Shown piece after piece: positions 1-64,000 of a stretch of DNA of 64,000 nt. Numbering within the stretch: position 1 is the first letter of the stretch; every line of letters starts with the position of its first letter. Made by a program: the position numbers and the translations under genes. The notes under the pieces are model-generated. The model did no database searches and had not been told where the DNA came from. It worked only from the letters and a program-made list of their open reading frames with translations. Location of the stretch: positions 248,001-312,000 of the forward strand of contig NZ_JACNMS010000001.1 of the NCBI RefSeq assembly GCF_020595125.1, written 5' to 3'. Source of the stretch: Jeotgalibacillus aurantiacus. GTDB lineage: Bacteria; Bacillota; Bacilli; Bacillales; Jeotgalibacillaceae.

Positions 1-1
1 C

Positions 2-607
2 ACACTAGCCATGGCCTACTATTTATTTCAACACAAGCTGCAGCCCTCATTCACCGCCAAAATCGTCCGCAAACAATTCCGTGAAGCCAGGCATACCGTT
101 CCAAACAATATCCATTTAAGTGTGCATACATGTGTTAAAAAAGGTTATTTAAAAGAGTCCGGTCAGGCTGACCTTCAAAAGACTTACGAAATTACTGAGT
201 CTGGAATTGCTTATATTCAGGCACTGCAAAACAGCAGCGCAGAGGTAAAACAATCCGGAGTTAAAAATATCTCAGATAATGTCGAACAGGAAACAGACCG
301 TACTATCGAAGACTTTAAACTTGAAAATAATCCGGATCCAAGACGTCTCGAACGAATTGAAGACCAAGCATTGAGTATTCTATATATTTACCGAAAAGAA
401 TTTGACGTTGAACATCTTTCCGCCCGCGAAGTACATGAAGTCTTGAGAAAGTATTTCGAAACAGAGCACTCATCAAAGGCCGTTCAGATCGCACTCAGCC
501 GCTCCAGACCATTAGTTGAAAAAATAAAATTTGAAGGTCAAATGCACTATAAACTAACGACAAAAGGGTTGGATTACATGGAGACTTTACTTGGAAAGCA
601 AGTTTGA
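2..607 (+). CDS. Tandem winged-helix-like protein, 5' end cut off by the window
   Basis: The reading frame is open to the first bases of the window and no ribosome binding site precedes the first ATG at base 11, so the gene probably starts upstream. The visible 198 residues hold two similar halves. Each ends in a pattern of aromatic-x-[IL]-T-x-x-G-x-x-Y followed by a hydrophobic tail (about residues 58-70 and 180-193), the wing and last helix expected of winged-helix domains. A charged linker of about 40 residues separates them. DNA binding is inferred from this pattern only; I do not recognise the family. A terminator follows directly. Confidence 0.6.
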   Translation, partial: TLAMAYYLFQHKLQPSFTAKIVRKQFREARHTVPNNIHLSVHTCVKKGYLKESGQADLQKTYEITESGIAYIQALQNSSAEVKQSGVKNISDNVEQETDRTIEDFKLENNPDPRRLERIEDQALSILYIYRKEFDVEHLSAREVHEVLRKYFETEHSSKAVQIALSRSRPLVEKIKFEGQMHYKLTTKGLDYMETLLGKQV

Positions 608-611
608 ATGG

Positions 612-639
612 AAACCGGGGCTGCGTGCTCCGGTTTTTT
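612..639 (+). terminator. Intrinsic terminator after the winged-helix gene
   Basis: The stem AAACCGG / CCGGTTT, with further G-C pairing inside, is followed by a T run, starting 5 bases after the stop codon. Confidence 0.8.
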
Positions 640-680
640 GTGTGCATGGGGATTGAGGTGAGTTTGTTGGTTATTTGATC

Positions 681-769
681 GAGTTTGCTTCTTATTCTGC
701 ACACTTCCCGCTTTATTTTGCAGACTTCGCCATTTATCCGATATACTTTCCACGTTATTCTGCACACCT
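681..769. repeat. 21-bp-periodic tract, locus 1 copy A
   Basis: Four units begin with TTAT at 692, 713, 734 and 755, exactly 21 bp apart. Three of them continue as TTATTCTGCACAC or close variants. An 89-bp stretch including all four units is repeated at 875-963 with about ten differences. The tract lies between two convergent genes, outside their terminators. No promoter or ribosome binding site was seen. Confidence 0.8.
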
Positions 770-874
770 CCTCCAGAAACATCCCGGCGAAGCTCGGGGG
801 CTCTTCATGCCTTTAAGTATCCTAAAAACTGCTTGGCTGGACGCTGCGCTTGGATCAGGAAGCGGGATTGTGAT

Positions 875-963
875 GAGTTTGCTCCTTATTCTGAACACTT
901 TCCGCTTTATTTTGCAGACTTCGCCGTTTATTCGATATACTTTCCACGTTATTCTGCACACCT
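875..963. repeat. 21-bp-periodic tract, locus 1 copy B
   Basis: This is a direct repeat of 681-769, offset by 194 bp, and keeps the four 21-bp units. The 105 bp between the copies is not repeated. Confidence 0.8.
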
Positions 964-974
964 GCTACCAAAGT

Positions 975-1008
975 AAAAAAGCAGGAAACCATCTCTGGCC
1001 TCCTGCTT
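975..1008 (-). terminator. Terminator of the penicillin acylase gene
   Basis: Read on the minus strand, AAGCAGG pairs with CCTGCTT, followed by a run of six T. It starts a few bases after the stop codon. Confidence 0.8.
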
Positions 1009-1013
1009 CCCTA

Positions 1014-3386
1014 TTAAGGTATTAACTCCAGCACGTCTCCTTCTGCTGTACCATCTGTTTTGGTAAAGTGATAGTTTCCGTCAACCCAGTCCTGTAGCTG
1101 GTTGTCGTACCATTTGGATTTGATGTGGCCTGATTGTCCTGGACCTACGAGATGATAGGCGCCGGTTTCATCAGCCATGTCTTTGACGAATCGCCAGGAG
1201 GCGCCGTGTGTGACGGTGCCGTCTTCGTTGTAGGATGCTGCCTGGACGGTAATTTGACTGCCACCCATTTCGATTGGGCGCTCCGGAGTGAAGATGCGCT
1301 CAAGGATAGGTGAGGCTGCGGCAAGCGGGTGGTCAAAGATGACCTGGTGATAATCTCCCCAGCGCCAGTCTGATGGGTCTTCTCCATACTCTTCAGACAG
1401 TCGTTCTGTTACCCGCTCAAGTGAATCAGTGAGCCACTTTTCGACTCCGCCGTATTCTTCAACCCAGACGCTTGTTTCGCCGCTGAATGATTTGCGGAGC
1501 ATTTCGTCTGTGACGTGGTTCTGTCCGGCAAACAGGGATGCGACGTCTTCTGGGATGTCTTCTTCAAACAGCACAGCAGGCAGTTCTTTCATCCATAAAT
1601 GAAAGAGTAATGGTCCGGCGCTGTCGACATGATCATAGCGGTCCCACTTGCTTAAAATATCGAGCTCTTGTTCAAAGCCTGATACGGAGCTGATCATGTC
1701 ATCGAGAAATTCTTCTGCATATAGATTTTTCTGGTCCATTTGCAGGGCGATCATGTCTTCAGCAGTGACCCGATCGTTTTCGCTTAAATATTCATCGATG
1801 CGCAGATAACGGTATGGCTGGGCCCAGAAATCAGTGATGTGATAAGGATAGCTCTCATCTACAACAGCATTGTTAGCTGTTGCGATATAGCCTTTTTCCG
1901 GATTTACGACAGTAGGCAGCTCGTCAAAAGGAACGTACCCTGTCCAGCGGTAGGTTTCAGAATCACCTGGAACCGGCAGCTGACCGTCACCCGTTTCGCG
2001 TATTGGGATGCGCCCGTTTGCCTTATAAGCAATGGTTCCATCTTTACCTGCAAAAACGAAATTTTGCGCAGGTGAATGGAAGTCTTCTAGTGCGGTTTCA
2101 AACTCGTTCCAGTCAGTGGCTTTGTTCATGTTGAGCACGGCCTGTAATTCTAACGTCGGTTCCAGTGCTGTCCATTGCATGGCAAACAGAGGTGTATTGT
2201 CATCAGTGCCGTCCATTACATTTGAAATGATTGGACCGTGACGTGTGACGACAACTTCAAAATCAACTGTTTCACCGTCTTTTACCTTGATCGGCTCCTG
2301 ACGGACAGTTGCGGGCAGCCACTGACCTTCGTATAAGAACTGATTTGGATTTTGCGGATTCTGTGTTTCAATATAGAGATCCTGTACATCAGGCCCCACA
2401 TTGGTCACGCCCCAGGCGATGTCGTCATTGTGACCGAGGATGATGCCCGGAATCCCGGCAAAAATGACACCGCTTACATTTTGCTCTGGAGATGTAAGGT
2501 GCATCTGGTACCAGATCGCCGGTGTGCCAAGCCCTAAGTGCGGATCGTCTGCGAGAAGTGGCTCTCCGCTTTCTGTGCGTTCTCCGGAGACAACCCAGTT
2601 GTTACTTCCGTTAAACGGATGCGGAATGACTGCGTTATTAAATGCGCCTGCCACATCAACGGGATTTTGTTTATTTGCTTCGATAATGGCTGGTGCGTCC
2701 TCCGGGTAAGTAATAAACAATTCACGCGCTTTCTCTTCAGGCATTTCCTGAAGCGCCCAGTGTCTGAAAGCGAGTGATGACCAGTTGCCACCAAGATCAA
2801 AAGCCATGTATTTTCCAATAGTCAGGGAATCAACTTCTGTCCACGGCTCCGGCTCATAACCGAGAAGCGTGAATTCAACAGGGAGCGTTCCGTTCTGCTG
2901 TGCCTGCTCGATATAGGCATTTACACCTTCTGCATACCAGGCAAGAACCTGTTTGGCTTCATCATTATAACCGTCATATGAGATTTCAGCGGCGTTTCGC
3001 AGGCTGAATGTGCGGAAAAACTGATCGGTTTCGACAGCTGCTTCTCCTATGACTTCGGCGAGAGTGCCATTGGCCTGTCTTCTGGCAAGATCCATCTGAA
3101 ACATACGATCCTGCGCCTGCACATACCCCTGTGCACGATACAGATCGGCATCATTTTTCGCCTCTATATGAGGAACCCCGATTTCATCCCTTGTGACGGT
3201 TACTGTCTCTGTAAGTCCATTCAGTTCGATTGTACCTTCTGTAACAGCCATAGATTTTCCTATGTACCAGTTCACAAATAATAATGCACCGATGACTAAA
3301 GTGATTAAAACCCCTATTGTGCCAAACACCCATTTTTTCCACCAGCCCGGTCTGAGGACTTTCGGTTCGGGTACGATTTCTCTCAT
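1014..3386 (-). CDS. Penicillin acylase family N-terminal nucleophile hydrolase, membrane anchored
   Basis: This 790-residue protein has the architecture of the penicillin amidase (S45) family: an alpha-subunit region, then the chain-cleavage site whose new N-terminal Ser is the nucleophile. The motif NGSNNW places that Ser at about residue 261, followed by a GExxxSGEPLLADDPH-type segment typical of the family. Instead of a cleavable signal peptide there is one hydrophobic segment (about residues 18-40) after a basic start, so the enzyme is probably anchored outside the cytoplasmic membrane. The family cleaves amide bonds of beta-lactams, acyl-homoserine lactones or other N-acyl compounds; the substrate cannot be told here. 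The start is supported by AAAGGGGG 11 bases upstream. It is transcribed alone. Confidence 0.9.
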   Translation of the reverse strand: MREIVPEPKVLRPGWWKKWVFGTIGVLITLVIGALLFVNWYIGKSMAVTEGTIELNGLTETVTVTRDEIGVPHIEAKNDADLYRAQGYVQAQDRMFQMDLARRQANGTLAEVIGEAAVETDQFFRTFSLRNAAEISYDGYNDEAKQVLAWYAEGVNAYIEQAQQNGTLPVEFTLLGYEPEPWTEVDSLTIGKYMAFDLGGNWSSLAFRHWALQEMPEEKARELFITYPEDAPAIIEANKQNPVDVAGAFNNAVIPHPFNGSNNWVVSGERTESGEPLLADDPHLGLGTPAIWYQMHLTSPEQNVSGVIFAGIPGIILGHNDDIAWGVTNVGPDVQDLYIETQNPQNPNQFLYEGQWLPATVRQEPIKVKDGETVDFEVVVTRHGPIISNVMDGTDDNTPLFAMQWTALEPTLELQAVLNMNKATDWNEFETALEDFHSPAQNFVFAGKDGTIAYKANGRIPIRETGDGQLPVPGDSETYRWTGYVPFDELPTVVNPEKGYIATANNAVVDESYPYHITDFWAQPYRYLRIDEYLSENDRVTAEDMIALQMDQKNLYAEEFLDDMISSVSGFEQELDILSKWDRYDHVDSAGPLLFHLWMKELPAVLFEEDIPEDVASLFAGQNHVTDEMLRKSFSGETSVWVEEYGGVEKWLTDSLERVTERLSEEYGEDPSDWRWGDYHQVIFDHPLAAASPILERIFTPERPIEMGGSQITVQAASYNEDGTVTHGASWRFVKDMADETGAYHLVGPGQSGHIKSKWYDNQLQDWVDGNYHFTKTDGTAEGDVLELIP

Positions 3387-3463
3387 CTCTTTCCTGCCCC
3401 CTTTACATAAAAAATTCGACAGTCAGGCCGTATACTCCTTTGTCGGTTTCGATGTTCCATTAA

Positions 3464-3499
3464 AAAATGACTGCCGGATTGAGTCGCGGCAGTCATTTT
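3464..3499 (-). terminator. Terminator downstream of the 43-residue gene
   Basis: A perfect 13-bp stem, AAAATGACTGCCG / CGGCAGTCATTTT, with a T run on the minus strand, begins 2 bases after the stop at 3501. Its fit to this small gene is evidence that the gene is transcribed. Confidence 0.8.
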
Positions 3500-3500
3500 A

Positions 3501-3632
3501 CTATTTCCTCATTTCACTTGCGAGCCATTGTACCATTTCTACAGGAGAAATCTTTTCCTGCTCGCCTTTTTTATGCGCTTTTTTTAATATGGCAGATAAA
3601 TGCTGGCTTGTCAGCTGCTGTTTTGTTTCCAT
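3501..3632 (-). CDS. Small hypothetical protein, 43 residues
   Basis: A 43-codon frame starts with ATG at 3632, has GGAG about 10 bases upstream, and ends directly at a strong terminator. The product is highly charged, with two amphipathic helices likely (a lysine-rich one around residues 12-28, and one ending in WLASEMRK). I do not recognise it. It is the last of three small minus-strand genes downstream of the divergent XRE regulator and could be an accessory of that module. The call rests on spacing, start signal and terminator, not on homology. Confidence 0.5.
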   Translation of the reverse strand: METKQQLTSQHLSAILKKAHKKGEQEKISPVEMVQWLASEMRK

Positions 3633-3713
3633 AGAACGATCGCTCCATTATCTGTTATTTTTCATTTAGATACCTGTTTTCGACAAGTATTAAACGTGAT
3701 AATGGGACTGTTT

Positions 3714-4127
3714 TTAAACCCAGATTACAAAGTACTGTATTTTTTGTTTGGACGATTTCTGCACGGAAGCGCTGATCGTATTAGCTAAAATTTTGCCTAT
3801 CGAGTAATAGCTGATTTCTGCACGGTTCGGCATGGACAGCATCAGCAGCTTGTTGTACAGATCGCACACAAAATAGATGGTAAAAGATGATTTTCCGTGA
3901 AGTTTGATCTGGAAGTATATGAGGTGGGGGCGATCGGGATGATGATAGGAATGGCAATCATCGAGTGAAACCTGGTGTTCCTGGAAAAAGCGATGGTCGA
4001 GCATTCTGAAAAAATTGTGAGGGGGCAGACATTCTGTGTTCTTTTCAACCCTGTACTCACAAAAATCCTTATGTAAAATAGCAAGGTATTGCGGAAGTGC
4101 CTGAAACTGCGATCTGTAAACAATCAT
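3714..4127 (-). CDS. Hypothetical protein, 137 residues
   Basis: The start is supported by GGAGG 7 bases upstream. The protein is rich in His, Tyr and Phe, has a central patch with several His residues (about residues 58-67), and ends in a basic tail. No signal peptide or membrane segment is clear. I do not recognise the family. A perfect 11-bp inverted repeat lies immediately upstream of the Shine-Dalgarno sequence (4139-4165), so expression may be controlled at the operator or RNA level. It shares direction with a 50-residue gene upstream and the 43-residue gene downstream. Confidence 0.6.
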   Translation of the reverse strand: MIVYRSQFQALPQYLAILHKDFCEYRVEKNTECLPPHNFFRMLDHRFFQEHQVSLDDCHSYHHPDRPHLIYFQIKLHGKSSFTIYFVCDLYNKLLMLSMPNRAEISYYSIGKILANTISASVQKSSKQKIQYFVIWV

Positions 4128-4138
4128 GAAAAACCTCC

Positions 4139-4165
4139 AATGGAATTATTCAATATAATTCCATT
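4139..4165 (-). promoter_or_regulatory. Perfect inverted repeat next to a ribosome binding site
   Basis: AATGGAATTAT and ATAATTCCATT are perfect 11-bp arms around a 5-base loop. On the transcript the hairpin ends right where the GGAGG of the 137-residue gene begins. It could be an operator for the neighbouring XRE protein or an RNA stem that limits ribosome access; the sequence does not decide between these. Confidence 0.6.
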
Positions 4166-4228
4166 TTAATGCATCTTTTGACATAAAAATAATAAATTTT
4201 TATTTATATTTAAAGAAATGTCATATTG

Positions 4229-4381
4229 TCATATTTCCATTTTTTCACAGATGTCCTGTGAATCGGTCAGGGCCGTTGTCATCCATTCAAGGAAATTAAG
4301 CTCGTCTGTTTTCAATGATCTGTTCAGTCCATGTTCAAATTCATTACATAGTTCTTCAAACCACTCTTTATTATTTTTCAA
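4229..4381 (-). CDS. Small acidic hypothetical protein, 50 residues, TTG start
   Basis: The frame starts at a TTG at 4381 with GGGAGG ending 8 bases upstream and runs 50 codons to TGA. The product is acidic, with pairs of aromatic residues (EWFEEL, NFLEWM) resembling a small helical inhibitor, though I recognise no family. It lies 101 bp upstream of the 137-residue gene in the same direction and is divergent from the XRE gene. The plus-strand frame covering the same bases has no ribosome binding site. Confidence 0.5.
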   Translation of the reverse strand: MKNNKEWFEELCNEFEHGLNRSLKTDELNFLEWMTTALTDSQDICEKMEI

Positions 4382-4557
4382 TGACAAGTCCTCCCTGTAT
4401 TCAGAAAATTACTAATTTATTGTATTTTACAATTCACTATTTTATTAAATATATTTTATTTTGTCATCACTTAATTTATGTCAATACGTCATTAAATTCC
4501 TCTGATTGTTTTCTGATCGCTATTGTGAAGGTATTCCGAATAAAGCAGGTGGAGACA

Positions 4558-4977
4558 ATGGCGATTTATCAGCAGTTAAAATTTTACCGTGAAGAAATTC
4601 TGGATATTACACAGAGCCAGGCCGCACGTTTATTAAATATTGATCAATCTACTTTATCTCATTACGAACGCGGTAGCAGGCAAATTCCACTTGAGCTTTT
4701 GAGACTGTTTAAGGAAAAGTACTACATTGACGATGAAACGTTCATCGCCATGCTTTTTAAGAATCCTTCCAGCTCCGAAGTGATTAAGGAAGGGAAAAAA
4801 GAATTACAGGCTAAGGTGGTTAAAGCTGAAGAACAGCAGCTGGTTAAGCTGATCAGAGAGTACCCCTCTCTTCAGGAAGAATTGCGTGAGCTCGCCTCTT
4901 TACCAAAAAGTCATCAGAAAAACCGGGCAGAGGTTCTCGTTCGTTTATTGCAGATTCTAAAGAAAAGCCCCATTTAA
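4558..4977 (+). CDS. XRE-family helix-turn-helix regulator
   Basis: This 139-residue protein has an N-terminal Cro/CI-type HTH at about residues 6-58, with the expected turn TQSQAARLLNIDQSTLSHYE and a following GSRQIPLELL helix. The C-terminal half is charged and helical (coiled-coil-like, about residues 75-130) and may mediate dimerisation. The start at 4558 is chosen because GGTGGAG lies 5 bases upstream; a longer in-frame extension to 4315 reads through AT-rich intergenic sequence. It diverges from the small genes at 3.5-4.4 kb, which are its most likely targets. Confidence 0.85.
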   Translation: MAIYQQLKFYREEILDITQSQAARLLNIDQSTLSHYERGSRQIPLELLRLFKEKYYIDDETFIAMLFKNPSSSEVIKEGKKELQAKVVKAEEQQLVKLIREYPSLQEELRELASLPKSHQKNRAEVLVRLLQILKKSPI

Positions 4978-4982
4978 CTTTT

Positions 4983-5017
4983 ACTCCTGCTGATTGAGGC
5001 GGGAGTAATTTTGTTTG
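4983..5017 (+). terminator. Terminator of the XRE gene
   Basis: TTACTCCTGC pairs imperfectly with GCGGGAGTAA, followed by TTTTG, starting 6 bases after the stop. Confidence 0.65.
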
Positions 5018-5177
5018 ATTTGATACGAACAATTTGTGACCGTTTTCCTGAATATTTTCTATGTTTGATAAGCGTGTTTTTTCAATGTTTATTAACCTCA
5101 TCATATCATCTCCTATTTATTTGTTTTCACATAATATTCATCATTTTCCAACATTTAATTTCAAATTACTTCTAACA

Positions 5178-5206
5178 GTGACAAGATCAGCATTTTTCTT
5201 TACAAT
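5178..5206 (+). promoter_or_regulatory. SigA-type promoter for the membrane protein/adaptor operon
   Basis: GTGACA (5178-5183) and TACAAT (5201-5206) are separated by 17 bp, 33 bp upstream of the ATG at 5239. Confidence 0.6.
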
Positions 5207-5238
5207 AGAGAAAGCATGTCATTTTGGGAGGTTTTTTC

Positions 5239-5904
5239 ATGACGTTTCGCTTTCTGGCAGGGTTGAAGGATCCTGTTCAGTTTATTGAAAGCTTACATAA
5301 TAGTGAATCTGTATTACATATAAAACGGAAGATTACAGGACTATTTTTAGTTTCATTATTGTTGTTCGGATTTGGCGCGTTTATTGGAATCGGTACTCAG
5401 GAATGGTCCGGGAATTTTGTATTGTTTTACGGTCTCGAATATGACCTTCAGCGCTTCTATTTTTTACTGGGGCGTCTCGTTCTTGGCATCGCTTTTGTCG
5501 GCATTCTGTTGTTCCTGCCTGCTTTATTCTATTGGCTTATCGCAAATGAAATTTCGTATAAAAAAGCGCTTGCTCTTGCTATTTTTCCTGTTGCTATATT
5601 GCTGTTCGAACAGCTGAGCTATTTTATTTTAATGGTATGGCAGGGTATTGAATGGTATTCATCACCTTTTTCATGGGGTGTGATTGGCCAGCTGTTTATT
5701 GAACAGCCATGGCTTGTTTATTTTACGGGATGTATTTCTTTATTTAAAATCTGGGTGATGTATTGGCAATTCCTTACACTTCGTATGTTTACAGCTTTAA
5801 AGTGGTGGGCAGTCGGACTGATCATACTCGGATTGAATCTTTTATTATGGTCTGCGACGGCTACTTTGGAATGGATGCCGTTTCACCAGTATTTATTTAA
5901 TTGA
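5239..5904 (+). CDS. Polytopic membrane protein, possible efflux partner
   Basis: The 221-residue product has about five hydrophobic segments (roughly residues 30-52, 70-100, 107-133, 148-180 and 185-210), resembling Yip1-like small membrane proteins. I assign no activity. The start at 5239 has GGGAGG 7 bases upstream; an earlier in-frame start lies inside the ribosome binding region. It is followed after 13 bp by an HlyD-like adaptor protein, so the two probably work together at the membrane, but no ATPase or known transporter is encoded next to them. Confidence 0.75.
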   Translation: MTFRFLAGLKDPVQFIESLHNSESVLHIKRKITGLFLVSLLLFGFGAFIGIGTQEWSGNFVLFYGLEYDLQRFYFLLGRLVLGIAFVGILLFLPALFYWLIANEISYKKALALAIFPVAILLFEQLSYFILMVWQGIEWYSSPFSWGVIGQLFIEQPWLVYFTGCISLFKIWVMYWQFLTLRMFTALKWWAVGLIILGLNLLLWSATATLEWMPFHQYLFN

Positions 5905-5917
5905 GGGGGCATCCAGC

Positions 5918-7210
5918 ATGAAAAAACGAATGAAATGGATCGGTCTTTCGGCGCTCATCGTGTTGTTTGCCGGTATTAATTTGTATTTAATTAAACATGA
6001 CATGGAATTAATTGATCGCGCTTCAATTGTCTATGATCAAAAACCATCAAAGTCTGAAGACGTTGAAACGGTTTTGATGAAAAATGGTGTGATTGAATCA
6101 TCTGTTGAAGAACGTGTTTATTTTTCAGAACAACTGGGGATGTTTACACGTTTTCTCGTTGAAATTGGGGATCAGGTTACAACCGGAACTCCATTATATG
6201 AATATACTGTTTCTGATTTAGAGGAACAGCGGCTGATTTTCGAGTCGGAAATTGAACAGCTTGAAAGCGAAATTGACGCTGTGGAAGACTATATTACAGA
6301 GCTTGAATCAATCGAACGGCAGCTGGATGATGCGAAATCCACTTCAACCGCCACAGCGAGACCCGCAGGCTCACTGTCCGGCGATGATGAAGAATTGCTG
6401 ATAAATATTGAAATTGAGTTTGACCTCGGTATTGATATTTCTAATGCAACGATTGAACAGACAAGCGCGTTACTCGAGCAGAAAATTGGTGAGCAGGAGT
6501 CTCAGATTACACGCCTTGAAGCAGAGAGAGACAAGTTTCAGAGATTGACTGACGGTCTTGAAGACAGTCCGGTTGTCACGGTAGAGAGTGAATATACGGG
6601 AACAGTAGCAAAGCTTGCAGAGGACATCAGCAGTCCGCTTATCACGATTTACACAGATAATCTCGCTTCGAAGGTTTTACTGACAGATGATGAAGCAAAA
6701 TTAGTAAAAGCAGATATGAATGCCCGCATTACTTCACCAGTAGCAGAGGAGCAGGTAAACGGAATGGTTACATCGAACCCGCTCCTTCCAGAACAGGATC
6801 CTGCTCTGACTGAGAAAAGCTTTTATCCTGTCAATATCGGCCTTCTGACAGCCACAGAAGACTGGTTTATCGGACAGCATGTTGTAAATGAAATTGTTTT
6901 GGAATCGTCACCTGGTGCCGTTACAGTACCAGTAAATAGCCTGGATGAATCAAGGCTGCATGTTCTGAATGCAGGTGGTTATGTTGAGCCTCGCTTGATT
7001 GAAACCGGTATTCTTGACGGTGACAGACAGCAGATTGCAAGTAATCTTGAGACCGGAGAATGGCTCGTTGTTGATACTGAACAGACAGAGCGGTTCTATC
7101 AGCCGTATATGACGCCGATGACATTTGAACGGATGAATTTTGATAATCTCACTTATACAGATTCACGTACGAATTGGAAATTTGTTTTATTAGGTGTATT
7201 ACCTAACTGA
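5918..7210 (+). CDS. HlyD/RND-type membrane fusion adaptor-like protein
   Basis: The 430-residue protein has one N-terminal membrane anchor (about residues 7-25), then a lipoyl/barrel-like strand region (about 60-95) and two acidic coiled-coil arms (about 100-140 and 180-212). A second half of the lipoyl fold and beta-barrel domains follow (about 215-390), the order found in periplasmic adaptor proteins of Gram-positive efflux systems. A low-complexity Ser/Thr/Ala linker sits between the coils. The partner is probably the five-span membrane protein immediately upstream. Substrate is unknown. GAGGGGG precedes the start, and a strong terminator follows. Confidence 0.75.
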   Translation: MKKRMKWIGLSALIVLFAGINLYLIKHDMELIDRASIVYDQKPSKSEDVETVLMKNGVIESSVEERVYFSEQLGMFTRFLVEIGDQVTTGTPLYEYTVSDLEEQRLIFESEIEQLESEIDAVEDYITELESIERQLDDAKSTSTATARPAGSLSGDDEELLINIEIEFDLGIDISNATIEQTSALLEQKIGEQESQITRLEAERDKFQRLTDGLEDSPVVTVESEYTGTVAKLAEDISSPLITIYTDNLASKVLLTDDEAKLVKADMNARITSPVAEEQVNGMVTSNPLLPEQDPALTEKSFYPVNIGLLTATEDWFIGQHVVNEIVLESSPGAVTVPVNSLDESRLHVLNAGGYVEPRLIETGILDGDRQQIASNLETGEWLVVDTEQTERFYQPYMTPMTFERMNFDNLTYTDSRTNWKFVLLGVLPN

Positions 7211-7215
7211 GTGAA

Positions 7216-7244
7216 GTCTCCTGCTGATGCAGGAGGCTTTTTTG
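7216..7244 (+). terminator. Terminator after the adaptor gene
   Basis: CTCCTGC pairs with GCAGGAG around TGAT, followed by a run of T. Confidence 0.85.
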
Positions 7245-7458
7245 CTGGTCGAGGTGATATAGGATTGGGGCTGGCTTGGTTACTTTCGTACGCAACCTGG
7301 CAACGCTCGTGAATGATACTCTGTTTTTTGATGATTGACTCGATCCCAATTACCGATGCTTACCTGTTTTCAGCAATCCTCTCCCTCCCCTTTTGTTTTC
7401 AATCAATTATAAGGTATAATTAAAGATACGTTTTTTTTCGAAAAGGTGGAGATTGATT

Positions 7459-8994
7459 ATGCAGACTGATTTGCTGTCTGATGGATTGGAACAGTTGGAT
7501 CAGAAGCTGTTTCGCAGGTTTTCTCCTGGTGTACAGGAGGATGAGCGCCTGATTCAGAAGGGGCTGTTTTTGTATCGTCAGGGTACGGTTTATGATATGG
7601 GATTTGATGTGAATAATCAGATGCTGAAGGCGAAGGTTCGTGATGTCCATGGTGTCAGTGTGCGTATTTCACTAGATCCTGCTAAAGGCAGCAGCTGCAG
7701 TTGTCCGGAGGAATCCTGGTGCAGGCATCGAATGGCAGTTTTCTTTAAATTTTATCAGCAGCATGCCAGTGTGAGCCAATGGATCACCACCTGGCGAAAT
7801 CAAAAGCATGATGTTTCGCGTTTGGAAAAAACGCCGGAATCCTGGGACAGAGTGATTGATCGTGTCTGGACATCCGGAGAGTTTGACGTGCTTTCAGATA
7901 AGCCATACCTTGCGGAGCATTACGTTTTGGCGGCTCTGCGAAAATTGACAGATCAGGCTCCTGTTGAAAAAGAATGGGTGCCTTTATATAAGTTATATAC
8001 TTCCTTTTACCTTTTCTCGAGGCTTGCAGCGTTTTTTGCTGAAGAGCCTCATGAGGATATTAATCATGCATTGTCTATTCCGGTTGACCGGATAAAAGAA
8101 GCAATGTATGATCTTGCGGTTTATGCTCATCCGTTTTCATTTGATCCATTTTTAAAAAAGCTCAGGGAGGATAGTTCACAATTCCTGATGCATTCGAACC
8201 CGCTTCATTTTACGGTTTATGGGATGCTGTGGTTTCAGCTGTTCACGAAAGCGGGACAGCGTGATCAGGAGTGGCAGCGTTTGAAAGCTTTGAAGGAAAC
8301 AGAAGAGGTACTGCTTGCAAAATCCCTGTTTTCTTTACTGCTGAAACACGATTCATTTTTAGCGTCATTTCGAAAAACACCGGATGCAGCCGTTCCTCAT
8401 GCTGTACAGTGGATTGAGTGGCTACTTTGGGATGACCAGAAGCACCAGGCTGTAGAGGTGATGAAAGGCATTCAGGAGAAACTTGAAGGGTACCTTGAAA
8501 GGTTGCCGGATCATTCTGACCGCCGTTCCTTTGCGATGTGGCTCATTTATAAAATTGAAGGTGACAAGTTACGTATGCAATCGCCAGATGTAACGATTCG
8601 ACTGTATGAAAAGCTTCTGCCCTACAGCGGTCGTCATCTCGGTTCCCTGTTGCTTGATGCCGGAAAATATAAGGAGTGGGTCGAGCTCGTTCACTGGATT
8701 GATTTTTCACCGGAGGAACTTGAAATGGCCGGTTTCAAAAAGCTGATTGAACAGAAGCCGGAGTATGCTGTACCGCTTTTACATCAGTGGATTGAGGTTC
8801 TGATAGTCAGAAAACAGCGGGAGACGTACAAAAAAGCTGTGAGATATTTGAAGAAGTTGAGAAGTATTTATAAAGAAATGGGACAGTCCGCGCGTTTTGA
8901 TATTTACTTTGACCGGCTGATGAAAAAATATAAGCGTCTGCGTGCCTTCCGTGAAGAATGTGAAAGGGGGAAACTGATTGATGCAAACCATTGA
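7459..8994 (+). CDS. ywqB: SWIM zinc-finger protein, YwqB-like
   Basis: The 511-residue protein carries a SWIM motif at about residues 76-92 (CxC followed by CxH: CSCPEESWCRH). The rest is helical and rich in Trp and Leu, as in YwqB proteins. SWIM domains bind zinc and nucleic acid or protein. The gene overlaps the next one, an SNF2-family helicase, by 14 bases, so the two are translated together and may form one remodelling or repair complex; this role is inferred. The ATG at 7459 follows GGTGGAG with good spacing and is preferred over a TTG two codons earlier. TATAAT at 7417-7422 is a likely -10. Confidence 0.8.
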   Translation: MQTDLLSDGLEQLDQKLFRRFSPGVQEDERLIQKGLFLYRQGTVYDMGFDVNNQMLKAKVRDVHGVSVRISLDPAKGSSCSCPEESWCRHRMAVFFKFYQQHASVSQWITTWRNQKHDVSRLEKTPESWDRVIDRVWTSGEFDVLSDKPYLAEHYVLAALRKLTDQAPVEKEWVPLYKLYTSFYLFSRLAAFFAEEPHEDINHALSIPVDRIKEAMYDLAVYAHPFSFDPFLKKLREDSSQFLMHSNPLHFTVYGMLWFQLFTKAGQRDQEWQRLKALKETEEVLLAKSLFSLLLKHDSFLASFRKTPDAAVPHAVQWIEWLLWDDQKHQAVEVMKGIQEKLEGYLERLPDHSDRRSFAMWLIYKIEGDKLRMQSPDVTIRLYEKLLPYSGRHLGSLLLDAGKYKEWVELVHWIDFSPEELEMAGFKKLIEQKPEYAVPLLHQWIEVLIVRKQRETYKKAVRYLKKLRSIYKEMGQSARFDIYFDRLMKKYKRLRAFREECERGKLIDANH

Positions 8995-11773
8995 TGTATA
9001 TCCGCTCACAGATGGATACTTTTCTTTGAGAATGGTTAGTGATGATGGTGAAATGATTCCAACTGAAGAGTGGCAAAACTCCCTCCTTCTATGGCATAAA
9101 GAAACGTTTCATGGAACGGTCCTGCCTGAAGTTACAGACCTTCCGTCACAAAGTATACCGCTTGACAGCTGGAGTCTGCTGACGCTATTTTCCCAGCCAC
9201 AATTTCATGGACGTTATGAATGGGAGCTGTCTGAACAGGCACAGTTTGTATTTGATACTGCCCCTCTTCTCTATGAATGGATTACAGAGGGTAAATGGTT
9301 GTCAGAATGGAACCATGGGTCTAAAAACGAGACATTTGATATTTCTCTCAGTGAAGATTTTTGGGAGGAATGGACCGATATGTCAGGCGCGCCTGACAAG
9401 CCGGACCGTGATCAGCAGACTTTTATGAATGACTGGTATCGTCATTCCATTATCTCTTTTTTTGATCATCATCCCAGAAGCAGCGGGCTTGCTGAGCGTA
9501 TTTTTAATGAAGGTCATATTCTGGAGGCTGAAGATCTGGCCGCTTATTTCGATGAAGAAAAGTGGCAGATGTGGGTGCAACAGAAGGATCTTGAACTCCC
9601 TTACCGGTTTGGCATCAGGCTGGAGGAACCCTCCTCTGAAGAAGAGCTCTGGACGATGCAGCCTTTTTTACGGGATCGCAGGAGAGCTGACTGGACGTAT
9701 GACCTTAACCTGTATGCGCCGCTTGAGCGCTCTGTTCCTTCCCGCTGGACTGATCAAATTTCAGTGATTGAACAGGAGCTGGAACGATGGATACGCCTTA
9801 TTCCTTATTTAAAAGAGGACGATGTCTGGCAGTTGGAAATGGCTGAAGAACGGGCATGGCTCTTTCTAACAGAAGGTAGTGAAAAGCTGCTTGCACTTGA
9901 TGTGGAAATTCTTCTGCCTTCCTGGTGGAAGCAGATTCAGAAATCATCTGTTGCGCTGAAAGCTTCAGTTAAAGGAGATCGGAGCTACCGTCCTTCCTTT
10001 GTCGGACTTGAAGCACTTGTTGATTATGACTGGAAAATCTCAATTAATGGCAGTGATTTATCTGATGAAGAATTTCAGGCACTCGTTGATGAGAAAAAGA
10101 GATTTATTCAGGTAAATGGGGACTGGATAGCGCTGGACCCTGCCATGATCGCAAGAATTCAGCAGGCCATGAATGCGGCAAAGAGACATGGCATCAGTAT
10201 GCAGGACCTGCTTGTTGATCAGCTGGATGATGAAGAAGAGGAGGATGCGGATCATCTGCGTATTCAATTTGAGCTGAACCGTTCCATGAAATCCATGATG
10301 GAAAAGCTTAATGATGTCGGCAAAATCCCCCTTCTCCCGCCTCCTGGAGGGTTGCAGGGTGAGCTTCGTCCTTATCAGCAGCAAGGCTACAGCTGGATGA
10401 GCTTTTTACGTTCGAATCAATTTGGAGCCTGTCTTGCAGATGATATGGGGCTTGGGAAAACGATTCAACTGATCAGCTATATGCTTCATGTAAGAGAATC
10501 TGAATCCCCTGAGCATCCATTTCTAATCGTTTGCCCAACTTCGGTTCTCGGCAACTGGCAGCGGGAAATTGAACGCTTTGCACCTGATCTTCGTGTTCAC
10601 CTGCATTACGGTCCGGCACGTGCGAAGGGAGAAGATTTTCCAGCTTCCATCCGTCAGGCTGATGTCGTTCTGACGTCTTTTGGTCTTTGTCATTCTGATC
10701 AGGAGGAACTGACTTCACTGCAATGGGCTGCGGTTGCTCTTGATGAGGCACAGAATATTAAAAATCCGTTTACGAAGCAGTCAAAAGCCATTCGGAGTCT
10801 CCGTGGACAGCATCATCTTGCCCTGACAGGAACACCGATGGAAAATCGCTTGTCTGAGCTATGGGCAATTTTTGACTTTATCAACCACCGCTATCTCGGT
10901 TCACTGTCAAATTTCCGTAAGGATTATATTGCCCCTATTGAACGGGATGGTTCTGAGGAACTGACGAAAAAGCTGCAAAAGCGGATTCGCCCATTTCTGC
11001 TCAGACGAACAAAAATGGATCCTGCTGTCGGTTTAAATCTTCCTTCGAAAATTGAACAGAAGGAGTTTTGTCCGCTGACAACTGAGCAGGCGACCCTTTA
11101 TGAGCAGCTTGTGAAAGATACACTCGAAAAAATCCCTGCATTGTCAGGTATTGAACGAAGAGGAATGGTACTTCAAATGCTCAATAGACTCAAACAGCTG
11201 TGTGATCACCCTGCCCTTTATTTGCAGGAGGAAGCACCGGAAATGCTGGTGGAGCGATCTGAAAAAATGGGTAAACTGATGGATCTTGTTGAGCAGATTA
11301 TGGAGGCCCGTGAAGGAACCATCATCTTTACTCAATATCTTTCAATGGGCAGGATGATTCAGCAGGTGCTACAGAAGAAATATGGTCAAACTGTTCCATT
11401 TTTAAATGGTTCGACTCCTAAGCACCAGCGCGACCAACTTGTTGAAAGATTTCAGTCAGGAGAATTCCCAATCTTTATTCTATCTCTGAAAGCTGGCGGA
11501 ACGGGGCTGACATTGACAGCTGCCAACCACGTGATTCACTATGACCGCTGGTGGAATCCTGCTGTTGAAAATCAGGCGACAGACCGTGCCTACCGGATTG
11601 GACAAACAAAGTTTGTTCATGTTCACAAATTCATTTCTTCCGGAACAGTAGAGGAAAAAATCGATAAAATGCTTGAAAAGAAGCAGTCTCTGAATGAGGA
11701 AATTATAAGGGGAGATCAGTGGATTACCGAGCTTTCAAATGAAGAGCTCGAGGATCTTCTTGTCTTATCATAA
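8981..11773 (+). CDS. ywqA: SNF2/Rad54-family helicase, YwqA-like
   Basis: This 930-residue protein has a long N-terminal region (about residues 1-450, SNF2-associated in bacteria) and a complete SF2 motor. Motif I is DDMGLGKT (about 486), motif II is DEAQ rather than DEAH (about 587), motif III is LTGTP (about 616), and motif VI is in QATDRAYRIGQ (about 864). The QxxRxxRIGQ form is typical of SNF2 proteins, which use ATP to translocate on double-stranded DNA and displace bound proteins. It starts inside the end of the SWIM-protein gene. AAAGGGGG lies 10 bases before the ATG; a TTG one codon earlier is possible. A strong terminator ends the operon. Confidence 0.9.
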   Translation: MQTIDVYPLTDGYFSLRMVSDDGEMIPTEEWQNSLLLWHKETFHGTVLPEVTDLPSQSIPLDSWSLLTLFSQPQFHGRYEWELSEQAQFVFDTAPLLYEWITEGKWLSEWNHGSKNETFDISLSEDFWEEWTDMSGAPDKPDRDQQTFMNDWYRHSIISFFDHHPRSSGLAERIFNEGHILEAEDLAAYFDEEKWQMWVQQKDLELPYRFGIRLEEPSSEEELWTMQPFLRDRRRADWTYDLNLYAPLERSVPSRWTDQISVIEQELERWIRLIPYLKEDDVWQLEMAEERAWLFLTEGSEKLLALDVEILLPSWWKQIQKSSVALKASVKGDRSYRPSFVGLEALVDYDWKISINGSDLSDEEFQALVDEKKRFIQVNGDWIALDPAMIARIQQAMNAAKRHGISMQDLLVDQLDDEEEEDADHLRIQFELNRSMKSMMEKLNDVGKIPLLPPPGGLQGELRPYQQQGYSWMSFLRSNQFGACLADDMGLGKTIQLISYMLHVRESESPEHPFLIVCPTSVLGNWQREIERFAPDLRVHLHYGPARAKGEDFPASIRQADVVLTSFGLCHSDQEELTSLQWAAVALDEAQNIKNPFTKQSKAIRSLRGQHHLALTGTPMENRLSELWAIFDFINHRYLGSLSNFRKDYIAPIERDGSEELTKKLQKRIRPFLLRRTKMDPAVGLNLPSKIEQKEFCPLTTEQATLYEQLVKDTLEKIPALSGIERRGMVLQMLNRLKQLCDHPALYLQEEAPEMLVERSEKMGKLMDLVEQIMEAREGTIIFTQYLSMGRMIQQVLQKKYGQTVPFLNGSTPKHQRDQLVERFQSGEFPIFILSLKAGGTGLTLTAANHVIHYDRWWNPAVENQATDRAYRIGQTKFVHVHKFISSGTVEEKIDKMLEKKQSLNEEIIRGDQWITELSNEELEDLLVLS

Positions 11774-11777
11774 ATGG

Positions 11778-11811
11778 AAGACCGTCTGGATGTATCAGAC
11801 GGTCTTTTTAT
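11778..11811 (+). terminator. Terminator of the SWIM/SNF2 operon
   Basis: A perfect 11-bp stem, AAGACCGTCTG / CAGACGGTCTT, is followed by a T run. Confidence 0.9.
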
Positions 11812-11932
11812 ATCTTCTGTTAAACGGGGGTGCTGTTACGAAGTGACCACTATGACAGCACACTTACGGGGAGGGGAAGTTCACCATAAGCAGCTGTCCT
11901 GTGACCTGTTAAAAACGGGGAATCAAATGACG

Positions 11933-12352
11933 TTAACGGATGACTTCAAAATGTGTTTCAGCTGAAGCATTCTGTTCTGCAGGAGTCGGCGGTGGTTCAG
12001 GAAAAGGTTCAAATTCGGCTTCAGACGCAGCTTTTTTGCGGTCAAGAAATCTTACGGAGTCAGCGAACACTTCGGTAAAGTAGCTTTTTGAACCGTCATC
12101 CCTGTTGAATACCCTTGTCTGGAGTCTTCCGGTAATACCAACAAGCGATCCTTTTTCGCAATACTCCGATGTGTTTTGCGCCACGCGATTCCAGATAGTA
12201 CACCGTATAAAATCAGCTTCATTTTCACCTGCCTGATTTTTAAAGGGGCGATTCACTGCAACGGTTACATTTAACACATGTTTATTTGATCCAATCTCCC
12301 TTAATTCCGGATCCCTGGTCAGCCTTCCGACAATCGTCACCTGATTAATCAT
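11933..12352 (-). CDS. ssbB: Single-stranded DNA-binding protein, SsbB (YwpH) type
   Basis: The 139-residue protein has the SSB OB-fold over residues 1-105 (MINQVTIVGRL start, FIRCTIWNR core, GITGRLQTR strand), then a short Pro/Glu-rich tail. The acidic DDDxPF-type tip of the replicative SsbA is absent, and the tail ends FEVIR. This and the position next to ywpF point to SsbB, which protects incoming DNA during transformation. A promoter with AT-boxes resembling ComK sites lies upstream (12385-12433). AAAGGAGGG precedes the ATG. At 139 residues it is somewhat longer than the B. subtilis SsbB (113). Confidence 0.88.
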   Translation of the reverse strand: MINQVTIVGRLTRDPELREIGSNKHVLNVTVAVNRPFKNQAGENEADFIRCTIWNRVAQNTSEYCEKGSLVGITGRLQTRVFNRDDGSKSYFTEVFADSVRFLDRKKAASEAEFEPFPEPPPTPAEQNASAETHFEVIR

Positions 12353-12384
12353 GTCTTCCCTCCTTTCTCTTGAGGAATGACCTA

Positions 12385-12433
12385 AGCATACCGGGTGGGA
12401 AAATTGTTGTAAAACAAGGAAAAATTGATTTTA
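12385..12433 (-). promoter_or_regulatory. Candidate ComK-controlled promoter of ssbB
   Basis: Minus strand: TTTACA (12413-12408) and TATGCT (12390-12385) are 17 bp apart. Upstream lies a perfect AAAA-N5-TTTT box (12433-12421). A weaker second box, TACA-N5-TTTC, starts 8 bp further on and overlaps the -35. Two AT-boxes 8 bp apart is one of the known ComK site spacings. The ComK role is inference. Confidence 0.5.
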
Positions 12434-12593
12434 CCCTTATCTTAAAGGAGAATTTTCGTTCATTTTGCTTGTGATTTCCCCTGAAATTATTCGATTATTC
12501 CCCGGGAAATTTCTAAATTCAACATTTTAAAACAAATTTTCAGAAAATAATTATGATATAATGAGGCAATGGAATGCTGAAGGAGGCGTAGCT

Positions 12594-13022
12594 ATGAAAA
12601 CGTTTAAACTTAAGCGTGTACAGATTGTTGAAAATGATACTATCCGTGATTTCAATTTGATCGACGGCCTGATTATAAATAAAGAAGATGATCACCACAC
12701 ATGGATTCTAGAGGTTTTTCTGGTTGATAGGGAATTAGAATACTTCCAGCGTATTCAGCAAAACAGAGAAAATATCGAGGTTCTTGCTGTGATTTCCAGC
12801 GAGAAAAATGACCCTGCTTCGCTTTATGCCCATGTTCATGCTGTCAGACCGATCGGTGAAAAAATCAGCGTTCTTTTTATTGGTCATATGAGAAATCAGC
12901 GAAATGAGTATGCTGAAGAGCTTCTTGCTTCCATTCTTGAAAAGGAAAACCTGAGTGGTGAAGAACTCCTGGCACAGTTTAAAAAGCAGATGAAGGAAAA
13001 ACCGGGGCTTGTTAAAAGATGA
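12594..13022 (+). CDS. ywpF: YwpF-like protein
   Basis: The 142-residue protein matches what I recall of YwpF: MKTFKL start, an early LIDGLIINKEDD segment, central ND-A motif, FIGHM strand and a basic C-terminus. Function is not established. It is soluble, with no signal peptide. The ATG at 12594 has AAGGAGG 7 bases upstream, and TATAAT lies at 12557-12562. It is divergent from ssbB, the same arrangement as the ywpF/ywpH region of B. subtilis. Confidence 0.85.
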   Translation: MKTFKLKRVQIVENDTIRDFNLIDGLIINKEDDHHTWILEVFLVDRELEYFQRIQQNRENIEVLAVISSEKNDPASLYAHVHAVRPIGEKISVLFIGHMRNQRNEYAEELLASILEKENLSGEELLAQFKKQMKEKPGLVKR

Positions 13023-13034
13023 TAACAACAATTA

Positions 13035-13072
13035 AAGCGGACATCCAGTGGCATGGATGTCCGCTTATATTT
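13035..13072. terminator. Bidirectional terminator between ywpF and the next gene
   Basis: A perfect 13-bp stem, AAGCGGACATCCA / TGGATGTCCGCTT, with A/T-rich flanks on both sides, sits between two convergent genes. Confidence 0.8.
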
Positions 13073-13084
13073 ATGTTATACATA

Positions 13085-13468
13085 TTATGCCTGATTTTTT
13101 TCTAATTCACTAATGACATATTTTGCTTCTGCTTTACAGGAATAATCCCATTCTTTATTAGAATATGACTGGAGCTCCTGAATTCGCTCAATCTGTTCAG
13201 CTGTTGGTTCTTCATTCAGGATTTTTTCAATAACCTCATTGATCTTATCAGCGAGATTTTGATGAAAATCCGGGCTTTTCTTAATCCCATCATCGAGATT
13301 TTCATACCATGATGCCTGTGTTGTTATGTACTGGCTCCACGAATTCATAAAGTCAACCATATCAAATTTGTCCTCTTTCCACTGGATATCGGACATATAT
13401 TGTTCAAAAGCGATGTTAATGGACCTGGTAATACTGATTTTGGTGCCCGTTGGCAATTGTTGTAGCAT
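13085..13468 (-). CDS. Hypothetical protein, 127 residues
   Basis: A helical, acidic, soluble protein with several Trp residues and a coiled-coil-like stretch rich in Glu and Ile around residues 75-105. I do not recognise the family. The ATG at 13468 follows GGAGG by 12 bases, slightly long, but no alternative start lies nearer. It is convergent with ywpF and shares its terminator. Nothing around it suggests a role. Confidence 0.65.
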   Translation of the reverse strand: MLQQLPTGTKISITRSINIAFEQYMSDIQWKEDKFDMVDFMNSWSQYITTQASWYENLDDGIKKSPDFHQNLADKINEVIEKILNEEPTAEQIERIQELQSYSNKEWDYSCKAEAKYVISELEKNQA

Positions 13469-13686
13469 GAAAGAATTAAACCTCCTAAACTTTCTGTACA
13501 CTCTATTTTACGTTCAAAGAATCCCTTAGTGAATTTTACATCATTGATCTCTAAAGCTCAATCATCAATACATCCTAAGAGAAAAACGTATGTCTTTATT
13601 CATATGCACCCACTTTTTTCAGGAATCTGGAATGAAAAAAGAATGATATGATATTGGAGAATCCGGAAAAATAATTAGTTATGTAT

Positions 13687-13713
13687 GAAAAACTGCCGGA
13701 CATTTCCGGCAGC
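13687..13713 (-). terminator. Terminator of the lipoprotein gene
   Basis: Minus strand: CTGCCGG / CCGGCAG stem followed by TTTTTC, 8 bases after the stop. Confidence 0.8.
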
Positions 13714-13720
13714 CTGTTTC

Positions 13721-14023
13721 TTATTCGTCCCGGTTATCCCGGTCTTCACGGTCGATATCATCTTCAATAACATCTTCGCGATTGTTGTCGTTGTTATCAA
13801 TAATGTCATTATTACCGTTTGTTCCATTGTTGTCACGGCCCATGTTATTATAACCGTCACCACGTTCGCCCGCATTGTTGTCCATGTCGTTTTGTACATC
13901 GTTGACACGGTTGTTATCCATCATGGATTCATTGTTATCCGGAACGCCGTCATTGACATTACATCCGACCATAAGTGCAGCTGCCATCATCGCACCTGCT
14001 GTAAGCTTTAGTGTTTTGTTCAT
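13721..14023 (-). CDS. Asn/Asp-rich small lipoprotein
   Basis: The 100-residue product has a lipoprotein signal (MNKTLKLTAGAMMAAALMVGC, Cys at about 21). The mature part is almost only Asn, Asp, Glu, Arg and Gly, with repeated DNN and DNNR units, and is certainly disordered. It would sit on the outer face of the membrane, possibly binding cations or acting as a spacer; no family is recognised. GGAGAGGG precedes the ATG. The low-complexity reading is accepted because signal peptide, start signal and terminator all agree. Confidence 0.75.
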   Translation of the reverse strand: MNKTLKLTAGAMMAAALMVGCNVNDGVPDNNESMMDNNRVNDVQNDMDNNAGERGDGYNNMGRDNNGTNGNNDIIDNNDNNREDVIEDDIDREDRDNRDE

Positions 14024-14126
14024 ACCGCTTCCCTCTCCTTTTGTTTTTTTGACCTAATAATGCGGTCTTTGGCTAGTTTTCCCGGAGAGGGTGGGATTAT
14101 GTATGGGTTAGATATTTTTTGTAACC

Positions 14127-14241
14127 GGGCGTGGGCCATCCTTCGCTTTCCGCGGCCGCGCGGTGAGCCAGCTAGTGCTGCGCACTACGCTGTCTCACCT
14201 GTCGCTTCTCTGCCGCAGGAGTCTTCGGATGGCCCACGCCC
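14127..14241 (+). repeat. Dispersed palindromic element, copy 1
   Basis: Perfect 15-bp arms GGGCGTGGGCCATCC / GGATGGCCCACGCCC flank a core of about 85 bp. The core contains GCTTTCCGCGG, GCGGTGAGCC, an inner hairpin (AGTG/CACT), TCTCACCTGTC and GCAGGAGTCTTC. GGTGAG pairs with CTCACC, giving a three-tier hairpin. No coding capacity. Confidence 0.85.
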
Positions 14242-14360
14242 TTGTATGAGAAACCAACATAATCTTTATTATAGAACACAGACAGGGATCAACATGTACT
14301 TTTCAAGATATAGTGATGAGCTGCAATGAACTACAGGTGGTTGTATTGCTAAAAACTAGC

Positions 14361-14410
14361 CGGGATTCATCTGACGCTTCTCTCCCTTAGGAGTCTTCGG
14401 TGGAATCCCG
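14361..14410 (+). repeat. Dispersed palindromic element, copy 2, internally deleted
   Basis: CGGGATTC and GAATCCCG arms flank only the right part of the core (CTGACGCTTCTC to AGGAGTCTTCGG). About 55 bp of the middle found in other copies is missing. The surrounding 14.0-14.45 kb gap holds nothing else that I can identify apart from copy 1. Confidence 0.65.
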
Positions 14411-14450
14411 TCCTCGAATTGTATATTAGCTATATCGCGTATAAATTGAA

Positions 14451-14873
14451 TTATTGAATTGCGAACATGATCTCAGTTTCGCAGGCGATTTCGCCGTCTA
14501 CGGTTGCGGTTGCTTTTCCTTTGCCAAGCGGGCCTTTGATGCGGATGATTTCGACTTCAAGGCGCAGCTGGTCACCCGGTTTGACCTGACGCTTGAAGCG
14601 GCATTTGTCGATTCCGGTGAAAAAGGCGAGTTTGCCGCGGTATTCTTCCTGTTTCAGCATCGCGACTGCTCCTGTCTGTGCAAGTGCTTCAACGATCAGT
14701 ACGCCTGGCATAACCGGATAGTCAGGAAAATGTCCGTTAAAAAATTCTTCGTTTGCTGTTACATTTTTAATAGCAACAGCACGTTTTCCTTCTTCAATTT
14801 CCACCATTTTATCAATTAACAAAAATGGGTAACGGTGAGGAATAATTTCTTTAATCTGCTGAATGTCTAACAT
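14451..14873 (-). CDS. fabZ: 3-hydroxyacyl-[acyl-carrier-protein] dehydratase
   Basis: This 140-residue hot-dog-fold enzyme removes water from 3-hydroxyacyl-ACP in fatty acid elongation. The first motif HRYPFLLID and the catalytic region [21 protein letters not shown] (His at about 48, Glu at about 62) are intact. It is the last gene of the spoIIID-mbl-flhO-flhP group, as in B. subtilis (ywpB). The ATG at 14873, 7 bases after GGAGG, is preferred over an adjacent TTG. Confidence 0.97.
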
Positions 14874-14887
14874 CAAATAACCTCCTG

Positions 14888-15142
14888 CTATTCTGTATCC
14901 TGTGTGACAAGATCAATAATATGCGTCCATGTTTCCTTTTTGAGCGCGTCAGTCGGGCTACCGTCCCCAATTACACCGTAACCAACCATCAGTCCTAGAA
15001 GTAAACTTCCGGCAGCCAGAGCAATGACCAGAACAAGCCTGATCAGAATTGGAAACAGACGGACCTGTACCCATCTAGGGACACGTGACTCCGTCTTTTC
15101 TTCTGTAGGTTTACTGTTTTTTTCACTGCGGGTTTCAGACAT
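14888..15142 (-). CDS. Small single-pass membrane protein, EpuA-like
   Basis: The 84-residue protein has a charged N-terminus of about 25 residues, a basic [11 protein letters not shown] stretch and one membrane segment (about 33-58). It resembles the EpuA family (often labelled RNA polymerase subunit beta by inherited annotation, which is not supported by anything seen here). It lies between flhP and fabZ, 13-14 bp from each, so it is co-transcribed. AAAGGAG precedes the ATG. Confidence 0.75.
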
Positions 15143-15155
15143 TTTCCTTACTCCT

Positions 15156-15995
15156 TTAACGCATTCCGTTCACAAGACCTGACATCTGATCTGAGATCGA
15201 GATCGCTCTTGAATGAAATTGATAATTACGCTGAACTTCAATTAATTCTGTTGCGGCTCTACCCATGTCTACGTTTGACGTTTCCAGGGCTCCCTGCTCC
15301 AGTCCGATTTCCTGACGAAGGGCACCTTCCATTTGAGTGAGGAGTTCAGCTTCTGCGACGCCAAGCTCAGCCAGATTCCCCGGAATTCCGAGGTACACGC
15401 TTGAGACGCGATCCATCAGTTGAGGACGCTCAATGGTCACAACGCCTAGCTGAATTTCCTGTTGTGCGCCTCCTCCATTTGTGAAGACGAGTGTCCCGTC
15501 ATCATTTAACTGTACTTCATTGACCGGACCATCAACAATGATCTGCTGGTCGTTCTGATCAAGGACGGCATTTCCCTGACCATCAACGAGCATGACTTCA
15601 TCATCGTTCATTGGCGTGAAATAAAATGCTCCGTCGCGTGTAAAGTTCTGCTCCTGTGCACCGTCAGCTGATTGAACGAGCACCTTAAAATACTGGTTTT
15701 CACGCGTAAAAGCGAAATCGATCATCCGCTCTGTGCGCTGCAGTGCTCCCTGAGTGGTTACGAGCTGGGATTGTGCGATTTTCGCTCCGTTTCCGAGACG
15801 CAATCCATCAGGCGTCATACGGGGTGCACCTGTTTCACGTGTATGCTGGATTTCCTGATGCAATAAAGATGTAAAATTTGCTGTTGTCTGCTTGTAACCG
15901 GTTGTAGCAGAGTTCGCAAGATTATTCGCGATCATATCAAGCTGTTTTTGCAGCTGATTCATTGTATTGGTTGCAGTCACCATATTGCGGATCAT
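15156..15995 (-). CDS. flhP: Flagellar basal-body rod/hook protein FlhP (FlgG family)
   Basis: The 279-residue protein has the conserved N-terminal flagellar rod motif (MANNLANSATTGYKQ-like region at about 23-37) and the C-terminal partner (LETSNVDMGRAATELIEVQRNYQ at about 238-260) that pair into a coiled coil in rod and hook proteins. It is exported by the flagellar type III machinery and forms the distal rod. It lies 12 bp after flhO, and AAGGGGGAT gives the start. Confidence 0.93.
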   Translation of the reverse strand: MIRNMVTATNTMNQLQKQLDMIANNLANSATTGYKQTTANFTSLLHQEIQHTRETGAPRMTPDGLRLGNGAKIAQSQLVTTQGALQRTERMIDFAFTRENQYFKVLVQSADGAQEQNFTRDGAFYFTPMNDDEVMLVDGQGNAVLDQNDQQIIVDGPVNEVQLNDDGTLVFTNGGGAQQEIQLGVVTIERPQLMDRVSSVYLGIPGNLAELGVAEAELLTQMEGALRQEIGLEQGALETSNVDMGRAATELIEVQRNYQFHSRAISISDQMSGLVNGMR

Positions 15996-16007
15996 TAATT
16001 ATCCCCC

Positions 16008-16847
16008 TTAGTTAAGACGGCCGACTTCGTTGACCGTTTTCTCCATGCTGCGGTCATACGCCTGCAGCACTTTTTGATTGGCTTCAAATGATCGGTAAGC
16101 TGTCATTAAATCCGTCATTGTCCGTGCACTGTCCACATTTGACCGTTCAAGTGAGCCCTGCACGACAGTGAAATTCACATCTGCAGCAGCATATGCATCT
16201 GGAAGCAGAACGCCTTCAGGGGCACGATACAGCTCGTCTCCTTCTTTCACAAGAGAGCGCGGGTCATCAGAATATGCCATTCCGATTCTGGCAACAGGTG
16301 CGCCATCCTGAATGATCTGTCCTTCAGGAGTTATTTCAAACTGATCGCTTGTCAATTCAATTCGCTCACCGTTTTCATCCAGCACATAATGACCGGCCGG
16401 CGTTGTTAAAAAGCCGTCAGGATCAAGCGCAAAGTTCCCGTTTCTCGTATAGCGGATGACGCCATCTTCATGTTCGAGAGGGAAAAACACTGCTCCCGGA
16501 AAACCAGTTTCTTCGTTAACAGGCATATCTCCCTGTATAATGGCTGCATCGGTTCTCAGCCCCGTTTCCCGGATATCTCCCTGTGTAAAAAGAGGAATCG
16601 CTTCCTGCATATATACACCTGTGTTCAAGCCGCCGACTACAGGTGAATTCGGCAAGGTCAAGCCGTTTTGTGTCGGAATTTCTGTTTTGCCAAGGCTTGA
16701 GAGCAGCATATCTGGAAAAGCACGCATGGCAGATTGATCCGCCTTGAAGCCAGGTGTATTTACATTGGACATATTGTTGGTCAGCATTTCTGTTTTTCTT
16801 TGCTGGGCGATCATGCCGGTTGCAACGGTGTAGAACCCTCTGAACAT
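16008..16847 (-). CDS. flhO: Flagellar basal-body rod protein FlhO (FlgF/FlgG family)
   Basis: The 279-residue protein is paralogous to flhP. It has an N-terminal LTNNMSNVNTPGFKAD motif (about 22-37), central beta-rich domain with a YTRNGNFALDPDGFL segment, and a C-terminal LERSNVDSARTMTDLM motif. It lies downstream of mbl with a 324-bp gap that contains palindromic element copy 3. GAGGTG precedes the start. No SigD-type promoter was evident in that gap. Confidence 0.93.
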   Translation of the reverse strand: MFRGFYTVATGMIAQQRKTEMLTNNMSNVNTPGFKADQSAMRAFPDMLLSSLGKTEIPTQNGLTLPNSPVVGGLNTGVYMQEAIPLFTQGDIRETGLRTDAAIIQGDMPVNEETGFPGAVFFPLEHEDGVIRYTRNGNFALDPDGFLTTPAGHYVLDENGERIELTSDQFEITPEGQIIQDGAPVARIGMAYSDDPRSLVKEGDELYRAPEGVLLPDAYAAADVNFTVVQGSLERSNVDSARTMTDLMTAYRSFEANQKVLQAYDRSMEKTVNEVGRLN

Positions 16848-16965
16848 GTTTGTTTCACCTCGTTATGTATTATGTATCTATTTATTATAGCAATTTTCGA
16901 CAGCTGTGCCATGAGTTTTTGTAAAATGGTTTATACCTGTACCGGACAAATTCTCTTAGAAGAGC

Positions 16966-17085
16966 GGCTGACTTCCGCTCCAGGGGACGCTTTCCTCGGG
17001 CGGGCGGTGAGCCCTGCGGCTTCGCCACCAGTCTCACCTGTCCCGCTTCTCCCGCAGGAGTCGCCCCCATTCGCTGCAGTCAGCC
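16966..17085 (+). repeat. Dispersed palindromic element, copy 3
   Basis: The arms begin GGCTGACT / AGTCAGCC and become imperfect further in. The core has GACGCTTTCCTCGG, GGCGGTGAGCC, TCTCACCTGTCCCGC and CGCAGGAGTC. It lies in the gap between mbl and flhO. Confidence 0.75.
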
Positions 17086-17171
17086 TGGTTATATTCGTTT
17101 GAAATTTTTGATTTTCATTTCGAAAAATAAACATTTAATCTTTTCTACAAATTAAATGACTTGATGGCAGC

Positions 17172-18167
17172 TTATTTCCGGCTCGCTATTTTATCGATGT
17201 TCTCAAGCATGATGCCTGTTCCGATTGCGACACAGTCCATCGGGTTTTCTGCTATGAAAACCGGTACTTTCAATTCTTCAGCAAGCAGGTGATCAATTCC
17301 GTGAAGAAGTGCCCCACCGCCTGTCAGAATAACGCCGCGGTCAATGATATCAGCTGACAGCTCAGGAGGTGTTTGTTCCAGAACGTTTTTAGCTGCCTGA
17401 ACGATCACAGCCACTGATTCGCGAAGTGCTTTTTCAACTTCAGATGAACGGATGGTAATCGTGCGCGGCAGTCCGCTTACCATATCACGTCCGCGGATTT
17501 CCATTTCTTCATTGCGGGAATCCGGGAATACCGTTGCAATATTGATTTTGATCGCTTCTGCTGTACGCTCACCGATCAGCAGCTTGTATTCTTTTTTCAC
17601 ATAGTTTAAAATGTCAGAATCGAATTGGTCACCCGCCATTTTGATTGATGACGACGTTACGATATCACCCATTGACAATACAGCTACGTCCGTTGTTCCG
17701 CCTCCGATATCCACAACCATGTTTCCGCTCGGCTGGAAGATATCCATGCCGGCACCGATCGCCGCCACTTTTGGTTCTTCTTCAAGGAACACACGTTTAC
17801 CACCACTTTTTTCAGCTGCTTCACGAATCGCTTTTTGCTCAACACTTGTGATGTTGGTCGGGCAACAGATCAGGATGCGTGGTTTTGATAAAAATCCTTT
17901 TACGTTCAGTTTATTGATGAAGTGCTTCAGCATGGCTTCCGTTACGTCAAAGTCTGCGATGACGCCGTCTTTGAGCGGCCGGGTTGCGATGATGTTACCA
18001 GGTGTACGGCCCACCATGTTGCGTGCTTCTTCACCTACTGCAAGCACACGGTTTGTTGTTTTATCGATCGCTACAACAGATGGTTCATTTAGAACGATTC
18101 CTTTTCCTTTTACGTGGATCAGCAGGTTGGCTGTTCCTAAGTCAATTCCTATATCTTTTGCAAACAT
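17172..18167 (-). CDS. mbl: MreB-like cell-shape protein Mbl
   Basis: This 331-residue bacterial actin forms membrane-associated filaments guiding lateral wall synthesis. It shows the phosphate loop IDLGTANLL (about 8-16), the DIGGGTTDVAVLS phosphate-2 region (about 157-169) and the GGGALLHGIDHLL adenosine motif near residue 285, plus the Mbl-typical start MFAKDIGIDLG. It sits directly downstream of spoIIID, as in B. subtilis, which together with the sequence separates it from MreB and MreBH. Confidence 0.95.
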   Translation of the reverse strand: MFAKDIGIDLGTANLLIHVKGKGIVLNEPSVVAIDKTTNRVLAVGEEARNMVGRTPGNIIATRPLKDGVIADFDVTEAMLKHFINKLNVKGFLSKPRILICCPTNITSVEQKAIREAAEKSGGKRVFLEEEPKVAAIGAGMDIFQPSGNMVVDIGGGTTDVAVLSMGDIVTSSSIKMAGDQFDSDILNYVKKEYKLLIGERTAEAIKINIATVFPDSRNEEMEIRGRDMVSGLPRTITIRSSEVEKALRESVAVIVQAAKNVLEQTPPELSADIIDRGVILTGGGALLHGIDHLLAEELKVPVFIAENPMDCVAIGTGIMLENIDKIASRK

Positions 18168-18376
18168 CTTACTGGTTGACTCCCTTCTTCTCGCTCACTA
18201 TTTTTTATATGTTCATATACTCTGATCAAATTAATAAGTATTTATCTAAATCATGTCAGAGAAAAATGATCAGGTTGGATTCTGCAGCAGTCATTTTGGC
18301 ATACATCGTTTATATCGGGTCAAAATGCACATTGTTTAAAAATAAGCATAGTCCAATAAGTATATCTTACCACAAC

Positions 18377-18424
18377 AAAAACAAGAGGTCATGAACCAAA
18401 CAAACGTTTGATTCATGACCTCTT
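18377..18424 (-). terminator. Terminator after spoIIID
   Basis: A perfect 13-bp stem, AAGAGGTCATGAA / TTCATGACCTCTT, with a T-rich tail on the minus strand separates spoIIID from mbl. Confidence 0.8.
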
Positions 18425-18436
18425 ATCCATGCTGAA

Positions 18437-18691
18437 CTACTGCTTCTGACCCTCATACTTTTTCTTTGTGGCAAGGCCACCCCTTAAATGGCGTATAGAC
18501 TTGTGATAATTAAGTATATGTTTTACTTCGTCTGCAAGCGCCGGTTGAAGCTCCGGCAGCCGCTCGGTAAGATCTTTATGAACTGTGCTTTTAGATACAC
18601 CAAAGGTTTTGGCTGTGGCGCGTACCGTTTCACCCGTCTCAACGATGTGTCTGCCAGCTGAGATCGTTCTCTCCCTGATGTAATCATGCAC
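18437..18691 (-). CDS. spoIIID: Mother-cell sporulation regulator SpoIIID
   Basis: The 84-residue DNA-binding protein controls many SigE-dependent mother-cell genes. The HTH (ATAKTFGVSKSTVHKDLTERL, in pieces residues 25-45) and the basic tail KSIRHLRGG-ATKKKY are nearly those of B. subtilis SpoIIID (93 residues); the acidic end is shorter here. The start is GTG at 18691, with GGAGG 8 bases upstream. Confidence 0.95.
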   Translation of the reverse strand: MHDYIRERTISAGRHIVETGETVRATAKTFGVSKSTVHKDLTERLPELQPALADEVKHILNYHKSIRHLRGGLATKKKYEGQKQ

Positions 18692-18751
18692 GATGCCGGC
18701 CTCCTATAGGTCCGTTTGTGCATTATATGCCATCAGGAGGCGTCATTATGC

Positions 18752-19429
18752 TTACTCTGAGAAAGAAATCGGATCAACTGCTACATCATCTTTATATACT
18801 TCGAAATGTACATGTGTACCTGCGTCAGGGTTTAGTTCACTCACACCGGATGTTGCGATGACCTGTCCCTGCATAACCTTGTCCCCGTTTGCTACAGCGA
18901 TATCCTGAACTGCCTGATATCGTGTAACGAGACCATCTTCATGCTCAATTTCCACAGCATTGCCGATAAATGGATCTTCTTGTACCAGTGTAACCGTTCC
19001 ACTCATCGCAGCTGTTACGTTAAATGATTCACCACTCTGAACAAGATCCACACCCAGATTCGGATAATAAGTCTGATTTACAACAACGAGTGCATTTTGC
19101 TGTTCCTCAGCTGATGCTTCCTGATCGTAGAAAGCACGGTGAACCGTTACTGCTGAAGGGTCTTCGACAGGCAAAGCCATCTTTTCAACCTGACTGTTCA
19201 CTTCTACAGCCTCTTCAGGTCCAAATGTGACGTCCTGCCCGTTTTCTTCATATGAAACTTCCTGCTGCGGATTGACCGCCATTTCCTCATTGCGATCCTG
19301 GAGTACGAACACGGTAGTCAAAACGAGTGCCCCGCATCCAAGATACAGCGCCGGTACAGCCCAGCGTTTTTGTGTAAAGCGTTTGAATTTTGTTTTTAGG
19401 GTAGATTGAGATTTGTCTCCCTTGATCAT
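18752..19429 (-). CDS. spoIIQ: Forespore channel protein SpoIIQ (degenerate M23 peptidase fold)
   Basis: The 225-residue protein has a basic N-terminus, one membrane segment (about 25-43) and an extracellular LytM-like domain (about 105-222). In the first zinc motif the expected His of HxGVD is Asn (PNLGVD), while the second motif HVH is kept, so the zinc site is incomplete and peptidase activity is unlikely. B. subtilis SpoIIQ also lacks one ligand; it acts as a scaffold with SpoIIIAH across the engulfment septum. The ATG at 19429 follows GAGGTG by 6 bases and is preferred to one 7 codons earlier. Confidence 0.88.
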   Translation of the reverse strand: MIKGDKSQSTLKTKFKRFTQKRWAVPALYLGCGALVLTTVFVLQDRNEEMAVNPQQEVSYEENGQDVTFGPEEAVEVNSQVEKMALPVEDPSAVTVHRAFYDQEASAEEQQNALVVVNQTYYPNLGVDLVQSGESFNVTAAMSGTVTLVQEDPFIGNAVEIEHEDGLVTRYQAVQDIAVANGDKVMQGQVIATSGVSELNPDAGTHVHFEVYKDDVAVDPISFSE

Positions 19430-19447
19430 TTTCATCACCTCAGCAAT

Positions 19448-19478
19448 CATTTTGAACGGTTAGAGGAAATTCTATACA
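19448..19478 (-). promoter_or_regulatory. Possible SigF/SigG-type promoter of spoIIQ
   Basis: TGTATA (19478-19473) is 15 bp from GTTCAAAATG (19457-19448). The -35 fits the forespore sigma consensus well; the -10 only partly (second base T instead of G). Confidence 0.35.
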
Positions 19479-19560
19479 TTGTCACAAATTATTTCTTCAA
19501 CATTCATCCTGACATGTTACAATCCCGTTAGGATGAATCCGGAAAGGACCTTTTCACGTT

Positions 19561-20022
19561 ATGAAAAAATGGCTTAAGATCATCGTTACTGCACTTCCTT
19601 TTCTTTATATGATATTGATTTGGATATTGTCGGGCCTTCCGCATAATGCGGTTGTAGAGCTTCCAAACGGTACCGTAGACCGCTTCTTGAAAGAATCTCT
19701 TCACCTCATTGAATTTGGAATTCTTCATTTGCTGTTTATCGCTGCTCTGCTGGTTCATGGACGCCTGACAACGGCTACTCATGCTCTGGCAGCTGTATTT
19801 GCTGCTTTTTATGGATTTATTGATGAAATTCATCAGGCATTTGTCCCCTACCGCTCAGCAACCGCCATTGATGCCGTAAAGGATCTGATTGGCGTGCTGC
19901 TCGTTTATATGATCGTACAGCGTTTTTACTTCTCAAAACGTTCGAATTGGCTGAGATCTGTTTTTGTAAAGATAGAGGAATGGTTTGGCTATAGAAAAAG
20001 AGAAAGCTCTGATCAATGGTGA
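19561..20022 (+). CDS. VanZ-like membrane protein
   Basis: The 153-residue protein has about four membrane segments and the VanZ signature: KESLHLIEFGILHLLF, then GFIDEIHQAFVPYRSATAIDAVKDLIGVLL. VanZ-family proteins are linked to low-level teicoplanin resistance in some species, but most chromosomal members have no known role. It diverges from spoIIQ. AAAGGA lies about 12 bases upstream of the ATG. Its stop codon lies inside the terminator hairpin. Confidence 0.85.
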   Translation: MKKWLKIIVTALPFLYMILIWILSGLPHNAVVELPNGTVDRFLKESLHLIEFGILHLLFIAALLVHGRLTTATHALAAVFAAFYGFIDEIHQAFVPYRSATAIDAVKDLIGVLLVYMIVQRFYFSKRSNWLRSVFVKIEEWFGYRKRESSDQW

Positions 20023-20038
20023 TCAGAGCTTTCTTTTA
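20001..20038 (+). terminator. Terminator overlapping the VanZ stop codon
   Basis: A perfect 15-bp stem, AGAAAGCTCTGATCA / TGATCAGAGCTTTCT, with a 4-base loop is followed by TTTATT. The TGA at 20020-20022 lies in the 3' arm. Confidence 0.85.
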
Positions 20039-20103
20039 TTGTGTGTAGATTTAATTGTGCCAGGGAGTATGTCTGCTTTACGTTGCGGTGCTGTGGAATG
20101 TAT

Positions 20104-20700
20104 ACTGCGGCCATGGCTACTAAGTATCAATCATGTGAGGCTTTTGATACTGAATTGACAAACTTCGGGTGTGAGCTCACGAAAGTTCGGACTCAACTCA
20201 CAAAAGTAGTCGCTGAACTCACAAACTTTACCACTAACCTCACAAATTCACTGCACAACCTCACGAACACAATTTCAATATGACACGAGAGGGCTGTGTT
20301 GGCTATGTGGTCTGCGGCCGCGCTACTAAGTATTTATCTTGTGAGGCTTTTGATACTGAACTCACAAACTTCGGGTGTGAGCTCACGAAAGTTCGGACTC
20401 AACTCACAAAAGTAGTCGCTGACCTCACAAACTTTACCGCTAACCTCACAAATTCACGGCATAACCTCACGAACTCAATTTTAATATGACATGAGAGGGC
20501 TGTGTTGGCTATGTGGTCTGCGGCCGCGCTACTAAGTATTTATCATGTGAGCCTTTTGATACTGAACTCACAAACTTCGGTTGTGAGCTCACGAAAGGAC
20601 GGACTCAACTCACGAAAGTAGTCGCTGAACTCACAAACTTTACCGCTAACCTCACGAATTCACTGCACAACCTCGCGAACTCATTTATCTATGTGCTACG
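20104..20700. repeat. Three tandem 206-bp repeats built of 21-bp CTCAC(A/G)AA units (locus 2)
   Basis: Three copies start near 20104, 20311 and 20517; the anchor GTGAG occurs at 20135, 20341 and 20547, exactly 206 bp apart. Inside each copy the word CTCACAAA or CTCACGAA recurs every 21 bp (copy 2: 20361, 20382, 20403, 20424, 20445, 20466). The third copy runs up to the last codons of spoIID. Because 206 is not a multiple of 3, the copies cannot form one protein. The tract lies between the convergent VanZ-like and spoIID genes. Confidence 0.9.
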
Positions 20701-21707
20701 AGAGATGGCACTGCCTGCTCGATTGGTGAGATCGTGATGTCTTTAAAATAATGGGACACAATTTCTGAATAGTTTTTGCCTTCGAGTGCCATTCCATTCG
20801 CGCCATATTGGCTCATTCCGACTCCGTGGCCGTATCCTCTTGTTTCTATCACAACCTGGTCTCCCTGCATGAGCCAGTTAAAGTCTGATGACCGTAAATT
20901 TAAGGCTTCCCGGATCTCCCTGCCTGAAAATGTTTTTCCGCCTATTTCGATTGTTTTTACCCGATTTCCGGGGGTCCGTTCTAGAATATTTCCTGCTTCA
21001 CCTTTAGCAAGTGTAATGCCCAGCTTTTTTTGAAACTCCCCAAGACTGATGGTTACTGTTTCTTCATAGCCCGGCGCTACTTCCTGGTCCCATTTGCTCT
21101 CCACCGATTTTAAATAAGGTATATCTTCATTCCAGTAGTCTCCCGCATTCTCAGTCCATCCATTGCTTGTTGAAAAAAAGGAGGCGGTTATGGGTTCCCC
21201 TTGATAAGTGATGATCTCTCCTTTTGTTTCCTGAACGGCTTCCTCTATTTTTTTCATTTTCCAATCGAAATCATCTTTCCAGATGGATTTGAGTTCTTCT
21301 TTATTTTTGTAGACCTGGTGAGTGGTCGTATCGGTTATTTCAGCACCACCGGGAAGCTCAGGCGCACCTTCTGCCAATATTCTGGTTACATAGGTTCTTG
21401 CGGCAAGTGCCTGGGCTTTTAGTGCTTCGATTTCAAATGAAGCCGGCATTTCACTTGCCACTACTCCTGCCACATAGCTTTCAAGGTCGATGGTCTCCAC
21501 CGTCTGATCCGCATCACGTAATACCGTGATCATCAGCTCCTGATCTTCAGGGGTTTTCTGCTCCTGTAATTCTGGCGTTACTGCTTTCTCTTGAGCGATT
21601 GGCTCACTTTTCACGAGGGCCTCTTTATTTACAATTAGTGCAGGTATCAGCAGGATCACAAGAAAGTAAAGAATGGTGAAAAGAATAAGTCGTGTCGTCT
21701 GGTTCAT
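20685..21707 (-). CDS. spoIID: Stage II sporulation protein D, lytic transglycosylase
   Basis: The 340-residue protein has an N-terminal membrane anchor (about 7-26) and the SpoIID domain. The ASEMPASFEIEALKAQALAARTY region (about 92-114, catalytic Glu in SEM) and the late GYGHGVGMSQYGA motif (about 293-305) are intact. It degrades septal peptidoglycan with SpoIIP and SpoIIM during engulfment. AGGAGGAG precedes the ATG. The last dozen residues run into the 21-bp repeat tract, so the C-terminus may have been altered by it. Confidence 0.93.
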   Translation of the reverse strand: MNQTTRLILFTILYFLVILLIPALIVNKEALVKSEPIAQEKAVTPELQEQKTPEDQELMITVLRDADQTVETIDLESYVAGVVASEMPASFEIEALKAQALAARTYVTRILAEGAPELPGGAEITDTTTHQVYKNKEELKSIWKDDFDWKMKKIEEAVQETKGEIITYQGEPITASFFSTSNGWTENAGDYWNEDIPYLKSVESKWDQEVAPGYEETVTISLGEFQKKLGITLAKGEAGNILERTPGNRVKTIEIGGKTFSGREIREALNLRSSDFNWLMQGDQVVIETRGYGHGVGMSQYGANGMALEGKNYSEIVSHYFKDITISPIEQAVPSLVAHR

Positions 21708-21827
21708 CGTCGCTCCTCCTGAATTGGGACATTGTTGAAGCGTATGCCTTTAAAGAATCGATTAGAAGTATGGAGGGATTTTTTATTGACGGTCTTCTGA
21801 AGCGTTTAATAAAATGCAAATAAAAAT

Positions 21828-21867
21828 AAAAAAGCAGTATACCCACGCAAAAACGTGTGTATACTGC
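21828..21867 (-). terminator. Terminator of murAA
   Basis: GCAGTATAC-CACG pairs with CGTG-GTATACTGC, followed on the minus strand by TTTTTTATTTTTATTT. Confidence 0.9.
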
Positions 21868-21931
21868 ATATAAACGTATAATTAAGAAATAGAATTCATG
21901 ATGTATAAGAATAAGAAGGATGAGTTCGGAA

Positions 21932-23230
21932 TTATACGCGTACTGCTTCTTCTCTTGTTTCTGTTTCTTCTTTAATACGTTCTACATCTGCACCAAGTGC
22001 AACAAGTTTGCCGTGGAAGTTTACATACCCCCGGTCGAGGTGCTTCAATTCTGTCACCTGTGTACGACCTTCTGATACAAGACCTGCAAGGATGAGTGCT
22101 GCTCCTGCACGAAGGTCAGTTGCGGCTACTTCTGCTCCCTGAAGATTGCTTGGCCCATTCATGATAACAGAGCGTCCTTCAATTTTAACGTTTGCATTCA
22201 TGCGGCGGAACTCTTCAACATGCATAAAGCGGTTTTCAAAAACGGTTTCTGTAATTACACCTGTTCCAGTCGCTTTCAGCATGAGTGCCATCATTTGTGA
22301 CTGCATATCTGTCGGGAAACCTGGATGCGGCATCGTTTTAATGTCAACGGATTTCAGTTCTCCATTTCCAATGACCCGAAGACCTTCGCCTTCTTCAATG
22401 ACTGTAACACCCATTTCCTTTAATTTAGCAGTAACAGAAGTTAAATGCTCAGGTACAGCATTCTCAATCAGGACATTACCATTTGTGATCGCTGCAGCAA
22501 TCATAAATGTTCCTGCCTCGATACGGTCCGGAATAATTGTGTGTTCTGCACCGTGAAGCTCTTCAACACCTTCAATGCGGATCGTGTCTGTTCCGGCTCC
22601 CTTGATTTTAGCACCCATTTTATTCATGTAGTTGGCCATATCAACGATTTCAGGCTCTTTTGCACAGTTTTCAATAATGGTTGTACCTTCTGCCAGTGTG
22701 GCAGCTGCCATAATGTTTTCAGTCGCCCCTACACTTGGGAAATCAAGATAGATTTTAGCGCCTTTCAGCTTGCCGTCAGCCTTCGCTTCAATAAAGCCAT
22801 TCCCTACTGTTACCTCAGCACCCATTGCCTCAAAGCCTTTCAGATGAAGATCAATCGGTCGTGAGCCGATAGCACAGCCTCCAGGAAGCGCTACCCTTGC
22901 ATGACCATTACGTGCTAAAAGCGGACCCATTACCTGAACGGATGCACGCATTTTGCGAACGTATTCGAATGGTGCTTCAATAGCCAGCTCGCTGCTAGCA
23001 TCTACAATCAGCTTGTTTTCTTCCTTTGTGTAATCAACCTTGGCGTTCAAATGAGTTAATACCTGATTAATGGTACCTACATCAGAAAGTGCCGGCACTT
23101 CAAGTAATGTACTTTTTCCTTTTCCCGCAAGCAATGCAGCTGCTAAAATTGGAAGAACTGCATTTTTTGCTCCTTCAACCTTGACTGATCCCTGCAGCGT
23201 GTTACCGCCGCGTACGATGATTTTTTCCAA
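21932..23230 (-). CDS. murAA: UDP-N-acetylglucosamine 1-carboxyvinyltransferase MurAA
   Basis: The 432-residue enzyme transfers enolpyruvate to UDP-GlcNAc, the first committed step of peptidoglycan synthesis and the fosfomycin target. The active-site Cys is in [11 protein letters not shown] (Cys119), and the KVEGAKNA substrate loop is intact. The start is TTG at 23230 with AGGGG 8 bases before it, giving the usual N-terminus MEKIIVRGG; a longer in-frame reading upstream has no homology to the family. A second MurA lies at 62.1-63.4 kb. A strong terminator follows. Confidence 0.95.
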
Positions 23231-23623
23231 GTGAGTTCCCCTCCGCGTCTTCATTCTTCTATTACTATTCATATTCAACGTTAGTGACTGAAGTGATTGC
23301 TCCAATCGCCCAATAGACTCAGTTATCGTTCATCTCAAAAATACAAGTTAACATTTAAAAAACTAAAACATTACACATCTTATCAGTTTGAAACGCTTAA
23401 ACACAAGAGAAAAAAGTCATAATTCGTCATTTTTCAACCAATTTCATCAATCTTTTACACTTTTATATCGGCAAAGACTAAATTAATTTCAGCTGATTTT
23501 CTCTTGTATAGTAAACGTTCCATGTCACATTTGGCCGTATGCTTGAGTATTCCACGGTTGAATAAATTTAAACCACTAAAATCTGCATAAATACAGCATT
23601 TTTTTGTTTAGTGCTCTGACTTT

Positions 23624-23857
23624 CTACCATAAATATGGGAGCTGCTGCGACCAGGTTGTATAGGACAGGAAAAAGTCCGCAACTGATGAACCGATTGCAA
23701 TACTGACAAGGATAAAAAGAACTCGCGCCTGTAATACGCGGTTTGGCCGGATCGCTTTATCAAAGCGTAACGCCTGCATAGACCAGAACGCTAAAGCAAT
23801 AAATACAAGATGGATCATCATGCTGATAAGTGCCTGCTGACCAAATACAGTCATCAT
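23624..23857 (-). CDS. ywzB: DUF1146 membrane protein YwzB
   Basis: The 77-residue protein has two hydrophobic segments (about 8-30 and 45-65) and matches the YwzB/DUF1146 family by length, composition and position between murAA and the atp operon. Its function is unknown. AAAGGAG lies 5 bases before the first ATG; a second ATG follows directly. The 390 bp between it and murAA is AT-rich and holds nothing that I can name. Confidence 0.85.
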   Translation of the reverse strand: MMTVFGQQALISMMIHLVFIALAFWSMQALRFDKAIRPNRVLQARVLFILVSIAIGSSVADFFLSYTTWSQQLPYLW

Positions 23858-24140
23858 CTGAACTCCTTTCACTTAGACGTATTAAGTTTATCAAAGGTTT
23901 CTTATAATATGGTGAGAATTTGACCGTCTTTCGATCATTTTCGCAAAACAGCCCTTAAGTCATTCCGTGAGGTGACTTATTGTCTACTAATAAAAAAATC
24001 AAAATCCGTTCGAAAGTCTTTGATACAACAATGTATTGCTTTCCCGAAGTATTTACAATATAAACATATATTCTTTTAACTATGATTTTGAATGTAAACG
24101 CATATACATTTCCATACGGTCGCTTTATATCAATAACATG

Positions 24141-24186
24141 AAAAAAGCTGTCTGATCCGGCAGGCATTTGCCAATCCGGATCAGAC
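24141..24186 (-). terminator. Terminator of the ATP synthase operon
   Basis: GTCTGATCCGG pairs with CCGGATCAGAC and is followed by TTTTTT on the minus strand, 17 bases after the atpC stop. The rest of the gap to ywzB (23.86-24.14 kb) shows no gene. Confidence 0.85.
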
Positions 24187-24202
24187 AACCGGTCAATCAA
24201 AA

Positions 24203-24625
<423 letters not shown>

Positions 24626-24629
24626 CTAA

Positions 24630-26957
<2,328 letters not shown>

Positions 26958-27016
26958 TCACCACCCTTTAATGTTGAATTGCCGGTTCTCTGGAGACTGG
27001 CTCCAGAGAATCAACC

Positions 27017-28537
<1,521 letters not shown>

Positions 28538-28551
28538 TCATTTCGTGGATC

Positions 28552-29630
<1,079 letters not shown>

Positions 29631-29649
29631 TCAAGTCCGAAAACCTTCT

Positions 29650-29678
29650 ATTATATAAGTCATTTAGTTCTGTTTTAA
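29650..29678 (-). promoter_or_regulatory. Candidate internal promoter upstream of atpF
   Basis: TTAAAA (29678-29673) and a perfect TATAAT (29655-29650) are 17 bp apart, 46 bp before the atpF start codon. The -35 matches consensus at four of six bases. It lies downstream of the terminator after atpE. Confidence 0.5.
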
Positions 29679-29713
29679 AAAAATACAGAGACAATAACGT
29701 GCCTCTTCTTTTG

Positions 29714-29835
29714 GATCCAGTTCCGGTGCCTAGCCCCTCGAGGTCATAAGTCAAAGATGAACGAGGACAAAACCAGTCCTCTTTTCATCTTCGCCTTATG
29801 CTGGTCGGGGCTGAACAAGGCACCTTCACTTTTCT
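29714..29835 (-). repeat. Palindromic intergenic element A in the atp operon
   Basis: Nested inverted repeats: outer GGTGCC..AGCCCC / GGGGCT..GGCACC, middle CATAAG / CTTATG, inner AAGATGAA..GAGGAC / GTCCTC..TTCATCTT with a short loop. It begins GATCCAGTTCCGGT and ends CACCTTCACTTTTCT, ends shared with element B. It resembles, from memory only, a dispersed element seen in other Bacillaceae genomes. Confidence 0.75.
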
Positions 29836-29837
29836 AT

Positions 29838-29985
29838 GATCCAGTTCCGGTTCGCAGGGACTAGCAAACTTCCCACCCTCTCGTCCGATAAGTCAACATC
29901 GGCTCACTTCGTTCACCGTGTTTCCTTTATCTCCTTCGAGGGCAGTCCAGTTTGTACGTCCCTAATCGCTCACCTTCACTTTTCT
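29838..29985 (-). repeat. Palindromic intergenic element B in the atp operon
   Basis: It has the same ends as element A but a different interior: AGGGAC..CAAACT pairs with AGTTTG..GTCCCT, and GATAAG..ACATCGG pairs with CCGTGT..TTTATC around a GTGAACGAAGTGAG loop region. It abuts the T tract of the terminator that follows atpE. Confidence 0.7.
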
Positions 29986-30027
29986 TAAAAAATGGCGAAG
30001 GTTCTCTGAGAGTGATCTTCGCCATTT
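29986..30027 (-). terminator. Strong intrinsic terminator between atpE and atpF
   Basis: A perfect 11-bp stem, AAATGGCGAAG / CTTCGCCATTT, is followed on the minus strand by a run of T, 12 bases after the atpE stop. It has all marks of a full terminator although it lies inside the ATP synthase operon. Confidence 0.85.
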
Positions 30028-30039
30028 GATCGATGTAGA

Positions 30040-30315
<276 letters not shown>

Positions 30316-30339
30316 TCAATGACTGAACAGGTAAATATA

Positions 30340-31050
<711 letters not shown>

Positions 31051-31055
31051 TTATT

Positions 31056-31442
31056 TCACCTCTCTTCCCGCTTCTTATGTAAGAGTTGTTGCCAAAAATA
31101 ATCTATCATAATGACGATGTACACCATCATTAATCCAATTACAGTGGAAATCAAATGAATGAGTTCCGGAAATTCCAGCGCAATCAGCACTGCAGCTCCT
31201 GCTGAAGCCATACGGGACAAAGTTCCAAGCGAACGCACTTTCTTTCCTTCATCCAATGCGCGGTCGAACCTTTCCATTCTGTTCTTCATCAGCCATAGAT
31301 TAAAAAGGCTGAAAGAAGTTCCCAGTATCAGACCGAGAAAAACATCCGGGAAGGGTGTAAATCCCCAGCAAAGGACAAAAATCGATAACAAGTATATTAT
31401 GTACCTGGTGTATCGCAAGAAGTGCTTTCTAATGTCAGGCAT
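31056..31442 (-). CDS. atpI: ATP synthase operon protein I
   Basis: The 128-residue protein with four hydrophobic segments has the size and position of AtpI, thought to help c-ring assembly or cation supply. It lies 5 bp upstream of atpB and 4 bp downstream of the atpZ reading frame. Confidence 0.9.
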   Translation of the reverse strand: MPDIRKHFLRYTRYIIYLLSIFVLCWGFTPFPDVFLGLILGTSFSLFNLWLMKNRMERFDRALDEGKKVRSLGTLSRMASAGAAVLIALEFPELIHLISTVIGLMMVYIVIMIDYFWQQLLHKKREER

Positions 31443-31446
31443 TCTT

Positions 31447-31665
31447 CTACTCTCCTGAGTCGAAATGATTCACTGTGCGAAGCATCGCGTAAATTCCTGC
31501 AGCTAATCCCAGGAGAAGACCGATGATCAAAAACAGCGGTTCTGAATTCCATTGGCGATCAAGCCATCTTCCGCCGAAAATACCGACAAGAATGGAACCA
31601 GTTAATTGTGACAGAATGGCTGAGTATAAAGCCATCGCATGGAACGGACGTCTTGACTGACGCAT
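31447..31665 (-). CDS. atpZ: AtpZ-like small membrane protein
   Basis: The 72-residue protein with two membrane helices (about 11-32 and 42-62) and the motif GIFGGRWLDRQW belongs to the AtpZ/AtpI family and is the first gene of the operon. In Bacillus pseudofirmus, AtpZ and AtpI have been linked to Mg2+/Ca2+ uptake. GAGGATG lies upstream of the ATG. Confidence 0.88.
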   Translation of the reverse strand: MRQSRRPFHAMALYSAILSQLTGSILVGIFGGRWLDRQWNSEPLFLIIGLLLGLAAGIYAMLRTVNHFDSGE

Positions 31666-31706
31666 AAGCGCATCCTCACATTCTGAGAATGGAATTGGGG
31701 TTGGTA

Positions 31707-31756
31707 TATCAAGGTTTTGACACCTTTGATAAGACTATGAAAACCTTATCATTATA
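31707..31756 (-). promoter_or_regulatory. Promoter -10 and fold-back leader of the atp operon
   Basis: TATAAT (31756-31751) is a good -10; the -35 is poor. The following leader can form AAGGTTTT / AAAACCTT (31747-31740 with 31718-31711) or TATCAAAGG / CCTTGATA (31731-31723 with 31714-31707). The two stems share bases and exclude each other. A 7-bp repeat TGATAAG / CTTATCA (31727-31733, 31745-31751) also touches the -10. Confidence 0.45.
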
Positions 31757-32011
31757 CCCTTTAAAAGCATACAATAGGCACCAATCTATGTCAACGCGAT
31801 CTCGACAAAAAGTTCACAAGATCACATATGCTTTCTTTAGCGTTCACATTTTTGACAAAACGAAGATTTCAGGTGTGTTTTGGTAAGCAGGATGCTTGAG
31901 TTGGATGGAGGTTTTATGACATTGGGACGGAAGGATGATGAGGGATCCCACCTGCATAGTGCGCCTGTCAGTCTCTGGGCCAGGCATTTTATCATGGATC
32001 CAGAAAAAGAC

Positions 32012-32200
32012 TTTGATGGAATTGTGCACTGATTTGATGGAATGATCGAATTTTGTGAAGGAATCCGGCAGCTTTAGTGATGGAATAAAGGTGATCGGTA
32101 GACTGAGTGAAGGAATTAACTTCTGGAAAGAATGAATTAAAATCTGAATAGAAGGGATTTATTTTTAGAAAGAGGGAATCTTTCACTTTAGTGATGGAAT
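32012..32200. repeat. 21-bp-periodic tract, locus 3 (word GATGGAAT)
   Basis: GGAAT or a close variant begins at 32018, 32039, 32060, 32082, 32112, 32133, 32154, 32175 and 32196. Intervals are 21 except for one of 22 and one of 30 where an indel occurred. It lies between the terminator of mnaA and the atp promoter region. Confidence 0.75.
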
Positions 32201-32279
32201 CCAATAGAGCTCTCAACTTGGACTCTTTCCCAGTCCGTCTTCCCACTTAAGATCCCAACATAAAACCGCACTTCTTTCC

Positions 32280-32322
32280 ATAAAAAAACCGGAACCACTC
32301 ATTAAGAGTATAGTTCCGGTTT
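32280..32322 (-). terminator. Terminator of mnaA
   Basis: AAACCGGAAC pairs with GTTCCGGTTT and a T run follows on the minus strand, 12 bases after the stop. Confidence 0.85.
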
Positions 32323-32333
32323 CAAACCATTTC

Positions 32334-33482
32334 TTACAACACTTTAAACGTCTCTGGGCGCTCGTCCGTTTCCTTGAAATAATAACGGATCGCATCTGCA
32401 ATTCTCTCGGATGCTTTGCCATCACCATAAGGATTTGACGCCTGAGCCATTGCTTTGTATGCTGCTTCATCAGTCAGCAGTTCAGTTGCCATTGAATAAA
32501 TCTGTTTTTCTTCAATTCCGGCAAGCTTCAGAGTTCCGGCTTTAATTCCTTCCGGACGCTCGGTTGTATCACGAAGAACAAGTACAGGTACACCAAGTGA
32601 AGGCGCTTCTTCCTGCACACCACCTGAATCGGTCAGGATCAGGTGTGCTTTTGATGCAAAGTTGTGGAAATCGATGACATCAAGCGGCTCGATCAGGTGA
32701 ATACGGTCATCTCCGCCAAGAATGTCCTGCGCAATTTCCCGAACGGCAGGGTTCAGGTGGACAGGATAAACGACTTGAACGTCTTTTTGCTCATCTACTA
32801 CCCGTTTAATCGCGCGGAACATGTTTTTCATCGGTTCACCGAGATTTTCACGACGGTGAGCCGTCACAAGAATCAGTCGGTCATTGCCTAACCCGTCAAG
32901 GATGTCACTTGTGTAATTTTCATCTACTGTCGTAGAAAGTGCGTCGATCGCTGTATTTCCTGTAACAAAAATCGTTTCCTCTTTTTTGTTTTCGTTTAAG
33001 AGGTTTTGCGCTGATTGATCTGTCGGCGCAAAATGAAGGTCCGCCATGACACCAGTGAGCTGACGGTTCATCTCTTCAGGGTAAGGCGAGTATTTATTCC
33101 ACGTGCGAAGACCCGCTTCCACGTGGCCGACTGCAATCTGGTTGTAAAATGCAGCAAGGCTCGCTACAAATGTGGTCGTTGTATCACCGTGAACAAGAAC
33201 GATATCAGGTTTTGTTTCCTGCATCACTTTTTCAAGACCTTCGAGCGCACGTGTTGTAATGCCTGACAATGTCTGGCGATCTTTCATAATGTTCAGGTCA
33301 TAGTCCGGTGTTATTCCAAATATCTCAAGTACCTGATCCAGCATTTGTCTGTGCTGTGCTGTCACCGTTACAATCGGCTCAAATTTATCGGACTGCTTTT
33401 TTAATTCCAAAACCAGCGGAGCCATTTTGATGGCCTCAGGACGCGTACCAAAAATCGTCATGACTTTAATTCGTTTCGACAT
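32334..33482 (-). CDS. mnaA: UDP-N-acetylglucosamine 2-epimerase (non-hydrolysing)
   Basis: The 382-residue enzyme interconverts UDP-GlcNAc and UDP-ManNAc for teichoic acid linkage units and other wall polymers. It shows the N-terminal TIFGTRPEAIKMAP motif, HGDTTTTFVASLAAFY, GHVEAGLRTW and LTDSGGVQEEAPSLG near the C-terminus. It lies between upp and the atp operon, a common Bacillaceae arrangement. Confidence 0.96.
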   Translation of the reverse strand: MSKRIKVMTIFGTRPEAIKMAPLVLELKKQSDKFEPIVTVTAQHRQMLDQVLEIFGITPDYDLNIMKDRQTLSGITTRALEGLEKVMQETKPDIVLVHGDTTTTFVASLAAFYNQIAVGHVEAGLRTWNKYSPYPEEMNRQLTGVMADLHFAPTDQSAQNLLNENKKEETIFVTGNTAIDALSTTVDENYTSDILDGLGNDRLILVTAHRRENLGEPMKNMFRAIKRVVDEQKDVQVVYPVHLNPAVREIAQDILGGDDRIHLIEPLDVIDFHNFASKAHLILTDSGGVQEEAPSLGVPVLVLRDTTERPEGIKAGTLKLAGIEEKQIYSMATELLTDEAAYKAMAQASNPYGDGKASERIADAIRYYFKETDERPETFKVL

Positions 33483-33503
33483 GAATAATCTCCTCGTACA
33501 GGT

Positions 33504-34133
33504 TTATTTTGTTCCAAACAAACGGTCGCCGGCGTCACCAAGACCCGGTACGATATAACCTTTTTCATTCAGCTTTTCATCGAGGGCAGCAATGTAGATG
33601 TCTACATCATCATGTGCTTTTTTGATCTCCTCTACGCCTTCAGGTGCGGCAACGAGGCAAAGGAACTTAATGTTTTTTGCTCCACGCTTTTTCAGGGAGT
33701 TGATCGCTTCAACCGCTGATCCGCCCGTTGCAAGCATTGGGTCAACCAGGATAAAATCGCGCTCTTCCACGTCAGACGGAAGCTTGACGTAATATTCAAC
33801 AGGCTTTAATGTTTCAGGATCGCGGTATAGGCCCACGTGTCCAACCTTCGCTGCCGGAATCAGCTTCAGGATCCCGTCAACCATTCCGATTCCTGCTCGC
33901 AGGATTGGCACGATCGCCAGTTTTTTACCGGATAGGACTTTTCCTTTTGTTGCACTTACCGGTGTTTGAAGATCAATTTCCTCTAAAGGCAGGTCGCGTG
34001 TGATTTCAAATGCCATCAGTGTTGCCACTTCATCCACCAATTCACGGAAATCCTTTGTTCCTGTTTTTTCATCACGGATAAATGTCAGCTTATGCTGAAT
34101 TAACGGATGGTTAAATACGTGTACTTTTCCCAC
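33504..34133 (-). CDS. upp: Uracil phosphoribosyltransferase
   Basis: The 209-residue enzyme salvages uracil to UMP using PRPP. It has the PRPP loop [11 protein letters not shown] (about 128-138) and the uracil-binding end [13 protein letters not shown]. The start is GTG at 34133 with GAGGAG 8 bases upstream, giving exactly the B. subtilis length; a longer reading upstream lacks homology. Confidence 0.97.
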
Positions 34134-34306
34134 ACCAGTCACTCCTCTTTTTGTGTCGAACTGAATGAGCAGCATTCGCCCCGCTCATTTCATCTTCACT
34201 GCTATGTTGTAAAACGTTCCTTCTATTATAAAACAAATCCTTACGAAAGTTATCACACTTCCGATTTTTTGACAAGAACCGTATGAAGGAATGGCCCTGC
34301 AACCGC

Positions 34307-34333
34307 TAAAAAGGCCCCCGTTAAGGGACCTCT
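34307..34333 (-). terminator. Terminator of glyA
   Basis: Minus strand AGGTCCC / GGGGGCCT stem, then TTTTT, 5 bases after the stop. Confidence 0.7.
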
Positions 34334-34337
34334 TTCA

Positions 34338-35573
34338 TTAAACGTATAGTTCAAAACGACTTGTGATCGCTTCTACTTTGTCCGCTGCTTCCTTCAGCTT
34401 CGCTTCATCTTCATGGTTCTTTAGCACGTCTGCAATGAGCTCGGCAATTTCAACCATTTCCGCTTCTTTAAATCCGCGTGATGTAACAGCTGGTGTTCCG
34501 ATACGGATACCGCTTGTGACAAACGGACTTTCCGGATCGAAAGGAATCGTGTTTTTGTTTACAGTGATGCCGATATCATCAAGTACCTTCTCAGCCACTT
34601 TACCCGTAAGATTCAGAGAGCGTAGGTTTACAAGAACGAGGTGATTGTCCGTTCCGTCAGATACGATATCAATCCCCTGATTTTTAAATGCTTCAGCCAT
34701 CGCCTGTGCATTTTTGACAACCTGATCAATATATTCTTTAAAGTCAGGCTTCAGCGCTTCACCAAAGGCTACCGCTTTCGCTGCAATCACATGCATAAGC
34801 GGGCCACCCTGAACGCCAGGGAAAATAGATTTATCAATCTTTTTCGCAAATTCTTCTCTGCAAAGAATCATTCCGCCACGTGGTCCACGAAGTGTTTTGT
34901 GTGTTGTCGTTGTCACGAAGTCTGCATGCGGCACAGGGCTTGGATGAGCACCTGTTGCAACAAGACCTGCAATATGGGCCATATCAACCATTAAGTAGGC
35001 ACCAACCTCATCAGCAATCTCGCGGAATTTCGCGAAATCAATTGTGCGTGAGTAGGCACTCGCACCAGCCACAATCAGCTTCGGCTTATGCTCAAGTGCT
35101 TTCTGGCGCACATCTTCATAATCAATACGCTCGTCTTTTTCAGAAACGCCGTAATCGACAAAATTATATAGTTCCCCACTGAAGTTAACAGGGCTTCCGT
35201 GCGTTAAATGACCTCCATGAGACAGATTCATGCCAAGCACTGTATCTCCAGGCTCAAGAATCGTGAAATAAACCGCCATGTTGGCCTGTGCACCTGAATG
35301 AGGCTGCACGTTCGCGTGCTCTGCACCAAAAATCTCTTTCGCGCGGTCGCGTGCCAGATTTTCAGCAACATCCACATACTCACATCCGCCATAGTAGCGG
35401 CGGCCCGGATAACCTTCAGCGTATTTATTCGTTAATACAGATCCTTGCGCTTCCATGACTGCTTCACTTACAAAATTCTCTGATGCGATCAGCTCAATTT
35501 TCGTACGCTGACGTTTCAGTTCATTCTGCATTGCTTCAAACAATGCCTGATCCTGCTGTTGAATCTTATTCAT
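34338..35573 (-). CDS. glyA: Serine hydroxymethyltransferase
   Basis: The 411-residue PLP enzyme converts serine and tetrahydrofolate to glycine and methylene-THF, supplying one-carbon units. The PLP lysine is in [14 protein letters not shown] (about residue 226), with [10 protein letters not shown] and IASENF motifs intact. The start at 35573 has GGGAGG 11 bases before it; upstream codons in frame are not conserved. A short perfect GC palindrome (35603-35616) lies in its leader. Confidence 0.97.
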
Positions 35574-35734
35574 TGTGTGTGAATCCTCCCTCATGTCATC
35601 GTCGGGACCCGTCCCGTCGTGGTCAAAAATCAACTTAATCTTAACATGATTTTAACGATTGTGAAAATAGAGATTGTGAAGGAATAGACAAATAGGTTGT
35701 TAGAATCGCTAATGAGGTGAAGTATTACACAAGA

Positions 35735-35767
35735 GTACCAGATCATTCCAAACGAATGACCTGGTAC
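35735..35767 (-). terminator. Hairpin after the MNT gene, likely terminator
   Basis: GTACCAG-TCATTC pairs with GAATGA-CTGGTAC, 14-bp arms with one mismatch, 20 bases after the stop. The T tract is weak. Confidence 0.5.
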
Positions 35768-35787
35768 GGGTATTATCATTTCACAGC

Positions 35788-36105
35788 CTAAAACGTCAAA
35801 TTAGTTTCTTCTCCTGTCCGTTCAAATAAAACCTTATGGCATCGCTGAACATCATGAAGGAGTTTTTCAGGAGCTGCATCCAATCTTAAAAGGTCTATTT
35901 TCAACAATGTTTCAAGCTCTTCTATCTCCTGGCATAACAACAGCCACGAATCATTTGATAGTCCAGGCGCTTCAAGCGCTAAATCAACATCTGATCTTTC
36001 TTGATAATCCCCATGTGCTCTTGAACCAAATAATAAAAGTCTTTTAACGTCCGGATAGGCAGCAACAATGTCAATCAGGTTATTTTTAAGATTAACAGGA
36101 ATCAA
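35788..36105 (-). CDS. mntA: MNT-type nucleotidyltransferase antitoxin
   Basis: The 105-residue minimal nucleotidyltransferase shows GSRAHG followed by SDVDLAL. This is the GSX10DXD arrangement (Gly27, Ser28, Asp39, Asp41) of the MntA antitoxins, which attach AMP to a Tyr of the partner HEPN toxin. The start is TTG at 36105 overlapping the HEPN stop, with AGGAGGGG just upstream, so the two are translationally coupled. The toxin-antitoxin role is inferred from motifs and pairing. Confidence 0.85.
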   Translation of the reverse strand: MIPVNLKNNLIDIVAAYPDVKRLLLFGSRAHGDYQERSDVDLALEAPGLSNDSWLLLCQEIEELETLLKIDLLRLDAAPEKLLHDVQRCHKVLFERTGEETNLTF

Positions 36106-36512
36106 CTTGACCCCTCCTGATATTTATTCAAAACAAACTCACTTACCCTTTTCATTTCAGGAAAATACTGATGAATGTGTGCAAGTATTTCACGGGCTAA
36201 TTCCTCATTATACGTATGTGACGTTTCATTCCGGTCCTTCAGCATTTGAAGCCACGCGCTCTCGTCATTTAACCATCCCGCTTGATATGCTTCTTTTAAA
36301 GCTTCTTTAGGTGTTTTAGTCTCTATCCCCTCTGATTGAAGAGCCCTTTTTAACGTCTTCCAAAAAAGTTCAATGGTAAATTCAAACCGTTGTATCGTTC
36401 CATCTACAATAAGTGGATTCGTTGCATCTTCTGATAAAGCTTCTTCGAGTCTTGTGACGGCCAGCTTAAGATTATTCAGGCTGTTTAATAACTTACGATG
36501 ATTAACGTCCAT
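36102..36512 (-). CDS. hepT: HEPN toxin (HI0074/HepT family)
   Basis: The 136-residue all-helical protein carries the catalytic RX4HXY motif of HepT RNases (Arg94, His99, Tyr101 in RNETSHTY); the Tyr is the expected target of the partner enzyme. Conserved features such as QRFEFTIELFWKTLK (about 41-55) match the family once called nucleotidyltransferase substrate-binding proteins. It precedes the MNT gene with a 4-base overlap. The pair is inserted between glyA and ywlG, which are neighbours in B. subtilis, suggesting horizontal gain. Confidence 0.88.
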   Translation of the reverse strand: MDVNHRKLLNSLNNLKLAVTRLEEALSEDATNPLIVDGTIQRFEFTIELFWKTLKRALQSEGIETKTPKEALKEAYQAGWLNDESAWLQMLKDRNETSHTYNEELAREILAHIHQYFPEMKRVSEFVLNKYQEGSS

Positions 36513-36570
36513 TTTTGTACCTCCCTGCTCACTTTAACTTCTTGCTTACTATTATAGATGAATCGTTATA

Positions 36571-36598
36571 GAAAAAACCGGCTCTACGGCCGGTTTTT
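36571..36598 (-). terminator. Terminator of the ywlG-rpiB-ywlE operon
   Basis: AAACCGGC / GCCGGTTT stem with runs of A and T on the two sides; it works in either direction and starts 3 bases from the ywlG stop. Confidence 0.8.
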
Positions 36599-36601
36599 GG
36601 T

Positions 36602-37135
36602 TTATTCAAGCTCATATACTGCTCTCGCTCCGCCGATCAGCTTCGGGCGGGTGCGGGCGAGTGTGATGTGTGCTTCACCGAGTGTTTTGGTACTGACACG
36701 GACAGGGACGGCGACCGGTTTTAAATGCATGCCAATGAGCGTATCCCCGATATCGATTCCGCCATGTGCCTGAATACGTTCAACGGCTACAGGATCTTTA
36801 AAATGACGGTAAGCGTAGGAAGCCATCGCACCCCCGGCTTTACGGACAGGAACGACTGTCACTTCATCGAAGCCATACTTTTCCGCTGCTTCCCGCTCCA
36901 TGATCAGCGCACGGTTAATATGCTCGCAGCCCTGAAACGCCAGATGAATGCCAGTCTGTTCAGAAAAGGTTTTGAACCCATCAAACAAATCAGCTGCCAC
37001 TTCATCTGTCCCCGAAGTTCCAATCTTCTGCCCGATCACTTCAGATGTAGAGCAGCCAATAACAAAAAGCTGACCTTTTTTCAAAGAAGACTGTTCCTGA
37101 TATTCATTCAAAATTTCCAGCAATTCCTGGTTCAT
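36602..37135 (-). CDS. ywlG: DUF436/TIGR01440 family protein YwlG
   Basis: The 177-residue protein matches Ywl[21 protein letters not shown] near the N-terminus, a central [16 protein letters not shown] segment and the end [16 protein letters not shown]. Its function is unknown. It is the last gene after ywlE and rpiB, 17 bp downstream of rpiB. Confidence 0.92.
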
Positions 37136-37152
37136 TGCGATTCCTCTTTTCG

Positions 37153-37599
37153 TTAAGATTCCTGCGCTTCAAACTCAGTAATTTTGCCTACACGATTAGC
37201 GTGACGTCCGCCTTCATATTCTTCAGACAGCCAGATTCTTGCAATATCACGTGCAAGTCCTGGTCCAACGACACGTTCACCCATCGCAAGCATGTTGGAA
37301 TCGTTGTGCCCGCGCGTCGCTTTTGCACTGAACGTATCATGAACAAGCGCACAGCGGATTCCCTTTACTTTATTCGCTGCAATACTCATGCCAATACCTG
37401 TCCCGCAAATCAGAATACCGCGGTCAAATTCACCTGACGCGACTTTTTTTGCGACAGGCAGTGCATAGTCAGGATAATCGACAGACCCTTCACAGTCACA
37501 CCCGAAGTCCTCGAATGGGATTTCCATTTCCGTTAATAAATCAGCGATTTCTTTTCGTAAATTAATTCCGCCGTGATCTGATGCCAATGCTACCTTCAT
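37153..37599 (-). CDS. rpiB: Ribose-5-phosphate isomerase B
   Basis: The 148-residue sugar isomerase begins [11 protein letters not shown] and has the active-site [13 protein letters not shown] (Cys at about 66) and [15 protein letters not shown]. It interconverts ribose-5-P and ribulose-5-P. The ATG at 37599 follows AAAGGAGG; the open frame upstream belongs to the overlapping end of ywlE. Confidence 0.95.
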
Positions 37600-37615
37600 T
37601 AGTAAAGATCCTCCT

Positions 37616-38062
37616 TTATTGCTGGCTCTGCTTTTGAAGATTCGCCAGCATGCCATCCATTAAGTGATTAATTTCTCTGAACGTCTGTCTGTACATATCA
37701 ACTGAACCGCCATAAGGGTCTGAAATATCCAGCCCCATTCCTGACGCAAATTCCTTTAAGGTGAAGATACGATCTGCTGCAAACGGATATTGATCCATCA
37801 GCATCGCTTTGTGAGCGCTTGTCATGGCAAACACGTAATCCGCCCAGTGTACATCACTCTGGTTCACGGTATGAGAACGGTGATCATGGGAAAGTCCCTG
37901 CTCATCCATTACCTGTTGCGCGTTATGAGAAGCTCTTCCGCCCTCCATCGCAAATAATCCGGCTGACCGGACTTCTATTTTCTCTTCAAGACGATTTTTC
38001 AAAATCGCTTCTGCCATAGGACTCCTGCACGTATTTCCTGTGCATACAAATAGGATCCTCAT
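37616..38062 (-). CDS. ywlE: Protein arginine phosphatase YwlE
   Basis: The 148-residue low-molecular-weight phosphatase has the P-loop CTGNTCRSP (Cys7, Arg13) and the acid Asp115 in DPYGGS. Thr11 in the loop, instead of the Ile or Leu usual in tyrosine phosphatases, is the residue known to give YwlE its phospho-arginine specificity, so a role opposing the McsB arginine kinase is likely. It is the first gene of ywlE-rpiB-ywlG. Confidence 0.93.
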   Translation of the reverse strand: MRILFVCTGNTCRSPMAEAILKNRLEEKIEVRSAGLFAMEGGRASHNAQQVMDEQGLSHDHRSHTVNQSDVHWADYVFAMTSAHKAMLMDQYPFAADRIFTLKEFASGMGLDISDPYGGSVDMYRQTFREINHLMDGMLANLQKQSQQ

Positions 38063-38244
38063 GACTGCACCCCCTGTAAAATTCCTTTACGTTCTAGGTT
38101 TTCCTATACCTTGCACCTTATTCTATCACAATTTAGACACTTTTTCGCGCGGGAGGGTTTTGAAGCAAGCGGTTAATTAAACGTTTGTTTGATGATGGTA
38201 TTGAGAGATTTATTGCATAAGGTTGGGGGCGTGACTCCGCGGGA

Positions 38245-38440
38245 ATTGTATCGTTCGTGAAGGTTTTTAAATCGAAAGAAAGGATTTTTTATTCAATCGA
38301 TTGAGAGAATTTATGTACTGTTCAAATTTTTAATTGTATCGTTCCACTTCAGAGCCACCATTTTTGTTATGTTCCTGCTGTTTTTCACATCGAATCAACT
38401 CTGCATTTGTATCGTTTCAAAACTTATTTGTACTGTTCGC
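38245..38440. repeat. 21-bp-periodic tract, locus 4 (word TATCGTTC)
   Basis: TATCG or TACTG, usually followed by TTC, starts at 38249, 38270, 38295, 38316, 38337, 38367, 38388, 38410 and 38431. Most steps are 21 or 22, with two longer steps (25 and 30). It lies between the LacI-type regulator terminator and ywlE. Confidence 0.65.
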
Positions 38441-38467
38441 CACGAACAGCCTCCCAGTTCGTAAACC

Positions 38468-38502
38468 AAAATAAAACCCCCGATGATCACCATCAGAGGT
38501 TT
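38468..38502 (-). terminator. Terminator of the galactoside operon
   Basis: AACCCCCGATG pairs with CATCAGAGGTT (one mismatch and one G-T pair), followed by TTTATTTTGG on the minus strand, just after the regulator stop codon. Confidence 0.65.
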
Positions 38503-38505
38503 CTG

Positions 38506-39522
<1,017 letters not shown>

Positions 39523-39562
39523 TCACCACCCATCGTTCTCCGGTTCAGATATTTTATCAGCA

Positions 39563-39588
39563 CTCAGGGAAGACACTTCTCCCCTGAG
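39563..39588 (-). other. Hairpin between the beta-galactosidase gene and its regulator
   Basis: CTCAGGG and CCCTGAG arms with extra inner pairing lie 17 bp after the stop of the GH42 gene. There is no T tract on the minus strand, so it may be a processing or attenuation hairpin rather than a full terminator. Confidence 0.45.
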
Positions 39589-39604
39589 ATTTATTATTTT
39601 TCAC

Positions 39605-41536
39605 TTACGTTAACTTTACCACTTTCGAACCATAAGGCGGTAGTGATTCACCCATCACCTTTTGTTCGATCCCGGTATGGTTCATCAGGAAGAGATGATT
39701 ATCGCGTTTTACCGCCTCTGTCCCCTCCGGCGTTTCAGCATGCCAGATCCCGTGCTCCTGAATCAGATTCAGTGCAAGCGGCTCAAGGTCAGTTGTGGCA
39801 AGACCCGTTGCGAGGTAATACACCTTTCCTTCACCAAATGAATTTACAGTCATCGCTGCACGTTCTTCATAGAATTCATCGGCATACTTATATAGCACGT
39901 CTGCCGTTGTAACTGTAACCAGATCGCGCCATACTCTTCCTTCTGCCTTTTTGCCGTCAGTGGATTGTACCGGAACGGACTGGTGAGCAGCTAATGCTTC
40001 TGTTTCGTAAATTTCAATACCCGCAAGCTCTGCTACCGGCCCCGGCAGCGTCTGTTTGAAGTGAATATTGTTGTCGCGGTCCTTTAAGCCTGCGCGGAAC
40101 GAGAAGATGATCGTGCCTCCCGCTTCAGCGAACGACGTCAGACGGGCAGCGAGTTCATCATCAATGATCTGCATTACAGGAACGAGCAATACGCGATATT
40201 TTGCAAAATCACGATCAGCCGGGATCACGTCGATGGATGCATTATGACGATAGAACGGCGTATAAAGACGCATCAGTTCTGCGTTGAAATCAAAACTCGC
40301 ACTCTGCACCTGAGATTTCCAAGACCAGATATTATCGTAATCATAGAGGACGGCAATATCTGACTCGACTTTTTGGTTCAACACATTTTCATAAGGAAGA
40401 ATTTCACTGAACAGTGATTGAACCTCTTTAAATTTACGTCCGTAGCGGTTATCCTGATCCACCACACCGAAGCAGAACTGTTCAGCTCCTTTTGTCATCC
40501 CGCGCCAGCGGAAGTACAGCATGTTGGTACAGCCATGGGCAAATGCCTGGTAGGACCACATTTTCGCCTGATTTGGCCGTGGCAGATAGCCAATGACGTT
40601 ATGACCCTGTGCTCCCATCAGTTCCTCTACGATCCAGTAGTTCTGATCTTTCAGCCCGCGGTTGAAATCATGCGTCATCGCGATCGCGGCAGGTGGAATC
40701 GGTTCAGTTAAGCCGCCCCACACAGGATAATTATCGTAAGAAACAAAATCCATCGGACGAACGTTTTCTGCATGATCAAAGGCTTTATCGAAAAATCCGC
40801 CGGAAACATTGGTTGTAATCGGCTGGTGAGCACCCGCGTATTTTCTCGCAACGTCTGTCATCCGGTGTGCAAAACCGTTCACGGATTCGGAGCGGAAGCG
40901 TGAATAATCCAGCTTCAGTGAAGGGTTGTGCGTGGTCACAGTCGGAACAGGCATCGGAATCTCTGAGAATTCATTGTACGTCTGTCCCCAGAAAATCGTG
41001 CCCCAGCGTTCATTTAATTCTTCAACAGTCTTATATTTCTTTTCAAGGAACTGATGGAAACTGCTGTGACACTGTTCACAGAAGCACCAGTCGCTGCCTT
41101 CGTGGCCAAATTCATTATCGATCTGCCAGGCTACGACTGCCGGTTCATTGGCATAGTGCTTCACGACTTCCTCAGTGATTTTTGCTGCATAGCGGTTGTA
41201 TTCATCTGAGTTGAAGCAGTATTGACGTCTCCCACCAAATGCACGCACATGCCCATATTCGTCTTTAGATAAAATGGAAGGATGTTTTTTAGCAAGCCAA
41301 GCGGGGAAAGTGGCTGTCGGGGTTCCAAACATCACATCAATGCCGCGCTTTTTGGCTTCTTCAATTACTTTATCAAAAAAGGAAAAATCAAAAGACCCTT
41401 CTGTTGATTCCATCAGGTGCCAGGCAAATTCCCCGATACGGATCATATTGGCACCCAGCTCTTTTATTCCGTCTAAATCCTTTTCAAGCATATCCTCCGG
41501 CCAGTGCTCCGGATAATAATCGACTCCCACATACAT
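39605..41536 (-). CDS. GH42 beta-galactosidase
   Basis: The 643-residue intracellular enzyme (no signal peptide) hydrolyses terminal beta-galactosides. The acid/base Glu142 is in WQIDNEFG and the nucleophile is Glu304 in WIVEELMG. Four Cys (107, 151, 153, 156; RQYCF and WCFCEQC) form the zinc cluster known in Thermus A4 beta-galactosidase, at almost the same positions. Family members are lacA, ganA or bga; the symbol is left open. GGAGGAGG precedes the ATG. It follows galK by 18 bp. Confidence 0.95.
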   Translation of the reverse strand: MYVGVDYYPEHWPEDMLEKDLDGIKELGANMIRIGEFAWHLMESTEGSFDFSFFDKVIEEAKKRGIDVMFGTPTATFPAWLAKKHPSILSKDEYGHVRAFGGRRQYCFNSDEYNRYAAKITEEVVKHYANEPAVVAWQIDNEFGHEGSDWCFCEQCHSSFHQFLEKKYKTVEELNERWGTIFWGQTYNEFSEIPMPVPTVTTHNPSLKLDYSRFRSESVNGFAHRMTDVARKYAGAHQPITTNVSGGFFDKAFDHAENVRPMDFVSYDNYPVWGGLTEPIPPAAIAMTHDFNRGLKDQNYWIVEELMGAQGHNVIGYLPRPNQAKMWSYQAFAHGCTNMLYFRWRGMTKGAEQFCFGVVDQDNRYGRKFKEVQSLFSEILPYENVLNQKVESDIAVLYDYDNIWSWKSQVQSASFDFNAELMRLYTPFYRHNASIDVIPADRDFAKYRVLLVPVMQIIDDELAARLTSFAEAGGTIIFSFRAGLKDRDNNIHFKQTLPGPVAELAGIEIYETEALAAHQSVPVQSTDGKKAEGRVWRDLVTVTTADVLYKYADEFYEERAAMTVNSFGEGKVYYLATGLATTDLEPLALNLIQEHGIWHAETPEGTEAVKRDNHLFLMNHTGIEQKVMGESLPPYGSKVVKLT

Positions 41537-41554
41537 CGTCTGATTCCTCCTCCA

Positions 41555-42748
41555 TTAAAGCTGAAGCTGCGTTACTTCTTCGCCAGTCAGTTCACGTGTT
41601 CCACGACCTACTTTGACAGTGTAGAATTCAGGAACTAACCCTGTTTTTGCTGTGTATTCCTCTTTTACATTGGCTTTAAATGATTCAACGTGCTGATCTT
41701 CCACGATATTGACTGTGCAGCCTCCAAATCCGGCTCCTGTCATTCTCGCGCCAACCACGCCTTTTTGTTTCCATGCAGCCTCAACCATGGCATCAAGCTC
41801 AAGGCAGGATACTTCATAATCGTCACGCAGAGAAAGATGAGAGGCCTTCATCAGTTCGCCAAAAGCAAACAAATCATCCTGCTCAAGCACATCAACGGCC
41901 TTTAACGTCCGTTCATTTTCAGTCACTACGTGGCGAACGCGCTGTTTTTCTTCAGGATCTAATAATTGCTCTGCCTGGACAAGCTGACCTTCATTTAAAT
42001 GACACAGTTCTTGTATTGGAAATTCCGTCTTTAGTTTCTCGAGTGCCGACTCACATACCGCTCTGCGCTCGTTGTAGGCGGAATCTGCGAGCCCGCGCTG
42101 TTTATTTGTGTTGGCAATGACAATCGAGTGATTAGGAAGATTCAGCGGGACGTAGCGGTATTCGAGCGTTTCGCAATTCAGTAAAACCGCCTGATCCGCC
42201 TCGCCGAATCCTACCGCAAACTGATCCATAATACCGCAGTTCACGCCGATAAACTGATTTTCCACCTGCTGACTCAGCTTCACAAGCTCTATGCTTGAAA
42301 GTCCGATCCCATTCATTTCATTAAGGCAGACAGCTGTCACCAGTTCAATGGATGCAGATGAGGATAACCCCGCTCCGTTAGGGATATTGCCGCAGAAATA
42401 AAATTCATACCCTTCTGACCCGATCCGGTCTGAAAGGAAGCTGATGACCCCTTTCGGATAGTTCGCCCAACTGTGTGCCGGATCGTTCACGAGCGTTGAA
42501 AGATCCGCTTCAATCACCCCTTTATCCTGAAAGTTTTTCGAGTAAAAAAGGAGTCTGGAATCAGAACGTTTTCTCACAGCTAAATACGTGCCAATCTCAA
42601 GTGCACAAGGAAGGACATGCCCACCGTTATAATCAATATGCTCGCCAATCAGGTTCACACGGCCGGGCGCAAAAAATACGCGGACCTCTTCACTGCTCCC
42701 CCCAAACTGACTGATAAACGCTTCTGTGATCGTCTTCATTCTGATCAT
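41555..42748 (-). CDS. galK: Galactokinase
   Basis: The 397-residue GHMP kinase phosphorylates galactose at C1. It shows the signature GRVNLIGEHIDYNGGHVLP (about 37-55), ATP loop GAGLSSSASIE (about 127-137) and GARMTGAGFGGC near the C-terminus. The ATG at 42748 is chosen because it forms an ATGA overlap with the stop of the GH36 gene and has GGGAGG 10 bases upstream; the ATG at 42739 is a near-equal alternative. Confidence 0.96.
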   Translation of the reverse strand: MIRMKTITEAFISQFGGSSEEVRVFFAPGRVNLIGEHIDYNGGHVLPCALEIGTYLAVRKRSDSRLLFYSKNFQDKGVIEADLSTLVNDPAHSWANYPKGVISFLSDRIGSEGYEFYFCGNIPNGAGLSSSASIELVTAVCLNEMNGIGLSSIELVKLSQQVENQFIGVNCGIMDQFAVGFGEADQAVLLNCETLEYRYVPLNLPNHSIVIANTNKQRGLADSAYNERRAVCESALEKLKTEFPIQELCHLNEGQLVQAEQLLDPEEKQRVRHVVTENERTLKAVDVLEQDDLFAFGELMKASHLSLRDDYEVSCLELDAMVEAAWKQKGVVGARMTGAGFGGCTVNIVEDQHVESFKANVKEEYTAKTGLVPEFYTVKVGRGTRELTGEEVTQLQL

Positions 42749-44997
42749 CCTTTCTTTACCTCCCTGAACTTCCATACAGCTGACTGAAAATCTCCATAAA
42801 AATGTGTGTGTGCGGTCTTTACCGTACCGTTATAAAATGGCGGCACCTGCCAGCCTATGTTCATCAGTTCATCCCCAAAGTAAGTACGTGTATGGATGCG
42901 GCTGCCTTCCTGCCACTCAACTTCATATTCCGACTCCGGATGTAATCCGGCTAATCTGATCCTTTTCATGCTACTATTCGGCTTTGCCAGCACGCGGTAA
43001 AAAGCAACAATGGCTTCAGACTGATCTTTGCTAACCGTCATCCAGGCTGTATCGTTACTTTCAAACGGGCTGAGCAGTCGGTAAAACGTGCCAAACTGGA
43101 GTAAGCCTCTCTCACTTTTAAAACGTTCGATTTGTTTTGCAACCGCTTGCCTGTCTGCAGGATTCATTTTTTCCGGATCCAGCTCGTATCCGAATGCACC
43201 GAACATCGCCACGTGAAACCTGAAGTCAAGCGGCGTGACCCTGCCCGTCTGATGGTTCGGAACAGCTGAAACATGCGCCCCCATTGAGGAAACCGGATAA
43301 ACGAGTGAAGTGCCGTATTGAATTTTCAACCGTTCAACGGCATCCGTGTTATCGCTCGTCCACGTCTGTGGCATGTAATAGAGCATTCCCGGATCAAAGC
43401 GGTTCCCACCACTTGCACACGATTCAAAAAGGACATCCGGAAATCTTGATGTAATTGCATCGAGCACCCTGTATAAACCGAGTGTATAGCGATGCAGCAC
43501 CTCCCCCTGACGATCAGCAGGGAGCGAATCCGAATACACTTCTGTCAGCGTCCGGTTCATATCCCATTTCACATACGAGGCGTTCGATTCTTCCAGAACC
43601 TTGCAAATTTCTTCTATTATATAGTCCTGCACGTCCTGCTTCGTCAAATCAAGCACCATCTGGTGACGGCCGGGTGTGTGAGGCCGATGAGGAGCACGAA
43701 GGACCCACTCCGGATGCGTTTCATACAAACGGCTCTTTTCAGAGATCATCTCGGGCTCCACCCAGATCCCGAATGAGACTTTCTTTTCTCTCACTTTATC
43801 AGCCAGGCTGCCAAGACCCTCCGGCAGCTTTTTCAGGTCAGCCGTCCAGTCACCAAGTGAAGTCTTATCGTTGTTGCGTCCTTCAAACCAGCCGTCATCG
43901 AGTACAAAAAGTTCAATGCCAAGATCCGATGCGGAATCAGCAAGACTGACGAGCTTCTTTTCATCAAAGTCAAAGTAAGTGGCTTCCCAATTATTCAGTA
44001 ATACCGGACGTTCCTTCGTTTTCCACGCTCCCCTGATCAGGCGATCCTGATATAAGGAATGGAAGCTCTGACTGATACCGTTTAAGCCTGATGCGGAATA
44101 GACAAGCACAGCTTCAGGCGTTTGAAAGGATTCACCAGACCCAAGTGTCCAGCTGAAGTCAAATGGATTTAACCCGATCATCAACCGCGTTGTGTCATAG
44201 GTGTCTACTTCAACACTCGCTCTGAAATTCCCGCTGTAAATGAGGTTCAGACCGATTGCTTCCCCTTCGTTTTCCGAAGTATCAGGTGAACAAAGAGCAA
44301 GAAAAGGATTGTGCCAGGAACTGCTGACTCCCTTCTTGCTGTCTATGACGTGGAGGCCCGGCTGAAGCTTCGCGCGGTTGAGATGCCGCTCGCGAATCCA
44401 CGCGCCATCCAGCTGAATCCGTTCAAAGTCCGAATGAGGTAAATCGATGGAAGCACTCATCAGTCGGTTGATGCTAAATGACTCCTTACCTGTGTTCGTC
44501 AGTTCCACATGCCGTAAAATGACGTCCCGATCATGAAACACGGTGTAAGAAAGAATAAGACGGGCATTTAAAATGTCATCCTCCAGCGTGATGTTCAACG
44601 TTTCGCATTCGTCCTCCGCCTCTGCATAAACCGCAGGAAGACCTGCAAGTGAAGGTTTCCCTTTTACGATGTCATAAGCGGAAAAGGTGAAATGAGACAG
44701 CCTGGATCCGATTGATTCCGTCAATTGAAGTGCTGGTTCGCGGAAATCAGAGGTCCCGAATGAAGGATATTCCTGCCTGGTCCATTCCAGAGAAAATGAA
44801 CTGTCCTTTAATGGAAAGTTGGCGTTTCCAAGCGGTTCAGCCGGTAAAGGTGCGAGACCGGAGAAATCACTCCGATCCGCTACCTTCTTTCCAAAGTACG
44901 TCTGCTCAAGCTGTCCGTTGTCCAGCAGACGGATCACATAGCTGACGTTTCTGCCCTGCAGATGAAATTGTCTTGAGTCATGAACAAATATCGGCAT
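42745..44997 (-). CDS. GH36 alpha-galactosidase
   Basis: The 750-residue intracellular enzyme releases alpha-galactose from melibiose, raffinose and related sugars. The nucleophile Asp479 is in YVKWDMNR and the acid/base Asp549 in WTSDNTDA, with SCASGGNRFD between, as in GH36 group I (the numbering is almost that of Geobacillus AgaA). An N-terminal beta-sandwich (about 1-320) precedes the barrel. It is placed between the permeases and galK with a coupled 4-base overlap to galK. Confidence 0.95.
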   Translation of the reverse strand: MPIFVHDSRQFHLQGRNVSYVIRLLDNGQLEQTYFGKKVADRSDFSGLAPLPAEPLGNANFPLKDSSFSLEWTRQEYPSFGTSDFREPALQLTESIGSRLSHFTFSAYDIVKGKPSLAGLPAVYAEAEDECETLNITLEDDILNARLILSYTVFHDRDVILRHVELTNTGKESFSINRLMSASIDLPHSDFERIQLDGAWIRERHLNRAKLQPGLHVIDSKKGVSSSWHNPFLALCSPDTSENEGEAIGLNLIYSGNFRASVEVDTYDTTRLMIGLNPFDFSWTLGSGESFQTPEAVLVYSASGLNGISQSFHSLYQDRLIRGAWKTKERPVLLNNWEATYFDFDEKKLVSLADSASDLGIELFVLDDGWFEGRNNDKTSLGDWTADLKKLPEGLGSLADKVREKKVSFGIWVEPEMISEKSRLYETHPEWVLRAPHRPHTPGRHQMVLDLTKQDVQDYIIEEICKVLEESNASYVKWDMNRTLTEVYSDSLPADRQGEVLHRYTLGLYRVLDAITSRFPDVLFESCASGGNRFDPGMLYYMPQTWTSDNTDAVERLKIQYGTSLVYPVSSMGAHVSAVPNHQTGRVTPLDFRFHVAMFGAFGYELDPEKMNPADRQAVAKQIERFKSERGLLQFGTFYRLLSPFESNDTAWMTVSKDQSEAIVAFYRVLAKPNSSMKRIRLAGLHPESEYEVEWQEGSRIHTRTYFGDELMNIGWQVPPFYNGTVKTAHTHFYGDFQSAVWKFREVKKG

Positions 44998-45010
44998 CGC
45001 CTGAGTCTCC

Positions 45011-45835
45011 TTATTTCACTGCGCTTCCAAGCATCCCTGAGATAAACTGACGCTGCAGAAGGAGGAAGAATATAATGATTGGAATCGTTGCAATGGTTAC
45101 CCCGGCCATCACCTGACCATAATCGATACGCGAAAGGCCAAATAATGTTGAAAGTGCCACAGGGAACGTGTACATATCCGTTGTTGAAAGTGCGATTAAC
45201 GGCCATAGGAAGCTGTTCCACTGGTACAGGAACAAGAAAATCGCAGTTGCAGCGAGTGCCGGCTTCATGGACGGAAGTACGATGCGGAAAAAGATTTTCC
45301 ACTCACCCGCTCCGTCAATCCTTGCTGCTTCAATAAGTGACGTTGGAAACGCCAGCAGATTTTGTCTCATTAAGAAAATCGCAAACGGATAAGCGAGGTT
45401 TGGTAAAATAACAGCCTGATACGTATTCAGCCAATTAAGCGCCGCCATCATTTTAAACAGCGGAATGATCGTGGCGTGATACGGTACCATCATCGACAAA
45501 AGGAAAATCGTAAAGATGACATTGCGTCCAGGGAACTGGAATTTCGCAAATGCATAAGCAGCCATCGTACAGATAAACAAAGCTAAAATGGTATACGTTG
45601 TGGCAATAAATAAAGAGTTAAACATGACACGGCTAATACCGATTGACTCATCCAGGTTGCGGATATTCTCCATCAGCATGCTGCCCGGAATCAGAGTCGG
45701 AGGCTTCGAGAACATACTTCCACTCGTATTCGTTGCCCCGATCGCTGCCCAGTAAAATGGGAACAGTGACACGAGTGCACCAATGATTAACACGGCTAAT
45801 AACGATACTTTTTTCATTTTGTTTTGTGTTTTCAT
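45011..45835 (-). CDS. Sugar ABC transporter permease, MalG-like (CUT1)
   Basis: The 274-residue inner-membrane protein has about six hydrophobic segments and the EAA loop EAARIDGAGEWKIFFRIVLPSMKP (about 185-208) that docks the ATPase. It is the second permease; its ATG overlaps the stop of the first by 4 bases. Together with the other permease and the lipoprotein at 46.8-48.1 kb it imports a galactoside. Confidence 0.94.
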   Translation of the reverse strand: MKTQNKMKKVSLLAVLIIGALVSLFPFYWAAIGATNTSGSMFSKPPTLIPGSMLMENIRNLDESIGISRVMFNSLFIATTYTILALFICTMAAYAFAKFQFPGRNVIFTIFLLSMMVPYHATIIPLFKMMAALNWLNTYQAVILPNLAYPFAIFLMRQNLLAFPTSLIEAARIDGAGEWKIFFRIVLPSMKPALAATAIFLFLYQWNSFLWPLIALSTTDMYTFPVALSTLFGLSRIDYGQVMAGVTIATIPIIIFFLLLQRQFISGMLGSAVK

Positions 45836-46686
45836 TCCTGATCACCCGTCACTTTAAATTGGATAAATGTCATGATTGCAATAAGGATTACGATCACGTA
45901 TGCAATCGTTGAAGCATAACCGAAATCAAAGAATCGGAAACCTGTCTGGTAAAGGTACATCCCGATTGTCAGCGTCGCATCACTCGGTCCACCTTTTGTT
46001 AAAACAAACGGCTCATCGAATAACTGAAGTGTTCCAATTGTTGAAAGAATCACTGTAAACAAAATAACCGGCTTTAAGTTCGGAATCGTAATCGAGAAGA
46101 ACTGTCTGATTTTACTTGCGCCATCCATACTTGCTGCTTCATAAAGCTCATCTGGAATATTCTGAAGTCCTGCAAGAAAAATGACCATATTATAACCCAC
46201 CCATCTCCATGTCATCGCAATGATCAGAGATGCTTTTGCCCAGAAAGGATCTGAAAGCCATGGGATACTGTCGAGTCCAATTGCTGTAATAAACTGGTTC
46301 ACAACCCCGTCGTTCATCAGCATGATTGAAAAAATAATCGAGTATGCTACTAATGACGTTACTGCCGGCAGGAAAAACGATACCCGGAACACGCCTTTAA
46401 ATTTCAGTAATGCTGAGTTCAAGAGATTCGCAATAATGAGTGCGAGGAAAATCATAATCGGTACTTGAATAATTAATAGGATAAAAGTGTTTTTAAGTGC
46501 AGTAATAAAAATATCATCACTGAAAAGCCGTGCGAAGTTGTCTAGTCCTGTAAACTCCATATTGCTTCCCTGTCCTGACTGAAAGCTTAAGATAAAAGAG
46601 TAGATAATCGGATAGGCCATAAAAATAGAGAATAATATAACGGCTGGTGCAACAAACATATAAGGTACTAACGTTTTTGATCTCAT
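45832..46686 (-). CDS. Sugar ABC transporter permease, MalF/UgpA-like (CUT1)
   Basis: The 284-residue protein has about six membrane segments and the EAA loop YEAASMDGASKIRQFFSITIPNLKP (about 185-209). It follows the binding-protein gene after a 79-bp gap holding a hairpin that may lower its expression relative to the binding protein. No ATP-binding subunit is encoded in the cluster. Confidence 0.94.
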   Translation of the reverse strand: MRSKTLVPYMFVAPAVILFSIFMAYPIIYSFILSFQSGQGSNMEFTGLDNFARLFSDDIFITALKNTFILLIIQVPIMIFLALIIANLLNSALLKFKGVFRVSFFLPAVTSLVAYSIIFSIMLMNDGVVNQFITAIGLDSIPWLSDPFWAKASLIIAMTWRWVGYNMVIFLAGLQNIPDELYEAASMDGASKIRQFFSITIPNLKPVILFTVILSTIGTLQLFDEPFVLTKGGPSDATLTIGMYLYQTGFRFFDFGYASTIAYVIVILIAIMTFIQFKVTGDQE

Positions 46687-46721
46687 CTTCTACCTTCTTT
46701 CACTCGTTCATTTAAAAGAAG

Positions 46722-46755
46722 AAGAGATTTAGCAATGGGTCCTGCTAAATCTCTT
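46722..46755 (-). terminator. Intra-operon attenuating terminator after the binding-protein gene
   Basis: A perfect 13-bp stem, AAGAGATTTAGCA / TGCTAAATCTCTT, is followed on the minus strand by CTTCTTTTAAA, a partial T tract. It lies between the lipoprotein gene and the permeases, where such hairpins often keep binding-protein mRNA more abundant. Confidence 0.65.
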
Positions 46756-46765
46756 TTCTTGTCAG

Positions 46766-48070
46766 TTAGTTATTGATTTCACGATCCGTCCGTTCTGCCA
46801 GACGTTCCGCTGCTGCTTTCAATGCTTCTGCAGGATCCATACCGTTAAAGGCATCAGCCTGCGCTTTAATCGCTTCATCTAAACCAAGCGCATAATCTTC
46901 TGTGTAGTAAGGTGTTTCAACGTCTGCCATCTGGTTTGCAAACAGCTCCCAGATCTTCTGTCCGCCAAAGAACTCATCTTCACTTGTGAACAGTTCTTCT
47001 TCATACGTTGAGTTCAATGATGGGAATAAACCGTAATCCTGCATCGCTACAAGCTGAACTTCAGGTGTTGTAGAGAAGTACTCAAGGAACTCATAAGCCG
47101 CTTCCTCATTTTCTCCACCAGCAGGGATCATCCAGCTTGAACCACCAAGGTTAGATGCACGGTTGCCACCTTCTTCAAATGCCGGAAGCAGGAAGACGCC
47201 CCAGTCACCTGATGAATCAGCAGCCTGATCAATGATTGTTCCGTAGTACCAAGCGCCAAACGGGATCGCCGCAACAGAATTATCAACCGTTGCTGAAACA
47301 ACACCATTCCAGCCGTCTACTTCTTTAATCAGTTCAGCTTCTTCAAATTCGATCAGCTTCTCCATCGCCATAACCGCTTCATCACTTGTCAGATCAATGT
47401 TGCCATTTTCATCAAAGTAGTAAGTGCCAAGCTGATTCAGCATCATACGGAAAGTTGGATCATCCTTGAATTTATCAAGCGGCATGGCAAATGCGCCTGT
47501 TTCTTCTTTAATTTTCTTACCAGCCTCTAAGAAGTCATCCCACGTTTCGATTTCATCCGCGTTCACACCAGCCTGCTCGAACAGCCCTCTGCGGTAGAAC
47601 ATGCCACCCGGACCTGCATCAAACGGCATCGCATAGTATGATCCGTCTACCTGTGCAAGCTCCTGTTTAAATGATGGGAACAAATCAGCATTGTCATCAA
47701 ATCCCATATCCGACAGATTCACAAATCCTTCCGGGAACGCTGTTGCGTAACCGCCAATCCGGTCATCCTCCACCAGTACGATATCCGGAAGCCCGACACC
47801 GCCTGCAGCAAGTCCTGTTGACAGCTTGTCATAAACATCAAGACGGCCCAGATCTTCTACCTGAATTTCAACATTCGGGTTTTCTTCCTGATACATTTCC
47901 ATCGCATCGTTTAAAGCACCAACGTTTACGTTCCATGCCCAGGCTGTTAACGTCGTTTTTCCGCCTTCACCATCACCTGACGAGCCATTTCCACCGTCTG
48001 TTCCTGAACATCCTGCCAACATCATTGCACTTGCAGCGACTAAACCTGTTGCCGACCACCATTTCTTCAT
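46766..48070 (-). CDS. Sugar ABC transporter substrate-binding lipoprotein (CUT1)
   Basis: The 434-residue protein has a lipoprotein signal with lipobox MMLAGC (Cys21), a Gly/Ser linker, and a two-lobe binding fold of the family 1 solute-binding proteins. It is anchored on the outer membrane face and delivers galactosides to the two permeases. It is the first gene of the operon, with a promoter, three operator-like words and a cre-like site upstream. Substrate (alpha- or beta-galactoside oligomers) is inferred from the two hydrolases in the operon. Confidence 0.94.
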   Translation of the reverse strand: MKKWWSATGLVAASAMMLAGCSGTDGGNGSSGDGEGGKTTLTAWAWNVNVGALNDAMEMYQEENPNVEIQVEDLGRLDVYDKLSTGLAAGGVGLPDIVLVEDDRIGGYATAFPEGFVNLSDMGFDDNADLFPSFKQELAQVDGSYYAMPFDAGPGGMFYRRGLFEQAGVNADEIETWDDFLEAGKKIKEETGAFAMPLDKFKDDPTFRMMLNQLGTYYFDENGNIDLTSDEAVMAMEKLIEFEEAELIKEVDGWNGVVSATVDNSVAAIPFGAWYYGTIIDQAADSSGDWGVFLLPAFEEGGNRASNLGGSSWMIPAGGENEEAAYEFLEYFSTTPEVQLVAMQDYGLFPSLNSTYEEELFTSEDEFFGGQKIWELFANQMADVETPYYTEDYALGLDEAIKAQADAFNGMDPAEALKAAAERLAERTDREINN

Positions 48071-48145
48071 TTTTGTTCCCCCTTGTTAAAATGAATAATT
48101 TGATGCGAGCGATCTTCATCCAAGCTGCTGTGATTGTCCCTTTGA

Positions 48146-48161
48146 AAGAAACCGCTTACAT
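48146..48161 (-). promoter_or_regulatory. Catabolite-responsive element (cre), CcpA site
   Basis: Minus strand ATGTAAGCGGTTTCTT matches the cre consensus WTGNAARCGNWWWCAW at all but one position. It lies 9 bp downstream of the -10 of the galactoside operon, where CcpA represses. Confidence 0.65.
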
Positions 48162-48169
48162 TTGATTTT

Positions 48170-48198
48170 ATTTTAGTAAATTTTTTTGTTAAGGTCAA
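48170..48198 (-). promoter_or_regulatory. SigA-type promoter of the galactoside operon
   Basis: TTGACC (48198-48193) and TAAAAT (48175-48170) are 17 bp apart, about 100 bp upstream of the binding-protein start codon. One operator-like word overlaps the -10 and another sits just upstream of the -35. Confidence 0.75.
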
Positions 48199-48235
48199 TA
48201 TATTTTAGTAAATTAACTGAAAATTTTTTAGTAAA
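48171..48235 (-). promoter_or_regulatory. Three operator-like words TTTTAGTAAA
   Basis: The identical ten bases occur at 48171-48180, 48203-48212 and 48226-48235 (plus-strand reading). The same word in the opposite direction lies upstream of galE at 52286-52295. Position over the promoter suggests binding sites of the LacI-type regulator encoded at the end of the operon; this assignment is inference. Confidence 0.6.
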
Positions 48236-48276
48236 ATAGGTGGGTGGGGTTTGTGTTGTTTTATGTATAAAAAGCC

Positions 48277-48390
48277 GGACCGCCCACACCCTACGCTTTC
48301 CGTGGCCGGGCGGTGAACCAGCTAATGCTTCGCATTACGCTGTTTCACCTGTCCCTTTCCGCCACAGGAGTCTTCGGGTGTGGGCGGTCC
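48277..48390 (+). repeat. Dispersed palindromic element, copy 4
   Basis: Perfect 15-bp arms GGACCGCCCACACCC / GGGTGTGGGCGGTCC flank the common core (GCTTTCCGTGGCCGG, GCGGTGAACC, inner AATGCTTCGCATT hairpin, TTTCACCTGTCCC, CCACAGGAGTCTTC). Runs of A and T flank the arms. Confidence 0.85.
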
Positions 48391-48499
48391 TTTGGTAGAT
48401 TGTAAGTCCACTACTCTATTAGGAGTGAAAGGATGTTTGACGCGGAGGTTTTTGGTGCAACGAGTGAGAGTGGTTTCGCGACAAGTAGGGGTGTGTAAT

Positions 48500-48592
48500 G
48501 ATGGAATGGTGAACTGGAAAGAAGGAATTCATTTTTCAAAGGAGGGGATTATTTTATGGAACGAATGAATAAGCAGCGCGAGTGAGGGAATC
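48500..48592. repeat. 21-bp-periodic tract, locus 5 (word GGAAT)
   Basis: GGAAT, GGGAT or TGAAT begins at 48503, 48524, 48545, 48566 and 48587, five units exactly 21 bp apart. The word is shared with locus 3. Confidence 0.75.
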
Positions 48593-48729
48593 TTTCCACA
48601 GTCACTAAGCAAGCTTTCAAAGTAAGTACAGGTACTGTTTGACGCGGTGGTTGGGTCGGGTTTTACTAAGTTCTTTTCCGCGTGAAGTAATTGATTTGAT
48701 AATTTGAAGTGGTGATCTATACGCAACAT

Positions 48730-48768
48730 GCCGGGTTATTCTGCAGACTCTCTGCGGAATAACCCGGC
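48730..48768. other. Long hairpin after galM
   Basis: GCCGGGTTATTC / GAATAACCCGGC with further TGCAGA / TCTGCG pairing lies 16 bp after the galM stop. No T tract follows on the minus strand. The arm contains TTATTCTGCAGAC, the word of the 21-bp tract at locus 1. Confidence 0.6.
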
Positions 48769-48784
48769 ACGGTTTTGAGATATA

Positions 48785-49729
48785 TTATTCCATTTCTTCA
48801 ACGTCATCAAGCGTCATGGTGAAGACCCATTTGTGGTTGGATTCGGGTGGGATTTTTGAGACTTTGTCGATTTTTTCTGCGACATAGACATCGTCGTAAA
48901 TGCCGGTGCAGGGCTCGAGTGCAAAGTTGTAGTCTCCCTGGAACCCGCCGTGTGTTTTCCAGACGCCAAGGTAAGGAACTTTTTCAGGATCGAAGGTGTA
49001 GACGAGTTTCCGTCCGAGGTCTTCCTGAACGGTACGGCACCAGCCCTGTTTCAGCCGGTTGAGAAAATAAAACTTTTCGACTGTTTCAGCTTCAATCGGT
49101 TCCATTCTCGACAGGTCGAGCTGTTCTCCTGTGCCCTTTGAGGTTGTGACGGGATAAGGATGATGCGTTCCCCACTCTCCAAGGTGCTTTGTGCCTTTTT
49201 CAACGGTGATGACCTCTGTGCAGTCATCCGGTACTTCAATTTTTGTATGCTCGTTCATGTTAAGGAGCGCATGAGGTGTCCAGATATATGAAAATGGTGC
49301 TTCGCCAGTATTTTCTGCCTTATAACGGAACTCGAGTCCGTCTTTCAGCAGCGTGACGGTTTTCTCAAGCTTATACGGAAATACCGGGCTTTCCACACTC
49401 ATGGTGATCCACGTTTCCCCTTTAGCGATGACCTGCCAAGGCATCGCCCATACTTCCCCGTGATCCGGTACGATTTTTCCGTTTAAAGGGTGCGGCCCTT
49501 TATCAATACCGGGAAACATTTCGTCAAAGCCGCTCGGCGTGTAATCGCTGAAGCTGGCACCGTAATGAGGCAGTTTCAGTTCATCAAGATGCGACTGATA
49601 AAGCCATTCATAGTCTGCTTTTTTATCGTAAAGGCTGGCAAGCTTCCCGCCGAAATCCGGTAAAATGACGGCTTTTAGCACATCGTTTTCCAAGATTAAT
49701 GCCTCGATCCCTTTGAATGATGCTGTCAT
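48785..49729 (-). CDS. galM: Aldose 1-epimerase (galactose mutarotase family)
   Basis: The 314-residue beta-sandwich enzyme interconverts alpha and beta galactose, feeding galactokinase. The catalytic His is probably in IWTPHALLNM (about residue 155) and the Glu in FALEPCTGIYDD (about 278). It is divergent from classical GalM and could act on another sugar, but it is translationally coupled to galT (ATGA overlap), which supports the Leloir role. Confidence 0.85.
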   Translation of the reverse strand: MTASFKGIEALILENDVLKAVILPDFGGKLASLYDKKADYEWLYQSHLDELKLPHYGASFSDYTPSGFDEMFPGIDKGPHPLNGKIVPDHGEVWAMPWQVIAKGETWITMSVESPVFPYKLEKTVTLLKDGLEFRYKAENTGEAPFSYIWTPHALLNMNEHTKIEVPDDCTEVITVEKGTKHLGEWGTHHPYPVTTSKGTGEQLDLSRMEPIEAETVEKFYFLNRLKQGWCRTVQEDLGRKLVYTFDPEKVPYLGVWKTHGGFQGDYNFALEPCTGIYDDVYVAEKIDKVSKIPPESNHKWVFTMTLDDVEEME

Positions 49730-51252
49730 ACTTTTTCACCCCGCACGGAAGATAACTGATTGGTAAAGCGTTTAAATGCCTGCAATCCTTCCTCTGATTG
49801 CTTGAATACGCCTGCATGACTGAGCACGGTTGCAAAAATCTCACCGACACGCTGCTTTAATACGCCCTCAACATTTGATGTGTTTATCTGCTTTTCAGTT
49901 GCCAGTGCCTTCGCCCACGCTGCATGCTTCGCTGTGCGCTCATCTGTATCGATCGAATCAAGATTACCTGAAGCTAAATAACCGCCAAGTACGGCAAGCT
50001 CTTCCTTCAGTCTGCCTGGCAGAACGGCAAGTCCCATGACCTCAATGAGTCCGATATTTTCTTTTTTAATCGCATGAACCTCTTCGTGAGGATGGAACAA
50101 TCCTAGCGGATGCTCATCAGTTGTCCTGTTATTGCGCAGAACTAGATCCAGTTCAAACCGATCCCTATTCATCCGGGCAATCGGAGTAATTGTGTTATGT
50201 TTTTCTCCTGCTGACTCCGCCAGGACATCAGCTTCAGGATCCGAATATTGCTTCCATTGATTTAAAATAAACCCACCTGCTTCTGCAAGCTGCTTACGAT
50301 CTTTAGAACGTAAGCGAAGCACTGACATCGGCCACTTCACGATTTCGGCCTCAACCTCGTCAAAGCCGCTCAGCTCAAAGCTGTAGATTGATTCCGCTTT
50401 TGCCATCGGAAATGTATGCCGTCCCCCCTGGAAATGGTCGTGACTTAAAATAGAACCTCCAACGATTGGCAGATCTGCATTAGAGCCCACGAAGTAATGC
50501 GGGAACTGTTCAACGAAAGCAAGCAGTCTTTCAAACCCTTCCTTTGACACCTTCATCGGGCGGTGATCTTCGGAAAACACGATCGCATGCTCGTTGTAAT
50601 AAACGTATGGAGAGTATTGAAAAAACCATGGCTCCCCATTTAGATTCAGGTCAATAATCCGGTGATTATGCCGGGCAGGGTGATTGACTCTCCCTGCATA
50701 GCCCTCGTTTTCCTTGCACAATAAACAGAGCGGGTAGTTCACCGTTTTGGCATTTCGCTCTGCCGCAATCGTTTTCGGGTCCTTTTCAGGTTTTGAGAGA
50801 TTGATCGTGATTTCAAGCTGACCAAATTCAGTTTTGCTGTACCAGTGCTCATTTTTCGCAATTCGGTCCATCCGGATATAGTTACTGTCTTTAGAAAGCT
50901 GATAGAAATAATCCGTAGCCTGCCCGGGATGCTTCTGATAATGAGTGGAGAATGTCTGACGAACCTCAGACGGACGGGGCATCAGACAATCCATTAAGGC
51001 TGCATCAAGCTGATCTTCATCATTCAATGTTTCTAGACCAAGCTCCTCCTGCTGCTTTGCCAGGTCAATGATCTGTCGAAGAATTGGCACCGCAGAATCC
51101 AGTTTTTCATCAGGTGCTCCCGGTTGATCCGTGCTGTCTTTTTGGAGCACATTTAACATTCGGTTTCTCGTGTAATCTTTATCCTCAGGCTGAATGAGCG
51201 CTTTTTGAATCCCAAATTGCAGGAGACGCTCAATCTGAAGATCCATTGTCAT
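49726..51252 (-). CDS. galT: UDP-glucose-hexose-1-phosphate uridylyltransferase, GalT class II
   Basis: The 508-residue enzyme exchanges UMP between UDP-glucose and galactose-1-phosphate. It is of the long Firmicutes type, about 150 residues longer than E. coli GalT. The active-site region GGSILSHDHFQGG (His-x-His-x-Gln) lies near residue 285. Its ATG overlaps the galE stop and its stop overlaps the galM start, both as ATGA. Confidence 0.95.
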   Translation of the reverse strand: MTMDLQIERLLQFGIQKALIQPEDKDYTRNRMLNVLQKDSTDQPGAPDEKLDSAVPILRQIIDLAKQQEELGLETLNDEDQLDAALMDCLMPRPSEVRQTFSTHYQKHPGQATDYFYQLSKDSNYIRMDRIAKNEHWYSKTEFGQLEITINLSKPEKDPKTIAAERNAKTVNYPLCLLCKENEGYAGRVNHPARHNHRIIDLNLNGEPWFFQYSPYVYYNEHAIVFSEDHRPMKVSKEGFERLLAFVEQFPHYFVGSNADLPIVGGSILSHDHFQGGRHTFPMAKAESIYSFELSGFDEVEAEIVKWPMSVLRLRSKDRKQLAEAGGFILNQWKQYSDPEADVLAESAGEKHNTITPIARMNRDRFELDLVLRNNRTTDEHPLGLFHPHEEVHAIKKENIGLIEVMGLAVLPGRLKEELAVLGGYLASGNLDSIDTDERTAKHAAWAKALATEKQINTSNVEGVLKQRVGEIFATVLSHAGVFKQSEEGLQAFKRFTNQLSSVRGEKV

Positions 51253-52259
51253 GATGTATGTCCCCCTCTGCCCTGACCATATCCATCCGGATGCTTCTGA
51301 AACCAGTTCCAGGCGGTCTCGATGATTTTTTCCATATCCGTATAGACAGGCTTCCAGCCAAGTTCACGCTGTGCTTTTTCAGAAGAAGCAATCAATACTG
51401 CAGGATCCCCTGCGCGTCTTGCTTCCACTTTCGCAGGAATCGGATGTCCCGTTACAGCACGGGCTGCTTTAATGACTTCCTTCACACTGAATCCGCTGCC
51501 GTTTCCAAGATTATAGGTATTACTCTGTCCAGTCTGCGCGATCTTTTCAAGTGCCAGCAAATGAGCGTCCACCAAATCTGAAACGTGAATATAATCACGA
51601 ATACAAGTACCATCCTCTGTCTTGTAATCATCTCCAAATATCTTAATTTCATCACGCTTGCCAAGCGCCACCTGTAAAATAATCGGAATGAGATGCGTTT
51701 CGGGATTGTGGTCTTCACCCACGAACCCTTCATGATCCGCACCGGCCACATTGAAATAACGGAGTACCGCATATTTCAGTCCATATGCCTGGTCCGCCCA
51801 CTTCAGCATTTTTTCCACCGCAAGTTTGGATTCCCCGTAAGGATTTGTCGGCTCAGTCCGGTCTGTCTCCTTGATCGGCACAGATTCCGGTTCACCGTAG
51901 GCAGCCGCTGTTGAAGAAAAGACGATTTTTTTAACATTGTATTTATTCATCGCCGTCAGCAGGCTAAGTGTCCCGCCAACATTGTTATCAAAGTATTTAA
52001 ATGGGTTCTCCATGCTTTCTCCGACAAGTGAATTCGCCGCAAAATGGATTACCGCGTCAATATCATGAGTTGTAAAAACGTGATCCAGAAACGCAGCATC
52101 TTTCAGGTCACCCTGGTAAAAAGGAACACCGTTTTGAAGTGATCTCTGATGACCGGTCTGCAGGCTGTCCACCACAACCACTTCTTTATTTAAACGCTGT
52201 AAGGCTAAAACAGCATGACTTCCGATATAACCGGCACCGCCCGTTACTAAAATCGCCAA
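51249..52259 (-). CDS. galE: UDP-glucose 4-epimerase
   Basis: The 336-residue short-chain dehydrogenase-type enzyme interconverts UDP-galactose and UDP-glucose. It shows the NAD-binding GGAGYIGSHAV (about 7-17), the catalytic Ser/Tyr/Lys in FSSTAAAYG and NPYGESK, and the RYFNVAGA motif. The start is TTG at 52259 with GGAG 8 bases upstream. It is the first gene of galE-galT-galM. Confidence 0.96.
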   Translation of the reverse strand: MAILVTGGAGYIGSHAVLALQRLNKEVVVVDSLQTGHQRSLQNGVPFYQGDLKDAAFLDHVFTTHDIDAVIHFAANSLVGESMENPFKYFDNNVGGTLSLLTAMNKYNVKKIVFSSTAAAYGEPESVPIKETDRTEPTNPYGESKLAVEKMLKWADQAYGLKYAVLRYFNVAGADHEGFVGEDHNPETHLIPIILQVALGKRDEIKIFGDDYKTEDGTCIRDYIHVSDLVDAHLLALEKIAQTGQSNTYNLGNGSGFSVKEVIKAARAVTGHPIPAKVEARRAGDPAVLIASSEKAQRELGWKPVYTDMEKIIETAWNWFQKHPDGYGQGRGGHTS

Positions 52260-52285
52260 TACAAACACTCCTTTTCACTAGATAT

Positions 52286-52295
52286 TTTACTAAAA
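52286..52295 (-). promoter_or_regulatory. Operator-like word upstream of galE
   Basis: TTTACTAAAA on the plus strand is the reverse complement of the TTTTAGTAAA word found three times at the binding-protein promoter. It is followed by the partly matching TTTACTACTT. A -35/-10 pair for galE is not clear. Confidence 0.5.
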
Positions 52296-52330
52296 GTTTA
52301 CTACTTAATTTCGTAAAAATCCACCCTGTT

Positions 52331-52346
52331 TTGAAAACGCTTTAAT
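52331..52346. promoter_or_regulatory. cre-like site between galE and the GNAT gene
   Basis: The 16 bases TTGAAAACGCTTTAAT match the CcpA consensus with one mismatch in either direction. It lies upstream of galE and covers the -35 of the divergent acetyltransferase gene. Confidence 0.55.
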
Positions 52347-52360
52347 TTTGTGGTTATACT
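52331..52360 (+). promoter_or_regulatory. Promoter of the GNAT gene
   Basis: TTGAAA (52331-52336) and TATACT (52355-52360) are 18 bp apart, 41 bp upstream of the ATG. Confidence 0.6.
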
Positions 52361-52401
52361 TAGTTATCATACCACGAGTGCCTGAGTCGAAAGGAGCCGT
52401 T

Positions 52402-52857
52402 ATGGCGAAATACTCACTTAACATCATTCCCTATCATCCATCCCATGCCAGTGAAACCGTTCAGATGTGGCGAGACAGCAAAGAAAGAGCGATTCATCAG
52501 GGGGAACGCCACTCATTTGAGGATCAGATTCATTTTTTGAATCATATCTTGTCCAGGGATTACACAGTAGAGCTTGCTATATTAAACAATCAGGTTGCAG
52601 GCATAATTGCTTACAATAAAAATGAAATCAGCCAGCTTTATATTCATCAGGATCATCAGGGAAAAGGGATTGGGGAGAAGCTTCTGAACCGTGCTAAAAA
52701 CAATTCCTCCGGTGAACTTTCACTTTATACATTTGAAATAAATACCAAGGCGCAGGAATTTTATCATAAACATGGTTTTGAGGTCATCGAGAGAAGTTCT
52801 GACAATGAAGAAAACCTTCCTGATTTATTATTAAAATGGCAGAGAGAAACCGGCTGA
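52402..52857 (+). CDS. GNAT-family N-acetyltransferase
   Basis: The 151-residue protein has the GNAT fold, with the acetyl-CoA loop DHQGKGIGEKLL (about 92-103) and the later YHKHGFEVIER segment (about 126-136). Substrate is unknown. The ATG at 52402 has AAAGGAG 5 bases upstream. It may correspond to ywlB, the acetyltransferase gene of this region in B. subtilis, though its strand and position differ. Confidence 0.85.
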   Translation: MAKYSLNIIPYHPSHASETVQMWRDSKERAIHQGERHSFEDQIHFLNHILSRDYTVELAILNNQVAGIIAYNKNEISQLYIHQDHQGKGIGEKLLNRAKNNSSGELSLYTFEINTKAQEFYHKHGFEVIERSSDNEENLPDLLLKWQRETG

Positions 52858-52876
52858 TCCATGACCAGCCGGTTTC
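52846..52876. terminator. Hairpin shared by two convergent genes
   Basis: GAAACCGGCTG / CAGCCGGTTTC is a perfect 11-bp stem. It contains the GNAT stop codon and touches the mntP stop. T tracts are short, so efficiency is uncertain. Confidence 0.65.
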
Positions 52877-53397
52877 TAGCCTTGTACCATTCTCATGGCA
52901 AGACCAATTAATATACTCCCTCCAATCACTTCACTAAATCTTCCTGCCGTAAGTGTTACAACCTGACCAAGAGCAAGTCCTATCCGGGTCAAAAGAAAGG
53001 CTGCAATGCCAAACGGAAGGACAGCTGTCCAATCCTGAATATTGGTCAAGCCAAGCGTAATGCCAACAGAAAGGCTGTCCAGGCTGACTGCAAATGAAAA
53101 CGCGACCCAATTTATTATGGACATAGGCGGGACTTCTTCCGACCGCTTTTTAAATCCTGCAAAAATCATCTGAAATCCAATTAAAGTCATCAGAACCACA
53201 CCAATCCAATTAACAGCCTCCAATAGGTGACTGCCGATCAGCATACCGCTTAGTGGCAGGATAATATGTAACAACCCCGTCAACACACTGACCCCCCATT
53301 TCACAAACGGCGAGAGCTTTCGAGAACCGACAGCGATCCCTGCTGAGAAAGCATCCATTCCGAGAGCCAGGGCAAGTAAAATCGTAAATTCCAACAA
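52876..53397 (-). CDS. mntP: Manganese efflux pump MntP (YwlD)
   Basis: The 173-residue protein has six hydrophobic helices and the two repeated acidic motifs of the family: ALGMDAFSAG (about 11-20) and VSLDSLSVG (about 104-112). The Asp residues bind Mn2+ in transport out of the cell. The start is a TTG at 53397 with GGGGG upstream. In B. subtilis it follows ywlE directly; here the galactoside island lies between. Confidence 0.92.
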   Translation of the reverse strand: MLEFTILLALALGMDAFSAGIAVGSRKLSPFVKWGVSVLTGLLHIILPLSGMLIGSHLLEAVNWIGVVLMTLIGFQMIFAGFKKRSEEVPPMSIINWVAFSFAVSLDSLSVGITLGLTNIQDWTAVLPFGIAAFLLTRIGLALGQVVTLTAGRFSEVIGGSILIGLAMRMVQG

Positions 53398-53484
53398 GAG
53401 ACCCCCTCTGATTATGTCATCTTAGTTTATGTAAAACAGAGCAGGTGTATGTTCAGTTTGTGAAGAGACTTGGGCCATCGTGTG

Positions 53485-53595
53485 AGGTTCGCGGGATTTT
53501 TGTATAGGTTCGAAGAATTTGCATAAAGGTTCAAAAGATTTTAGAAGACCTTCGAAAAGTTCTATCCTTTTTTCGGAACATTTCATATCAATATC
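53485..53595. repeat. 21-bp-periodic tract, locus 6 (word AGGTTC)
   Basis: Units begin at 53485, 53506, 53527, 53548, 53569 and 53590, all exactly 21 bp apart, with AGGTTC in the first three and ACCTTC, TTTTTC and ATATCG in the later ones. It lies between mntP and the tsaC terminator. Confidence 0.75.
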
Positions 53596-53633
53596 GTAAA
53601 GTAGGGACTATTAGCTTATCTTTTAATGACGCC

Positions 53634-53672
53634 ACACTAAAACCCGGAAAGCACTTCACCTTCCGGGTTTCT
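53634..53672 (-). terminator. Terminator of tsaC
   Basis: AAACCCGGAA / TTCCGGGTTT stem with a T-rich end on the minus strand, 17 bases after the stop. Confidence 0.8.
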
Positions 53673-53688
53673 TCATAGGAATTCTTTT

Positions 53689-54723
53689 TTAATCCAGCCA
53701 TTTCTGCCCGGCTGCTTTTTCAAGACGGTTCATAATGGCTTGAGCGATCCCCTGAGGAGGGTACGTTTCAGCTAAAATCACGTCTGCGTCTGTATCATCA
53801 AATGAGCGGATGCCGCCGTAAAGCTGTCTGGCCACCTCATCCAGTTGATGCCTCGAGCCACAAATACGCACAAAATCGGCCGAGAGATCCTCAGCCGTTT
53901 CACGTGTGACGAGTACACCAACTTTTTTCCCTTCATCCCGAAGTATGTTGATCTGCTTTTGCATGGAGGTCGAGTCTCTGACAAGAAACATCGGGGCAGT
54001 TGGGGCATAATGCGTATATTTCATACCCGGCGAGCGTGGCGAATCCTCTTTTTTCAAAGATGGGTCCAGATCCACTTTACCAATACATTGCTCGATTTCT
54101 TCTTTTGATACACCGCCTGGACGGAGAATCATCGGTGGTGTCACTGTACAATCTATCACAGTGGATTCCAGTCCGACACCGGTTTCGCCACCATCCACGA
54201 TCCCTGCAACCTTTCCGGTCAAGTCTCTGGCAACATGGTCTGCTGTCGTCGGACTCGGCTTTCCACTCGTATTGGCACTTGGCGCAGCAAGCGGCTTCCC
54301 GGCTAAACGGATTAGGTTAAGCGCAACCGGATGATTAGGCATTCGAATGCCGACAGAGTTAAGGTCAGCGGTCACCAGACTGGAAAACACGCCTTCTTTT
54401 TTTCTAAAAATGATCGTTAAAGGCCCAGGCCAGAAAGCTTTCATCAGCTTCCGCTCCACATCTGTAATTTCAGCAACCAGACGATCCAGCTCGCCCACAG
54501 ACGATACGTGCACAATCAGCGGATTATCTGATGGACGACCCTTTGCTTCAAAAATTCCCTTTACAGCTGCATCACTTGTTGCATCTGCTCCAAGTCCGTA
54601 AACGGTTTCAGTCGGAAAGGCAACGACATGGCCACGCTGTAAAAAATGAGCCGCTTCTTGAATCTGTGGATAACTTATTTTTTCATCCACACCACTATCC
54701 ACAGTCCATCGTTTTGTCTCCAT
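53689..54723 (-). CDS. tsaC: Threonylcarbamoyl-AMP synthase (YwlC, Sua5 type)
   Basis: The 344-residue enzyme makes threonylcarbamoyl-AMP for the t6A37 modification of tRNAs. It has the YrdC domain (about 15-200; FPTETVYGLGADA and the KGRPSDNPL segment) and a C-terminal Sua5 domain (about 230-340), so it is the two-domain Sua5 form. The ATG at 54723 has GAGAGGTG upstream. A DnaA-box cluster lies between it and spoIIR. Confidence 0.95.
   Translation of the reverse strand: METKRWTVDSGVDEKISYPQIQEAAHFLQRGHVVAFPTETVYGLGADATSDAAVKGIFEAKGRPSDNPLIVHVSSVGELDRLVAEITDVERKLMKAFWPGPLTIIFRKKEGVFSSLVTADLNSVGIRMPNHPVALNLIRLAGKPLAAPSANTSGKPSPTTADHVARDLTGKVAGIVDGGETGVGLESTVIDCTVTPPMILRPGGVSKEEIEQCIGKVDLDPSLKKEDSPRSPGMKYTHYAPTAPMFLVRDSTSMQKQINILRDEGKKVGVLVTRETAEDLSADFVRICGSRHQLDEVARQLYGGIRSFDDTDADVILAETYPPQGIAQAIMNRLEKAAGQKWLD
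54665..54673 (-). promoter_or_regulatory. DnaA box inside the tsaC 5' end
   Basis: TGTGGATAA is a perfect reverse-orientation DnaA box (TTATCCACA), about 170 bp from the main cluster. Confidence 0.55.
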
Positions 54724-54844
54724 GCGAATCACCTCTCATATTAATATTTCTTTATGATTCTATTTTTTTCGACATATTGATTTATCAACATTCTAATCTC
54801 ATTATTAGTATATTATATTGAATTTAAATAATAGATAACATTTT

Positions 54845-54913
54845 TTATCCACAAATTGTGCATAACTTTTACTGATTTGTGCACAAGTATGTGAATAAAT
54901 CCAGTTATCCACT
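54845..54913. promoter_or_regulatory. DnaA-box cluster between tsaC (ywlC) and spoIIR
   Basis: Perfect TTATNCACA boxes lie at 54845-54853 (forward), 54857-54865 (reverse) and 54890-54898 (reverse), with one-mismatch boxes near 54877 and at 54905-54913. Four to five boxes in 69 bp is far more than chance would give. The B. subtilis ywlC locus carries one of the known DnaA-box clusters outside oriC, so this is probably the conserved equivalent, which would titrate DnaA and restrain initiation. Confidence 0.8.
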
Positions 54914-55478
54914 ACTTTTCAGTTAAGCGGTTCCATGTCCCGGACACCCAATTGAGGATAAATGATTCCACCTTAATATCTTTATTCGACAGACTTTTTT
55001 CTGGGGATAAGTCCGATTCACACGCACTCTCTTCCTCCGATTTCTTTTCATCCACAAGCAGGATTTGTCCGCACAGATCAGGAAACAGCGCACACCACCA
55101 GTTCGCACCTTCAGCCTCACCAATTTTCACGACCAGCGTCTGAAACGTCTGACCATCCGGGAAAGTGTGCGGCTCAAACGAAACTTCCAATTCATCCGTT
55201 CCACCTATTTCATATAATGCATCCCGGTACTCCTCCTCAAGAACATTGACTTCCTTCTGGAGGAATTCGGTCATCCCTATTTTAGTAAGCTTCTGATTTC
55301 CAAATCGCCGCTTTAAATCAGCTGTCACCTCGTAAAAAAGGGCCTGCTTGACTTCCTGATCATATATGGAGTCGCTATGTCCAATCACACGAAGACGTAC
55401 ATCTTCTTCGGAAGCATGTGCCTTAATCACGACTGTAAAAGATAAAATGATTACAAGAATAATGGTTTTATAAAGCAT
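54912..55478 (-). CDS. spoIIR: Stage II sporulation protein R
   Basis: The 188-residue secreted protein has a signal peptide (about 1-22, cleavage after AHA) and the SpoIIR core: VRLRVIGHSDS near the N-terminus and GEAEGANWWCALFPDLC near residues 120-136. It is made in the forespore under SigF and triggers SpoIIGA to process pro-SigE in the mother cell. GGAGG precedes the ATG and directly follows a 7-bp inverted repeat. The C-terminal tail after residue 140 is variable. Confidence 0.94.
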   Translation of the reverse strand: MLYKTIILVIILSFTVVIKAHASEEDVRLRVIGHSDSIYDQEVKQALFYEVTADLKRRFGNQKLTKIGMTEFLQKEVNVLEEEYRDALYEIGGTDELEVSFEPHTFPDGQTFQTLVVKIGEAEGANWWCALFPDLCGQILLVDEKKSEEESACESDLSPEKSLSNKDIKVESFILNWVSGTWNRLTEK

Positions 55479-55489
55479 GTTGATTCCTC

Positions 55490-55514
55490 CACAATGTTTG
55501 TTAACAGCATTGTG
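55490..55514 (-). other. Inverted repeat before the spoIIR ribosome binding site
   Basis: CACAATG and CATTGTG (7-bp arms, 11-base loop) end where GGAGG starts on the transcript. It might modulate translation or be a protein site. Confidence 0.4.
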
Positions 55515-55531
55515 GACGAATTTTTCATGTT

Positions 55532-56395
55532 TTAAACGTGAAGCTCACAAAAAACCATTCTATCTTTTCCATTTATATCAAAAATCACTTCCGTTTTCCC
55601 CTGTGGAAAAGCGTTTCGAAGCATGTCAGCTACGATTTCCCCCTGGCCTGCGCCTACCTCAAATCCGATCAGGCCAGGCACGTTCATTAATCCCGGCAGC
55701 TGTTCACACATTTTACGGTACAGGACCAGACCATTTTCATCCGCAAATAACGCTTGATGAGGTTCGTGATCCGTTACGACATCTGACATCGTCTTCAGGT
55801 CATCATAGGGGATGTAAGGAGGGTTTGATAAAAGAATATCTATTTTAAGATCTTTAACCGGCTCTAACAAGTCTCCCTGCAAAAACGCTACATCTGCTCC
55901 TAATCTGTCTGCATTTCGTTTTGCTGTCTTCAGCGCCGCTTGTGAAAGGTCCGTTGCCGTCACCTTCCATGATGGACGTTCAAGCTTTAATGTCGTTGCG
56001 ATCGCACTGCTGCCTGTGCCGATATCCACAGCCACAAGAGACTGATCATTTTCAAAAAGACGATCAGCTTTGTTCAGCGCATGGTAAATCAGTTCTTCGG
56101 TCTCAGGCCTCGGAATGAGCACATCCCCGTTGACCTCAAAGGAACGCCCGTAAAATTCCTCGTAGCCGATAATATGCTGAACAGGGATCCCATTTTTATG
56201 ATCCTCAACCGCCTGCTGAAATTTTTTGAACGTTTCATCCGGGAGTTCTTCCCGCATTTCCGCAAAAAAAGCGGAACGGCTCAGACGTGTGACATGTCTG
56301 AGCAGCAATTCCGCCGCGTGCCCCTCACGATCATGCTCCTCTAAATAAGAAGAAGCCCATTGAAGGGCCTCATACAGTTTATAGCGAGTCGCCAT
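55532..56395 (-). CDS. prmC: Peptide chain release factor glutamine methyltransferase
   Basis: The 287-residue SAM-dependent enzyme methylates the Gln of the GGQ motif of release factors. It shows [11 protein letters not shown] (SAM motif I, about 121-131) and the hallmark [10 protein letters not shown] (about 186-195). It starts 17 bases inside the end of prfA, its substrate gene, with GGAG 10 bases before the ATG. Confidence 0.95.
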
Positions 56396-57461
56396 TATTC
56401 ATAGACTCCATTTTAGCGGATTGCTCTTCCATAATGAGCGCATTAATGACTTCATCCATTTTACCCTGCAAAATCTGATCGAGCTTCTGGATCGTCAGGC
56501 CGATTCGGTGATCCGTCACCCGGTTTTGAGGAAAGTTATACGTACGGATACGTTCAGAACGATCTCCCGTTCCTACCGCAGATTTACGCACTGCATCATA
56601 TTCTGCCTGCGCTTCCTGCTGGAACTTGTCATAAATACGGGCACGCAGAATTTTCATCGCTTTTTCTTTATTTTTAATCTGCGATTTTTCATCCTGCATG
56701 GAAACCGTAACCCCTGTCGGTAAATGCGTCAGACGAACAGCAGACATCGTTGTATTAACCGACTGTCCACCCGGTCCACTCGACGCAAACGTATCAACGC
56801 GGATATCTTTCTCGTTAATATCCACTTCCACTTCTTCCACCTCAGGAAGACACGCAACCGTTGCCGTGGACGTGTGAATACGTCCTCCTGATTCTGTCTC
56901 AGGAACACGCTGAACGCGGTGCGCGCCATTTTCATATTTCATCTTGGAGTAAGCACCCGTTCCGTTGATCATAAACGTAATTTCTTTATAACCGCCAACA
57001 CCTGTCGTGCTCGCATCCATCACTTCAATTTTCCAGCCTTGAGATTCTGCATAACGGCTGTACATACGGTAAAGGTCACCAGCAAACAGCGCCGCTTCAT
57101 CTCCACCAGCAGCACCGCGAACTTCCATGATAACGTTTTTATCATCATTTGGATCCTTAGGCAGTAACAGAATGCGCAGTCGCTCTTCAAGCTCTTCAAG
57201 CTCAGCAGAAAGCTCATTTACTTCCTCTTTCACCATGTCGCGCATGTCAGAATCAAGCTTTTCATTGAGCATTTCCTTGGCATCTTTATGCTGCTCAGAC
57301 ACCTCTTTATAACGGCGGTACGCTTCAACCGTTGGCGTCAGATCAGACTGCTCCTTAGAATACTCACGCAGCTTTTTTGTATCATTGACGATCTCAGGAT
57401 CACTTAGTAATTCATTTAATTTATCATAACGGTCTTCTACCGCTTGTAAACGATCAAACAT
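56379..57461 (-). CDS. prfA: Peptide chain release factor 1
   Basis: The 360-residue release factor recognises UAA and UAG. The catalytic GGQ lies in [12 protein letters not shown] (about 229-240). The order N-terminal coiled-coil domain, codon-recognition domain and C-terminal helix is complete. AGAGGTG precedes the ATG. Confidence 0.97.
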
Positions 57462-57532
57462 GATTCTTCACCTCTTTAGATAGTATATCCGATGGATGGC
57501 GGTTGGACAATTATTTCCTAGGATGCGTTTTC

Positions 57533-57570
57533 CTTAAAAAACGGGCGGGACATGAGGTTGTCCCACCCGT
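57533..57570 (-). terminator. Terminator upstream of prfA
   Basis: Minus strand ACGGG-GGGACA / TGTCCC-CCCGT stem followed by TTTTTT. It would stop transcripts coming from tdk after they have passed palindromic element copy 5. Confidence 0.8.
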
Positions 57571-57594
57571 TTAGGTTGAAATTTTCTAAAAACC

Positions 57595-57707
57595 GTGCCG
57601 GGACATTCCTACGCTTTCCGTGGCCGGGCGGTGAACCCGCCTGCGCTTCGCACAGTCGGTTTCACCTGTCCCTTTCCGCCACAGGAGTCTTCGGAATGTC
57701 CCGGCAC
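57595..57707 (+). repeat. Dispersed palindromic element, copy 5
   Basis: Perfect 15-bp arms GTGCCGGGACATTCC / GGAATGTCCCGGCAC flank the common core, with an inner CTGCGCTTCGCACAG hairpin. Outside the arms are AAAAACC and TTTG. Confidence 0.85.
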
Positions 57708-57819
57708 TTTGTGGTACTTTCCCGCCTATTGAAATGATAAAAAGGGTAATGATGTTAACTAAGAACACTCTCTTTTGAAGCTACAAAAGAAGAGAGCTTT
57801 TAGCCTTCTTTACCGTTTA

Positions 57820-58416
57820 TCACTCTTCACCAACCGTTACACCAGTTGGTACTTCGTGGTGGTGGCGGCAGCGTGGTTCGTAGGCTTCGGATGCGCCGAC
57901 TAAAATGATCGGGTCATCATAGCCTGCCGGGCGGCCTTCGATCAGGCGCTGTGTTCGGCTTGCCGGTGAACCGCATACTGCACAAACAGCCTGAAGCTTC
58001 GTGACCTGTTCCGCCAAAGCCATCAGATGAGGCATCGGACCAAACGGCTCACCTCTGAAATCCTGATCAAGTCCCGCTGTTACGACACGGAATCCTTTAT
58101 CTGCAAGGGTTGTAACCACTTCGATAATGCCTTCATCAAAAAACTGCACTTCATCAATGGCAATTAAATCTGCTTCCTCTGTGACCTGGTCAAGGATTTC
58201 ACTTGAGTGTTCAACCGGCAGTGCAATAACGGATGCCCCGTTGTGGGAAACAATTGCTTCTTCACTGTAACGGTCATCGAGTTTCGGTTTAAATACAAGA
58301 ATATGCTGACGGGCAAATTGCGCTCGTCTGACTCTCCGGATTAACTCTTCTGATTTTCCGGAAAACATACTTCCGCAAATCACTTCCACCCATCCCGTCT
58401 GTTTCATTACATACAC
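57820..58416 (-). CDS. tdk: Thymidine kinase
   Basis: The 198-residue type II thymidine kinase has the P-loop [14 protein letters not shown] (about 15-28), the IDEVQFFD Walker B motif (about 88-95) and a zinc site of CAVCG plus a later Cys-His pair in CRHHHEVP. It salvages thymidine to dTMP. The start is GTG at 58416 (MYVMKQTGW matches the family start), with GGAG 11 bases upstream. Confidence 0.96.
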
Positions 58417-58735
58417 GTTCCATTCAGCTCCTTCGATTCGTTTCGACCGCTTCTTTTATGTACCTGATACATAAATTAAGAGAAATTTTACTGATTTAGG
58501 GGATGCTGATTTTTTTCAGCGTTTTACGATAAAAAAGAAAAGAATGCCCCGCTTTGTGCTGCGGATCATCCTGCAGACTTGTGTATATCCAGCTGTTTTT
58601 CGATTAAACAGCATTGAAGTTCAGTGTCATATATCGCTTAAAGACATGACTTTAGTTTATGAAAAAAAACGTTCCAATTCAAGAGCGTTTCGACTGATTT
58701 CGATGTACTATTCCCTCTGACGCCTGATTTTAACC

Positions 58736-58773
58736 GTAAAAAAACAGGCAAGAAAAATTTTCTCGCCTGTTTT
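58736..58773 (-). terminator. Terminator of rpmE
   Basis: AAACAGGC-AGAAAA / TTTTCT-GCCTGTTT stem with a seven-base T run on the minus strand. The 58.44-58.73 kb gap beyond it holds nothing I can identify. Confidence 0.85.
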
Positions 58774-58791
58774 GATTTACGATTAAACGAC

Positions 58792-58992
58792 TTACTTAAG
58801 GCCGTATTTCTTGTTGAAGCGATCAACACGACCGTCCGCAGCAGCGAACTTCTGACGTCCTGTGTAGAATGGGTGACACTCAGAGCAAACCTCTACGCGA
58901 ATGTCTTCCTTTACAGAACCTGTTTCAAATTCATTACCGCAAGTACAAGTAACCTTTGCGACTTTGTAATTTGGATGAATTTCAGCTTTCAT
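58792..58992 (-). CDS. rpmE: Ribosomal protein L31 (zinc-binding form)
   Basis: The 66-residue protein begins MKAEIHPNY and has the four-Cys zinc motif (CTCGNEF and [11 protein letters not shown]), so it is the C+ form used when zinc is plentiful. The ATG at 58992 follows AAGGAG by 9 bases; the frame continues open upstream without homology. Confidence 0.95.
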
Positions 58993-59210
58993 CTCTGTCA
59001 TCTCCTTCCGCCCTGAACCATCTGGAACAGAGTAAGTATTTACTATACTAGCATGCCGCCAGTGATCTTTCAAGCACACTGCTTACATTATAACAGTGAT
59101 GATTTGAGGTGACAATATGATTTTGAAAAAGAATCAGGTATGTTGGTGAACAGTCGAGCTGGCGGTAGTGAGATCTCGGGGAGCGGCGGGGATGGGACTT
59201 ATTCCACTAA

Positions 59211-59330
59211 ACTCACGAACTTTCCCGCAACCTCACGAACTTCGGGGCTAACCTCACATACCCGCCGCCTATCCTCACGAACTTCGATGATGAACTGACG
59301 AATTCCACCTGTAAACTCACGAATCTCCGT
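59211..59330. repeat. 21-bp-periodic tract, locus 7 (word CTCACGAA)
   Basis: CTCAC(G/A)(A/T)A or CTGACGAA begins at 59212, 59232, 59253, 59274, 59295 and 59316; one step is 20, the other four are 21. The word is the same as in the 206-bp repeats at 20.1-20.7 kb. It lies between rpmE and the rho terminator. Confidence 0.8.
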
Positions 59331-59340
59331 ACCGCCACAT

Positions 59341-59377
59341 TAAAAAACGGTCCTCTTCTTAAAGAAGAGAACCGTTT
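59341..59377 (-). terminator. Terminator of rho
   Basis: AACGGT-CTCTTC / GAAGAG-ACCGTT stem and a T run on the minus strand, 10 bases after the stop. Confidence 0.85.
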
Positions 59378-59386
59378 CAAATATGA

Positions 59387-60670
59387 TTAAGATTTATTTC
59401 TCGCGTTGCTGCCTGCCTTCATTTCGTCGGTCAGGTTTTGGAAAAACTCATCATTTGTCTTCGTCTGGCGAATTTTACGGATGAGGCGCTCGCCGAAATC
59501 ATGAGAGTCAGAAAGCGCGCGGCGGATCGCCCATAGCTTGTCCAGATGATCTTTCGGTACAAGCAGCTCTTCTTTACGCGTGCCGCTTCGGCGTACATCA
59601 ATCGCAGGGAAGATGCGGCGTTCTGCAAGGTTGCGATCAAGATGCAGCTCCATGTTACCTGTTCCTTTAAATTCTTCATAGATGACTTCATCCATTCGGG
59701 ATCCTGTATCAACAAGTGCTGTTGCCAGGATCGTTAAGCTGCCGCCTTCTTCGATATTACGCGCCGCTCCGAAAAAGCGCTTTGGACGGTGGAAGGCCGC
59801 AGGGTCAATACCACCCGACAGTGTACGGCCACTTGGCGGGATTACCAGGTTATAGGCACGGGCAAGACGTGTGATACTATCCATCAGGATGATGACGTCA
59901 CGCTTATGCTCAACGAGTCGCATCGCACGCTCTAATACAAGCTCTGCCACCTTAATATGGTTTTCAGGCACTTCGTCAAATGTAGAGCTGACTACATCCG
60001 CCTGCACCGAACGTTCGATATCTGTTACTTCTTCCGGACGCTCATCGATCAGCAGCACGATCAGTTCAGCTTCCGGGTGATTCGTTGTGACAGAGTTTGC
60101 GATTTCCTTAAGCAGCATCGTTTTCCCTGCTTTTGGCGGCGCAACGATCAAACCACGCTGTCCGAAACCAACCGGTGATACTAAATCCATGATTCGCGTT
60201 GACAGCTGACGCGGCTGGTTTTCAAGCTTAATCTGGCGGTCAGGATATAAAGGAGTCAGTGCAGGGAAATGCACGCGCTCTTTAGACGTTTCCGGATCTT
60301 CACCGTTTACTGCTTCAACGTGCAGAAGTCCGAAGTAACGTTCATTTTCTTTTGGAGGACGCACTTTTCCTGACACCTTATCACCGTTTCGAAGATCAAA
60401 TCGGCGGATCTGGGAAGCTGAAATATAAATATCCTCTGAGCTTGGAGAGTAATTAATCGGGCGGAGGAATCCAAAGCCTTCTGATTGAATGATCTCAAGA
60501 ACGCCTTCCATAAAGAAATAGCCTTCCTGTTCAGCACGCGATTTCAGGATGGCAAAAATCAGTTCCTTTTTTGTCAGCTTGCTGTAATAGGAAACCCGGT
60601 ACTGCTTGGCAAGTTCATATAAATCTTTCAATTTCATATTGTCGAGTGACGACATTTTTAACTCTTCCAT
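59387..60670 (-). CDS. rho: Transcription termination factor Rho
   Basis: The 427-residue hexameric RNA helicase has the N-terminal Rho domain, the RNA-binding cold-shock-like domain (GFGFLRP, about 64-70), Walker [10 protein letters not shown] (about 180-188), Walker [13 protein letters not shown] and the Q/R loops. The length equals that of B. subtilis Rho, which supports the first ATG although its ribosome binding site is weak; an ATG five codons later has a better one. Confidence 0.97.
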
Positions 60671-60747
60671 AAAGACACCACACTTCTTTTATTTTTACAT
60701 ATAAAAAATTCGTTATGTTTGTCCGAGCATTATTTCATACACACATA

Positions 60748-60875
60748 GTTGATTGTAGCGGAAGGCGGCGACTCCAGCGGGATAAAGCGGGACAGGTGAG
60801 ACCCTGAAGATGCGAAGCATCGAAGGGGCTCACCGCCCGCCCCGCGGAAAGCGTCCGCCTGCAGCGGAAATCAAC
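60748..60875 (-). repeat. Dispersed palindromic element, copy 6 (reverse orientation)
   Basis: The arms start GTTGATT / AATCAAC, pair again at GGCGG / CCGCC and have an unpaired AGCGGA patch present in both. The core reads CGACTCCAGCGGG, GGGACAGGTGAGACC, GCTCACCGCCCGCCC, GCGGAAAGCG, the reverse complement of the other copies. The rest of the rho-glpX gap shows only the glpX terminator. Confidence 0.8.
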
Positions 60876-61028
60876 GGCATTTAGAAATAATAATGCTTAG
60901 TTAGGTCTTCAGCGGATCATTCTATTGATGATAGTTCGGCAAGGAAATCAGATTTGTAGATATAATAGAGGCTGTCTAGCTGAAGTCATTCATCATTCTA
61001 CTCTTATTGAGTAAGACAATCAATATTA

Positions 61029-61075
61029 AAAAAGAAAAGGCTCTGGAAAAATGGTCATTGACTGGATCCAGAGCC
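61029..61075 (-). terminator. Terminator of glpX
   Basis: GGCTCTGG / CCAGAGCC stem followed by TTTTCTTTTTT on the minus strand. Confidence 0.8.
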
Positions 61076-61099
61076 GGTTTAATCAGGCTTAGGGCCGGA

Positions 61100-62065
61100 T
61101 TACGATTTCATGACAAGGTTCGGTTTTTTCTTCAGACTGTGCGTTCCTTCGATAAAGCGAACGGTTCCTGATTTCGCACGCATAACAAGAGAATGTGTCT
61201 CTCCGTAGGTGGCTTTGAACTGAACGCCTTTTAGAAGTTCGCCGTCTGTTACACCGGTTGCTGCGAAAATGGCATCATCTCCGCGTACGAGATCTTCCAT
61301 CAGCAGCACTTTGTTCACGTCGATATTCATTTTTCTGCAGCGTTCGATTTCTTCGTCGTTTTGCGGAAGCAGTCGTCCCTGGATTTCACCGCCGAGGCAT
61401 TTCAATCCGACAGCTGCAATCACGCCTTCAGGTGCACCACCTGATCCGAACAGAATATCGACACCGGTTGCATCAAATGCCGTGTTAATGGCACCGGCTA
61501 CGTCCCCGTCATTAATCAGTTTGATTCTGGCTCCCGCGCTTCGAAGTTCTTCGATAATTTTCGCATGGCGTTCACGATTCAAAACGGTTGCCACTACGTC
61601 TTCGACATCCTTATTTTTCGCTTTAGCAACGGCTTTCAGGTTGTCCAGAACAGAAGCATTGATATCAATACATCCGACCGCTTCAGGTCCAACAGCAATT
61701 TTGTCCATGTACATATCAGGTGCGTTCAGAAGATTTCCATGGTCCGCAACCGCTAATACTGCGAGTGCATTCCAGCCGCCTGATGCGACAATATTTGTCC
61801 CTTCAAGCGGATCCACTGCCACATCAAGACGGGGACCATATCCGGTTCCAAGCTTTTCACCGATATAAAGCATCGGCGCTTCGTCCATTTCCCCTTCACC
61901 GATCACAACAGTCCCTTTCATAGGAATTGTATCAAATACGTCACGCATCGCTGTTGTCGCAGCATCGTCCGCTTCGTTTTTCAGACCTCTTCCCATCCAT
62001 CTTGCTGATGCCAGCGCGGCTGCTTCGGTTACACGTACAAGTTCCATCGATAAACTGCGTTCCAT
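61100..62065 (-). CDS. glpX: Class II fructose-1,6-bisphosphatase
   Basis: The 321-residue gluconeogenic phosphatase has the metal-binding [11 protein letters not shown] (about 57-67) and [14 protein letters not shown] (about 84-97), plus DGDVAGAI. The ATG at 62065 follows GAGGAG by 9 bases and gives the B. subtilis length. Its place between rho and murAB is conserved. Confidence 0.96.
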
Positions 62066-62145
62066 TCTGCCCAACTCCTCACGATTTCATTGTCGGGAAT
62101 AAGTATAACACATTGAATCGTGATTATGACATACTATTTAAAAAA

Positions 62146-63432
62146 TCAGGCGTTTTTAACCTGTTCCAGCTCTTCTTCTGTCATGGCTTCCCGCCAGATA
62201 TTAGCACCGAGTCCCGTCAGCTTTTCGATCAAATCACTGTAACCGCGGTCGATATGCTCAAGCCCTGTAACTTCAGTAATCCCATCCGCCATCAGTCCGG
62301 CAATGACGAGGGCTGCCCCAGCACGAAGGTCAGAAGCTTTTACTCTTGCTCCCTGGAGGTTGGACGGTCCGTACACAATTGCAGAGCGACCCTCTGTTTT
62401 AATATTTGCATTCATCCGCTTTAATTCGTCAATATGCTTGAAACGGGCAGAGTAAATCGTATCTGTAACCATAGCCGTACCTTGAATTTTCGTCATAAGA
62501 GACGTCATTGGCTGCTGTAGATCCGTTGGAAATCCAGGGTAGACAAGTGTCTTAATATCAATGGACTGCAGTGTATCTGCTTTACCAATGTGAATTTCTT
62601 CATCCCCGACTTCAATCGGAACGCCCATTTCACGCATTTTGGCGATCAGTGATTCCATATGAAGGGGAATGACATTTTCAATGGTGACACCATGACCGGC
62701 TGCTGCTCCGAGAATCATGTATGTACCGGCTTCAATGCGATCCGGAATGATCGTGTGGCGCGTACCTTTCAGTTCATCAACACCATCGATGCGGATCACG
62801 TTCGTTCCCGCTCCCTTGATTTTCGCTCCCATATTCGTCAGTAACGTTGCCACATCAATGATTTCAGGCTCTTTTGCGGCATTCTCAATAATCGTCTGGC
62901 CTTTGGCACGGACAGCGGCAAGCATGATATTAATCGTTGCACCAACACTTACAACATCAAGGTAAATGCGTGCTCCGGTTAATTCATCTGCACGAAGATA
63001 AAGCGCACCCTGTTCGTTTGTTACTTTCGCACCGAGCGCTTCAAAGCCTTTAATGTGCTGATCTATCGGGCGTGGTCCAAGGTGACAGCCACCTGGCAGG
63101 CCAATAGCCGCTTTTTTAAACTTCCCAAGCATTGCACCCATCAGATAATAAGAGGCACGCAGTTTTTTCACACGTCCATTTGGTAATGGCATCGCAACCA
63201 TGTTCTCAGGGTTCACGTACATCTCACCATCATCAAATGACACGTCGCCACCAATTTCCTCAAGCAGTTCCTTCAGCGTCTGAACATCTGAAATATCAGG
63301 TAATCCTTCAATAACTGTTGGCGTATCTGCTAAAATCGTAGCGGGAATCAGTGCCACTGCACTGTTTTTGGCACCGCTGACTTTGATTGTTCCTGAAAGA
63401 GGGCGTCCTCCTTCGATTTTGAGTTTTTCCAT
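62146..63432 (-). CDS. murAB: UDP-N-acetylglucosamine 1-carboxyvinyltransferase MurAB (MurZ)
   Basis: The 428-residue second MurA enzyme has active-site Cys116 in [12 protein letters not shown] and substrate loop [12 protein letters not shown]. The GCHLGPRP form and the position next to glpX and the aldolase identify it as MurAB rather than MurAA. Confidence 0.96.
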
Positions 63433-63532
63433 GTTGTAAGAGCTCCTTCCGCTTGATCAGTGAGTTCTTTTTCTTAGTATGTCTACTCCTGATCGAATCA
63501 TGTGAAGGAAGCCGGAATTCCTTTGTATCGTT

Positions 63533-64000
63533 TTATCGATTGTTCCAATCATTCAAAAAGGCTTCGATTCCTGCTTCCGTTAATGGGTGATTATACATTT
63601 GCTTCAATACCTTCATTGGACAAGTGGCAATGTGCGCACCATTCAGTGCAGCCTGTGTGACGTGCTGCGGATGGCGGATCGATGCTGCGATGATTTCAGA
63701 GTCAATGCCGTGAAGTGCAAAAATCTCAGAAATCGTACTGATCAATTCCATTCCGTCATGACCAATATCATCAAGTCTTCCTAAAAACGGTGATACATAT
63801 GATGCGCCTGCACGCGCTGCTAAAAGTGCCTGGTTCGCACTGAAAACAAGCGTTACATTCGTTTTAATGCCTTCTTTTGCAAAAGCGGACGTTGCTTTTA
63901 AGCCGTCCGGCGTCATTGGAACCTTAACCGTAATATTCGGTGCGATTGCAGCCAGCTCTTTCCCTTCACGAATCATTCCTTCTGCATCAAGTGAAATGAC
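63533..64000 (-). CDS. fsa: Fructose-6-phosphate aldolase (transaldolase-like), 5' end outside the window
   Basis: The C-terminal 155 residues are visible and the frame is open to the last base of the window, so about 60 N-terminal residues are missing. The Schiff-base Lys is in NITVKVPMT, and [20 protein letters not shown] and [11 protein letters not shown] are typical of the TalC/FSA family (B. subtilis ywjH). It lies 100 bp upstream of murAB. Confidence 0.93.

Follow-up and report, generated by a model that had tools for sequence, protein, structure and literature searches.

Arrays of words at 21-bp steps in intergenic DNA of Jeotgalibacillus aurantiacus favour gene 3' ends and are rare around dif

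Repeat tracts of the window

The window, a 64-kb stretch of the Jeotgalibacillus aurantiacus genome (G000), contains a series of intergenic tracts in which a short word recurs head to tail. Array A is present in two copies on the minus strand. The first (692..776) has four TTATTCTGCACACTT-type words at 21-bp steps; on the minus strand these read AAGTGTGCAGAATAA, which is the orientation of related elements, inferred from a hairpin segment held in common with them. A GC hairpin and its adjoining segment (776..854, minus strand) separate this copy from the second (886..963), and the relative G004 has similar segments ahead of AAGTGWCCAAG arrays. Three tandem 206-bp units lie on the plus strand at 20116..20683 (2.8 copies by Tandem Repeats Finder) and contain array B, built from CTCACRAA words: copy 1 (20155..20267) has a degenerate first word, copy 2 (20361..20473) has six words, and copy 3 (20567..20680) ends in CTCGCGAA. 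Only a single unit is present in G004, so whole-element tandem duplication does occur. Nine ATTCCWTC-type words form array C on the minus strand (32008..32201; GATGGAAT on the plus strand), which is kept in G004, and words of the same type recur in array E (48499..48587, minus strand). Array F (53485..53590, minus strand) consists of GAACCT-type words, or AGGTTC on the plus strand, while array G (59205..59331, plus strand) has the leader part CACTAAA followed by six CTCACRAA-type words. The arrays of the window match no Rfam family at the gathering score; the sole match is an L31 leader at 59002-59032, outside them.

The tracts were examined by lag autocorrelation, with Tandem Repeats Finder and by direct reading of the sequence, and genes were called with a hexamer model made for this analysis rather than with a standard annotator. 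The score of a tract is its highest match over 60 steps at lag 21, compared with the top value among the other lags from 12 to 30 in the same gap. The original prediction had placed 21-bp steps in seven gene-free gaps. Five are clear, with scores of 37 against 27 at 692, 41 against 26 at 20361, 38 against 31 at 32018, 38 against 28 at 53485 and 33 against 29 at 59212; the tract at 48503 is borderline (33 against 33), and that at 38249 is weak, its score of 28 against 29 being by itself not above chance. This last tract, irregular array D (38245..38438, no strand assigned), has TGTAYYGTTC words starting at 38247, 38314, 38335, 38365, 38408 and 38429, with only two exact 21-bp steps. At another place in the genome, L052:8562, its word does form a 21-bp array, and a relative preserves several of the tract's words; on these grounds the tract is taken as a probable decayed or irregular member of the class. 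The prediction was right that the words differ between tracts, that CTCACRAA and GGAAT each occur at two loci, and that the tracts lie within gaps. Its view that they mostly do not share a word calls for qualification, since across the genome the words form recurring families.

The 21-bp step and the word families

The strongest lag in intergenic DNA, measured by autocorrelation, is 21. In the 26 gaps of at least 90 bp in the window, nine lag-21 matches stand against an average of 0.043 after dinucleotide shuffling, where no shuffle gave more than 1 (n = 300), a signal above shuffled sequence and larger than first claimed. Across 464 kb of the genome, lag 21 accounts for 96 matches, the other multiples of 3 between 14 and 31 for 6 to 13 each, and the lags in this range not divisible by 3 for 0 to 4 each; 83 of the 96 matches fall outside called genes. 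The pooled control lags 19, 20, 22 and 23 yield 12 matches in 984 kb of evenly spaced stretches of this genome and eight in a second species, G007, so a few of the lag-21 matches are expected to be background.

Word families number at least eight in the genome, with a main step of 21 bp. An array repeats one asymmetric word of about 9 to 18 bp head to tail, two to nine times and most commonly five or six (38 of 73 arrays), and extrapolation gives roughly 300 or more arrays in this genome. Counted over word spacings of 15 to 27 bp, the step is 21 bp in 68 of 68 cases in the GTGWCC family, 16 of 16 in GACCAC, 38 of 48 in ATCRACA and 32 of 50 in TTCC. The CTCAC family has 212 steps of 21 bp among 255, with 40 of 20 bp and three others. 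The 20-bp step separates word 1 from word 2 in 37 of 44 CTCAC elements, and the later steps within 19-22 bp, of which there are 128, are without exception 21 bp. These elements have a leader and a set word order. One leader is common to two word families, and different words stand behind the same leader in different species. Since 21 bp corresponds to two turns of B-DNA, like sites in an array would lie in a row on one face of the helix. A pattern of three CTCACRAA words matched 103 stretches, many of them from other phyla among the best 80 of the 103, and these matches are taken as minisatellites or chance.

A step of 21 bp is also seven codons, and the arrays could in principle be decayed or short genes for heptad-repeat proteins. 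At least one of the six frames is open in 98 of 121 arrays and in 40 of 45 CTCAC elements longer than 126 bp, and variation within the CTCAC and TTCC words peaks at word columns 2, 5 and 8. The number of open frames per array, however, is barely above the expectation from the period (1.42 versus 1.27), the 20-bp first step of the CTCAC elements breaks the frame, the GTGWCC, ATCRACA and TTCTnnGAAC words show no variation in threes, and the orthologues of tract D differ by 1- and 4-bp indels. Coding heptads were rejected on the broken frame and on the lack of a common mod-3 pattern across five families from G000, G006 and G007, and we consider this origin barely conceivable. A check set beforehand, whether the tracts are explained as the decayed coding remains of a single gene family, was likewise negative, judged by frames and mod-3 variation. 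The pattern is non-coding.

Constraint on words and spacers

Inside an array the words agree and the spacers mostly differ. Between G000 and G004, words accumulated 0.057 substitutions per site, spacers 0.146, other intergenic DNA 0.102 and codon positions 1 and 2 0.034, in aligned stretches that contained CTCAC, TTCC and ATCRACA words only. The alignments indicate that words evolve more slowly than spacers in these three families. These data do not support the proposal that the tracts are decaying minisatellites, in the form in which it was stated. Three congeners (G003, G008 and G010) showed no intergenic array in one 60-kb sample each, so that arrays are sparse or absent there unless the samples lie in the terminus zone; arrays are present in G000, G004, G007 and G009.

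The chief rival to a role in protein binding is a spreading repeat element with a position bias from another cause: selfish or neutral mini-elements of about 150-200 bp would be dispersed by duplication, ectopic recombination or a helper enzyme, and the bias would reflect where they land or persist. Such an element would have the leader and word order seen in the CTCAC elements and the variable copy number of the 206-bp unit. It would also suit the local clustering of CTCAC elements, several of which share about 12 kb near C1:881-893k, and the one orthologous site at which the relative bears a different word family. Constrained words, free spacers and a kept 21-bp step, on the other hand, are not expected of neutral copies, and counts of Y1 (RAYT-type) transposases do not follow the arrays. 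Mobilisation by Y1/RAYT enzymes was rejected, as G007 has no PF01797 match yet carries 23 arrays in 430 kb, and G000 has two matches. We regard the spreading element as a possible rather than a probable account.

Position relative to genes and replication

Most arrays sit close to the 3' end of a gene. Within tandem gaps, 42 of 60 arrays are nearer the 3' end of a gene, and on contigs C1 and C3 arrays occupy six of 34 divergent gaps versus 64 of 145 gaps with a 3' end (p = 0.006). A simple scan for terminators near arrays found no clear excess, either in convergent gaps (20 of 24 with arrays, 30 of 32 without) or in tandem gaps (32 of 42 with arrays, 75 of 118 without).

Orientation differs by family. 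Arrays outside the CTCAC family tend to be co-oriented with genes (12 plus/plus versus two minus/minus), and CTCAC arrays give seven plus/plus and 11 minus/minus. With respect to replication, all 10 placed loci of the GTGWCC family have their words on the leading strand, and 14 of the 17 placed CTCAC loci have theirs on the lagging strand (21 versus 5 by gap); the counts of placed loci omit contigs without an assigned arm, namely five CTCAC rows (C7, C8 and C11) and two GTGWCC rows (C4 and C7). Non-CTCAC families in the sampled stretches of this genome divide 13 versus 12 by replication polarity, and the G007 family runs with the leading strand in 22 cases and against it in 13. A single replication-polarity rule for all words was rejected, given the leading-strand GTGWCC and lagging-strand CTCAC words. 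For the reading of the tracts as a transcription-boundary feature, the 3'-end position is confirmed, but orientation varies by family relative to both genes and replication.

These data bear on an element acting in RNA at transcript ends, where an array transcribed past a leaky terminator would present its words to an RNA-binding protein or Rho and so end or process transcripts. Placement near 3' ends, the gene direction followed by non-CTCAC families and the C-rich, G-poor character of several words on one strand all speak for it. Against it, CTCAC arrays follow the lagging strand without gene co-orientation, divergent gaps hold 10 of the 73 classified arrays, C-richness is not uniform across word families, and the depletion around the terminus described below is left unexplained. 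An RNA-level role is improbable on this evidence.

Depletion around dif

Arrays are depleted around the terminus for several hundred kb on each side of dif in two species. Under even sampling of the G000 genome, the dif contig yielded two arrays (480 kb) and C1 plus C3 yielded 64 (504 kb; 55 in 440 kb with the window left out). Among gaps of at least 250 bp, none of 78 on the dif contig carries an array versus 43 of 121 (Fisher 1.5e-11). The depletion is not absolute, as arrays occur at about 98, 196, 202 and 331 kb from dif.

The complete chromosome of G007 has no array in 120 kb sampled within 500 kb of dif versus 23 in 310 kb, with a modest gap-level difference (0 of 17 versus 18 of 72, p = 0.019). 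A pattern search for one family over this whole chromosome gave at least 35 loci, counted from 100 of 102 places, and none among the places listed lies between 1,056.6 and 2,354.1 kb. This zone, 1.3 Mb across, has its midpoint 20 kb from dif. Merging loci that lie within 30 kb of one another leaves 19 and weakens the result (P = 0.005 for the gap).

Another dispersed repeat shows no such depletion, with 33 gaps on the dif contig and 24 elsewhere. GGGGACG hairpins, a second repeat class, have 23 of 23 carrying gaps off the sampled dif contig, so terminus depletion is not peculiar to the arrays. This depletion in common with a hairpin repeat favours a spreading element and counts against a dedicated binding role. 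The position near gene 3' ends and the rarity across a broad zone around dif are new here.

A proposed model of helically phased binding arrays

The preferred reading, to which we give a probability of about 0.5, is that the arrays are cooperative, helically phased putative protein-binding sites that mark the non-terminus chromosome. Cooperative assembly on each array would fall to one sequence-specific DNA-binding protein, or to a paralogous family with diverged words, acting on DNA and not on RNA. The role might be in nucleoid organisation, in segregation, or in timing division against the completion of replication. The 3'-end position together with the rarity around dif fits a function linked to the chromosome outside the terminus. 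Of the three readings first proposed, a binding array for an architectural protein appears to fit best, judging from the constrained words, free spacers, fixed step and terminus rarity. Counting against binding arrays, at least eight word families in one genome are not obviously readable by one protein.

A broader version can be offered tentatively, as a doubtful extension: the arrays may belong to an undescribed Bacillales chromosome-marking system in which hundreds of phased arrays lie everywhere except the Ter zone near dif and flag DNA that is not yet terminus. Words would be swapped between lineages while leader and 21-bp scaffold are kept, with proteins and words co-evolving. Searches of the open-access literature with narrow terms yielded no paper describing such repeats in its title or the opening of its abstract. 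If the model is true, Bacillales would have a second, denser, array-based Ter-avoiding set and a DNA-binding protein acting on the scale of the chromosome. The arrays would then also offer a natural test of joint change in array words and binding proteins, with leader and spacing constant and the word exchanged. Even if the arrays are a selfish repeat, word-level selection and terminus rarity of the element call for explanation.

Comparison with known systems

Plasmid iterons are direct repeats in head-to-tail order, spaced about two helical turns apart and bound cooperatively, and they sit at a single replication origin next to a rep gene. The arrays have such direct repeats and, unlike iterons, occur many times along the chromosome. 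REP/BIME elements are dispersed, intergenic and often at gene 3' ends, as the arrays mostly are; REPs, however, are palindromic and tied to RAYT transposases, whereas the arrays are direct repeats of asymmetric words and are present in G007 without a Y1 transposase match. MatP-bound matS sites, enriched in Ter, and the single, polar KOPS are address tags that, like the arrays, combine a short motif with an ori-ter dependent distribution. The arrays differ from both in being Ter-depleted with family-specific polarity.

Ter-avoiding sites are already known as Noc and SlmA palindromes, of which the Noc-bound ones hold back division if inserted at Ter, and the arrays may work in a similar mode while being neither. 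The SlmA sites of Escherichia coli are described as 24-52 palindromic, Ter-depleted, division-coupled sites of a TetR-family protein (PMC4726725). Ter depletion is common to the arrays, whose words are in contrast asymmetric and head to tail. The same source describes the Noc-binding site (NBS) of Bacillus subtilis as one sequence-specific 14-bp palindrome with around 70 dispersed sites that are sparser around Ter (PMC4726725). The arrays too are dispersed and underrepresented around Ter, and they differ in word symmetry, in having many families and in their extrapolated number. With up to two mismatches, the NBS consensus has no match within 60 bp of any array on C1, C2 and C3. It has two matches on C1 and C3 and none on C2 with up to one mismatch, and five and six with up to two. 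The arrays as a substitute for lost Noc were rejected, as Noc was found in all 11 of the 11 genomes searched.

A 21-bp period in intergenic arrays

In the pooled intergenic DNA of the window, which spans C1:248001–312000 in a 3.5-Mb draft genome, autocorrelation is strongest at a lag of 21 bp and second strongest at 42 bp, and that of the next 120 kb ranks lags 21, 42 and 63 first. Comparison with shuffled intergenic sequence confirmed the periodicity put forward in the original prediction: the window holds nine local lag-21 matches against a shuffle mean of 0.043. Seven tracts had been assigned this period, and the sequence of each was inspected. In five, lag 21 exceeds the best other lag from 12 to 30 within the same gap, while the tract at 48503 ties (33 vs 33) and that at 38249 falls short (28 vs 29).

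The same signal was found in 464 kb of J. aurantiacus, comprising the window, 120 kb contiguous and 280 kb picked around CTCACRAA matches. This sample yields 96 lag-21 matches, compared with 0–4 for each control lag not divisible by 3 and 6–13 for each of the other multiples of 3. Genome-wide, CTCACRAA-N11-15-CTCACRAA occurs 126 times and its reversed control never. At least eight families of words are readable, CTCACRAAY, ATTCCWTCW, TTATTTRACCACTYTTT, AAGTGWCCAAR, CTATCRACA, GGAACGATACAA, TATTCTGCGAACC and TTATTCTGCACACTT, the last three defined from 4, 8 and 4 words, respectively. Steps between words are chiefly 21 bp, looser in the TTCC (32/50 at 21 bp) and ATCRACA (38/48) families than in the others. 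Arrays with at least two matched words contain two to nine of them, and 38 of 73 contain five or six.

Anatomy and position of the elements

CTCAC elements share an order, in which the leader TAGGTCwwwTtwCACTrAA precedes five or six words (46 matches). The search behind these matches used CACTRAMC together with a word as its anchor; conservation of that part is therefore by construction, that of the TAGG part is not, and none was seen upstream of TAGG in the 46 matches. Of 44 elements, 37 have a 20-bp step from the first word to the second, and all 128 later steps found within 19–22 bp are 21 bp. A leader match is followed by an array in 20/38 cases in J. aurantiacus, 7/10 in its close relative G004 and 0/6 in seven other genomes. 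In other Jeotgalibacillus it stands before a different word, TTCTnnGAAC, in 3/4 leader matches from G006 samples and 3/6 from samples of a second species, G007.

A coding reading of the arrays was rejected. An open frame is present in 98 of 121 arrays, and variation within CTCAC and TTCC words peaks at columns 2, 5 and 8 of the word, as it would in codons. Open frames scarcely exceed what the period itself predicts (1.42 vs 1.27 per array), the 20-bp step breaks frame, and the peak at every third column is absent from the GTGWCC, ATCRACA and TTCTnnGAAC words.

The arrays favor gaps that include the 3' end of a gene. Among gaps of at least 250 bp, pooled from even and chosen stretches of contigs C1 and C3, 64 of 145 with a gene 3' end carry an array, compared with 6 of 34 divergent gaps (p 0.006). 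Of the 60 arrays situated in tandem gaps, 42 lie closer to the upstream gene's 3' end than to the next 5' end.

Constraint on words relative to spacers

Within stretches aligned to G004, substitutions affect 41 of 723 word positions and 107 of 733 spacer positions, where the word count takes in only CTCAC, TTCC and ATCRACA words and the three copies of the 20116–20683 array are all compared with a single G004 copy. Other intergenic DNA is substituted at 1398/13640 positions, codon positions 1 and 2 at 1709/49624, and position 3 at 5446/24805. The observed gap between words and spacers amounts to 2.6-fold, rising to about five-fold or more when the six strictest CTCAC columns are taken alone (0.02–0.03 vs 0.148). 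Because words were chosen by their match in J. aurantiacus, the word rate is biased downward, by a reasoned estimate up to about two-fold.

At 59205–59331, spacers have diverged and words are retained in G004. At 681–963, G004 carries six groups of AAGTGWCCA-type words in place of the two arrays that the window has there, so the orthologous site is occupied by a different word family. A GC hairpin precedes the AAGTGWCCAAG arrays of G004, similar to the hairpin between these two arrays of the window. The array at 20116–20683 differs in copy number, with three tandem 206-bp units in the window vs one in G004, reflecting local amplification or loss.

Depletion around the terminus

The position C2:342113 matches exactly what we take to be the B. 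subtilis dif sequence, and GC skew flips sign there; dnaA lies at C1:980869. Even stretches contain 2 arrays in 480 kb of C2, the 934-kb dif contig, vs 64 in 504 kb of C1 and C3, to which the window contributes 9 in 64 kb. Control lags 19, 20, 22 and 23 together give 4 matches on C2 and 8 on C1/C3, and intergenic G+C is similar (0.390 vs 0.393). Among gaps of at least 250 bp, arrays occur in 0/78 on the dif contig vs 43/121 elsewhere (p 1.5e-11), and in 0/55 vs 27/71 when tandem gaps are taken alone. Besides the even stretches, two C2 stretches picked around known matches hold three more arrays. The depletion is incomplete, with arrays at distances of about 98, 196, 202 and 331 kb from dif.

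The complete chromosome of G007, with dif at 1,725,813, presents the same picture. The 22 stretches sampled contain no arrays in the 120 kb that lie less than 500 kb from dif, compared with 23 in the other 310 kb, the four control lags giving 8 matches in sum. Gaps of at least 250 bp carry arrays in 0/17 cases within 600 kb of dif vs 18/72 beyond (p 0.019). A search of the whole chromosome for pairs of TTCTnnGAAC words with a 21-bp step matched 102 places (reversed control, 0). Among the 100 matches listed out of these 102, which form 35 loci by hand count, none lies between 1,056.6 and 2,354.1 kb, a stretch whose midpoint is 20 kb from dif. For these 100 matches, none of 100,000 simulations that placed 35 loci uniformly reached an empty stretch of that size; once loci within 30 kb were merged, leaving 19, P is 0.005.

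A candidate chromosome mark

The words are oriented alike, step by two helical turns and are selected while the spacers are freer, and for these reasons we propose that a putative protein would bind cooperatively along one face of the DNA, at sites two turns apart. Location behind genes keeps most arrays clear of promoters. A passage of the review PMC4726725 describes Noc and SlmA sites as both noticeably underrepresented in Ter, and reports that arrays of either added at the terminus delayed division. The arrays share with those sites a hole around dif. Since the word constraint fits cooperative binding and the hole resembles that of Noc and SlmA sites, we favor reading the arrays as a chromosome mark to which a protein would bind. 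The existence of this protein, its binding to DNA instead of RNA, and a cellular role are what we infer.

The main competing reading is a repeat that spreads and whose position bias has an unrelated cause. Terminus depletion is only partly special to the arrays. A GC-rich dispersed intergenic repeat of the CCGCGG type, roughly 100 bp long and present in the window at 48290–48377, was used as a control; it occurs in 57 sampled gaps, 33 on the dif contig and 24 on others, so the terminus does tolerate repeats. GGGGACG hairpin repeats, in contrast, occur in 23 sampled gaps, every one outside the dif contig, and therefore another cause of the uneven array spread is possible.

Separately, GGGGACGGAGC and GGGGACGTATAT hairpin repeats cluster at C1:180001–200000 and C3:20001–60000. 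Matches to Y1 transposase at C1:175170 and C1:206422 lie close to the C1 cluster, and cluster and transposases are a possible REP/RAYT pair.

Distribution in other genomes

Two CTCACRAA words 21 bp apart were found in 17 of 397 genomes sampled from the order, at more than four places only in J. aurantiacus, G004 and G006, and two AGTGWCCAA words in 4 of the 397. Samples of about 60 kb contain 3 arrays in G007 and 5 in G009, and 60-kb samples of G003, G008 and G010 contain none outside genes. Arrays with a 21-bp step also occur at loci of Peribacillus muralis, Sutcliffiella halmapala and several further genomes, in each case built from different words. The design therefore extends beyond the genus, and its words are local.

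Across the whole window, Rfam at the gathering score matched nothing besides an L31-Firmicutes ribosomal protein leader (RF03156) at 59002–59032 on the minus strand. CTCACRAA repeats of 21 bp also appear in contigs of Planctomycetaceae, Nostoc and Bacteroidales; those outside Bacillales are perhaps unrelated minisatellites or repeat genes.
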